DNA from: Acidocella aquatica
GTDB taxonomy: Bacteria > Pseudomonadota > Alphaproteobacteria > Acetobacterales > Acetobacteraceae
DNA length: 36,581 bases
Assembly: GCF_030160635.1 (NCBI RefSeq)
Contig: NZ_BSOS01000086.1
Span: 1-36,581 of the forward strand
Reading direction: 5' to 3'
Shown here: positions 1 through 36,581 of the stretch, one piece after another
How the letters are laid out: the number at the start of each line of letters is the position of its first letter
Position numbering within the stretch: position 1 is the stretch's first letter
Notes under the pieces: generated by a model
What the model was told of the DNA's origin: nothing
Database searches by the model: none
What the model saw: only the letters and a program-made list of their open reading frames with translations
Made by a program: the position numbers and the translations under genes

Positions 1-15
1 GGGACAGAATGCAAC

Positions 16-103
16 GCCGCAGGCTTTGATCCTCGGATCCATCGGATTGGGGCCATATCAACAAATGACGCTATAAGAGCCACAGGCTTTGGTCGATCCT
101 CGG
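16..103 (+). repeat. Imperfect direct repeat in the IS remnant
   Basis: The segment at 16-36 (GCCGCAGGCTTTG followed by ATCCTCGG) recurs at 79-103 as GCCACAGGCTTTG, then GTCG, then ATCCTCGG. The two copies are about 63 bp apart and differ by one substitution and a four-base insertion. The second copy overlaps the readable start of the transposase remnant, so this may be a small duplication in a decayed IS end. Confidence 0.4.
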
Positions 104-929
104 TCTGATTTTGGTTTCCATGCTTTGTGGGCGGCGGGGCATGAAGGCTGCGTTTCATCTGGGACGTAGCCTGACGCGCGAGCAAAAGCGGCAATTGGGT
201 TTTATGCGTGGCCCTACCCGTGTCACGCGACGCTGACTGAAACGCTGCGCGTCCTCGATGCCCTGGCGGTTGCCGACATCCTGGGCGCGGTAGTGATGGC
301 GGATAACGGTGATGACCGCCACATTGCCATAGACGGCAAGACATTACGGGCAAGCAAGGATGTAGATGGCCGCGCCGAGCACGTGCTGTCAGCTTTTTGC
401 GGCGGCCTGCAGACGAACCTTTCGCATGAGGCGTCACGCGGCAAGGGGCTGGAAATTCCCGATGCGCTGAAACTACTGGCCAGGCTTGATTTGCGCGACC
501 GGATCATAACCGGTGATGCGATCTTCTGCCAGAAGTCGATTACGCAGGCCGTGGTTGACGGTGGCGGAGACTACCTTCTTCCTATCAAGAACAACCAGAA
601 GACATTACGAGAAAATATTGAAACGGCCTTCGCGGAGCCGGTTTTCCCCCCTCGTCACCAGCCTGACCATAGACGAAGCATCGCCCGAAGACCTTCTCAA
701 CCTCAACCGCAAGCATTGGGGCATCGAGATCATGCATCGAAACAAAGACGTCATGCTCGGCGAAGATGGCTACACCAACCGGCTCGACAACGCACCCCGA
801 AATGTCTTCTCGCTCACCGGCCTCGCCCTCAAAATTCTGCGATGCGTCTCTCCTTCACCCACAAGGGCAATCGAGCATTTCCAGGACAACCGAAGCCGAG
901 CCACACAAATGATCGCAGCGGTTGAATGA
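75..929 (+). pseudogene. ISAs1-family transposase, frameshifted and internally deleted
   Basis: The three DDE-type landmarks of ISAs1 transposases can be read: IAIDGKTLR, ITGDAIFCQ and HWGIE, in that order. They lie in different frames. Frame 3 carries the N-terminal part (MLCGRRGMK from 120, stop at 234-236). Frame 2 carries CHATLTETLR through NNQKTLRENIETAF (about 219-640). Frame 3 resumes with LTIDEASPEDLLNLNRKHWGIE to the stop at 927-929. Between the second Asp and the Glu the family normally has roughly 90 more residues, so an internal deletion sits near 640-650 together with the frame change. The element is therefore inactive. I could not define its terminal inverted repeats. It marks the left border of the catabolic island and suggests past mobile-element activity there. 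Confidence 0.85.
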
Positions 930-1066
930 ATCGCCCTGCGGTCTGATGAACCTCAAGGTAACGATCGCGCCGGAAGATTGACCGGACGCAGAATGAAAAC
1001 TGATAAGCCTGCAATTAACTTCATTTGTGAAGCTAGCAGATAGCGCGCGATTTTCCTGGAATTTTT

Positions 1067-1086
1067 TGTCTGTTAGATTATAGACA
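1067..1086. promoter_or_regulatory. Small inverted repeat upstream of the SDR gene
   Basis: TGTCT at 1067-1071 and AGACA at 1082-1086 form a perfect 5-bp inverted repeat with a 10-base AT-rich spacer. It lies about 85 bp before the SDR start. The 240 bp between the IS remnant and the SDR hold no convincing gene. The spacer includes a TATAGA-like hexamer (1079-1084), but no good -35 box pairs with it. This is a weak candidate operator or promoter. Confidence 0.2.
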
Positions 1087-1170
1087 TACTTGGAGTAAGT
1101 AAAGCGATTGCGGGTGGCCGTGGTAGAAAGTGATTGAAACCGCCTCATACTGCAACTGACAGGAGGGGTG

Positions 1171-1956
1171 ATGGTATATGATTTTCGATACGATACAAAG
1201 CGGGTTGTGATCAGCGGTTGCGCGTCCGGCATAGGGCGGGCCACTGCGGAACTATTGCTTCACTTCGGCGCCGAGGTACATGGGGTGGACCTCAGGGAGC
1301 CTGATTTGTGTTTGGCTTCCTTTACCGTCACCGATCTTGCGCTGCCGGACTCGATCAGCGCCGCGGTTGCGCAGATTGGCGGCCGGGTGGACGCGTTGTT
1401 CAACTGTGCCGGCGTGCCACCGACCCATGGCAAGCTCGACGTTCTCAAGGTAAATTTTTTGGGTACGCGTTACCTTACCAGTTGCGTGTTGGAGCATATG
1501 CATGAAGGTGCTGCCATTGTCAGCACGTCCTCGAATGGCGGAGCCGGGTGGCGCAACCATTTGGCAGAGCTGCGCGCCCTGCTTGCGGAAACGACATTCG
1601 CCGCCGGGATCGCCTGGCTGGAGCAAAATCTGGCGGGCATTGCCAATGCCTATAGTTTTTCCAAGGAGGCGCTGATTCTCTGGACCATGCACGAATCGGC
1701 CAGCCTAATAAAGCGCGGCATACGGATCAACTGCACCAGCCCTGGCGCTGTGCAAACCCCGATGCTCGATGAGATTGAGACCATCGTGGCACGGGACGTG
1801 ATTGACGCCGTAGCACAGCCGATCGACCGCAGGTCTGTTCCGCTCGAACAGGCCTGGCCGCTGGTGATGCTCAATAGCGATGCCGCTTCCTACATTAACG
1901 GGGCGGACCTTGCCGTTGACGGCGGCTTCGCGGCGGCGGCGCCATTCAGGCCTTAA
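1171..1956 (+). CDS. SDR dehydrogenase, 3-alpha-hydroxysteroid / coniferyl-alcohol dehydrogenase type
   Basis: This is a short-chain dehydrogenase of about 261 residues that should oxidise a secondary or primary alcohol with NAD(P). The cofactor glycine motif is SGCASGIG (residues 15-22), the active-site pair is Y161/K165 in YSFSK, and a Ser-rich strand precedes them (near 119-121). The SGCASGIG start, the insertion between the Ser and Tyr motifs and the late D-GG motif resemble Comamonas HsdA and the coniferyl-alcohol dehydrogenases. ATG at 1171 is preferred over GTG at 1168 because AGGAGG at 1161-1166 gives four bases of spacing. It stands alone on the plus strand, and its TAA shares four bases with the stop of the convergent crotonase. 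In the pathway it probably turns a hydroxylated ring into a ketone. The substrate is unknown. Confidence 0.85.
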   Translation: MVYDFRYDTKRVVISGCASGIGRATAELLLHFGAEVHGVDLREPDLCLASFTVTDLALPDSISAAVAQIGGRVDALFNCAGVPPTHGKLDVLKVNFLGTRYLTSCVLEHMHEGAAIVSTSSNGGAGWRNHLAELRALLAETTFAAGIAWLEQNLAGIANAYSFSKEALILWTMHESASLIKRGIRINCTSPGAVQTPMLDEIETIVARDVIDAVAQPIDRRSVPLEQAWPLVMLNSDAASYINGADLAVDGGFAAAAPFRP

Positions 1957-2810
1957 CCTGGCTTTTTAGGTATGTTGGCGAGGCTGGGGACGTTCGTAGG
2001 GTCCATGCCCCAGCCGAACACGCGGAAATTCTGCGAGTGGCAGAGGTGATGCAGCGAGAACGCTGCATCAATGGCGTTGGCCTGCCCCTGTATGTCGAGC
2101 GTCTTGTTGATCGCTTCCTTGGCCAGTTTGAGCGCGAAAGCGGGCTTGTCGGCGATCTTTTTGGCCATCTCGAGCGTGAAATCCTCGAGATTGGCACGTT
2201 CCACCACATGGTTGACCATACCGAGCCGCCATGCCTCGTCGGCGCTCCAGCTATCAGCCGTGAACAGAAACTCCTTGGCCTTGCGCGCGCCAAGCTCCCA
2301 GGGATGCGCCAGCCATTCCACGCCCGAGACGCCGAAATTCACCACGGGGTCGGAGAACAAAGCGTCCTTGGAGGCGATAATGATGTCGCACACAAAGGCG
2401 AAAATCAGCGCGCCCGCAATGCATTTGCCCTGCACGGCGCAAATGGTCGGTTTGGAAATGTTACGCCAGCGCCGCGCGGTTTCAAGGTAAGCGTCCTTCT
2501 CGGCAGCGTACCACCCATGTGTCCCCGGCTCCTGGAATCCGCTCCAGTGCCCCACTTTATGTTGCTCCGCCTGCACCCGTGCCTGGTATTCCTCCACCGT
2601 CTCAGCGATATCATGCCCGGCCGAGAAATGTTTACCGTCGGCAGCAAGAATAATGACCTTGACAGTGTCATCGTAGAGCGCACGGGTAAAGGCGTCGTTC
2701 ACCTCAAAGATCATTTGCGGATTGATCGCGTTGTACTTATCTGCGCGTGCAAGCACGATGCGTGCGACATGCGGGGTGGGGGTCTCGTAGCGGATCAATG
2801 GCGCGTTCAT
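1953..2810 (-). CDS. Crotonase-fold (enoyl-CoA hydratase/isomerase family) protein lacking both hydratase glutamates
   Basis: A 285-residue crotonase with the oxyanion-hole segment GKHFSAGHDI and the core CIAGALIFAFVCD. In a gapless motif comparison with rat enoyl-CoA hydratase, the Glu144 position is Ile and the Glu164 position (QPEI) is Val within DPVV. Simple hydration is therefore doubtful, and a crotonase that cleaves C-C bonds or isomerises is possible. A roughly 40-residue insertion follows the oxyanion motif (EEYQARVQAEQ onwards). The C-terminal part keeps AIDAAFSLHHLCHSQN, which is closely matched in the second crotonase of this window (26022-26915). It is the last gene of the minus-strand operon and its ATG overlaps the ligase stop by four bases. 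Family membership is sure; the reaction is not. Confidence 0.88.
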   Translation of the reverse strand: MNAPLIRYETPTPHVARIVLARADKYNAINPQMIFEVNDAFTRALYDDTVKVIILAADGKHFSAGHDIAETVEEYQARVQAEQHKVGHWSGFQEPGTHGWYAAEKDAYLETARRWRNISKPTICAVQGKCIAGALIFAFVCDIIIASKDALFSDPVVNFGVSGVEWLAHPWELGARKAKEFLFTADSWSADEAWRLGMVNHVVERANLEDFTLEMAKKIADKPAFALKLAKEAINKTLDIQGQANAIDAAFSLHHLCHSQNFRVFGWGMDPTNVPSLANIPKKPG

Positions 2811-4462
2811 GCAGTCATTCCTTCGGCTATTTCGCGCGCACGGATGCGCAGCGCGTCTTTTTTCACTTTGCCAGACGGCACGCGCGGGAGATCGTCTATC
2901 ACCACAACATGCTCCGGGTATTTCTGCCGGGCCAGCCCGGCGCCGTCCAGGAAGCGGCGGATCTCAGGGAGATCGATGCTTTGGCCGGGACGGAGGATGA
3001 TGAAGGCGCAGCCTTTTTCGCCGGTTGTTGCACTTGGCATAGCAACGATGGCAACCTCTGCTACAGCCGGGTGCAGATAGAGCAGGTCCTCGACTTCCTT
3101 AGGGCTGATATTCTCGCCTGAGCGGATAATGACGTCCTTTTTGCGGCCGGTAATGACGAGATAATTGTCATGCACGCGGCAGCCGAGATCACCCATGCGA
3201 AAAGATCCGTCCGGCTCGAAATTCCCCTCGTTATCGGCAGGGTGCAGGTAACCCACGAACAGGCCAGGCCCGCGCGCGAGGATTTCACCCTCCTCGCCAT
3301 CTGGTACCGGCTCGCCTGATACCGCATCAACGATACGTATTTCGGTGGGATACCGGATCACGCCGTCGGTATCGGCGCCGCGTTCGGCCTCGGCACCGCT
3401 GGTGATTCCAAGCGTCGCGCAGGTCATCTCGGTGGAACCGTAGGCACGGAAGAAGAGACATTTTGGGAAGGTGGCGCTGGCCTGATGGATCAGGCTCGGC
3501 GAAACGGTAGTGCCGCCACAGAAGAACAATCGCAGCGTCGAGAGCGCGCCGGGTTTCGTCCTGGCCGCGTCGAGGAATTGCTGTAGGAAGGGAGTGGCAC
3601 CGCCGCTCACGGTACAGCCGTTGTCCTCGATGCAGCGAATGCCGTCATCTGCTGCCCAGATATCGATGAGCACACTGCGTGAGCCGCGGACCCAGGGCAT
3701 GTCGAACGCCCAGAAAGCGCCGGTGATATGACTTACCGGCGAGGGCATAAACACAACATCGTCGGGTCCAATGCCCCAGGCCTCGCCCATCGTGCGGACG
3801 CGGTGGTCGAAAGCGTAATGCATGTGCATAACCCCCTTGGGCTTTCCAGTGGTGCCGGAGGTGTACATCACCATCATGACGGCACTCGGGTCCACCTGCG
3901 GCAACTCGACCTCAGTGGCCGGGGGACCAGCGAGCGTCTGCTCCCAGGTGAGGGCGCCTGCGCCGCGCACGACGATAACGTTTTCAAGCGCCGGTAGGCT
4001 GGGTTGTAAAGCGCCCAGCATGGCGGCGTGGTTGTGCTTGCGAAAAATCTCGGGCGAGAAGACCAGTTTGGCCGTGCAATCGGCGAGGATGTAGCCGAGT
4101 TCGGATTCACGATAGATCGGTGGAATCGGGTTGATAATCAGCCCGGTCATGCGCGCTGCCAATGCGAGCACGGCGCTCTCAATCCAGTTGGGTAGCTGAA
4201 AGGCCACGACATCGCCGGGCTTGAGGCCGCGGCGCAGAAAGAAGCCGGCTAAACGCAGCGCCTGGTTCCATGCCTCGCCACGGGTCAGATGCGTTGTACC
4301 CTCGATCAGCAGGATACGCGACGGGTTTTCGGCCACTGCGGCACGTGCGGCATCCACCAGCGTGGAATTACGCCAATGGCCTTCGGCCAGATAGCGCTTG
4401 GCAAGGTCCTCGGCCCAGCGGGTCTGCCATCCGCCGGGATCGGTTTTCATGGTCCAGCTCAT
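2807..4462 (-). CDS. AMP-forming acyl-CoA synthetase, cyclohexanecarboxylate-CoA ligase-like
   Basis: A 551-residue ANL-superfamily ligase that activates a carboxylic acid to its CoA thioester through an acyl-adenylate. Visible motifs are TSGTTGKPKG (residues 201-210, ATP phosphate binding), YGSTEM, the GDLG motif, and the C-terminal SGK with the likely catalytic Lys532. Length and the N-terminal style (GWQTRWAEDLAKRYLAEGHW) suggest the alicyclic/short-chain ligases such as AliA, but this is recognition by eye. A longer open frame reaches 4531, yet ATG at 4462 is chosen because AGGAG lies five bases upstream and the mini-ORF before it ends in an ATGA overlap with this start. It is followed, with a four-base overlap, by the crotonase gene. 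Confidence 0.88.
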   Translation of the reverse strand: MSWTMKTDPGGWQTRWAEDLAKRYLAEGHWRNSTLVDAARAAVAENPSRILLIEGTTHLTRGEAWNQALRLAGFFLRRGLKPGDVVAFQLPNWIESAVLALAARMTGLIINPIPPIYRESELGYILADCTAKLVFSPEIFRKHNHAAMLGALQPSLPALENVIVVRGAGALTWEQTLAGPPATEVELPQVDPSAVMMVMYTSGTTGKPKGVMHMHYAFDHRVRTMGEAWGIGPDDVVFMPSPVSHITGAFWAFDMPWVRGSRSVLIDIWAADDGIRCIEDNGCTVSGGATPFLQQFLDAARTKPGALSTLRLFFCGGTTVSPSLIHQASATFPKCLFFRAYGSTEMTCATLGITSGAEAERGADTDGVIRYPTEIRIVDAVSGEPVPDGEEGEILARGPGLFVGYLHPADNEGNFEPDGSFRMGDLGCRVHDNYLVITGRKKDVIIRSGENISPKEVEDLLYLHPAVAEVAIVAMPSATTGEKGCAFIILRPGQSIDLPEIRRFLDGAGLARQKYPEHVVVIDDLPRVPSGKVKKDALRIRAREIAEGMTA

Positions 4463-4596
4463 GTGTGCTCCTGGCCCGAGAGGACGCTTGGCGTTTCCAC
4501 GCCGTGCAACAGGCCGCCGGCGCCGTACCATTCGTTGAATTCCGCCTCCATGCCCGGCGTGGGATTGAAGGGTATGATTTGAAGAGCGTTCGACAT
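4459..4596 (-). CDS. 45-residue mini-ORF, half-domain similar to a dimeric alpha/beta-barrel (EthD-like) protein
   Basis: A short ORF between the Gfo/Idh gene and the CoA ligase. It starts four bases after the upstream TGA, with GAGGA about nine bases ahead. It ends TGA inside the ATG of the ligase (ATGA overlap). Its middle, NPTPGMEAEFNEWY followed by a Val-x-Thr-Pro turn, matches the strand-helix start of EthD/dimeric barrel proteins and the second repeat of the protein at 31241-32005 (IPGRHDEYQTWY). It stops before the second half of such a domain would begin. It may be a truncated remnant kept for translational coupling, or a genuine small protein. The function is unknown. Confidence 0.5.
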   Translation of the reverse strand: MSNALQIIPFNPTPGMEAEFNEWYGAGGLLHGVETPSVLSGQEHT

Positions 4597-4600
4597 ATAT

Positions 4601-5680
4601 TCAGTCCTCGAGAATCACGCGCCGACCGGTTTCGGCGGCGCGGTCTATCGCGTCAAGTACGCGGGTCAAACGGACAGCCGCATCGAAATTAGGTACAATG
4701 CGGGTTGCGTTGCGAATATCGGCGGCGCAGGCGCCCCAGAGTTCCGCGACATTAGCAGGGGCATCCACGAACAGCGGGACTATCGACTCTGGTTGCGGCG
4801 CTGCTGCTGGTATGGTGGCAACTGTGAGCTGGCCGCATTGATAGCCGCCCGGATGCGTTCCGGTGATGGTGAGCGTGTCCTTCGTGCCCCGCAGCACGAA
4901 GCACAACGGCGTATCGACAGTGCCGCCCACGACCTCCTGCGAGGAGACGCAGCCGCTAGAGTGACGGCCGATCACCAGCACATGGTCGGCACACAGCTGC
5001 TCGACGGTGTCATTGGTCCCGTAAATGTGCACCTCATCGCGCGTTGTGGTGGTGCGGGCGTCGATCTCGGCATAGCCGCCGATGACCGCCTCGATGGCGG
5101 CGATGGTGTGGCCATCCGGGATGGTGGAGAGCGTGGCACCGTTGCGTTTATCCTCAGGATAAACATAATTAGGCAGAGTCAGCGCCCCCCAGCCGCCACA
5201 ACCGGACACCACGCTCAGCTTAAGCGGCCGACCGATGGCGCCCTCACGGACCAGTTTCGCGGCATGGCGCACTGCCGGGGCGAGCGGACCTTGCGTACCG
5301 ATGGCTACGTGCACCGGGTTATCGCGGGCGGCCTCAGTCATTTCCTGCGCTTCGGCGAGATCGCGACCAAGCGGCCACTCGCAATAGACATGCTTGCCCG
5401 CGGCCAGGGCGGCCAGCACAATGGCCCGGTGTTCAAGCACCCGCACCGTGACGGCCACAATGCCGACATCCGGGTCGTTCACCAGTGCCGCTATATCCGT
5501 ATACGCTTTTGCCGCGCCGAACGCAGCGGCGGCGGCGTCAGCGCCTTGCTGCGTGCGGTTGAGCACCGCGCTGATCTCCAGCCCTGGCAGCGCGCGGATG
5601 GCAGGTAGATGTGCAAGTTGCGCCCAGCCGCGCTCTGCGTTGGCGCCTGCAACCCCGATCCGGAGCGCCACTGTGCTCAC
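4601..5680 (-). CDS. Gfo/Idh/MocA-fold oxidoreductase-like protein
   Basis: A 359-residue protein with an N-terminal Rossmann motif (IGVAGANAERGW, residues 8-19) and the two-domain layout of the Gfo/Idh/MocA family. These usually oxidise sugars or cyclitols with NAD(P). The family EKP motif reads CEWPLG (residues 100-105), so the usual catalytic lysine is Trp102, as in several non-catalytic or divergent members. GTG at 5680 is chosen as start. It overlaps the TGA of the upstream acyl-CoA dehydrogenase (GTGA) and has GAGGG a few bases before it; the longer frame to 5770 runs into that gene. It sits inside the CoA operon, so it may act on a cyclic alcohol or ketone intermediate or have a binding role. 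Confidence 0.8.
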   Translation of the reverse strand: MSTVALRIGVAGANAERGWAQLAHLPAIRALPGLEISAVLNRTQQGADAAAAAFGAAKAYTDIAALVNDPDVGIVAVTVRVLEHRAIVLAALAAGKHVYCEWPLGRDLAEAQEMTEAARDNPVHVAIGTQGPLAPAVRHAAKLVREGAIGRPLKLSVVSGCGGWGALTLPNYVYPEDKRNGATLSTIPDGHTIAAIEAVIGGYAEIDARTTTTRDEVHIYGTNDTVEQLCADHVLVIGRHSSGCVSSQEVVGGTVDTPLCFVLRGTKDTLTITGTHPGGYQCGQLTVATIPAAAPQPESIVPLFVDAPANVAELWGACAADIRNATRIVPNFDAAVRLTRVLDAIDRAAETGRRVILED

Positions 5681-6855
5681 CGCGCCCTCGGCAGCTTGAG
5701 CAGGTGGTCCGCGGTGATCTCGCGCTGGATCTCGCTGGTGCCTCCGGCGATGCTGAACACCCAGCTCCATAGATAATCATAGGTCCATGGGTGAGCCGTG
5801 CGGTCCCCGTCGAATTCCAGGAAGCTCCAGCCGAGGATTTCTCCCACGGTTTCGCTGAGTGCCTTGTGCGTCGCCGTTACGATCAGCTTCATCAGGGACC
5901 CGTTGGGCCCGGGTTCGCCGGTACGGTCGCTCTCGGTGATATGCGCCAGCGTCATCGAGCGGATAGCCAACGAATCGGCCTTCAGGCCCGCAAGCTTCTG
6001 CGCGATGCCGTCATCCTCGAGGGCGAACTTGCCGGAGTCCAGGCGCACTTTGCCCGCAAGGTCGATGGCGCGGCAGACACGCTCATATAGTTCAAGCTGG
6101 TCGCCGATGAAGCCGAGCCCGCGCTCGAATGACAGGGTGGAGAGGGCCGTGGACCAGCCGCCGTTGATCTCACCGACGACACTCGTTTTCGGGATGCGGA
6201 CATCGTCATAGAACACCGTGTTTACATGCTCGTCCTGCAGCATGGTGCGTATCGGTTTGATGTCCAGGCCGGGCAGCTCCATGTCGCAGATCAGCCAGGT
6301 GAGACCCTTATGTCGCTCGGAGGCGGGGTCCGTGCGGATCAGCAGTTCCTGATAATCCGCATATACCGCATCCGTGGTCCACATCTTGGCGCCGTTGACG
6401 ACGATGACACCATCCTCGACGCGGCCGCGGGTTTTAAGCGAGGCGAGGTCCGAGCCGGCATTTGGCTCCGAGAATCCCTGGCACCAGAGTGAGTCACCCG
6501 AGAGGATTCGTGGCAGATGAAAGGTTTTCTGCTCCGCTGTGCCGCGCGCCGCGATCGTCGGGCCCGCATGCATCAGCGCGATATAGGTGGTGTTGATATA
6601 GTGTGGCGCCTGGGCGCGGGCGAGTTCCTCGTACCAGATCACCTGTTGCAGGCCGGAGAGGCCGAGCCCGCCATACTCCTTTGGCCAGGCGACACCAGCC
6701 CAGCCATGCTCGAACATTTTGCGTTGCCAGGCACGATCGAAGGCAGCCGCCTCCGGGCCATGCGCCGGCCGTGCGTGCCTGGGGACATTGGTGGAAAGCC
6801 AGGCGCGGGCCTGTTCGCGGAATTCACGGTCGGTGTCGGAATATCGAAGGTCCAT
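5677..6855 (-). CDS. Acyl-CoA dehydrogenase, large (catalytic-type) subunit
   Basis: A 392-residue flavoprotein with N-terminal, middle and C-terminal ACAD domains. Visible family motifs are GFSEPNAGSDLA in the middle domain and the C-terminal IAGGTSEIQR. The glutamate found in YEGT of medium-chain enzymes is Gly here. A helix-G motif LSFERG carries a Glu where isovaleryl-CoA dehydrogenase has its base. It follows the small ACAD gene by five bases on the same strand, an arrangement like the actinobacterial FadE pairs that form alpha2beta2 heterotetramers on bulky cyclic CoA esters. It probably introduces the alpha,beta double bond for the crotonase. Pairing with the neighbour is inferred from gene order. 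Confidence 0.9.
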   Translation of the reverse strand: MDLRYSDTDREFREQARAWLSTNVPRHARPAHGPEAAAFDRAWQRKMFEHGWAGVAWPKEYGGLGLSGLQQVIWYEELARAQAPHYINTTYIALMHAGPTIAARGTAEQKTFHLPRILSGDSLWCQGFSEPNAGSDLASLKTRGRVEDGVIVVNGAKMWTTDAVYADYQELLIRTDPASERHKGLTWLICDMELPGLDIKPIRTMLQDEHVNTVFYDDVRIPKTSVVGEINGGWSTALSTLSFERGLGFIGDQLELYERVCRAIDLAGKVRLDSGKFALEDDGIAQKLAGLKADSLAIRSMTLAHITESDRTGEPGPNGSLMKLIVTATHKALSETVGEILGWSFLEFDGDRTAHPWTYDYLWSWVFSIAGGTSEIQREITADHLLKLPRAR

Positions 6856-6860
6856 ATCAG

Positions 6861-7835
6861 TCAGTCCTGCACCGTAGCATCGACAAGGCGGCTCAGCAGC
6901 GCCCGCTTGCCGCCAAACAGCTTGCCCAGCAGCATCGCCTGTTTAAGAAGCAGATGGGCATTATGCTCGTCGGTGACGCCAATGCCGCCGTGCAGCTGAA
7001 TGTTGGTGTCTGCGTTCATAAGCGCGGCCTGGTTGCATAGATGCTTGGCGGCATCGAGATGCAGCGCGACATCGCTGCGCTGCTCGGCCATCGCCGCGGC
7101 GGCGTACCAAAGCTGGCTGCGCGCCACTTCGGCGCGCAGCGCCATGTCTGCGCAAGGATGGCGGACCGCCTGATAGGCGCCGATTTTGCGTCCGAAGGTC
7201 TCGCGGACCTTGGCGTATTCGACGATCAGGTCGAGCGCTGCCTCGGCCAGCCCGAGTAACATCGCCGCGGTGCCGAGTTCACCCATCTGCCAGATATGTT
7301 CGCCGTTGGTGTAGGCTATTGCGGTGCCGGGCGGGCTGTCCAGCAGGCGCATTGAGCAGGCAGGCGCGAGGGCGGGGCGTTCCGTTGTTTGGCCGCCGGC
7401 GAGAGCGAAAAGCTGGGCGCCTTCACGCGTCACCTGCAGCGCGTAGGCCGCATCCGGCGCGCCCAGCAGGCGCAGGCCAGCACCGTCCGGCACCAGCAAA
7501 GCAACACCTTCACTGCCTGCAAGCAAAATGGCGCGGAGGTCCGTATCGGTGCAGGCGAGTACGGCCAGCGCTTGTGTGAGGACATCCACCGGGCCGGATT
7601 GCCGGCCGGCTTCGCGGAAAAACAACGCATGTTCAACGGGGCCCAACCCGCTGCCGCCATCGGCTTCAGGCAAGGTGAGCGCGAACCAGCCCATTTCGGC
7701 CAGCGTGCCGCGCAATACCGCGTTCATATCGGCGCAGCCTGGCTTATGCAGCCGGTCGATAGGCATGGCGCTCGCCAGGAAATCTGCGGCGGCGTTTGCG
7801 ACTTCTATCTCGTCGCGGTCAAGAGCGAGGAACAT
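6861..7835 (-). CDS. Acyl-CoA dehydrogenase, small partner subunit
   Basis: A 324-residue ACAD-like protein, shorter than the typical 380-400. The N-terminal helical domain is present (DEIEVANAAADFLAS), the middle beta domain is reduced, and the C-terminal domain carries VRETFGRKIGAYQAVRH and the QLHGGIGVTDEHNAHLLLK stretch that helps bind FAD. There is no GTSEIQR-type tail. This is the profile of the non-catalytic partner in heteromeric FadE/ChsE-type dehydrogenases. ATG at 7835 is preceded by a modest GGGAGAG. About 240 bases separate it from the SnoaL-like gene upstream, which could hold a promoter, though I see no clear boxes there. Confidence 0.85.
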   Translation of the reverse strand: MFLALDRDEIEVANAAADFLASAMPIDRLHKPGCADMNAVLRGTLAEMGWFALTLPEADGGSGLGPVEHALFFREAGRQSGPVDVLTQALAVLACTDTDLRAILLAGSEGVALLVPDGAGLRLLGAPDAAYALQVTREGAQLFALAGGQTTERPALAPACSMRLLDSPPGTAIAYTNGEHIWQMGELGTAAMLLGLAEAALDLIVEYAKVRETFGRKIGAYQAVRHPCADMALRAEVARSQLWYAAAAMAEQRSDVALHLDAAKHLCNQAALMNADTNIQLHGGIGVTDEHNAHLLLKQAMLLGKLFGGKRALLSRLVDATVQD

Positions 7836-8075
7836 TGTGGAAATCTTCTCTCCCAGAGTAATTGATTATGATGCAGCTTCAGACATGATCGACGTGAAAT
7901 TGCCGGACGGCACCGCAAAATATCTTACTGGATGCGTATAAGGTGTCGTCCTTGGCAAGGGGGAGGCAAACAGGTCGCCGGGGCGATCTTGTGAGATCAT
8001 GCCGCTTCGTCGAACATCGCACCACGGCCCAGCATGCTACGCGAAACATCCTGGTTCATCGGTGCGGTTCCGCGA

Positions 8076-8456
8076 TTAAAGTTTCAGGGGGGTGGGCTGA
8101 AAGGCGGTGAGCCGCCATGCCCCGTCCGTTTCCGTCCAGACGGTGAGCACGCGGTTGTCGAGCCACTTTGCGATGCCCTCGACCGTTACATTGGAGGTCA
8201 TCTGCCCGGTCAGCAGCGCCACGCCGCTGGCCAAAATGACCACCTGCTCATCGCGCCAATCGATGGTTAGATAGGTGATCCGCCCGGCCGCCATCTTCGC
8301 CAGATAGGCCGGCTTGTCGTCGACCTGCCCGGTGGCGTGGCTGAAGGAGAGGCGCGGATCGATCAGCGCCTCCAGGGCACCCGCATCATTGCTCAGCATC
8401 GCAGCGCAACGGCGTTTTTCCGCTGCAAGCACTGCTTGTCCCACATCATTGCTCAT
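8076..8456 (-). CDS. SnoaL-like / NTF2-fold small protein
   Basis: A 126-residue protein with the cone-shaped NTF2/SnoaL (DUF4440-like) pattern: an N-terminal helix (VGQAVLAAEKRRCAAMLSND), then the DPRLSFSHATG strand, then a repeated beta pattern ending in GAWRLTAFQPTP. Members act as isomerases, dehydratases, cyclases or hydrolases, or only bind ligands. Here it probably handles the product of the P450, whose stop codon lies two bases upstream. ATG at 8456 is taken as start rather than the longer frame at 8495, which would overlap the P450 coding end. The exact role cannot be told from the sequence. Confidence 0.75.
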   Translation of the reverse strand: MSNDVGQAVLAAEKRRCAAMLSNDAGALEALIDPRLSFSHATGQVDDKPAYLAKMAAGRITYLTIDWRDEQVVILASGVALLTGQMTSNVTVEGIAKWLDNRVLTVWTETDGAWRLTAFQPTPLKL

Positions 8457-8458
8457 GG

Positions 8459-9700
8459 TTAGGGCACCTCGACCACAAGGTCGTTCCAGCCCCATTGGAA
8501 GCTGGAGGGGTGGCGCACCGCGGCGTCCATATCGAACATGTTGATGTTGAAATCCGGGATGCGGCGCAGGACCGTGTCGACCATCACCTGGATTTCCATG
8601 CGGGCCAGATGCACGCCGATGCAGAAATGCATGCCGTGGCCGAAGGAGAGCACGCGCGGGATTGAACGGTCCCAGTGGAACTCGTCCGGCGCCTGGAACT
8701 CACGCTCGTCGCGCAGGGCCGAGCCGAGCAGCATGAACAGACGCTGCCCCGGCCGAATGGACTGGCCAGCAATGGTGACCGGCCGTTGCGCCGTGCGCAT
8801 GAACCATTGCGCCGGGGCGCAGAACCGGATCATTTCCTCCACCGCCTTTGGCCCGTTGGTGGCAAGGTCGGCGCGCACTGCCACAAGCTGCTCTGGCTGT
8901 GCGGCAAGCTCCATCAGCCCGTGACCAGTGATCTTGGGCACGGTCTCGGTACCGCCGATGAAGGCGCAGACCAGTTGCTGTGCCACTTGCGGTGGCGTCA
9001 GCGCGCGGCCTTCAAAGCGGTACTGAATCATGCCATCGACCATTGGCACGCTGCCATCGGCCCCGGCCGCGAAACGCGCCTCGATATAGGGCAGGTAAAA
9101 TTCGATCGCCTGCTTCGCGACGGCGCCGGAATCGAAGCCGCCGAGTTCCGGGTCCGTCCGTGTGCCGGAGTTGACGATGTCGAGGACCTGGCTGGCGAGC
9201 TCGATGGGCATGCCCATGAGTCTGGTGATGACACTTGCCGAGACGATGCCAGCGAAATCCTTGATCAGATTGAAGCGTTTCTGCGGCAGCAGCTGGTCGA
9301 GTCTCGCATTGGCGGTATCGCGGACGAACTCTGTCAGGCCGGCGACGCCGCGCGGCATCATGGGCCGCACATGGGCGCGGCGGACCTCGCCATGAACCGG
9401 CATGCCGAGACGTTGTGACATCGGGAACGGATCTGTCGCTGGGATAGGCGGCGCTTCGGTGTTGTGCACTAATATTGTGGCAGGCTTGGGTAGTGGGCCT
9501 TCACTTTGCAGGAGGCTGTTATCAACGAGGCTCAACATTTCCATGACGTCGTCGAAACGCGAGAAGAAGAAGGCATCGTATTTCGGGTTGTACAGCACCG
9601 GATGGTCGCGCCGCAGTTCCTTGTAAAACGGAAGTGGATTGTTCATCACCGCCGGAGAAAATGGGTCATAATCCGGTGTGCTGGCCGGTATGGCATTCAT
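8459..9700 (-). CDS. Cytochrome P450 (class I bacterial type)
   Basis: A soluble 413-residue P450 without a membrane anchor. The heme-binding motif is FGHGMHFCIG, with Cys360 as thiolate ligand. The K-helix ExxR is EEMIR, and the I-helix oxygen-activation motif is FIGGTETV with an acid-Thr pair. It needs a ferredoxin and a reductase, and both occur in this window (9951 and 33979). ATG at 9700 has AGGAAG seven bases upstream. It is the first gene of the minus-strand operon and diverges from the ferredoxin across a 250-bp control region. It likely hydroxylates the parent alicyclic compound or an intermediate. The CYP family cannot be assigned by eye. Confidence 0.93.
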   Translation of the reverse strand: MNAIPASTPDYDPFSPAVMNNPLPFYKELRRDHPVLYNPKYDAFFFSRFDDVMEMLSLVDNSLLQSEGPLPKPATILVHNTEAPPIPATDPFPMSQRLGMPVHGEVRRAHVRPMMPRGVAGLTEFVRDTANARLDQLLPQKRFNLIKDFAGIVSASVITRLMGMPIELASQVLDIVNSGTRTDPELGGFDSGAVAKQAIEFYLPYIEARFAAGADGSVPMVDGMIQYRFEGRALTPPQVAQQLVCAFIGGTETVPKITGHGLMELAAQPEQLVAVRADLATNGPKAVEEMIRFCAPAQWFMRTAQRPVTIAGQSIRPGQRLFMLLGSALRDEREFQAPDEFHWDRSIPRVLSFGHGMHFCIGVHLARMEIQVMVDTVLRRIPDFNINMFDMDAAVRHPSSFQWGWNDLVVEVP

Positions 9701-9740
9701 GAACGTTCTTCCTCTGTATGGTTTGGCAATGGCGTGGCAA

Positions 9741-9770
9741 AATCAGGCGGCGTCACAGCGCTGCCTGATT
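9741..9770. promoter_or_regulatory. 30-bp palindrome in the P450/ferredoxin divergent region
   Basis: AATCAGGCGGCG at 9741-9752 and CGCTGCCTGATT at 9759-9770 match as an inverted repeat at 11 of 12 positions, with a six-base centre TCACAG. It lies 41 bp upstream of the P450 start and about 180 bp from the ferredoxin start. No T-run follows on either strand, so an operator for a dimeric regulator fits better than a terminator. The regulator is not identified. The sequence differs from the palindrome beside tetR. Confidence 0.55.
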
Positions 9771-9850
9771 GTTCGCTAGGTCGGCGCAGAACTGCCTGTC
9801 AACGCGCCGCCCCGCAATACCGGCCCGGCGATACCGCAGAGGTGCCCTAA

Positions 9851-9879
9851 TTGACGCTCTTAATGGACCCGCGTAGCAC
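9851..9879 (+). promoter_or_regulatory. Possible promoter for the ferredoxin operon
   Basis: TTGACG at 9851-9856 and TAGCAC at 9874-9879 are separated by 17 bases, about 70 bp before the ferredoxin ATG. The -35 box is good and the -10 box is poor. The assignment rests on spacing only. Confidence 0.25.
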
Positions 9880-9950
9880 AAACGCAAAGATGGGAATGAT
9901 TTCCCCAGGCATTTTCACGCGCCGATGCGCAGGATTCAAGGGAGGCTAAT

Positions 9951-10154
9951 ATGGTAACCAAGCTAGTCGTGGAATGGCCCCTGTGCGACGGTAATGGCGT
10001 CTGCACCATCGAGGCGCCGGAATTGCTGCTGATCGATGATAATGACAATCTGCAGGTGCTCAACGAAATCGTCGTAAACAGCCTCCTGGCCAAAGCCGAG
10101 GCGGCCGTGCGCGTTTGCCCGAAACGCGCCCTCAAACTCGTGACCGAGGGCTGA
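9951..10154 (+). CDS. P450-type ferredoxin, probably [3Fe-4S]
   Basis: A 67-residue acidic ferredoxin that would carry single electrons to the P450s. Cysteines are at 12, 18 and 56, giving C-x5-C and a late CP. The residue that would be the fourth ligand in a [4Fe-4S] cluster is Asn15. This fits the C-x2-X-x2-C-(n)-CP pattern of three-cysteine ferredoxins linked to bacterial P450s, in which X varies and is often not cysteine. ATG at 9951 follows GGGAGG by five bases. It is the only ferredoxin in the window, so both P450s probably share it with the reductase at 33979. It opens the plus-strand operon. Confidence 0.9.
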   Translation: MVTKLVVEWPLCDGNGVCTIEAPELLLIDDNDNLQVLNEIVVNSLLAKAEAAVRVCPKRALKLVTEG

Positions 10155-10162
10155 ACCGGCCG

Positions 10163-11581
10163 ATGCCGATGGCTGTGGATGGCGTTGAAGTGGATCTGGA
10201 AGCGCGGTTCGCGGGAATCGTTGGCGCGCAGCATATTCAGGCCGGGGAGGCTATCGGCGAACGTTATCGAGTCGATATCACCCGGAAATACCAGTCTCAG
10301 CCCGCCTTCGTGGTGAAGCCGGCAACGGTGCAGGAAGTGTCTGCCATCGTCACGTTGGCGGCGGCGGCGGGAATGCCCATTACCATGGTCGGCGGCCAGA
10401 CCGGGACTGTGGGAAGTGCTGTGCCAGTGAATGGTGGCCTTGCCATGTCGCTGGAGCGGATGAACCGCGTCGTCGAAATCGACCCTTTGTCGATGACGAT
10501 GACTGTCGAGGCTGGCTGCATCCTGCAACTGGCTCATGAGGCAGCGGAAGCCCAGGGTGCGCTGCTGCCGCTCGACCTCGGGGCCCGCGGCTCGGCCACG
10601 ATCGGCGGCGTGATCGGCACCAATGCGGGCGGTAACCGTGTGCTGCGCTGGGGCATGATGCGCGACATGGTGATCGGGCTGGAGGCTGTGCTGGCGGATG
10701 GCACCATCATCTCCTCGCTCACCAAAATGCTGAAGGATAACGCCGGCTATAATTGGAAACATCTGCTAATCGGAAGTGAGGGTACGCTCGGCATCGTCAC
10801 CCGTGCCGTATTGCGGCTGCGGCCCCTGCCCAGTTCACGCCAGACTGCACTGATTGCGGCTGAAAGTTTTGAACAGGCGATCACAGCGCTGCGACGGCTG
10901 GAGGTCACGCTCTCTGGGCGTCTCTCCTCCTTCGAGTTGATGTGGGGCGATTTTTTCGCGGCGATGACCGAGGCGCAGTTGTCGCAACGCCCACGTCCCA
11001 TGGAGCTGGGCCATGGCTTCTACGTGGTCGTCGAGGCGATGGGTGGGGATGCGGAAACTGATTTGGCGCAGTTTGAGCGCGTATTGATGGATATGATCGA
11101 GGAAAACGTGCTGGCGAACGCCGTGATCGCGCAGTCCGAGCGCGAATGCGAGGCGATCTGGGCGGTGCGTGAAGACATGACGCCGGGCCTGACGCCGTTG
11201 CGTCCCTTTGCCTCTTATGATGTCAGCATGGGCGTCGGCGATATGCCGGCCTTTGTCGCCTATGCGCAGGCGAACATGGCAAAAGCCTATCCAGATGCAA
11301 AAATGCTGATCTATGGTCATGCCGGAGATGGCAATCTGCATGCGATCGTCAGCACAGGTCAGCTCAATCCGAACATCCAGCGCGGCTTTGATACAGTCAT
11401 ATTTGGCGCGGTGCGCGATGTCGGCGGCTCGATCGCGGCGGAGCACGGCATCGGCGTTTCGCGCGCGCCGTTCCTCAGCTGGACACGTTCGGCGGCCGAA
11501 CTGGCGCTGATGCGGGTGCTGAAGGATGCGATAGATCCTAAGCACATCCTTAATCCGGGCAAGCTGTTGGACGCGATGTAA
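10163..11581 (+). CDS. FAD-binding oxidase/dehydrogenase of the GlcD / D-lactate dehydrogenase family
   Basis: A 472-residue flavoprotein expected to oxidise a D-2-hydroxyacid to the 2-oxoacid. The FAD-binding 4 (PCMH) domain covers the first half: PAFVVKPATVQEVSAIV, VGGQTGTVG, GARGSATIGG and GTNAGG. The C-terminal FAD-oxidase cap has the metal/substrate motif YGHAGDGNLH and EHGIG. An open frame from 10115 overlaps the ferredoxin, but ATG at 10163 (or 10169) just after the ferredoxin TGA is more credible. The electron acceptor is unknown. The adjacent ferredoxin more likely serves the P450s. It may process a hydroxyacid released late in the pathway. Confidence 0.85.
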   Translation: MPMAVDGVEVDLEARFAGIVGAQHIQAGEAIGERYRVDITRKYQSQPAFVVKPATVQEVSAIVTLAAAAGMPITMVGGQTGTVGSAVPVNGGLAMSLERMNRVVEIDPLSMTMTVEAGCILQLAHEAAEAQGALLPLDLGARGSATIGGVIGTNAGGNRVLRWGMMRDMVIGLEAVLADGTIISSLTKMLKDNAGYNWKHLLIGSEGTLGIVTRAVLRLRPLPSSRQTALIAAESFEQAITALRRLEVTLSGRLSSFELMWGDFFAAMTEAQLSQRPRPMELGHGFYVVVEAMGGDAETDLAQFERVLMDMIEENVLANAVIAQSERECEAIWAVREDMTPGLTPLRPFASYDVSMGVGDMPAFVAYAQANMAKAYPDAKMLIYGHAGDGNLHAIVSTGQLNPNIQRGFDTVIFGAVRDVGGSIAAEHGIGVSRAPFLSWTRSAAELALMRVLKDAIDPKHILNPGKLLDAM

Positions 11582-11669
11582 TACCAGCGCATGTAGCGCG
11601 GCCGCCTGCCAGGATTAACAGATTCATCCGCCAGTCCGGGCAGTTTGAGCGCGGCGGATTTTAGGAGAC

Positions 11670-12107
11670 ATGAAGAGCATGGCACGAATCGACCGCCCGC
11701 GTCTGGATGCGGCCACGTTTCCCATCGTGATCGATATACAGACGCGGTACGATGATATCGACATGCAGGGTCATGTGAATAATGCCGCGGCAATCGTGAT
11801 TTTGCAGGAAGCACGCGCCAAGTTCAACGTTACCGCGGGGCTTGGGCTGCTGTTAGGCGATGTCCGCGCCATGGTAGCGGCACTCAACGTGGAATATGCT
11901 GCACAGATGCATTACCCGGAGCCCGTGCAGGTGCATATCGGTGTGCTGTCCCTTGGCCGCACCTCGTTCACCATTACTCAGGTGGCGCGCCAGAACGGTC
12001 GCAGTGCGCTTTATGCCGAGGTGGTCATGGTCATTGCCGATGCAAATGGACCGACAGCCCTTCCTACGGAAATACGAGAGGCTTTTCAACGGCTTTGCCT
12101 ATCTTGA
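11670..12107 (+). CDS. Hot-dog-fold acyl-CoA thioesterase (4-hydroxybenzoyl-CoA thioesterase type)
   Basis: A protein of 142-145 residues with the 4HBT signature RYDDIDMQGHVNNAAA near residue 27, in which the Asp and the GHVNN turn mark the active site. A central helix (IVILQEARAKF) and the following beta strands complete one hot-dog domain. It should hydrolyse an acyl-CoA to the free acid and CoA, which would release a dead-end or product acid or free trapped CoA. Two starts are possible: ATG at 11670, only two bases after AGGAG, or ATG at 11679, with eleven. Neither spacing is ideal. It is cotranscribed with its neighbours on the plus strand. Confidence 0.82.
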   Translation: MKSMARIDRPRLDAATFPIVIDIQTRYDDIDMQGHVNNAAAIVILQEARAKFNVTAGLGLLLGDVRAMVAALNVEYAAQMHYPEPVQVHIGVLSLGRTSFTITQVARQNGRSALYAEVVMVIADANGPTALPTEIREAFQRLCLS

Positions 12108-12118
12108 GGGAGGCTGAC

Positions 12119-12202
12119 TTGCATCAGATGTTTGACACGCGAAACCTCATTCGAGGCGTGGCTCACCATGGCACCACGCCGGCCCGGGAGCAGACACCAT
12201 GA
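12119..12202 (+). CDS. 27-residue mini-ORF coupled to the downstream esterase
   Basis: GGGAGG at 12108-12113 sits directly after the thioesterase stop and five bases before a TTG codon at 12119. An ATG lies three codons further on, at 12128. The frame runs to a TGA that overlaps the ATG of the esterase (ATGA). The peptide (core FDTRNLIRGVAHH) matches nothing I recognise. It may be a coupling leader that feeds ribosomes to the esterase. The call rests only on the ribosome site and the overlap. Confidence 0.3.
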   Translation: MHQMFDTRNLIRGVAHHGTTPAREQTP

Positions 12203-13143
12203 CCGATGCGGCACCACACCCGTATCATCAGGCGATCATCGATGCCTATGCCGCTGCCGGGCGGCCATATTTTCATCAGGTGACGCCGCCGGAAGCCCGC
12301 GCCATGCTGCGTGCCGGTCTTGCCGCCGCGCCGGCGCCGGTTGGGCTGCCCGTTATGGCAGCCGTCGTTGACGAGACGATCGCGGGACCAAATGGGCCGA
12401 TTGGCATCCGCCGCTATGTTCCGGAAGGTGCCGTGCTCGGGACTTGTGTGTATTTCCACGCGGGCGGATGGGTGATCGGGGATCTTGATCTGGCTGATGC
12501 GACATGCCGCCGGATTGCCGGCGCGGCCCAGGGCGAAATCATTAGCGTCGATTATCGCCTGGCGCCGGAACACCCCTTCCCGCAGCCGCTCGACGATGCG
12601 TTTGCGGCGCTGCAATGGGCCGCGCGGGAGCGGCCTGGCCCGCTGCTCGTCATGGGTGAAAGCGCCGGCGGCAATCTGGCCGCCGCTTGCGCCATTCGTG
12701 CCCGTGCGGCGGGCGGCCCCGCGCTTGCCGGACAATGCCTTGCTTATCCTGTGACGGATCATGATTTCGGGACCGGCTCCTACCGCGATGTGGGGGATAA
12801 GAACTGGCTGCTTTCCACTGCCGATATGCGGTGGTTTTGGGATAATTATTGCCCGCCTGGCACCGACCGGACCGATCCTTTGGTGTCGCCGTTGCATGTT
12901 GAAAACCCAGCAGGCTTGCCGGCGGCGCTCATCGTAAACGGAGAGCTTGATCCGCTATGCGATGAGGGTGTCGCCTATGCAGCCAGGATACGGAATGGAG
13001 GCGTGCTGGTTGTGACACGGAGGGACCCAGGAATGGTGCATGGTTATCTATCGGCCGCCGGGGCGATCCCATTAGTGGCTGAGGCGCTCGCGGAGGTGGC
13101 TGCCTGGATCAAGGAACGGCTGCAGATCGCCGCTGCAGCTTGA
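12199..13143 (+). CDS. Alpha/beta hydrolase, hormone-sensitive-lipase (esterase family IV) type
   Basis: A 314-residue esterase or lactonase of the HSL family. The nucleophile is Ser155 in GESAGGN. The oxyanion-hole HGGG motif reads HAGG (87-90). The acid lies near ELDPLCDEG and the catalytic His in MVHGY. A cap of about 80 residues precedes the core. The YRLAPEHPFP stretch is typical of the family. ATG at 12199 has GGGAGC about eight bases upstream and overlaps the mini-ORF stop. It is placed between the thioesterase and the second P450, and probably opens the ester or lactone made by a Baeyer-Villiger enzyme. Confidence 0.9.
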   Translation: MTDAAPHPYHQAIIDAYAAAGRPYFHQVTPPEARAMLRAGLAAAPAPVGLPVMAAVVDETIAGPNGPIGIRRYVPEGAVLGTCVYFHAGGWVIGDLDLADATCRRIAGAAQGEIISVDYRLAPEHPFPQPLDDAFAALQWAARERPGPLLVMGESAGGNLAAACAIRARAAGGPALAGQCLAYPVTDHDFGTGSYRDVGDKNWLLSTADMRWFWDNYCPPGTDRTDPLVSPLHVENPAGLPAALIVNGELDPLCDEGVAYAARIRNGGVLVVTRRDPGMVHGYLSAAGAIPLVAEALAEVAAWIKERLQIAAAA

Positions 13144-13240
13144 TCGTGGGGGCGGTATTCTCCCGCCGTCATTGAGTTTTCGGGTCTTTGGCGGCAGCAT
13201 CAATGAAATACATTATTGTTTTGAGTGCTTGACTTGGCGC

Positions 13241-13262
13241 CTGACCGTCCCCCGTTGGTCAG
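13241..13262. promoter_or_regulatory. Inverted repeat upstream of the P450cam-like gene
   Basis: CTGACC at 13241-13246 and GGTCAG at 13257-13262 are perfect 6-bp arms with a 10-base spacer, about 36 bp before the P450 start. The 155-bp gap between esterase and P450 also holds a TTGACT at 13229, but no matching -10 box. It is a possible operator for a separate promoter. Confidence 0.25.
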
Positions 13263-13298
13263 CTTAAAATGTGTCCGCTATGAGGAGTTTGCGTTATT

Positions 13299-14555
13299 AT
13301 GGATACCGCCGTTGCTGACCAACTAAGCCCCGCCGTGCCCAAGCCTGCCCACGTGCCGGATGCGGCTGTTTATGACTTTGATATGTTTCGTGATCCAGCG
13401 CTTCTGCGCGACCCGCATGAGCGCGTTCGCCACATGCTGAGCGAGGCGCCCCCGGTATTCTGGACGCCGCGCAATGGTGGCCACTGGATCGTCATCGGGC
13501 ACGAGGAAAACTATCTGGCCTCACGCGACACCACAATATTTTCTAGTGAGATTATACCGTCGGCTCATGCCGCCGCGATGTTTTCGATGCTGCCGCCGGA
13601 TATTGGCCGCCTGCCGTTGCCCACCCCGATTAACCTTGATCCGCCGGCCCACACCATCTACCGCGCCCCGTTGCAGTCCGCTTTTTCACCCAGGGCGATG
13701 TTGGCCCGCAAGGAGGAGGTGCGCAACCTCGCTAACTCGCTGATCGATGCGGTGATCGATCAAGGACATTGCGATTTTATTCCCGAAATTGCCGAACCGT
13801 TGCCGGTGCAGGTGTTCCTGAAAATGATGGGCCTGCCGCTGGAGCGCCAGGAAGAGTTTCGCACGCTGGTACATGAATTTTTGGCGCCGATCGCAAATCC
13901 GATGGATATTATCGGCCGCATGCGCAACGTTGCCGATGCAATGAAGAGCGATATCCTGTCTCGCCAGGCCGAGCCGCAGGATGACCTCATCAGCCTGCTG
14001 TGGCGGTCCGAGATCGACGGCAAGCCGATGACCTACGAACTGATGGAAGATTTTGGTGTTTTGCTGTTTGTTGCCGGGCTTGATACGGTTATCAACGGCA
14101 TGGGTTATGGCATTCGCCATCTGGCGCGTAACCCGGACCTGCAAAAAACGCTGCGCGCCAATCCCAAGCTGATCACCGAGGCCGCGGAAGAGATCCTGCG
14201 CCGTTACACATTCACCGTCCCGTCGCGTCGTGTGGCCAAGGATGCGGTGTTCGCTGGGCTGCAGATGAAAGAGGATGATCGCCTCATGATTTTCCTCCCG
14301 GCTGCCGACCTGGATCCACGCGAATTCACCAATCCTGAACTGTTCGACATGAATCGCGAGAACAAGGTGCATATCGCCTTTGGGGCTGGCCCGCATCGCT
14401 GCCTGGGGTCGCATCTCGCCCGCGTGGAGCTGCAGGTAATCTACGAGCAGATGCTCGCCCGTCTGCCTGAGTTCCGTATCGACGAGGCCAAGCCGGCGAC
14501 GTTCCATGCTGGCAACATCATCGCCATCGACTCCCTCGCGATACGCTGGGATTAA
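13299..14555 (+). CDS. Cytochrome P450, P450cam (CYP101)-like
   Basis: A soluble 418-residue P450. The heme motif is FGAGPHRCLG with Cys368, the ExxR is EILR, and the I-helix reads VAGLDTVING. That Gly-Leu-Asp-Thr stretch with its Asp-Thr pair is very like the GGLDTV of P450cam, which uses Asp251-Thr252 for oxygen activation. The PINLDPPAHTIYRAPL segment also fits bacterial class I enzymes. It would take electrons from the 3Fe-4S ferredoxin, whereas P450cam itself uses a 2Fe-2S partner. ATG at 13299 has GAGGAG eleven bases upstream. It probably hydroxylates an alicyclic or terpenoid substrate. The CYP101 likeness is by motif only. Confidence 0.93.
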   Translation: MDTAVADQLSPAVPKPAHVPDAAVYDFDMFRDPALLRDPHERVRHMLSEAPPVFWTPRNGGHWIVIGHEENYLASRDTTIFSSEIIPSAHAAAMFSMLPPDIGRLPLPTPINLDPPAHTIYRAPLQSAFSPRAMLARKEEVRNLANSLIDAVIDQGHCDFIPEIAEPLPVQVFLKMMGLPLERQEEFRTLVHEFLAPIANPMDIIGRMRNVADAMKSDILSRQAEPQDDLISLLWRSEIDGKPMTYELMEDFGVLLFVAGLDTVINGMGYGIRHLARNPDLQKTLRANPKLITEAAEEILRRYTFTVPSRRVAKDAVFAGLQMKEDDRLMIFLPAADLDPREFTNPELFDMNRENKVHIAFGAGPHRCLGSHLARVELQVIYEQMLARLPEFRIDEAKPATFHAGNIIAIDSLAIRWD

Positions 14556-14557
14556 TC

Positions 14558-14962
14558 ATGTCTGCACCGCGGCTTCTGCCCCGGCTAGATCCGGATAATC
14601 GATTCTTTTGGACAAGTGGGGCCGATGGGGTGCTTCGCCTGTTGCAATGCGAGTCCTGTACAACATTCGTGCATCCGCCGCGGCCATTCTGCCCGTATTG
14701 CCTCTCGGAGGAGGTGTCGCCACACGCGGTCGCGGGCACTGCCGTGGTCGACAGCTTCACCATCAACCACCAGAAATGGCACCCTGCGATGGAAGTGCCA
14801 TTTGTCATTGCGCGTGTCGCGATCGATGGCGCGCTTGGTGTGATTCTTACCACCAACATCGTTAATTGCGCGCCTGAGGCTGTCGACATTGGCGACAAGG
14901 TCAAGGTTATTTTCGAGCAGCAGGATGACGTCTGGCTGCCGCTCTTCCAAAAGGCGGATTGA
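14558..14962 (+). CDS. DUF35 OB-fold protein with zinc ribbon
   Basis: A 134-residue protein of the DUF35 (ChsH2 C-terminal / acyl-CoA-associated OB-fold) family. A rubredoxin-like zinc ribbon with two Cys-x2-Cys pairs (CESC and CPYC) comes first and the OB-fold second. DUF35 proteins partner thiolase-like or Ltp proteins, as ChsH2 does with the Ltp2 aldolase in cholesterol side-chain loss. The downstream gene is exactly such a thiolase-like protein. The start lies two bases after the P450 stop with no strong ribosome site, so it is probably translationally coupled. Confidence 0.88.
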   Translation: MSAPRLLPRLDPDNRFFWTSGADGVLRLLQCESCTTFVHPPRPFCPYCLSEEVSPHAVAGTAVVDSFTINHQKWHPAMEVPFVIARVAIDGALGVILTTNIVNCAPEAVDIGDKVKVIFEQQDDVWLPLFQKAD

Positions 14963-14963
14963 A

Positions 14964-16124
14964 TTGGCTCTTCCCGACGCTTTCATTACGGGAATCGGGA
15001 TGTCGCAGATTGGCGTGCGGCTGACGCGCCATCCGCTGCTGCTCACGCTCGATGCCATTCGTGAGGCGCTGGATGATGCGGGCCTGACCATCGCCGATAT
15101 TGACGGCATCTCGACATATCCAGGCCGCACTTCGATGCCGCCGGGGTTCTCCCCAATCGGCACGGACGACATCATGGACTCGCTGCGCATGAAGGTCCGT
15201 TGGTATGTCGGCGCGTCCGAAGTGTCGTCGCAACTTGGCGCGGTGGTGGAGGCCGCCAATGCGGTACGTGCGGGTCAGGCGCGGCATGTCATCTGTTTCC
15301 GTACCGTTTATGAGGCCGCGGCAATGGCCCGACCGCAAGAGTTTCCGCAGGCGCGGCCCGGCCGGCTGGATGGCTTTTCGCAATGGATCATGCCCTTCAA
15401 CGCCTATTCCGCCAGCAACTGGGTGGCGCAATACGCCATGCGGCATGTGAAGCTTTATGGCCTAAAGCGCGAGCAACTGGCGCAGATCGCCATCACCGCC
15501 CGCAAACACGCGATGCTTAACCCGCGCGCGTTGGTGCGCGAGGAGCTTACGATGGAGCAATATATGGGCGCGCGGATGATCTCCGACCCGCTCTGTCTGT
15601 ATGATTGCGACCGTTTCACCGATGCGTCGACCGTGCTGATCGTCTCCGCCGGGGACGCGCTGGGCGATGTGAAATGCACGCCTGTCCGCATCGCCGCCGC
15701 CTCTCACGCCAGCGGGCGTTCCAGCTGGGACCAGACTGAATTCATGGCAGCTTATCCAACTGGTGCCGGATTGTGGAAGCATACCGACTATAAGCCAAAG
15801 GATGTTGATACCGCCCAACTCTATGATGGTTTCAGCTTTCTGACTCTCACCTGGCTTGAAGGGCTCGGCTTTTGCGGGGTCGGCGAGGCTGGTGCGTTCA
15901 TAGAGGGCGGTCAGCGCATTGCGCTGGATGGAGAATTACCACTGAACACGTTCGGCGGACAGATTGGTGCCGGGCGTCTGCATGGCTTCGGCTTTGCGCA
16001 TGAATCCGTTGTGCAGTTGCGCGGCCAAGGCGGCACGCGGCAAATCCCAGGTGAGCCACGCGTGGCGGTGGCAGCCTCCGGCGGCGGCCCGCTGGCCACC
16101 GCCCTGTTGTTGACGCGGGATTAG
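14964..16124 (+). CDS. Ltp / SCP2-type thiolase-like protein without the nucleophilic cysteine
   Basis: A protein of about 386 residues with the thiolase fold of lipid-transfer (SCP-x/Ltp) proteins. It has an N-terminal FITGIGMSQIGVRLTRHPL, the region where thiolases carry their nucleophilic Cys (here GASEVSSQLGAVVEAANAV, with no Cys), and a C-terminal NTFGGQIGAGRLHGFG that keeps the His. The last motif reads AVAASGGGP instead of the CxGxG of true thiolases. With the DUF35 protein next to it, an aldolase like Ltp2 is more likely than a thiolase. The TTG at 14964 is taken as start, because AGGCGG precedes it by seven bases and the N-terminal strand would be lost from the first ATG at 15000. 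Confidence 0.85.
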   Translation: MALPDAFITGIGMSQIGVRLTRHPLLLTLDAIREALDDAGLTIADIDGISTYPGRTSMPPGFSPIGTDDIMDSLRMKVRWYVGASEVSSQLGAVVEAANAVRAGQARHVICFRTVYEAAAMARPQEFPQARPGRLDGFSQWIMPFNAYSASNWVAQYAMRHVKLYGLKREQLAQIAITARKHAMLNPRALVREELTMEQYMGARMISDPLCLYDCDRFTDASTVLIVSAGDALGDVKCTPVRIAAASHASGRSSWDQTEFMAAYPTGAGLWKHTDYKPKDVDTAQLYDGFSFLTLTWLEGLGFCGVGEAGAFIEGGQRIALDGELPLNTFGGQIGAGRLHGFGFAHESVVQLRGQGGTRQIPGEPRVAVAASGGGPLATALLLTRD

Positions 16125-16128
16125 GCCG

Positions 16129-16857
16129 GTGCTGCCCGGCTACCGGCGCCGTATTCTCATCACGCCTGCGCCCGGTATCGTTTCGGCCGAGCTTGAGGAT
16201 GATTATCACCGCATGGTGGTGACACTGGAGCACGATAATGATGTTGTGACCAAGGTTGTGAGCGAGATGAAACGCTCGCCCTGGACGCTCTGCCCTGGTG
16301 CGATATCGAAACTAGCCGAGACGTTTACGGGCGTGGGGCTGGCGGTGTTTGGCAGCCGTGGCAATAAGAAGCAGAATTGCACACATCTGTTTGATCTCGC
16401 ACTGTTCGCTGCGGCGCATGCAAACGAGGCCGCATCCGTCGCCTACGACATTTTCGTGAGCGACCCGCTGGAGGGCGCCCGCACCGCCACGCTTTCACGT
16501 AATAGCAAACCGGTTCTGGACTGGAAGCTGCGGGGAGAGGTTTTTCTCGCCCCAGCGGACCTTGCAGGCCAACGCCTTGGCGAACTTAACGACTGGATTG
16601 CCGGACAGCACAAAGTGGGCGCTGAAGCAGGGCGCATTCTGCGGTGGGCCGCGATCATCGCGTTCGGCCGCAGTATGGACATTCCTGCGGGCATCCCAGC
16701 CACCAGTTTTCCTGGTGGCGCCTGTTACAATTTCCAGCCTGAGCGTGCTGCAACGTCAACGCGCCGGACTGGGGCAGATGTTGACTTTAGCCAACCCGGA
16801 GCTGCGCCATTGGCGGATCTGACGAAGTGGTTTGAGGGTAGCTCGGGCGCGGCTTGA
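16129..16857 (+). CDS. DUF2889 family protein
   Basis: A 242-residue protein. The opening GYRRRILITPAPG, then ELEDDYHRMVVTLEHD, and later SPWTLCPGA are the signature of DUF2889. No reaction is established for this family to my knowledge. The conserved Asp-Asp-x-His and Cys-Pro-Gly motifs could be catalytic or metal-binding. It starts at GTG 16129, five bases after the Ltp stop, and so belongs to the P450-DUF35-Ltp unit. That placement suggests a role in CoA-ester or aldol chemistry. The function is unknown. Confidence 0.8.
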   Translation: MLPGYRRRILITPAPGIVSAELEDDYHRMVVTLEHDNDVVTKVVSEMKRSPWTLCPGAISKLAETFTGVGLAVFGSRGNKKQNCTHLFDLALFAAAHANEAASVAYDIFVSDPLEGARTATLSRNSKPVLDWKLRGEVFLAPADLAGQRLGELNDWIAGQHKVGAEAGRILRWAAIIAFGRSMDIPAGIPATSFPGGACYNFQPERAATSTRRTGADVDFSQPGAAPLADLTKWFEGSSGAA

Positions 16858-16983
16858 ACCGAGGCAGCCGCTCAAGGTTGGGAAACCTGGCCATAACGCG
16901 CTGTAAAAAAGGCTATTGTTATGATCGCGGCGGAAGTCGGCGGAGCTAAACGAACATCGGCCATGGATTGTTTTTTGTTTAGG

Positions 16984-16994
16984 ATGTTCCGGCA
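16984..16994. promoter_or_regulatory. TGCCGGAACAT motif shared with the tetR palindrome
   Basis: On the minus strand this reads TGCCGGAACAT, identical over 11 bases to part of the palindrome beside tetR (20228-20238). It lies about 100 bp before the amidohydrolase start, in the only sizeable gap (234 bp) of the right half of the plus operon. The neighbouring plus-strand sequence TTCC-GGCA-GGAA (16987-16998) is itself a short inverted repeat. It could be a second TetR site. Confidence 0.3.
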
Positions 16995-17091
16995 GGAATC
17001 GCGAATGGCTGGCATTTGCGTTTCTGCTTTACTTGGGCCGGTAAGTGCGATAGGCCAAAACAGGTAGTGTGTCGGTTTTAAGGAGGAAGCT

Positions 17092-18423
17092 ATGAAAATT
17101 GAAGAATTAATCATCGTTAGCGTGGATGACCATATCGTCGAACCACCCACGATGTATGATAACCACCTGACGCAAGCGCAGAAATCATTCGCCCCTGAAC
17201 TGAGGAAGGATAAGAACGGCGTCGATTTCTGGCTCTACGAGGGCAAGCGCACCGGTGCCATCGGCTTGAACGCCGTGGTTGGCCGCGTGAAGGAGGAATA
17301 TGGCTGTGAGCCGGTCTCCCTCAACCACATGCGCAAGGGCTCATGGGACATTCATGCCCGCGTCGAGGACATGAACGCCAACGGCGTTCTCGCCTCGCTG
17401 AACTTCCCGAGCGTCGTCATGTTTGACGGCTTCCTGTTCCACGGGTTTGAGAACAAGAAAAATGCGCTCGCTTTGCTGCAGGCTTATAACGACTGGCATA
17501 TCGACGAGTGGTGCGGCTCCTATCCAGGCCGCAATATCCCGAATGCCCTCGTGCCGTATTGGGACATCGAGGCCACAGTCGCCGAGATCAAGCGCGTGGC
17601 AGCCAAGGGTTGCCATAATTTATCGTTCAGCGATAACCCGGCGATTAAGGGCTATCCGAGCATCCATAACCCGCATTGGGAGCCGATGTGGAGGGCCTGC
17701 GCCGAGAACGACATGGTGATCAACATCCATATTGGTTCGGGTGCGCAGGCACCACACGCCTCCATGGAATCGCCGATCGATGCCTGGATCACGACCATGC
17801 CGATCTCCATCGTCAATTCTGCGGCGGACTGGCTGCATTTGAAGGTGTTGCAGGAATACCCTCTGAAGATCGCGCTCTCCGAGGGTGGCATCGGCTGGAT
17901 CCCGTATTTCCTCGAGCGTGCTGATTTCTCGTTCGGCCAGCACCATGCCTGGACACATTCCTATTTCGGACCGGGCCGCGTGCCGAGCGACGTGTTCAGG
18001 GAGCATTTCCTCACCTGCTTCATTGACGACAAGTTCGGGCTTGCCAATGTCAGCGCCATCGGCGAGGACAACATCGCCTATGAATGCGACTATCCGCACT
18101 CAGATTCGCTCTGGCCGGAAGTGCCGGAGCGTCTGTTCGAGAGTCTGAAGCATCTGCCGGATAGCGTGATCAACAAGATCAGCCACGGCAATGCGCTGAA
18201 GCGCTTCAACTTCGATGCGTTCGGCATGATGGGTGGGCGTGATAAATGTACCGTTGGCGCCCTGCGTAAGTTGGCCGAGCATGTTGACACTTCGCCGCAA
18301 TCCTATGGCGGTCCGGCACCGCTTGCCCCCGGCGAAGTGGCTCGCCGTGTTACCTCAGGCGACATCACCAAGATGTTCATGGATGTTGCCAAGGAAGACG
18401 GCCGTGTGAAGGAACAGGCCTAA
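17092..18423 (+). CDS. Amidohydrolase_2 family (ACMSD-like) metal-dependent hydrolase/decarboxylase
   Basis: A 443-residue TIM-barrel protein of the amidohydrolase 2 group. The metal motif Asp-x-His is D12/H14 in VDDHIVEPP. Further His residues lie in NIHIGSG and HHAWTHS, and ECDYPHSDSLWP holds the late Asp. The family includes decarboxylases and C-C hydrolases such as ACMSD and gamma-resorcylate decarboxylase. Similar proteins are common in clusters with BVMOs and ACADs. It has the strongest ribosome site of the window (AAGGAGG at 17080-17086), and a good hairpin terminator follows the stop. High translation from its own promoter is likely. The substrate is unknown. Confidence 0.87.
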   Translation: MKIEELIIVSVDDHIVEPPTMYDNHLTQAQKSFAPELRKDKNGVDFWLYEGKRTGAIGLNAVVGRVKEEYGCEPVSLNHMRKGSWDIHARVEDMNANGVLASLNFPSVVMFDGFLFHGFENKKNALALLQAYNDWHIDEWCGSYPGRNIPNALVPYWDIEATVAEIKRVAAKGCHNLSFSDNPAIKGYPSIHNPHWEPMWRACAENDMVINIHIGSGAQAPHASMESPIDAWITTMPISIVNSAADWLHLKVLQEYPLKIALSEGGIGWIPYFLERADFSFGQHHAWTHSYFGPGRVPSDVFREHFLTCFIDDKFGLANVSAIGEDNIAYECDYPHSDSLWPEVPERLFESLKHLPDSVINKISHGNALKRFNFDAFGMMGGRDKCTVGALRKLAEHVDTSPQSYGGPAPLAPGEVARRVTSGDITKMFMDVAKEDGRVKEQA

Positions 18424-18432
18424 GACCAACCT

Positions 18433-18479
18433 CCGGGCGCTAAGGGCAGTTATGTCCATAGCGCCCGGACCATTTTCTA
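18433..18479 (+). terminator. Rho-independent terminator after the amidohydrolase
   Basis: CCGGGCGCTA at 18433-18442 pairs perfectly with TAGCGCCCGG at 18459-18468 (10 bp). The stem can continue inward after one mismatch, and ACCATTTTCTAT follows. The T-run is broken, so termination may be partial. Confidence 0.65.
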
Positions 18480-18494
18480 TAAAATAAACAAAAG

Positions 18495-18512
18495 CGCGGC
18501 GTGAACGCCGCG
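18495..18512 (+). promoter_or_regulatory. Hairpin in the leader of the second esterase
   Basis: CGCGGCG at 18495-18501 and CGCCGCG at 18506-18512 form a perfect 7-bp stem with the tetraloop TGAA, 15 bases before the ATG at 18528. It could hinder or tune translation of the esterase, or protect the 5' end of a processed transcript. There is no direct evidence of a role. Confidence 0.4.
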
Positions 18513-18527
18513 AACCGGGAACCCAGA

Positions 18528-19574
18528 ATGTCCAATTCCACTCAGCCGCCCCAGGCATATGCGGTGACGCCGCAAGGCGTGATCACCGTGCCATCGTTCG
18601 ACCTGCCTTTATCGAGGGCGCTCAGCCCGCAGGCGTCAGCGTTGCAGGCCCAGGCCTACAGCAATTCCGGTGGACTGAGCATGGTCAATTTTGATCTGCT
18701 GGAGACCGAGGAAACCTACAAGGGTGCGGTCGATGCATTCCGGGCTGGCATAGACGAAATGTTCGCCAAGCCTCTGGCGGTAAGGCTGCTTGCCCAGTTT
18801 CCCGTTACGATCGAAGCTTCGAAAATCGGAAATATTCCCGTTGATATTTTCACGCCCGTGGGCGAGTTTGACCCTGACCACGTTCTGATCAACCTGCATG
18901 GGGGCGCCTTCTGTTCGGGTGCGACGTATATTTCGCAGATCGAATCGATCCCGGTTGCGCATCTCGGACAGTATCGAGTCGTCTCGATCGACTACCGCCA
19001 GGGCTATGAGCATAAATTTCCAGCCGCGACCGAGGACGTTTGCGCGGTCTATGCGGAATTGCTGAAAACCTACTCCGCCGGCCGGATTGGTATCTATGGC
19101 GGCTCGGCGGGTGGGTCACTTACCCTGCAGGTCATAGCTTGGCTGCTCGAGCATGGCATTGAACTGCCTGGCGCAATTGCGGTGCTGGGCGCTGGTGCCG
19201 GTGGCAATGGTGACGGCGATTATTTTTCGGCGATTGGTACGGCAGTCCCGCCGCCCATCGACGCATTCAACCTTCGCGGCAACAGATTCGGCTATTTTTC
19301 TGAAGTTGGTCCTGAGTCACCTCTGATCAATCCACTTCTCGGGGGGAAGGGTTTCCTGGCGAATTACCCGCCGAGCTTGTTCATCACCGGAACCCGTGCG
19401 TTCGACCTCAGCCCGGCGATTGCCACCCAGCGCGCGTTATTCCAGGCCGGCGTCGATGCGCAGCTGCACGTATTCGACGGCATGGGTCATTGCTTTTACT
19501 ACGATACCGCTTTGCCGGAATCCCTCGACGCCTATGACACGCTGCTACGCTTTTTTCAGAAGCACATGTGCTAG
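18528..19574 (+). CDS. Alpha/beta hydrolase (esterase), HSL-like
   Basis: A 348-residue hydrolase. The oxyanion-hole motif is LHGGAF and the nucleophile is the Ser of YGGSAGGS. The likely acid lies in TGTRAFDLS and the His in MGHCFYYD near the C terminus. The core VVSIDYRQGYEHKFPAA fits the HSL-type carboxylesterases. An N-terminal segment of about 50 residues rich in Ser, Gln and Pro has no clear domain and no signal peptide. ATG at 18528 is preferred to a GTG at 18501 that lies inside a hairpin. It is the last gene of the plus block, and its stop is two bases from the convergent tetR stop. It probably hydrolyses a lactone or ester from a BVMO step. Confidence 0.87.
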   Translation: MSNSTQPPQAYAVTPQGVITVPSFDLPLSRALSPQASALQAQAYSNSGGLSMVNFDLLETEETYKGAVDAFRAGIDEMFAKPLAVRLLAQFPVTIEASKIGNIPVDIFTPVGEFDPDHVLINLHGGAFCSGATYISQIESIPVAHLGQYRVVSIDYRQGYEHKFPAATEDVCAVYAELLKTYSAGRIGIYGGSAGGSLTLQVIAWLLEHGIELPGAIAVLGAGAGGNGDGDYFSAIGTAVPPPIDAFNLRGNRFGYFSEVGPESPLINPLLGGKGFLANYPPSLFITGTRAFDLSPAIATQRALFQAGVDAQLHVFDGMGHCFYYDTALPESLDAYDTLLRFFQKHMC

Positions 19575-19576
19575 AA

Positions 19577-20215
19577 TCAGATTGCGCGCCCCGGTGAAAT
19601 CAGCAGGGTCAGAATTTCGGCTTCAGCTCGCTTGAGGTCCTCACTGTCCACAAATGACCGCCACCCAGGCAGATACGCATAGCGCGCTGCCATCCGTTCG
19701 ATGGCGGAGAAGATGATGATGGCGCGCGACATTGCTTCGCGTTCGCTGAGAGCTGTCTCCCCATGCGCAGCGCGGATGCGGGCTGCGATTTTGGTGACAA
19801 TGGGAACTGCGCTGGCGTTCCGGACCTCGACGAACGAGTCCTGCCCGCCATCGGCGCGGAAATTCCTGATGTTCAGTATCGCGCGGTGCCGGTCCCAGTA
19901 ACGATAAAAGGCGCTCACGACGCATTCGGCATGGTGGCGCAGCTGGCCGGAGTCCCAGGGGCGATCAAGTTCCGCGACAATTTCACCGGTATCCTCCGAT
20001 GCCTTGCGGCTTAGGCATAGCAGAGCTTCGTCGACACCCTTGAAATAGAGATAGAAGGTTTGCGAGGCTAGGCCTGCCTCGCGCGCGATGGCGCTTGCGG
20101 TCAGGGTTTCGGTAGGCGTTGCCGTAATCAGGTGGCGCGCCGCCACCAGAAGCCGGGCCCGGCTCTCCGCCCCTTTGCGGCCGATTGCCTGTCCGTCCTG
20201 GTTGGTTTTCCGCAT
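19577..20215 (-). CDS. TetR-family transcriptional regulator
   Basis: A 212-residue regulator. The N-terminal helix-turn-helix is ESRARLLVAARHLI through LTASAIAREAGLASQTFYLYFKGVDEAL (about residues 17-66). The C-terminal ligand domain has no family I recognise. It is the only transcription factor in the window, so it is the likely controller of this island, sensing the substrate or a CoA intermediate. It closes the minus-strand BVMO operon, with about 95 bp between it and the isomerase gene, and a 26-bp palindrome lies 11 bp before its ATG. Self-repression is therefore likely. Confidence 0.93.
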   Translation of the reverse strand: MRKTNQDGQAIGRKGAESRARLLVAARHLITATPTETLTASAIAREAGLASQTFYLYFKGVDEALLCLSRKASEDTGEIVAELDRPWDSGQLRHHAECVVSAFYRYWDRHRAILNIRNFRADGGQDSFVEVRNASAVPIVTKIAARIRAAHGETALSEREAMSRAIIIFSAIERMAARYAYLPGWRSFVDSEDLKRAEAEILTLLISPGRAI

Positions 20216-20226
20216 GGTGCTGATCG

Positions 20227-20252
20227 TTGCCGGAACATGGCCGTTCCCGCAA
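20227..20252. promoter_or_regulatory. 26-bp palindrome next to tetR, candidate TetR operator
   Basis: TTGCCGGAAC at 20227-20236 and GTTCCCGCAA at 20243-20252 match as inverted repeats at 9 of 10 positions around ATGGCC. It ends 11 bp upstream of the tetR start. The size and position are typical of TetR operators. An 11-base part recurs at 16984-16994 upstream of the amidohydrolase. Confidence 0.6.
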
Positions 20253-20310
20253 GGTTAGGGCGCGGATTATCAGCCGGAACCGGACCGCCTACCTCTTGCG
20301 CCGGTAGCCA

Positions 20311-21111
20311 TCAATTATGACGTGCGGTCAGCAGTTCAGTCAGCCATACACCCGCACGGCGCAAGCCAGCTTCGGCGCCCTCTGCCTGCAGCCGGGAGCC
20401 GATGACTTCGAGATCAAAATATCCTGAATACCCCGTGCGCAGGATCTCGGGGATCAGCCGGTCGAGCGGCACGGCGCCATCGCCCGGCAGCGCGCGGCAG
20501 GGCAGGCCGCGGTCGCCGAAGACATAGTCGCTGACCTGTACCAGCGCGATATCCGGTCCCGCTGCGATGATGCTGTCCTCAAGGTCGGAATCGGTCCAGC
20601 AGGCAAAGAGGTCGATGCCGACGGCTATTCCGGCAAGCCGTGCCAAGGTGAGCGTGTCGGCGAGGCGGTGCGCGATCGACGCATCGGCGTATAGATGCGA
20701 GGTGGGTTCCAGGGAGAGCTTTATGCCGGCTGCCCTGGCGCGCGCGGCGCAGGGCGCAATTTCCGCAGCGAAGCGGTTTGCAGCTTCTGGCCAGCGCAGG
20801 GCGGCGCGGCCTCCTGTGGTCAGTGTGATGGTTTGCGCGCCCGAAGTCTCGGCAAGGTCTATGGTTCGGTTCAGGCGCTCGCGGCCCACAATGCCGTCCT
20901 CTTGTGTGGCAAAGGCGAAGGCGCGGTGGGTGAGGGTGGCCACGGCTAGACCGCTATCGCGCAGCATTTTTCCGGCGGCGGCGCCGTAATCAACAACTTG
21001 CTCAAGCGTCGGGCTGATCGCGGTGGCGCCCAGGCGTGCGACTTGCGCCGCATGGGCGTCCAGCGGGCCAGCGCCGAAACACAACGTATTGATCGACAGC
21101 GACGGGTGCAT
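20311..21111 (-). CDS. Sugar-phosphate isomerase/epimerase-like TIM barrel (AP endonuclease 2 family)
   Basis: A 266-residue protein of the xylose-isomerase-like TIM-barrel family, which includes 2-keto-myo-inositol dehydratase, hydroxypyruvate isomerase and tagatose epimerase. Likely metal ligands are the Glu in LSLEPTSHLY, the Asp in VQVSDYVFG and the Glu in YFDLEVIG. ATG at 21111 is 12 bases after the SDR stop, without a strong ribosome site. It is in the BVMO operon, so an isomerase or dehydratase acting on a polyoxygenated ring intermediate is plausible. The exact reaction cannot be read from the sequence. Confidence 0.82.
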   Translation of the reverse strand: MHPSLSINTLCFGAGPLDAHAAQVARLGATAISPTLEQVVDYGAAAGKMLRDSGLAVATLTHRAFAFATQEDGIVGRERLNRTIDLAETSGAQTITLTTGGRAALRWPEAANRFAAEIAPCAARARAAGIKLSLEPTSHLYADASIAHRLADTLTLARLAGIAVGIDLFACWTDSDLEDSIIAAGPDIALVQVSDYVFGDRGLPCRALPGDGAVPLDRLIPEILRTGYSGYFDLEVIGSRLQAEGAEAGLRRAGVWLTELLTARHN

Positions 21112-21123
21112 GAGGCGCTTGGC

Positions 21124-21795
21124 TTAGCCCGCGAGCGATAACGGGATGGTGGCACCTGTAATCGCGCCGGCCTCGCTGGATAGCAGGAAGGCGATGACCT
21201 TTGCGGCAGATTCCGGGCGCACCCAGCCTGCGGTGTCCGCATCGGGCATGTCGGCGCGGTTTGTTGGCGTGTCGATGATGGTCGGTAGCACGGCATTTAC
21301 CCGTACACCCTTGCCGCGAAGCTCCTCGGCCAGACTCTCGGTCAGCGCGTGTACCCCGGCCTTAGAAGCGGCATAAGGTGCCATGCCGGCACCCGGACGG
21401 ATGGCCCCGAAAGCGCCGATATTCACGATCGCTCCGCCCTGCCTGAGCAAATACGGGAGTGCCGCGGAGCTGGAGGTGGCTGCCGTCCGCAAATTCATGC
21501 GGAACATCTTGTCCCACCCGGCAAGCCCGTTACCTTCAACCAATCCCCAGATAAATCCGCCGGCGATGTTGACGAGACCGTCCACGCTGCCGAGCCTTTC
21601 CGCCACTGTCGCATAAGCAGCCTTAACGGCCGTCTCGTCAGTCAGGTCCACGCCCCCGAGCGCCAGCGCATTGCCATATTCACCGGGAGCGGGAGCGACA
21701 TCCACGGCCGCCACTTTGTGGCCGCGTTTGGTCAGGTCAGCAGCGACAACGCGCCCCAGTACACCAAAGCCGCCGGTCACGATCACAACGCTCAT
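21124..21795 (-). CDS. Short-chain dehydrogenase/reductase
   Basis: A 223-residue SDR. The cofactor motif is TGGFGVLG (7-14), NIAGG and the active-site YAASK follow, and a late VLPTIIDTPTNR gives the usual substrate-loop region. Asp in AAVDVAP after the second strand suggests NAD preference. ATG at 21795 has GAGGAA six bases upstream, and a longer frame to 21825 would overlap the BVMO gene. It lies 26 bases after the second BVMO and probably supplies its ketone substrate from an alcohol, or oxidises the alcohol released from the ester. Confidence 0.87.
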   Translation of the reverse strand: MSVVIVTGGFGVLGRVVAADLTKRGHKVAAVDVAPAPGEYGNALALGGVDLTDETAVKAAYATVAERLGSVDGLVNIAGGFIWGLVEGNGLAGWDKMFRMNLRTAATSSSAALPYLLRQGGAIVNIGAFGAIRPGAGMAPYAASKAGVHALTESLAEELRGKGVRVNAVLPTIIDTPTNRADMPDADTAGWVRPESAAKVIAFLLSSEAGAITGATIPLSLAG

Positions 21796-21821
21796 GCGAA
21801 TTTCCTCTTCATCGTTGGCGT

Positions 21822-23795
21822 TCAAACTGCCATTGCGGGTGTTGCGTTAAAATCTGCGGGGTCCGGGGCGCGTGTCCAGTCCCAGTAGCGCACCAGCGGC
21901 CAGGGCGAATTGGCAATGACCTTGCCGGATTTATTTTTATACCAGCTGCCGGCACCGCCATGAGACCATGTGAAGTGCGCCAGCGCCTCGTCAATTTTCC
22001 CAGCATACCCGGCATATACCTCAGGCTTTACCTCGACAGCCGCCAGTTTCTCCTCGACCATCCACTTCAGGCAGCCCGAGATGTAGCGCGCTTGGCATTC
22101 GGCATTGAAAAACAGATTGCCGTTGAAGCCGAGATTAGTGCCAGGCCCGTACATGAGAAACAGGTTTGGAAAGTTGGGGACGGTAATGCCGAGATAGGCG
22201 CGCGGTTCGTCATCCCAGAACTCGGTGATAGTTTGGCCATCGCGGCCAATGATCTGCATTGGCGCCAAATATTCGAGCGCCCTGAAGCCCGTGGCATAAA
22301 CCACGATATCGGCCTCGTGATGCACGCCGGTAGCATCGAAGATGCCGCTTTTGGTGAAGCGCGCGACACCTTCGGTGCAGAGCGTGACGTTGGGTTGCGA
22401 CATGACGCGGAAGAACCCGCCATCGCCGAGATTGGGGCGCTTCACGTAAGGCGGGTAGGTTGGGATCAGCTTCTCGTGCAGCTCTGGGTGGTCGCCGATC
22501 GCCGCTTTCATGCCGTTGGTGAGGCGGATGCGCGCGGCATCATTAGCAGCACTTACGGCTTGTGCGCCGCCGGTCCAGTCGGGGTCGATGATCATGTAGT
22601 CGGGGGCGCCGTCCAGCGCCCAGTTATACAAAATAGTGCGATACCACCGCGCGTAGCCGGGCAGGTAGTCGATCGCCCATTGCTCGCCTGGGCGGATGGC
22701 GCGGCGATATTCCGGGTGCACGAACACCCAGGTGGGCGAGCGCTGGAATACGGTGAGGTGCGCTGCGTCGCGGGCCAGTTCTGGTACGATCTGCAGCGCC
22801 GTGGCCGCCGTGCCGATAACGATGACTTTTTTACCGGCATACTCTAGCCCCTCAGGCCAGCGTGAGGTATGGACGCGCACGCCCGCGAATGTCTCTTCGC
22901 CATCGATATGGGGGATAAGAGGGCGGTTCAGCTGTCCGACGGCACTCACCAGGGCGGCGAACGGCAACGTCTCTTCGCCAGATTTCGAGCGCAGCGTGAC
23001 CTGCCAGTTTTTCGCTGCCTCATCATAAACGCCGCGCACGATCTCGGCCTCGTAGCGGATATGTTCGCGCAAGCCCAATTGCTCAACAGCGTCGGTAAAA
23101 TAGGCCCTCAGCACCGGCCAGGCGGAGAACAGATCGGGCCAGCGTTTATCGCGGATGAAGGAGAAGGAGTAGCAATGGCTGGGCACGTCCACCCGCGCAC
23201 CAGGAAAGCGGTTCTCGAACCAAGTGCCGCCTGGACCGCTGTTTTTCTCGACAATGGTGAACGGGATGCCCGCCTGGCTGAGGCGGTAGCCCATGACGAT
23301 GCCGGAAAGCCCGGCGCCGACGATGATCACCGGCAGGCGTGCTGTCTGCTCCCCGGTTACTGGCTTGTCCCAATGGAAGTCGCGCGCGTCGCCGTTGAAG
23401 CCAAGTTCTTCTGCCAGCAGGGTCTCGTAAGCCGGGTCGAGCAGCTTGCCAGCCAGCGTGTCGATCATCTGACGCAGCTCATCCTCGCTCGGCTCATACG
23501 GGGGAGGGCAGTCGGCGTTGCGCCATGTCCGGATCGCCTTGGCCGCTCGCTTGCGCAGGAGGCCGGCCCGTTCCGGCGCAATACTACCGGAAAGGTCGGT
23601 GCTGTATTGCGGACGCTGGGTGCGCCCGGCTTCCACCAGAATGTCCAGGCTGCCGGTGATATGCACCACCGACATCAACAGCGGCAGCAATCCTGCGTCA
23701 GCAACCGCGGCATCAATTTCGGCATCGCAGGCACCAATTGGCTGCCTTAGGTCTGTCAGTCCCGGCATTTCATGCTTTTGAGGTGCGTCGTTCAT
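21822..23795 (-). CDS. Baeyer-Villiger monooxygenase with N-terminal extension
   Basis: A 657-residue flavoprotein monooxygenase. The FAD motif GAGLSG (160-165) comes only after about 155 extra N-terminal residues, as in 4-hydroxyacetophenone monooxygenase. GGTWFENRFPGARVDVPSH is a typical type I BVMO core, and the fingerprint F-x-G-x3-H-x3-W-P is met by FAGVRVHTSRWP. The NADPH Rossmann motif reads IGTAATALQ, so a usual Gly is Ala. It would turn a ketone into an ester or lactone with NADPH and O2. A longer open frame to 24353 is a shadow of the ACAD; ATG at 23795 is two bases after the ACAD stop. It is paralogous to the BVMO at 29008. Confidence 0.93.
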   Translation of the reverse strand: MNDAPQKHEMPGLTDLRQPIGACDAEIDAAVADAGLLPLLMSVVHITGSLDILVEAGRTQRPQYSTDLSGSIAPERAGLLRKRAAKAIRTWRNADCPPPYEPSEDELRQMIDTLAGKLLDPAYETLLAEELGFNGDARDFHWDKPVTGEQTARLPVIIVGAGLSGIVMGYRLSQAGIPFTIVEKNSGPGGTWFENRFPGARVDVPSHCYSFSFIRDKRWPDLFSAWPVLRAYFTDAVEQLGLREHIRYEAEIVRGVYDEAAKNWQVTLRSKSGEETLPFAALVSAVGQLNRPLIPHIDGEETFAGVRVHTSRWPEGLEYAGKKVIVIGTAATALQIVPELARDAAHLTVFQRSPTWVFVHPEYRRAIRPGEQWAIDYLPGYARWYRTILYNWALDGAPDYMIIDPDWTGGAQAVSAANDAARIRLTNGMKAAIGDHPELHEKLIPTYPPYVKRPNLGDGGFFRVMSQPNVTLCTEGVARFTKSGIFDATGVHHEADIVVYATGFRALEYLAPMQIIGRDGQTITEFWDDEPRAYLGITVPNFPNLFLMYGPGTNLGFNGNLFFNAECQARYISGCLKWMVEEKLAAVEVKPEVYAGYAGKIDEALAHFTWSHGGAGSWYKNKSGKVIANSPWPLVRYWDWTRAPDPADFNATPAMAV

Positions 23796-23797
23796 CG

Positions 23798-24862
23798 TCA
23801 GAATGGACCCTGAATTGGCGAGCCGTGTGCGCTGCCGAGTAGATCGGTCGCGAAACTGGCGGCGGGTCCGCCGGGAAGTGCCGTGAGGCGGTCCAGGATG
23901 GTTGCGCGATGCATTTCCGGTGTACCCCATGCGAATTTGAGCGCCAAGGCGCGTTTGAGGAAGAAGTGCACATCCACTTCCCAGGTCATGCCCATGGCGC
24001 CGAACACTTGCACGGCGGTGCGGGCGGCGAGGTCCGCTGCTTCGCCGGCAGCGATTTTCGCATGCGCGACACGAGCCCGTGCCGCCAGGGTCCCGAGCGG
24101 TAGCTCGGCAGCAGCGGCATGCACCACAGGGCGTGCGAACTCGAGCTTCACCTGGGCGGTGGCCAACAGATGCTTCACGGCTTGGTAGCTGCCGATGGGT
24201 TTGCCAAATTGCTGCCGGTCTTTGGCATACGCGACGGCCAGATCGATGCACCGCTGGCCCAGACCGATCATCTGTGCCGCGGCCATCAGCGCGCCGCGCT
24301 CGGCGGTCAGGCCCCAGCCATTCCCGGCATGTGTCGCGGCGCTGGGGGTCCATTCCACACTGAAAAGGCGGCGGAAGGGATCGACACTTTCATGACGCAG
24401 AAACGTCACCGCATTGCGTTCGACGAGGTGAATCTCGTGGCCATGGCCGAGCAAAAGCGCCTCTGCGATATCCGCGTCGGCAACCAGCGGGTTGGCGGGG
24501 TGGCCAATGGTGACGATGCGGCCTGCTGCCGCGTGCGCGAGCCAGCCGTGATGATCTTCAAGTCCGCCTAGCAGCGGCACGATGACACCGGCCAGTTCCA
24601 CCAGCGGCTCCGGCAGTCCCACATATCCTGCAGCCTCTGCGATGCCAATGAAATCGGGCAAGCCGAGCCCGAGGCCGCCTGCCTCTTCAGGTGCCAGCAT
24701 GCCCGGCAGGCCCATCTCGGTTATGTTCGTCCAGCGCGCGGCGTTCAGCGCCTCATGCTTTTCGAGCATCTTGCGCAAGGCAGCCGGGGTGCAGGTTTCC
24801 ACCAACATGTCCCGCGCGGCTTGCGTGATCGTCTGCTGGTCGTCGGTAAAGGCGAATTCCAC
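23798..24862 (-). CDS. Acyl-CoA dehydrogenase, small partner subunit (second pair)
   Basis: A 354-residue ACAD-like protein. The N-terminal domain is FAFTDDQQTITQAARDML, and the C-terminal domain carries YAKDRQQFGKPIGSYQAVKH and QVFGAMGMTWEVDVHFFLK. It lacks the GTSEIQR tail, as does the small subunit at 6861, so it is likely the non-catalytic half of a heteromeric dehydrogenase with the gene upstream. Two starts are possible: TTG at 24871 overlapping the upstream TGA, or GTG at 24862, nine bases after an AGG. The latter gives a normal N terminus and is used here. The BVMO follows after two bases. Confidence 0.87.
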   Translation of the reverse strand: MEFAFTDDQQTITQAARDMLVETCTPAALRKMLEKHEALNAARWTNITEMGLPGMLAPEEAGGLGLGLPDFIGIAEAAGYVGLPEPLVELAGVIVPLLGGLEDHHGWLAHAAAGRIVTIGHPANPLVADADIAEALLLGHGHEIHLVERNAVTFLRHESVDPFRRLFSVEWTPSAATHAGNGWGLTAERGALMAAAQMIGLGQRCIDLAVAYAKDRQQFGKPIGSYQAVKHLLATAQVKLEFARPVVHAAAAELPLGTLAARARVAHAKIAAGEAADLAARTAVQVFGAMGMTWEVDVHFFLKRALALKFAWGTPEMHRATILDRLTALPGGPAASFATDLLGSAHGSPIQGPF

Positions 24863-24867
24863 GGTCC

Positions 24868-26025
24868 TCAACCTCGCGGCAGGCCGAGCATGCGCTCGGC
24901 GATGATATTGCGCTGGATCTCGTTGGAGCCCGCATAAATCGGCCCGGAGAGAGCGAAGATGTAGTCCTCCAGCCAGTCGGCGTCTCCCGTGGCGGGAGCT
25001 TCCGTGAGCAGTTCGGCGTTGGGACCGAGGATATCCAGGCCGGTCTGGGTGAGGGCGATATCCATCTCGGACCAGAAGATTTTATTGGTCGAGGATTCAG
25101 GGCCGATCGTGCCGCCGGCATTCAGGCGAGAGCACATGGCATAGATGGCCAGCGCATAGGCTTCCGCGTCCATCCAATTCTGCGCCACGCGCTCGCCCAT
25201 GGAGGCGGGAAGATGCGCCTTGTTGGCTTTATACAGCGCAATGAGCTTGCGGGCCGCCACTTGATAGCGAGCAGGAGAGCGCAGTAGCAGGCCACGCTCG
25301 AAACCAGCCGTTGCCATGCAGACGTGCCAGCCCTGGCCTTCATCGCCGAGACGATTGGCAACGGGTACACGCACATCGTCCAGGAATATCTCCGCAAAGA
25401 CCAGCTTGCCATCCATGCGCGCGATTGGCCGGCGGGTGACACCTGGGGCATCGAGCGGGAACAGCACAAGCACCATGCCTTTGTGGCGTTCGCTGCCGGG
25501 TGCGCGGAACAGGCCGAACGCCCAATCGGCGAACACGGCGCGGCTTGACCAGATTTTCTGGCCCTTGAGCACGTAATGGTCGCCATCGCGTGTTGCGGTT
25601 GCGCGCACACCAGCGAGGTCACTACCGGCACCTGGTTCGGACCAGGCCTGCGCCCAGATGTCATCCCCAGCCGCCATGCGGGGCAGGAAATGTGCCTTCT
25701 GCTCATCCGTGCCGAATTCCATCATCGTCGGTCCAAGCAGAAAGATGCCGTTCTGGTTGACGCGCACCGGCGCTCCAGCGCGATAATATTCCTCTTCGAA
25801 GATCAGCCAGCGAATGAGGTCCAGCCCGCGTCCCCCTAAAACTTCTGGCCAGGTGACCATGCCCCAGCGGCCGCCATTGAGTTTGCGCTCCCAGAGCCGG
25901 TGCGCCTCGAAACCTTCGCGCGTGAGGTCAAAAGAGGGAAGCGGCCCAGTGGGGATGTTCGCTTCCATCCAAGCGCGCACTTCCGCGCGGAAAGCTCGCT
26001 GTTCAGCGGTAAATTCAAGTTTCAC
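24868..26025 (-). CDS. Acyl-CoA dehydrogenase, large (catalytic-type) subunit (second pair)
   Basis: A 385-residue ACAD with SEPGAGSDLAGVRA in the middle domain and YAGSNEIQRNIIAER at the C terminus. The YEGT glutamate is replaced, while GFERGLLLRS in helix G carries a Glu in the isovaleryl-CoA dehydrogenase position. GTG at 26025 overlaps the crotonase TGA (GTGA). Together with the small subunit that overlaps its own end, it repeats the arrangement seen at 5677-7835. It is predicted to desaturate a branched or cyclic acyl-CoA made by the ADP-forming ligase in the same operon. Confidence 0.9.
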   Translation of the reverse strand: MKLEFTAEQRAFRAEVRAWMEANIPTGPLPSFDLTREGFEAHRLWERKLNGGRWGMVTWPEVLGGRGLDLIRWLIFEEEYYRAGAPVRVNQNGIFLLGPTMMEFGTDEQKAHFLPRMAAGDDIWAQAWSEPGAGSDLAGVRATATRDGDHYVLKGQKIWSSRAVFADWAFGLFRAPGSERHKGMVLVLFPLDAPGVTRRPIARMDGKLVFAEIFLDDVRVPVANRLGDEGQGWHVCMATAGFERGLLLRSPARYQVAARKLIALYKANKAHLPASMGERVAQNWMDAEAYALAIYAMCSRLNAGGTIGPESSTNKIFWSEMDIALTQTGLDILGPNAELLTEAPATGDADWLEDYIFALSGPIYAGSNEIQRNIIAERMLGLPRG

Positions 26026-26915
26026 TCGTCAGCCTGCTTTCTGTTTGCCGCCGCCATCGCTTTTGCATCGAGACCGGCGATTGAATTACCCACGGTCAGA
26101 TCATTCTGTGCATGTGCGAAATGATGCATGTGATAAACTGCATCCATTGCCGTACGCTTGCCGCGCAGTTCCTCGACATGGTTGACAGCCTGCTTGGTGA
26201 GCCAAGCGCCGAGGCGCGGCTGAGCGGCCAGCTTGACGGCAACCGAGGCGGTTTCTTCACGTAGCTTTTCACGCGGTACGATGCGGTTGACCATCCCGAA
26301 TTGCTCGGCCCGCTTGGCGCTCATTCGCTCGCCCAGGAGCAAAAACTCCTTGGCAACGCGCGGAGGAAGTTCGAACGCGTGGGCGAAATACTCGACGCCG
26401 GGGATGCCCATGCGGACCACCGGGTCCTGGAAAAACGCATCTTCGGAGGCGATGATGAGGTCGCACACCCAGGCGAGCATCAGGCCGCCGGCGATGCAGG
26501 CCCCCTGAACCATGGCGACGGTCGGCTTTGGCGCATCGCGCCAGCGCCGGCACATACCGAGATATTGTTCCTGCTCGCGGGTATAGAGCAACTCGGCCGC
26601 GGGCTTGTTGACATGCTTGGCCACCATCAGCCGGCGGTCGAAATCTTTCTGCACATCGCGGCCGGGGGTACCGATGTCGTGCCCAGCGGAGAAATGCTTG
26701 CCCTCGCCGGCCAGCACGATGGCACGAATGGCGTCGTCATTCACGGCGCGCTGAAAGGCATCATCTAGCGCATAGGTCATCTGGCCGTTCTGCGCATTGT
26801 TGAAGCCTGGCCGGTTCATGGTGATCCAGGCAACCGCGCCGTCCACCTCGTAGCGGACCGGCTCCTCGGTTTCGTAGACGATATCCACCTTCTGGGGCTC
26901 GACCAGATCGGTCAT
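26022..26915 (-). CDS. Crotonase-fold protein lacking both hydratase glutamates (second copy)
   Basis: A 297-residue crotonase. The oxyanion segment is GKHFSAGHDIG and the core is CIAGGLMLAWVCDLIIASEDAFF. By gapless motif comparison with rat enoyl-CoA hydratase, Glu144 is Met and Glu164 is Val (DPVV). The stretches PVVRMGIPGVEYFAHAFEL and AMDAVYHMHHFAHAQN are shared with the crotonase at 1953. The two clearly form one subgroup with an unusual active site. ATG at 26915 overlaps the ligase TGA (ATGA), and the ACAD GTG overlaps its own stop. Its reaction may be isomerisation, C-C hydrolysis or another crotonase chemistry rather than hydration. Confidence 0.88.
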   Translation of the reverse strand: MTDLVEPQKVDIVYETEEPVRYEVDGAVAWITMNRPGFNNAQNGQMTYALDDAFQRAVNDDAIRAIVLAGEGKHFSAGHDIGTPGRDVQKDFDRRLMVAKHVNKPAAELLYTREQEQYLGMCRRWRDAPKPTVAMVQGACIAGGLMLAWVCDLIIASEDAFFQDPVVRMGIPGVEYFAHAFELPPRVAKEFLLLGERMSAKRAEQFGMVNRIVPREKLREETASVAVKLAAQPRLGAWLTKQAVNHVEELRGKRTAMDAVYHMHHFAHAQNDLTVGNSIAGLDAKAMAAANRKQADE

Positions 26916-29011
26916 GCCGCTTCCTCCGTTCGTTTTTCTATTAACGTGTTCAGCAAAACCAGCGCGTCGACCGCGACAGCACCGCGGCCCTCCGGCATGA
27001 CCAGAAGCGGGTTGATTTCGACCTCGCGCAACTTATTGCCGCCGGCCAGCACTGCCTCGCCGAGTGCGGCAATCGCCCGTGCCGCCGCGGCGACATCGGC
27101 TTTCGGGGCGCCGCGATAACCATCCAGCAGTTTGAAGCCTTTTAGGCCGCGCAGCATGGCCTCGGCACCTGCCGCATCCACCGGCAGCAGCTTGTGGCTG
27201 ACATCCTTCATCAGTTCGGTCCAGACGCCGCCAAGCCCTACTGTCAGCATCCAGCCAAACACCGGGTCACGCGTCACGCCAGCCAGAATTTCAACGCCAC
27301 CCGAGAGCATCGGTTCCAGGGTCACGCCCTCGATCCGCACGCCAGGCATGGACCGTGCCTTGGCGGTCATCGTCTCGAAAGCCTCGGCCGCCGCTTCGGC
27401 ATTTTTTACGCCCAGGCGGATCAGGCCATGCTCGGTCTTGTGTGCGACATCGGGACTGACAAGTTTGGCGACCAGCGGGTAGCCTATGCGCTCCGCCGCA
27501 ATGCGGGCGTCCGCGGCGTTTCGTACCAAGGCATCGTGGACTACGGGCACACCAAACGCGGCCAGCGCCTGCTTGGCGGCGGTTTCAGATAATGCCGGCT
27601 CTCCGGACGGAAAGGCCGGCCAGTTCGCTTGGGGGGTGATTCTGGAAGGTGTGGCGGAGCTCTCCTGCTTCCAGGCGCCATATGCGCAGATCGCCCTGGC
27701 GGCACGGTCGAAATCGTCAAAATAAGCGATGCCCGCTGCCGCCAGCCGTTCCCGGCTGCCCAAGGCGAATGTGTCTATGACGATGACCAGCTTGTTCAAC
27801 CTCGCGGCGGCGCGCTCCAGTTGATCCATGGCGCTTTCCAGGAAATAGCCCGGCAGATAGACGATCAACACATCGATGTCGGAGGGGCTCAGCGTTAGAT
27901 TGACCGCCTCGAACAGGAAATCATTCGAATTGACAAGATTCCCGGTGAGATCGACAGGGTTTGCAACCATGCCAAAGGCCGGAATGCTGGCGCGCAGGGA
28001 AGCCTGCACCGCTTCGGGCAGGGTCGGCACGCCCCCGCCGTTCAGCGAAAGCGCGTCGGCCAGGATGGCGCCCGCGGCGCCTGAGACGCTGAGGATCGCA
28101 CAAGCGCTGCCCGCGATCTTGGCACCGAAACAGTGCAGATAGGCGAGATCCGCGAGTCCGGCCAGTTCGGCGGCGCGTGCCACACCGGAGGCGGCGAAGG
28201 CGGCGTCATAGGCGGCGCTGTCACCCGCGAGGGCGGCAGTGTGCGAGCGGGCGGCCTCGGCTCCTTTTTCGCTGGCGCCCACCTTGTACACGGCCAGCAG
28301 TTTGCCGGTCGCGCGAAAGGCGGCTGCGGCCTTCAGGAAGGCCTCGCCTTCGCGCAGCTCCTCAATATAGCAGAGCGCGGCATCGGTATCCGGATCTTCG
28401 GCCAGGAAGGTGAGATAATCGGCAAAATCGACATCGGCCTCGTTGCCGGTATTAATGACATGGCTGAAGGCCACGCCGGATCGCCGGGCCATGCGGTAGA
28501 CTGTGGCGCACATATTGCCGCTTTGCGTCAGCAACGCGGTGCGGCCGGCCGGGTCGCCGGGTTGGAAGCTGGTGCCGAAGGTGGTGAAGATGCCGTCACT
28601 GAAATTGGCATTGCCCATGCAATTAGGGCCCGCAACGCGCATGCCGGTACGCCAGGCGAAGGCTCGCAACTCCTCCTGCCGTTTCACGCCCTCGGCCTCG
28701 TTGGTCTCGGCATAGCCCGCGGCGAACACGATGGCGGCCTTAATGCCGATGGCATGGCACCGTTCCAGATAGGCTAGAACGTCCTCGGCCCCGATGGCCA
28801 AAAGCACCAGATCGACAGGCTCGGGAACGGATTCGATGTCGGGGTATGCGGTCCGTCCTTGCACTTCTGTGTTCTTGGGGTTGACGGGGTAGAGTTTCTC
28901 GAAGCCCGCCCGCACAAGCAGTTCCATAGGAATGCCGCCAACGCGTTTCATGTTGGTCGAAGCGCCGATAATGGCGATCGAGCGCGGCTTCAGCAGAGGG
29001 ATGAGGCTCAC
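26912..29011 (-). CDS. ADP-forming acyl-CoA synthetase (acetate-CoA ligase ADP-forming type)
   Basis: A 699-residue fused alpha-beta enzyme. It has an N-terminal CoA-binding domain (IAIIGAS near residue 12), a succinyl-CoA-ligase-like domain with catalytic His257 in ARSHTAALAGD, and a C-terminal ATP-grasp domain starting near 470 (LVAKLVSPDVAHKTEHGLI, then EINPLLV). It makes a CoA thioester from an acid with ATP giving ADP, through phospho-histidine and acyl phosphate. Fused bacterial forms are found in catabolic clusters, including those for aromatic and alicyclic acids. GTG at 29011 overlaps the BVMO TGA (GTGA). It is a second CoA ligase of a different mechanism from the one at 2807, so the two operons may activate different acids. 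Confidence 0.9.
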   Translation of the reverse strand: MSLIPLLKPRSIAIIGASTNMKRVGGIPMELLVRAGFEKLYPVNPKNTEVQGRTAYPDIESVPEPVDLVLLAIGAEDVLAYLERCHAIGIKAAIVFAAGYAETNEAEGVKRQEELRAFAWRTGMRVAGPNCMGNANFSDGIFTTFGTSFQPGDPAGRTALLTQSGNMCATVYRMARRSGVAFSHVINTGNEADVDFADYLTFLAEDPDTDAALCYIEELREGEAFLKAAAAFRATGKLLAVYKVGASEKGAEAARSHTAALAGDSAAYDAAFAASGVARAAELAGLADLAYLHCFGAKIAGSACAILSVSGAAGAILADALSLNGGGVPTLPEAVQASLRASIPAFGMVANPVDLTGNLVNSNDFLFEAVNLTLSPSDIDVLIVYLPGYFLESAMDQLERAAARLNKLVIVIDTFALGSRERLAAAGIAYFDDFDRAARAICAYGAWKQESSATPSRITPQANWPAFPSGEPALSETAAKQALAAFGVPVVHDALVRNAADARIAAERIGYPLVAKLVSPDVAHKTEHGLIRLGVKNAEAAAEAFETMTAKARSMPGVRIEGVTLEPMLSGGVEILAGVTRDPVFGWMLTVGLGGVWTELMKDVSHKLLPVDAAGAEAMLRGLKGFKLLDGYRGAPKADVAAAARAIAALGEAVLAGGNKLREVEINPLLVMPEGRGAVAVDALVLLNTLIEKRTEEAA

Positions 29012-30975
29012 GCGGCGGTCTCCGTCGTTTCGGTCGCGCGCCGGAAATCATATTCCGCCGTGTCGAATTTTTCAGTGAGATTGCGGTAGTCCACCAGCCG
29101 CCAGGGGGAATTCTGCGTCACCCTGCCGGCGGCATTCTTGTACCAGTTATCGACGCCCGGATGAGACCAAACCATCTTGCTATGGGCGTCATCAACCTTC
29201 TTCTGGTAGTCCCAGAAAGGCTCGCTCCTGACCTCGACCGCAGCGCTTGAGGTTTCGATCATCTCGCGCATGGCCTGCATGATGTAGCGGATCTGGCATT
29301 CGGAGTGGAAGACCGCGCTGCCGCCATGTGCCAGATTGGTATTGGGTCCGTAAATAAGAAACAGGTTCGGGAAGCTCGGAACCGTGATGCCCAGATGCGC
29401 GCGCGGGTCATCCTCGCCCCAGCTTTCGCGGATGGTGAGCCCGTTCCGGCCCTCGATATGCATCGGCGTCAGCATTCGGCGCGCCTGGAAGCCGGTGGCC
29501 AGAACCAGCACATCAACCTCATGGCGCAAGCCATCCTTGGTGACGATGGCGTCCTTCTCGATATGGTCGATATGGTCGGTGATCAGTTCCACGTTGGGAA
29601 GCGTGAGCATCCGGTACCAATGGTTGTCCCTCAGCATCCGCTTGCCGTAGGGCGGGTAAACTGGCGTCGCCTTACGGATCAGCTCGGGGTCATGGTTCAC
29701 CTCATGGGCAATATGCGCCTCAAGCTCCACGCGTACTTTGGCGTTGGCGGCATTAAGGGAGCGCTTCTGGTCGTGCCAGTTGGGGTCGCGTTGCAACATG
29801 CCGTGGAAGCCGTCAGAGGACGACCAAAATAACTGGAAGCGAAACCATTTGGCGTAGAACGGGATATTCTTGAGAACCCATTTTTTGTCGTCGGTCACGT
29901 GCGCGAAATAAAGCGGGTTGCGCATCGCCCAGTGTGGTGAACGCTGGAAGATCCTCAATGTCTTGACGATGGGGGCGATGGCTGGGCCGACCTGCATGCC
30001 GCTTGCCCCGGTGCCGATCATGCCGACGCGGGCACCCTCAATGGCCGCCTCATGGTCCCAGCGGGCAGTGTGGAAAGCCGGCCCCTCGAAATTTTCAAGT
30101 CCCGGAATGGTCGGCATTTGCGGCCGGTTGAGCTGGCCGACCGCGCTGATGACCACATTGGCGGTGAGATCATGCAAAGCTCCTTCGGCGGTACGGGTGT
30201 GCACGCGCCATAGTGCGGCGGCATCGTCCCAAACCATGCTCAGGACCTCTTCGCTGAAGCGGATCTTCTGCTCGAGGTGGAAAGCTTCCGCGTTACGCTT
30301 GATGTAGTGGAAAATCTCATCGCGCTTAGCGAAGTAATGATCCCAGTCGTGATTGATGTTGAACGAATATGAGTAGAAATGATTGGCGGTATCCACGCCA
30401 CATCCGGGATAGCTGTTTTCGTACCAAGTGCCGCCGACCGTGTCATTCTTTTCGATGATGGTGAAGGGAATGCCGGCTTCCTGCATCTTGATTGCCATGC
30501 CAACGCCGGAGAAGCCAGCGCCGATGATCAATGCATGGAAATGTTTCAGCGTGTCCGGTGCAGGCGGTTGGCGCCACAGCACGGTCTTGGGGTCATTACC
30601 AGCAAGGTCCATTTCCTCCAGCACCAGCGGATAATATTCGGGCGGGACATGCTGGCCGGTGCAGACGTCGAGCATCTTTGGTAGCAGGTCCATCGGCGGC
30701 GTGACCGGCCAAGGGCGCCCGGTCTGCGCATAATCGGCCAGGATCGCGGCTACGGCCTCCCGGAGTTCAGCCTTCAACGCCTCCGGTGTCTCCTCGTGGA
30801 AGCTCCATGGGCCCTTTATGTAAGGCCGGACGCGGTCGAGCCATGCGGGATCGCCTCCGAGGTGGATGAGCACCATCAGCAAAGGCGCGATGTCAGCCGC
30901 TTTCAACGCCTCACGCAGATGTACGGGATCGCCCACGAGGGCTTTGAGAGTTTTTACGTCGTCCAAACGCGTCAT
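29008..30975 (-). CDS. Baeyer-Villiger monooxygenase with N-terminal extension (paralogue)
   Basis: A 655-residue type I BVMO. The FAD motif GAGFSG (152-157) follows an N-terminal extension of about 145 residues that shares the PLLM-x3-H-x-G motif with the other BVMO here. The core is GGTWYENSYPGCGVDTANHFYSYSF, and the fingerprint FEGPAFHTARWD fits F-x-G-x3-H-x3-W-(P/D). The NADPH motif GTGASG is normal, unlike in the copy at 21822. It would oxidise a cyclic or aryl ketone to an ester or lactone. It is the first gene of the minus-strand operon; ATG at 30975 has only a weak ribosome site. The regulator is probably the TetR at the operon end. Confidence 0.93.
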   Translation of the reverse strand: MTRLDDVKTLKALVGDPVHLREALKAADIAPLLMVLIHLGGDPAWLDRVRPYIKGPWSFHEETPEALKAELREAVAAILADYAQTGRPWPVTPPMDLLPKMLDVCTGQHVPPEYYPLVLEEMDLAGNDPKTVLWRQPPAPDTLKHFHALIIGAGFSGVGMAIKMQEAGIPFTIIEKNDTVGGTWYENSYPGCGVDTANHFYSYSFNINHDWDHYFAKRDEIFHYIKRNAEAFHLEQKIRFSEEVLSMVWDDAAALWRVHTRTAEGALHDLTANVVISAVGQLNRPQMPTIPGLENFEGPAFHTARWDHEAAIEGARVGMIGTGASGMQVGPAIAPIVKTLRIFQRSPHWAMRNPLYFAHVTDDKKWVLKNIPFYAKWFRFQLFWSSSDGFHGMLQRDPNWHDQKRSLNAANAKVRVELEAHIAHEVNHDPELIRKATPVYPPYGKRMLRDNHWYRMLTLPNVELITDHIDHIEKDAIVTKDGLRHEVDVLVLATGFQARRMLTPMHIEGRNGLTIRESWGEDDPRAHLGITVPSFPNLFLIYGPNTNLAHGGSAVFHSECQIRYIMQAMREMIETSSAAVEVRSEPFWDYQKKVDDAHSKMVWSHPGVDNWYKNAAGRVTQNSPWRLVDYRNLTEKFDTAEYDFRRATETTETAA

Positions 30976-31190
30976 AGGTCTGCTGCTGCCTCTTGTCTAA
31001 ATCTGTAATCGGAACCGCCAAGCTGGCGTCACGGTTGCAACACGCTGCCGCCCCCGGCCGCTAAGTTCTCAGCATGAACCGGGGCACGATGGGAGAGAGT
31101 AATTGAGCGTTTTGGCAAGGCAATGGCGTCCCGCTATTCATCGCCGGGACGGCTTCTGCAGGGCCTAAAGGTGTTTTAGACCGCAAGCGG

Positions 31191-31230
31191 CTGGCCAAGG
31201 GGGGCGTTTACCGCACCCGCCCTTGGCCAG
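31191..31230. terminator. Strong hairpin after the dimeric alpha/beta-barrel gene
   Basis: CTGGCCAAGGG at 31191-31201 pairs perfectly with CCCTTGGCCAG at 31220-31230 (11 bp), with extra G-C pairs inward. On the plus strand TGTTTTCGC follows. On the minus strand, the sense of the gene ending at 31241, no T-run follows. It separates that gene from the BVMO operon, so it probably ends or stabilises its transcript. A smaller perfect palindrome, CCGC-AA-GCGG, lies next to it at 31181-31190. Confidence 0.5.
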
Positions 31231-31240
31231 TGTTTTCGCG

Positions 31241-32005
31241 TTAGCCCTTGCCTGGATAGACCGAAAGATCGCCACCATAGGCAATGCCGCCGGGCCAGAA
31301 TTTGGTGCCGCTGATCTTGCGGAAATAATGCACCGTGCGCGCCGTCGAGCCTGCGGTCGAGCGTGGCTGCATGGCAATGCCACTGGGGCTGTGGCCTAGC
31401 GCGCGGGCAGCAAAATCCGTGATCGTGAAGGCGAGATCGTCGGTCTGCTGCGCGGTCATCACCAGTTGGTCGCCTGGGCAGTAGCGGCGAGGCTCTATCT
31501 GAAGGCTCGAGAGTTCGCCGCGGATCATTGCCACGTGGCCGGGCACGTTCGCCACTTCGACGCTATGAACATTCTCGTACCAAGTTTGATATTCATCGTG
31601 GCGGCCCGGTATGTAGTTGCCGAGAAGCACGCTGATGCCGGAGAATGGCTGGTCGCGCTGCCAATTCGGGCTGCCTTTCCAATCACCGAAGAGCCGGTAG
31701 CTGTAAAGCCGTTCAGTATCATCGGCGGCAATGAGCCCGGCATCGCGGGCCTCGGCGACGAGCGGGCCCAGAGCCGGCAGGTCGATCACCGGGTTCGGCA
31801 GATCAAATTCATATACGCTCAGGTATCGCCAGCATTGCTGGGCGTCCGGCATGATCTGCTCTTTGGTGACCTCGAAGCGATCCGCGTAGCGCAAGCCGCG
31901 CAATCCACCCAGCGCCTCGCGGTGCGGGCCATCGAACCAGGCGGCATATTCATCAGTTTTGTCCGCCGGCACGTTATGCAGGTGAATGGATGTATATAGC
32001 GCCAT
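31241..32005 (-). CDS. Tandem dimeric alpha/beta-barrel (EthD-like) protein
   Basis: A 254-residue protein with two repeats of the same short fold. The first runs from about residue 3 (SIHLHNVPADKTDEYAAWF), the second from about 125 (VLLGNYIPGRHDEYQTWY). Each has the strand-helix pattern ending in DEY-x2-W, followed by a Val/Leu-rich turn. This is the dimeric alpha-beta barrel family that includes EthD, linked to P450-dependent ether breakdown but of uncertain activity. ATG at 32005 has GGGAGA about five bases upstream. It diverges from the alpha/beta hydrolase at 32215. The mini-ORF at 4459 looks like half of one of its repeats. Confidence 0.7.
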   Translation of the reverse strand: MALYTSIHLHNVPADKTDEYAAWFDGPHREALGGLRGLRYADRFEVTKEQIMPDAQQCWRYLSVYEFDLPNPVIDLPALGPLVAEARDAGLIAADDTERLYSYRLFGDWKGSPNWQRDQPFSGISVLLGNYIPGRHDEYQTWYENVHSVEVANVPGHVAMIRGELSSLQIEPRRYCPGDQLVMTAQQTDDLAFTITDFAARALGHSPSGIAMQPRSTAGSTARTVHYFRKISGTKFWPGGIAYGGDLSVYPGKG

Positions 32006-32180
32006 GGTTTCTCCCTTTCAACGCTTTGTCGTTCGTCAGCTTGATGAGACATTGGCGTCAGTCTCCCGGCGCAGCAACGTGAGGGACGTGGCGCGGCGTA
32101 GATATCGCCCGGGTGGTGTGCGCCTGCATCGCCGGAGCGGAAACTATCCGGCGTCAGGTGACAACGCCATCTGGGCGCGG

Positions 32181-32200
32181 CAACACATATGCAGGTGTTG
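32181..32200. promoter_or_regulatory. Inverted repeat in the divergent region before the hydrolase
   Basis: CAACAC at 32181-32186 and GTGTTG at 32195-32200 are perfect arms with an eight-base spacer, 15 bases before the hydrolase ATG at 32215. The 210-bp divergent region must hold promoters for both flanking genes. I could not pick convincing -35/-10 pairs. Confidence 0.25.
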
Positions 32201-32214
32201 TGGAACAGGAACCG

Positions 32215-33057
32215 ATGGAGCGTATGGAATTCGCAGGCGCTGGCGTTACCATTGTAGCGGATGCAGCGGGAGCGGCAGATGCCCCACTCGTGTTGTTTCT
32301 GCATGGCGGCGGGCAGACCCGGCAAAGCTGGGGCAAGGCGCTTGAGGTAGCGGCTGAACGTGGCTACCGCGCGGTCTCGCTGGATCTGCGCGGCCATGGT
32401 GAAAGCGGCTGGTCGGATGATGGCGCCTACAGTATGCCGCGTTTCGCGGATGATGTGCGCAACGTGATTGCCGCACTGGGACGGCCTCCCGTGATCGTCG
32501 GCGCTTCGCTCGGCGGCCTTATCGGAATACTGATTGCTTCGGTGCCATCGCCTGAGGTCCGCGGGCTTGTTCTGGTGGATGTGGCGGTTCGCCTCGAAAC
32601 TGAAGGTACGCGCGAGATCGGGGCTTTCATGCAAAGTGCCCCCGATGGATTTGCCTCGCTGGATGATGCAGCGGATGCGGTATCGGCCTATCTACCGCAC
32701 CGGACCCGCCCCAAAGATACGTCCGGCCTGATGCGCAATTTGCGGCTGCGCGAGAATGGGCGCCTTCATTGGCATTGGGACCCCGCCTTTACCCGCTACA
32801 ATCCCGAAACCGCCAAGCTTACCGCTAACATCTTCGCGCAGGCCGCCGCTTCATTGACGGTTCCGGTGCTGCTGATCCGCGGCGGCCGCAGCCGTGTTCT
32901 CAGCGCCGAAGGCGTTGCCGAGTTTCGCGAGCTCGTGCCGCATGCGGAATATGTCGATGTGGCAGGTGCTGATCATATGGTGGCAGGTGATGCAAATGAC
33001 AGCTTCAATGACGCGGTTCTGGGATTTCTGGCGCAGCACGCCCATGCGGCACAGTGA
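32215..33057 (+). CDS. Alpha/beta hydrolase (lactonase / C-C hydrolase type)
   Basis: A 280-residue alpha/beta hydrolase of the 3-oxoadipate enol-lactonase/epoxide hydrolase group. The oxyanion motif is LHGGGQTRQSW, then SLDLRGHGESGW. The nucleophile is Ser in GASLGG and the His is in AGADHMVAGD. No lipoprotein or signal peptide is visible. A longer frame from 32113 exists, but ATG at 32215 has AGGA a few bases upstream. It lies divergent from the dimeric-barrel gene and upstream of an SDR. It probably opens a lactone made by one of the BVMOs; hydrolysis of another C-O or C-C bond is possible. Confidence 0.88.
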   Translation: MERMEFAGAGVTIVADAAGAADAPLVLFLHGGGQTRQSWGKALEVAAERGYRAVSLDLRGHGESGWSDDGAYSMPRFADDVRNVIAALGRPPVIVGASLGGLIGILIASVPSPEVRGLVLVDVAVRLETEGTREIGAFMQSAPDGFASLDDAADAVSAYLPHRTRPKDTSGLMRNLRLRENGRLHWHWDPAFTRYNPETAKLTANIFAQAAASLTVPVLLIRGGRSRVLSAEGVAEFRELVPHAEYVDVAGADHMVAGDANDSFNDAVLGFLAQHAHAAQ

Positions 33058-33098
33058 TGTTCAGAGCCGGAGGAAATCAACTCGCCCATCGCGCAAAT

Positions 33099-33112
33099 TT
33101 CGAATTATCGAA
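33099..33112. promoter_or_regulatory. Palindrome upstream of the SDR at 33166
   Basis: TTCGA at 33099-33103 and TCGAA at 33108-33112 flank ATTA as a perfect inverted repeat in an otherwise GC-rich gap of 108 bp. It is AT-rich compared with its surroundings. It may be an operator or part of a promoter. Confidence 0.25.
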
Positions 33113-33165
33113 TGATGATCGCGCCATGGCCGGCACGCTACGCTGGCGGATAAGAGGAAACGCAA

Positions 33166-33969
33166 ATGACAGAGTCCGGATTATTTGATCTCAAGGGCCG
33201 GGTGGCGATGGTCACCGGCGCAGGACAAGGGGTGGGGCGCGGCATTGCCCTGACCTTGGCGGCCTACGGAGCGGGCGGGATCGTCGTCAATGATTTCCAT
33301 GCCGATCGCGCGGCGGCGGTGGTAGCCGAGATTGAGACGCTGGGGGTCAGGGCTACGGCGATGGTGGCCGATGTGGGAAATCTGGCGCAGGTGCGGGCGG
33401 CCGTTGAAGCTGCCGAGGCGGCTCTCGGGCCAATCGAGATTCTCGTTAACAACGCAGGCAATGGTGGACCAGAGGGGTTTCCCCCCGAAATGCCGCTGTT
33501 CTGGGAAACCGACCCGGCGCGCTGGTATCGCTTCCTGCATGTTAATTTGTTTGGCGTGATGAATTGCTGCCACACGGTGCTGCCGGGCATGGTGGCGCGG
33601 TGCTATGGCCGCGTTGTCACCATCACCTCGGACGCAGCGCGTAGTTTGGAGCCGCGGCAAGCGGATTATGCGGCCGCCAAGGCAGGGGCGGCGGGTTTTA
33701 TGCGCGGCCTGGCGGGGGATGCAGCGCGCTTCGGAGTTACCGCGAATTGCATCGCCATTGCCACCATCCGTCCAGTAATGCCGCCGGCTGAGCTGGAGGC
33801 GTTTCTGGCATCGGACCGCACCAAGGCCCAGCTTGCGCGCTATCCGATTCGCCGGTTTGGCCTGCCGGAAGATATCGCCGGCACTGCCCTCCTGCTCTGT
33901 TCCGATGCAGCCGCCTGGATCACTGGCCAGACATATCCGGTGAATGGCGGCTACAGCGCCGCGCTTTGA
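33166..33969 (+). CDS. Short-chain dehydrogenase/reductase
   Basis: A 267-residue SDR with TGAGQGVGRG as cofactor motif, VNNAGNGG after strand 4, and the catalytic YAAAK preceded by TSDAARS. Asp in VNDFHADRA suggests NAD(H). The 3' motif VNGGYS is usual. ATG at 33166 has AGAGGA about seven bases before it. It is convergent with the ferredoxin reductase nine bases downstream. In context it should oxidise an alcohol formed by P450 hydroxylation or released by a hydrolase; a 3-hydroxyacyl-CoA role is also possible, since no classical 3-hydroxyacyl-CoA dehydrogenase is present. Confidence 0.88.
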   Translation: MTESGLFDLKGRVAMVTGAGQGVGRGIALTLAAYGAGGIVVNDFHADRAAAVVAEIETLGVRATAMVADVGNLAQVRAAVEAAEAALGPIEILVNNAGNGGPEGFPPEMPLFWETDPARWYRFLHVNLFGVMNCCHTVLPGMVARCYGRVVTITSDAARSLEPRQADYAAAKAGAAGFMRGLAGDAARFGVTANCIAIATIRPVMPPAELEAFLASDRTKAQLARYPIRRFGLPEDIAGTALLLCSDAAAWITGQTYPVNGGYSAAL

Positions 33970-33978
33970 TGCAGCTGA

Positions 33979-35175
33979 TTATGCCGAGGCGGCGATAGCT
34001 TCGGCCCAGCTCGGGTCGTTCTCCAACATCTTGCGGTATTTCAGAAGCTTGCCAGTGGCGGCCAGCCCAAGCGCCGCCGTCAGGCGCTCGTCGCGCCGGT
34101 AGAGGGCGATGAATTTCTCTTCCTCAGGCGAGCCGAACACGAAGCGCACCTCGTCATGCGCCACAGGCGTGCCGACGAGCTGGAATTTCAGCCCGTATTG
34201 GTCGGACCAGAACCATGGCACCGGCGCGTAGGCGCCGGGGTTTGGCGCGCCGCCCTCGGCCAGCAGGCGTTTGGCGGCGTGCTCGCCCTGGCGCACGGCA
34301 TTGTCCCAATGCTCGACGCGCCGGAATTCGCCGTAGCGCCCGTTGGGCCAGCGTGCGATGTCCCCCGCCGCAACGATGCCAGGGGCGGCTAGGCAGGTTG
34401 CGTCGCACACCACGCCGTTCTCCAGCGTCAGGCCGGAACCTTCCAGCCAGCCGGTGTTGGGAATGACGCCGATGCCAAGTACTGCGACATCGGCCTCGAC
34501 GACGCTACCGTCAGTCAAGTGCAGGCGCTCCAGGCGGTCAATTCCCTCGAATGAGGCAGCGACGACGCCCAGACGCATATCGACGCCGCGGCGGCGATGA
34601 ATGTCGGCGATCACCATCGCAATCGTCGGCCCGAGCACGTGCGCGGCGGGCGCCACCATCTCGACCATCGTTACCGGCAATCCGAGTTTGCGCGCCGAGG
34701 CCGCGGCCTCCTGGCCGATGAAGCCGCCACCGACGATGACGACCTTGCAGTCGAGCCGGGCGAAATCGTCACGCAGGGCAACGGCATCATCCAGCGTGCG
34801 AACCACGTGCACACCCTTCATGTTGGCACCAGGCAGATGGCGCGGCGCGGCGCCGGTGGCAATTACGATGCCGTCAAACGCTTCGCGGCGCCCATCGGCC
34901 AGAGTGAGCGTGCGGGTGGCGGCATCCAGGCTCATTGCACGGCAGCCAAGCCACCATTCCGCATCATCCAGCAGCTTGTCTACAGCTAGCGTGGTTTTCT
35001 CAAGCGGCCATTCCCCGCGGGCGATTTCCTTGGAGAGCGGCGGGCGGTCGTAGGGGCGGTGCTGCTCATCGCCGATGATGACCAGGCGGCCGGTGAATCC
35101 TTCCCGGCGCAGGGTCTCGGCTGCGTTGAGGCCAGCAAGCGAGGCACCGACAATGGCGATGGAGTCTAGTTTCAT
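33979..35175 (-). CDS. Ferredoxin reductase (FAD-dependent, P450 redox partner)
   Basis: A 398-residue NAD(P)H-dependent flavoprotein of the putidaredoxin/terpredoxin reductase family. It has the FAD motif IVGASLAGLNAAE, the NADH motif VGGGFIGQEAAASA, and the FAD-ribityl motif AAGDIARWPNG followed by VEHWDNAVRQGEHAA, all in the usual order. It would pass electrons from NAD(P)H to the ferredoxin at 9951 and on to the two P450s. No other reductase of this kind is in the window. The frame can start at a TTG at 35187, but ATG at 35175 begins the normal N terminus (KLDSIAIVG). The ribosome site is weak. Confidence 0.92.
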   Translation of the reverse strand: MKLDSIAIVGASLAGLNAAETLRREGFTGRLVIIGDEQHRPYDRPPLSKEIARGEWPLEKTTLAVDKLLDDAEWWLGCRAMSLDAATRTLTLADGRREAFDGIVIATGAAPRHLPGANMKGVHVVRTLDDAVALRDDFARLDCKVVIVGGGFIGQEAAASARKLGLPVTMVEMVAPAAHVLGPTIAMVIADIHRRRGVDMRLGVVAASFEGIDRLERLHLTDGSVVEADVAVLGIGVIPNTGWLEGSGLTLENGVVCDATCLAAPGIVAAGDIARWPNGRYGEFRRVEHWDNAVRQGEHAAKRLLAEGGAPNPGAYAPVPWFWSDQYGLKFQLVGTPVAHDEVRFVFGSPEEEKFIALYRRDERLTAALGLAATGKLLKYRKMLENDPSWAEAIAASA

Positions 35176-35207
35176 ATGTTTGTTCAATCTTAAAAGGGGA
35201 GTGAATG

Positions 35208-35972
35208 TCAGGGGGCGGTCGCGTGGCCTTGCCGCCAGCCTCGGGCCTGGGCGAGGTCCGCCGCGGCGGCGCGGCGGAGCAGGCCGCCATCGCTGCTAAT
35301 CGGCAAAAACTGGATGCCAGCCTGCGCGAGGGTCTGAGCATTGGCCATGCCGAGCGAGGCGCATCCGGAAATGACGCGGTGCCGGCGGCAGGCCTCACCG
35401 ACACGCAGCACCGCTGTCAGCACCTGTTCCGGCATCACCAGGGCGGCGCCAAGGCCAAGCGACAAGGCAAGATCGACGGGTCCAACAAACAAGCCGTCAA
35501 CGCCCGGCGTAGCCGCGATCTCGTCCAGGTTTTCCATGGCCTCGGCTGTTTCGATCATCACGAAGCAGAGCGGCTCCGGCGCAGCAGCGCCGGGTGCGGC
35601 GTAATAATTGCGCACGGGGCCGAAAGAGCGGATGCCATGCGGCGGGTAGCGTGTGGCCTCGGCGGCAATGCGGGCCTGTGCCGCCGTAGAGACCATGGGC
35701 ACGATGACGCCGAATGCGCCCAGATCCAGCGCGCGCATGATCTGCATCGGGTCGTTCCAGCCCACGCGGACCATGGAGCGGGTGCCACCCAGGTCGAACG
35801 CCTGAATGACGGGCAGCAGGCTGTCCCAGGAGATGCCGCCATGCTGGGTGTCCAGGATCACCCAGTCGTAGCCCGCCTTGCCCATGATTTCAGCGGCGAC
35901 GTTGCAGTCCAGAGCGATCCAGCAGCCAAAGGATGGCCGTCCCGCAGCCGCGGCTTCCCGTATTTTATCCAT
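35208..35972 (-). CDS. HpcH/HpaI family aldolase
   Basis: A 254-residue TIM-barrel aldolase of the 4-hydroxy-2-oxo-acid type (HpcH/HpaI/YfaU). The active-site His44 (DTQHGG), Arg69, metal ligands Glu141 (MIETAEAM) and Asp167 (GPVDLALSLG) are in the expected places. It should split a 4-hydroxy-2-oxoacid into pyruvate and an aldehyde with a divalent metal. ATG at 35972 has GAAGAG upstream. It is the first of a two-gene minus unit with the ferredoxin reductase, 32 bases downstream. It may act on the 2-oxoacid formed by the FAD oxidase at 10163, though that link is inference. Confidence 0.9.
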   Translation of the reverse strand: MDKIREAAAAGRPSFGCWIALDCNVAAEIMGKAGYDWVILDTQHGGISWDSLLPVIQAFDLGGTRSMVRVGWNDPMQIMRALDLGAFGVIVPMVSTAAQARIAAEATRYPPHGIRSFGPVRNYYAAPGAAAPEPLCFVMIETAEAMENLDEIAATPGVDGLFVGPVDLALSLGLGAALVMPEQVLTAVLRVGEACRRHRVISGCASLGMANAQTLAQAGIQFLPISSDGGLLRRAAAADLAQARGWRQGHATAP

Positions 35973-36227
35973 TGGCTCTTCAGACTCCGCAGTAATTGGT
36001 CAAGAGTTACGTCTCCGGCGCGTGAAACGGCTATTCAGCAAATGCCGACAGCTTCCAGTATAGAACTGCAAGGACCTCAAACCCCCTTGTGCGCCGGTGA
36101 TATCGTGACCGCGATGACCGGATTTCCTGTTTCCGGACTGGCAACATAACCAGGCAAGCGGAGCCTTAGCATTACAGTTTCATTTTTAAGTTGCGAAACG
36201 GCTTGATCTCTGAATCAATGGGTGACC

Positions 36228-36581
36228 ATGAGTCCGGGGTCATGGATTTTGGGTGCATCAATTGAGGCGACGCTGGAGTTTTGGGCGAGGTCACTGCGCG
36301 ATGTGAAGGCGCGGATCCGGCCTTTGTTTACGCAGGAGCGTGTTGCGGTATCGGCAAACGCGTTTCTTGAGGGTTTGCTTGGCGATGAGCGCCGCAAGAC
36401 AGGGTGGATGCGCGCCGAGGCGGCCGGGGATCAGGGTCTGTGGCGACAGCAGGCAATTCTTGGCCGCGGTCGATGGGAAGCGGACGCGTTGCGCGATATT
36501 GTTCGTGATTACGTGGTCGAGACGTTCGCAGACAACGACGCCGTTTTGGTGATTGATGAAACCGGTTTCTTGAAACAGGGT
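36228..36581 (+). mobile_element. IS701-family transposase, N-terminal part (cut by the window edge)
   Basis: An open frame of 118 codons from ATG 36228 runs off the right end. It reads as the N-terminal portion of an IS701-type transposase: ARIRPLFTQERVAVSANAF, LLGDERRKTGW, and VIDETGFLKQG, the first catalytic-Asp region of these DDE proteins. The frame is intact as far as it is seen. The rest and the right inverted repeat lie outside. The stretch 35973-36227 before it contains no gene I can support and may hold the left end of the element and the promoter of the HpcH aldolase. Confidence 0.85.

Follow-up and report, generated by a model that had tools for sequence, protein, structure and literature searches.

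A conserved catabolic supercluster in Acidocella aquatica encodes predicted Baeyer-Villiger monooxygenases beside an EchA20-type hydrolase

Which compound do the genes on a 36,581-nucleotide stretch of Acidocella aquatica DNA degrade, and do they form an island of their own? This stretch (the window) is the entire contig C86 of the source genome, G000, a draft assembly of 137 contigs. An earlier note, made from the sequence alone, had read it as a self-contained catabolic island for an alicyclic or terpenoid substrate, bracketed by insertion sequence (IS) elements. Pfam scans of all 32 window proteins, together with motif checks, recovered all 12 gene types (24 genes) listed in that note, and no protein matched a transporter family, as had been stated. 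The two CoA ligases differ in kind, one being AMP-forming (ACS1) and one ADP-forming (ACD). Eight further genes had been missed. They encode a Gfo/Idh/MocA oxidoreductase, a DUF4440 protein, a GlcD-type FAD-linked oxidase, a 4HBT-type thioesterase, a DUF2889-like protein, a DitZ-like amidohydrolase, an AP_endonuc_2 TIM barrel and an EthD-like protein. That is, the inventory stood, but two further statements, that the locus is self-contained and that it lacks steroid nucleus genes, did not (see below).

Transposase pieces flank the pathway genes on both sides. A DDE_Tnp_1 remnant in two overlapping frames lies on the left (293..929, plus strand), and a DDE_5 transposase start is truncated by the contig end on the right (36222..36581, plus strand); the names ISAs1 (left) and IS701 (right) presumably fit the two. 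Sequence like that of the right end occurs at 12 places in G000, itself included: one copy matches at 88% over 313 bases, two match at 71-73% over about 200-220 bases, and the other eight are 61-92 bases long. At 98.5% identity, bases 17-84 also occur at the ends of contigs C66 and C45. Since the window is a whole contig with a multi-copy right end and left bases that match other contig ends, the bracket represents an assembly break and no proven element boundary. We rejected an IS-bounded composite transposon because the transposase families differ, one is a remnant and the other is cut by the contig end; the Pfam scan of C86 did not reveal the paired copies of a single IS family that such an element would have at its ends. 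Thus, the IS pieces are present, but they do not define the island.

The core operon lies on the minus strand, with BVMO2 as its first and SDR2 as its last gene. BVMO2 (29008..30975, FEGPAFHTARWD fingerprint, supported by Pfam) is followed by ACD, an ADP-forming acyl-CoA synthetase (26912..29011; CoA_binding_2, Succ_CoA_lig and ATP-grasp_5 domains, motif SHTAALAG), and by ECH2 (26022..26915), by sequence an EchA20-type ring-opening hydrolase. The large and small members of an acyl-CoA dehydrogenase (ACAD) pair, ACADa2 (24868..26025) and ACADb2 (23798..24871), precede BVMO1 (21822..23801, FAGVRVHTSRWP fingerprint, FAD/NAD-binding and FMO-like matches) and SDR2 (21124..21825, identified by Pfam). 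Both monooxygenases contain the type I BVMO fingerprint FxGxxxHxxxW[P/D]; their best plasmid matches are 51% (BVMO2) and 38% (BVMO1) identical. Six consecutive 4-nt overlaps connect SDR2 through BVMO2, one of which depends on the BVMO1 start: this ORF extends to 24353, and we set the start by choice at TTG 23801 (the next ATG is at 23795).

If the window encodes one pathway, its genes should stay together in other genomes, and conserved synteny was the check that the earlier note had proposed. It holds. Around the core, 11-17 of the 32 window genes recurred at at least 50% identity in six genomes. The 80-kb control stretches of four genomes contained 0, 0, 0 and 1 of the 32, where the G353 stretches had been retrieved because of their P450 and Ltp matches and are hence non-random, and G484 and G485 are without a control. 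At this identity, all six cluster regions lacked homologues of ABH2 and SDR3. BVMO2 was a poor marker, with no other window gene at 40% or more in the fetched stretches of seven other-genus genomes, and ACD was therefore chosen for a profile search of genome contigs. This search gave 52 loci, 13 with ACD at 62-83% identity (three of these are the congeners G353, G321 and G362). Synteny was analysed at 23 loci (L075-L097); in the other 29 (L098-L126) ACD is at 36% or less. Among the 13 loci, ECH2 adjoins ACD in all, ACADa2 comes next in 12 (the contig of the remaining one ends there), BVMO2 lies directly upstream in 10 and BVMO1 downstream in five. The BVMO-ACD-ECH2-ACAD arrangement was absent from the 10 examined loci with ACD at 41-51% (L087, L089-L097). 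At L092, a BVMO2 homologue is found about 6 kb away. A family draw of 397 genomes, with the congeners outside the draw, contained ACD at E 1e-180 in three genomes, A. aquatica itself included; the other two matched at 49-51%.

The window is thus a conserved catabolic supercluster, clustered beyond chance. A mixed catabolic cargo collected by IS traffic, with no single pathway, would be consistent with the IS pieces at both contig ends, with the separability of module B (see below) and with broken BVMO pieces elsewhere in G000, but the re-clustering in six genomes and the ACD-ECH2 order kept in 13 of 13 loci render it quite unlikely.

To which pathway does the core belong? We compared it with steroid HIP clusters of N. 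aromaticivorans (pNL2), Sphingobium (TomTYG64) and Vibrio alfacsensis (pVa1), whose gene names we assigned from order and products. ECH2 is 82-83% identical over its full length to the crotonase encoded between the IpdB- and IpdC-type genes of steroid clusters. EchA20 is described as hydrolysing a five-membered ring, ring D of steroids (PMC5380842). Given this match to steroid C/D-ring clusters, the plain name enoyl-CoA hydratase was rejected for ECH2. In the ECH2 tree, core and steroid EchA20 proteins interleave within a 13-row group (support 97/97); the tree leaves 13 of its 20 forks open, and the core proteins do not make up a single clade. ACADa2 and ACADb2 are 71-72% and 51-53% identical to steroid-cluster ACADs, and core ACADs, except that of L084, make up a clade adjacent to the steroid ones. 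The claim that steroid nucleus genes are missing therefore fails for ECH2, ACADa2 and ACADb2. Judged from gene content and homology, we consider it fairly likely that the window represents most of a conserved supercluster for a polycyclic isoprenoid, that is, a steroid-, triterpenoid- or diterpenoid-like candidate substrate, and that its core pairs Baeyer-Villiger with EchA20-type hydrolytic ring opening.

The window is not a canonical steroid locus, a reading that we rejected; such a locus was found on contig C8 of the same genome. There, a separate steroid set comprises KshA (195 bits), an HsaA-like protein (named by eye) and a BphC-type dioxygenase, and identities to pNL2 proteins are 57% for IpdA, 54% for IpdB, 72% for EchA20 and 77% for IpdC. 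In the window, IpdA, IpdB and IpdC had no match at E 1e-3, and neither the KshA nor the HsaC-type extradiol dioxygenase family was found among the 32 proteins by Pfam. As a sub-case of our preferred reading, the locus might serve as a side route for true steroids: the BVMOs would cut ring D or the side chain, EchA20 and the ACADs would act on ordinary HIP intermediates, and IpdAB, KshA and HsaC would be encoded elsewhere. The set on C8 and a luciferase-like gene on A. aquatica contig C66 fit this possibility. However, KshA_C and the HsaC-type model TIGR03213, present on C8, had no match in any of the three core-bearing congeners (94-98% complete). When 41 sequences were searched at E 1e-10, the C8 piece was the sole match of IpdA and IpdB (IpdC matched that piece and one other sequence at 30%), and G000 would have no need of a second EchA20. 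We regard the side route as rather improbable. KshA_C matched at 91-101 bits in three of six other-lineage genomes and marginally in a fourth, so a 9,10-seco route is possible in these.

All three congeners encode a KstD-type protein inside the cluster, and the window encodes none. KstD homologues at 60-68% occur in all six other-lineage genomes tested, in five of them on the core's own contig, with about 20-37 kb separating ACD from the nearest copy. In Sphingomonas psychrolutea, a single 286-kb contig carries both the core and KstD. In A. aquatica, contig C66 carries two KstD homologues and an SMP-30 homologue. Of the two C66 copies, the one closest to the gene inside the congeners' cluster carries Ala in place of Tyr487 (numbering presumably that of KstD1); the aligned residues are retained in the other one and in the cluster-borne copies of G353, G321 and G362. 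Tyr487 is retained in 12 of 19 aligned copies. The locus is not self-contained, since the homologous G353 cluster includes genes for KstD, a Rieske oxygenase and SMP-30 that the window lacks; here, KstD and SMP-30 homologues lie on C66 instead.

The remaining genes frame the core. On the left, SDR1 (1168..1956, plus strand; adh_short_C2; 65% in G353, 57-60% in two other cluster regions) is followed on the minus strand by ECH1 (1953..2810; ECH_1), a crotonase and distant EchA20 relative. It is 43.6% identical to the pNL2 EchA20 over 266 residues and has counterparts at 88% in G353 and 74-79% in three other cluster regions. ECH1 overlaps by 4 nt with ACS1 (2807..4531; AMP-binding), which matches the cyclohexanecarboxylate-CoA ligase model TIGR03208 at 376 bits, under its cut-off of 792. 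Also on the minus strand are GFO (4601..5770; GFO_IDH_MocA; 70% in G353), whose ORF overlaps ACADa1 by 94 nt, so that a later true start is probable; the first ACAD pair, identified by Pfam (ACADa1, 5677..6855, 72-87%, and ACADb1, 6861..7835, 59-76%, each in five of six cluster regions); a DUF4440 protein (8076..8495; Pfam; 73% in G353); and P450a (8459..9700; p450; haem motif FGHGMHFCIG; 74% in L082/L083). The plus strand then encodes the three-Cys ferredoxin Fdx (9951..10154; Fer4_15; C12/C18/C56; 78% beside P450a in L082/L083) and the GlcD-type oxidase (10115..11581; FAD_binding_4 and FAD-oxidase_C; glcD 250 bits, under cut-off), which probably starts near 10160 because its ORF overlaps Fdx by 40 nt. 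The 4HBT-type thioesterase (11670..12107; Pfam), the alpha/beta hydrolase ABH1 (12199..13143; Abhydrolase_3; GESAG), the amidohydrolase-superfamily protein AMH (17092..18423; Amidohydro_2) and ABH2 (18501..19574; Abhydrolase_3) share this strand. A TetR regulator (19577..20215; TetR_N; 65% in the G484 region) and the TIM-barrel protein (20311..21111; AP_endonuc_2; 58-70% in four cluster regions) lie on the minus strand. Beyond the core follow the EthD-like protein, named by eye (31241..32005, minus; no Pfam match; 75-85% in four cluster regions), ABH3 (32113..33057, plus; Abhydrolase_1; 70% near module B in G321:C102), SDR3 (33166..33969, plus; adh_short_C2), the ferredoxin reductase FdR (33979..35187, minus; Pyr_redox_2 and Reductase_C; 78% in the G484 region) and an HpcH/HpaI-type aldolase (35208..35972, minus; HpcH_HpaI; TIGR02311 153 bits, under cut-off).

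Module B, on the plus strand, comprises P450b (13299..14555; p450), a DUF35/ChsH2-C OB-fold protein (14558..14962; OB_ChsH2_C and zf-ChsH2), the lipid-transfer-protein/thiolase-like Ltp (14889..16124; Thiolase_C_1; best solved relative 6ok1, 164 bits) and the DUF2889-like protein (16129..16857). The latter scores 20.0 bits, under the 25-bit cut-off, and is 46% identical to an annotated DUF2889 protein at the equivalent position in Sphingobium RAC03; AlphaFold without an alignment gave a mean pLDDT of 31.8. None of the six cluster regions contained module B at 50% identity or above, and in the congeners it lies on contigs other than the core's, so it may serve another pathway. On G321:C102 it is located within about 12 kb of KstD, EthD, ABH3 and TetR homologues.

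How might these enzymes act together? Gene content, operon, conservation and the homology to the steroid C/D-ring trio are observed; the following route and its order are a proposal in which every role is assigned by homology. With electrons supplied by the three-Cys ferredoxin and the reductase, the P450s would act alongside the SDRs to give alcohols, ketones or a carboxylate. A side chain could next be trimmed by CoA ligase, ACAD, hydratase and retro-aldol cleavage by Ltp/DUF35, so that a ring ketone remains. BVMO2 and BVMO1 would convert ring ketones to lactones, which the alpha/beta hydrolases (SMP-30 in relatives) may open, and the ADP-forming ligase would turn the seco acids into CoA esters. 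ECH2 is then predicted to open a cyclic beta-keto-acyl-CoA ring by retro-Dieckmann hydrolysis, and its ACAD pair to pass the opened product to beta-oxidation. ECH1, at 44% identity to EchA20, is a candidate opener of a second ring, HpcH and the thioesterases may finish or recycle, and a KstD-type dehydrogenase (on C66 here, in-cluster in congeners) could introduce a double bond adjoining the ring ketone.

The precedents invoked earlier were camphor and cineole, and a small alicyclic monoterpene of this kind would suit the P450-BVMO logic and P450b, whose best solved relatives are CYP101-type P450s (4dxy, CYP101J2, 229 bits; the pNL2 P450 match is 36% identical). Yet a substrate with larger fused rings is indicated by EchA20, the KstD genes in homologous clusters, Ltp/DUF35, the DitZ-like AMH and the presence of two ACAD pairs, and we consider a monoterpene very unlikely. 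The links to steroids and diterpenoids are stronger than these two precedents, given the EchA20-type hydrolase with its ACAD pair, the KstD-type genes in homologous clusters and the DitZ-like amidohydrolase. "Alicyclic or terpenoid" was right in part. In the earlier interpretation the catabolic island, its P450/BVMO/lactone/CoA logic and its synteny survive; its self-contained, steroid-gene-free and IS-defined character does not.

Within the polycyclic isoprenoid reading, we tentatively raise the possibility of a second, 9,10-seco-independent route for fused-ring isoprenoids, in which KstD-primed ketones would meet two BVMOs, the ADP-forming ligase and then EchA20-type hydrolases. If true, this route could serve for 4,4-dimethyl skeletons, as in triterpenoids, hopanoids and resin acids, in which aromatisation of ring A is impossible. 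Bacterial degradation genes for triterpenoids, hopanoids and many diterpenoids are poorly known, and these compounds are large plant and soil carbon pools. The conserved BVMO and EchA20-type hydrolase operon is a searchable marker and offers a small enzyme set to assay. It also suggests a reuse of some steroid C/D-ring steps outside the 9,10-seco route.

In the parts of the open-licence PMC literature that we consulted, we found no description of a BVMO-EchA20 cluster, and several known systems resemble the window in part. SAR202 bacteria, with a predicted BVMO opening of sterol- or hopanoid-like matter, share the logic of P450, dehydrogenase, BVMO, lactone and beta-oxidation, but their enzymes are type II and FMN-dependent, and EchA20 is unmentioned in the sections consulted (PMC5395668). 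The pdc progesterone cluster of Caenibius tardaugens also provides a steroid-acting BVMO in an alphaproteobacterium; it is described as four genes in 4.6 kb (PMC12239570), and the likeness is one of described function. The dit cluster for abietane diterpenoids shares P450, Ltp-type and CoA-ligase classes and a DitZ-like amidohydrolase, DitZ being the best solved relative of AMH (8uyr, 303.7 bits over residues 1-404; PtmU3 96 bits). These likenesses, and NGEE or BOG MAG titles on some relatives, would agree with resin-acid (abietane or pimarane) catabolism by a BVMO-based alternative to dit, another sub-case of our preferred reading. However, DitA is described as central to the known pathway and DitC as a predicted ring-cleavage enzyme (PMC13063091), whereas the BVMO-centred window has no DitA-type ring-hydroxylating oxygenase and no ring-cleavage (extradiol) dioxygenase domain among its 32 proteins (Pfam); resin acids are therefore an unlikely substrate. 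As in Ltp2-ChsH2-type side-chain aldolase systems, Ltp is encoded side by side with a DUF35/zf-ChsH2 partner, here adjoining a P450; unlike in these, the window has no MaoC partner, and a DUF2889-like protein follows. Finally, the steroid HIP cluster (ipdA-ipdB-echA20-ipdC-ech-acad-acad-thiolase) differs in that our core lacks IpdA, IpdB, IpdC, the second crotonase and the thiolase and has an ADP-forming ligase and BVMOs flanking the trio, but the two share an EchA20-type hydrolase followed by a matching ACAD pair.

The window is a complete contig (36,581 bases) of a 4.03-Mb draft genome in 137 contigs, and 32 protein genes occupy ~91% of it (overlaps counted twice). Pfam and motif checks of the window proteins recovered all 12 gene types listed in the earlier note, corresponding to 24 genes. 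The eight further genes encode a Gfo/Idh/MocA oxidoreductase (GFO), a DUF4440 protein, a GlcD-type oxidase, a 4HBT thioesterase, a DUF2889-like protein, a DitZ-like amidohydrolase (AMH), an AP_endonuc_2 protein and an EthD-like protein, the last named by eye and with zero Pfam matches.

At the centre lies a core operon (21124-30975, minus strand) in the order SDR2, BVMO1, ACADb2, ACADa2, ECH2, ACD, BVMO2, joined by six 4-nt overlaps. For BVMO1 we chose the TTG at 23801 as start; starting at the next ATG would replace the overlap by a gap of 2 nt. Each of the two BVMOs has the type I fingerprint. A profile search of genome contigs for ACD, an ADP-forming acyl-CoA synthetase, gave 52 loci, 13 of them with ACD at 62-83% identity. 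In all 13, ACD is adjoined by ECH2, an EchA20-type crotonase. ACADa2 follows in 12, the remaining locus being a contig end, and BVMO1 lies downstream in five. BVMO2 is found just upstream in 10 of the 13; it is absent there in L081 and L086, and L085 starts too close to ACD for a call. A BVMO2 homologue occurs elsewhere in the region in Sphingomonadaceae PASS1 (69%) and Novosphingobium malaysiense (54%). Core-bearing records are titled after these two, Sphingomonas psychrolutea and S. solaris, and include MAGs called Brevundimonas and Caulobacter. One record titled Actinobacteria bacterium 21-64-8 (L079) holds the core at 67-83% identity and is probably a misnamed or mixed MAG. Of 20 other genomes from the genus, three match BVMO2 at E 1e-150 or better, with 82-83% identity.

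Counting window genes at 50% identity and 40% coverage, we found 17 of 32 in 52 kb around the core of the congener G353. In other lineages, where region sizes are nominal since some loci overlap, the counts were 11 in S. psychrolutea (82 kb), 14 in PASS1 (102 kb), 13 in N. malaysiense (77 kb), 13 in the Brevundimonas MAG (62 kb) and 15 in the Caulobacter MAG (42 kb). Control regions of 80 kb, available for four of the six genomes (all but the two MAGs), held 0/32 in S. psychrolutea, PASS1 and N. malaysiense, where they came from the core's own contigs, and 1/32 in G353, where the control leans towards matches because it was mostly fetched for P450 and Ltp matches. The proposed island stands and is conserved, with 11-17 of 32 genes around the core in six genomes versus 0-1 in four controls. 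Outside the core, gene order is shuffled among relatives. Fdx, P450b, DUF35, Ltp, DUF2889, ABH2, ABH3 and SDR3 were found in none of the six core regions at these thresholds; Fdx does adjoin P450a in L082 and L083. A Rhizobiaceae MAG (L093) carries a GFO-ACADa1-ACADb1-TE-DUF4440 block (ACADa1 79%), with no BVMO match in the 22 kb covered.

Homology links the core to steroid C/D-ring degradation. Across its whole length, ECH2 shares 82-83% identity with the crotonase encoded between IpdB- and IpdC-type genes in the steroid clusters of Novosphingobium aromaticivorans pNL2 and Sphingobium TomTYG64, and ACADa2 (71-72%) and ACADb2 (51-53%) resemble the ACAD pair downstream. The same gene run occurs in Novosphingobium P6W and Vibrio alfacsensis, and in Novosphingobium EMRT-2 without the VOC gene and thiolase. 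The names IpdA, IpdB, IpdC and EchA20 are ours, from gene order, products and PMC5380842; the records give CoA transferase subunits, nitronate monooxygenase and enoyl-CoA hydratase. According to PMC5380842, it is EchA20 that hydrolyses the five-membered ring D, before IpdAB opens ring C. The earlier statement that steroid nucleus genes are absent therefore does not hold for these three genes. At E 1e-3 the window gave no match to IpdA, IpdB or IpdC themselves; in a search of 41 sequences at E 1e-10, IpdA and IpdB matched contig C8 of the source genome only, and IpdC matched C8 and one further sequence at 30%. With 43.6% identity to the pNL2 EchA20 across 266 residues, ECH1 (1953-2810) may be a second ring-opening crotonase of the window. 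The core ACADs group as one clade next to those of the steroid clusters in the trees, apart from the Caulobacter MAG; the EchA20s of the two kinds are intermixed in a group of 13 rows (97/97 support), and most forks of the EchA20 tree are open. This pattern suggests that the two EchA20s may share their chemistry and may have been exchanged.

Nor is the island self-contained, as had been claimed. Relatives' clusters also contain a Rieske oxygenase, SMP-30, a PF04199 cyclase and a D-aminoacylase-like amidohydrolase, besides KstD, for which the source genome has two homologues on contig C66 (74% and 63%). The PF04199 protein, perhaps a ring or lactone hydrolase, is absent from the window; it recurs close to the core in relatives and also on C66 (L163, L164, L158, L077, L079, L084, L142). 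A KstD-type gene sits inside the G353 cluster; in the congeners G321 and G362, pieces at contig ends, flanked by neighbouring cluster genes, are consistent with a single gene. All six other-lineage genomes examined have KstD homologues (60-68%), five on the same contig as the core. Among solved structures, the relative is 7p18, at 283 bits for the 74% C66 copy. The positions aligned with Tyr119, Tyr318, Tyr487 and Gly491 of KstD1 are all kept in the three in-cluster congener copies and the 63% C66 copy; the 74% copy has Ala in place of the catalytic Tyr487. Across an alignment of 19 copies, this position is Tyr in 12, Ala in three and Ser in four. The seven with Ala or Ser (L142 13209-14918, L143, L058, L160, L166, L168, L169) may perform another reaction. 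KshA_C and TIGR03213 had zero matches in G353, G321 and G362 (94-98% complete). Both match on C8 of the source genome, within a separate, wider 9,10-seco/HIP steroid set (L185, L186, L190). KshA_C also scored 91-101 bits in three of the six other-lineage genomes and marginally in a fourth, which argues against a clean split.

Module B (P450b-DUF35-Ltp-DUF2889; 13299-16857, plus strand) is less certain to share in the core's pathway, because it is not near the core in other lineages. At 65-74% identity it is intact in both G362 (C24) and G321 (C102). It lacks DUF2889 in G353 (C37), and a Sphingobium RAC03 plasmid carries it at 46-66%, where its neighbours are genes for a ferredoxin, SDR, ACAD, crotonase and CoA ligase. 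The amidohydrolase adjoining it there does not match AMH (17092-18423) at 33% or more. AMH and Ltp homologues adjoin on plasmids of Sphingomonas paeninsulae (72% and 46%) and Massilia putida (53% and 51%). The former AMH homologue lies in a different cluster (L127, 475-520 kb) with AtuA-family, DUF35, thiolase, ACAD pair, DUF2889 and nitronate monooxygenase genes. The DUF2889-like protein adjoins Ltp in the window (16129-16857), L129 (17394-18128), L057 and L058. The best solved relative of Ltp is a lipid-transfer protein; that of AMH is DitZ (303.7 bits), followed by PtmU3 (96 bits), which has a thioesterase role.

Transposase pieces lie at both window ends, the right one truncated by the contig end. 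The right-end 422 bases recur at 12 places in the genome including itself, eight spanning just 61-92 bases. Bases 17-84 of the window match the ends of C66 and C45 at 98.5% (at most 25 own-genome loci compared). C45, which at its end has a 67-base repeat in common with the window's left end, carries a second P450b (3122-4372, L062, 77%). Broken BVMO pieces with internal stops lie near contig ends on C66 (129-629) and C106 (18922-19692), 45% and 38% identical to BVMO2; the latter adjoins a P450a-like fragment. P450b and Ring_hydroxyl_A each have 19 matches in this 4-Mb genome versus one and two in the congener G190.

The sequences show the gene content, operon structure, conservation and homology, and we infer every reaction and the substrate. 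In the best-supported scheme, Ltp/DUF35 would shorten a side chain, leaving a ketone; the BVMOs would form a lactone, which would be hydrolysed; ACD would activate the product with CoA; and EchA20-type ring hydrolysis would precede ACAD-led beta-oxidation. Searches of the open-licence literature, which leaves out most subscription papers, turned up no listing of a BVMO-EchA20 arrangement. The 9,10-seco and dit systems each have a tested feature that the island lacks, and for this reason we file it under neither. On the camphor/cineole kind the signs are mixed: P450b has CYP101-type proteins as its best solved relatives, but the P450 hit on pNL2 is 36% identical. Of these placements, the best is as a variant of polycyclic isoprenoid catabolism.
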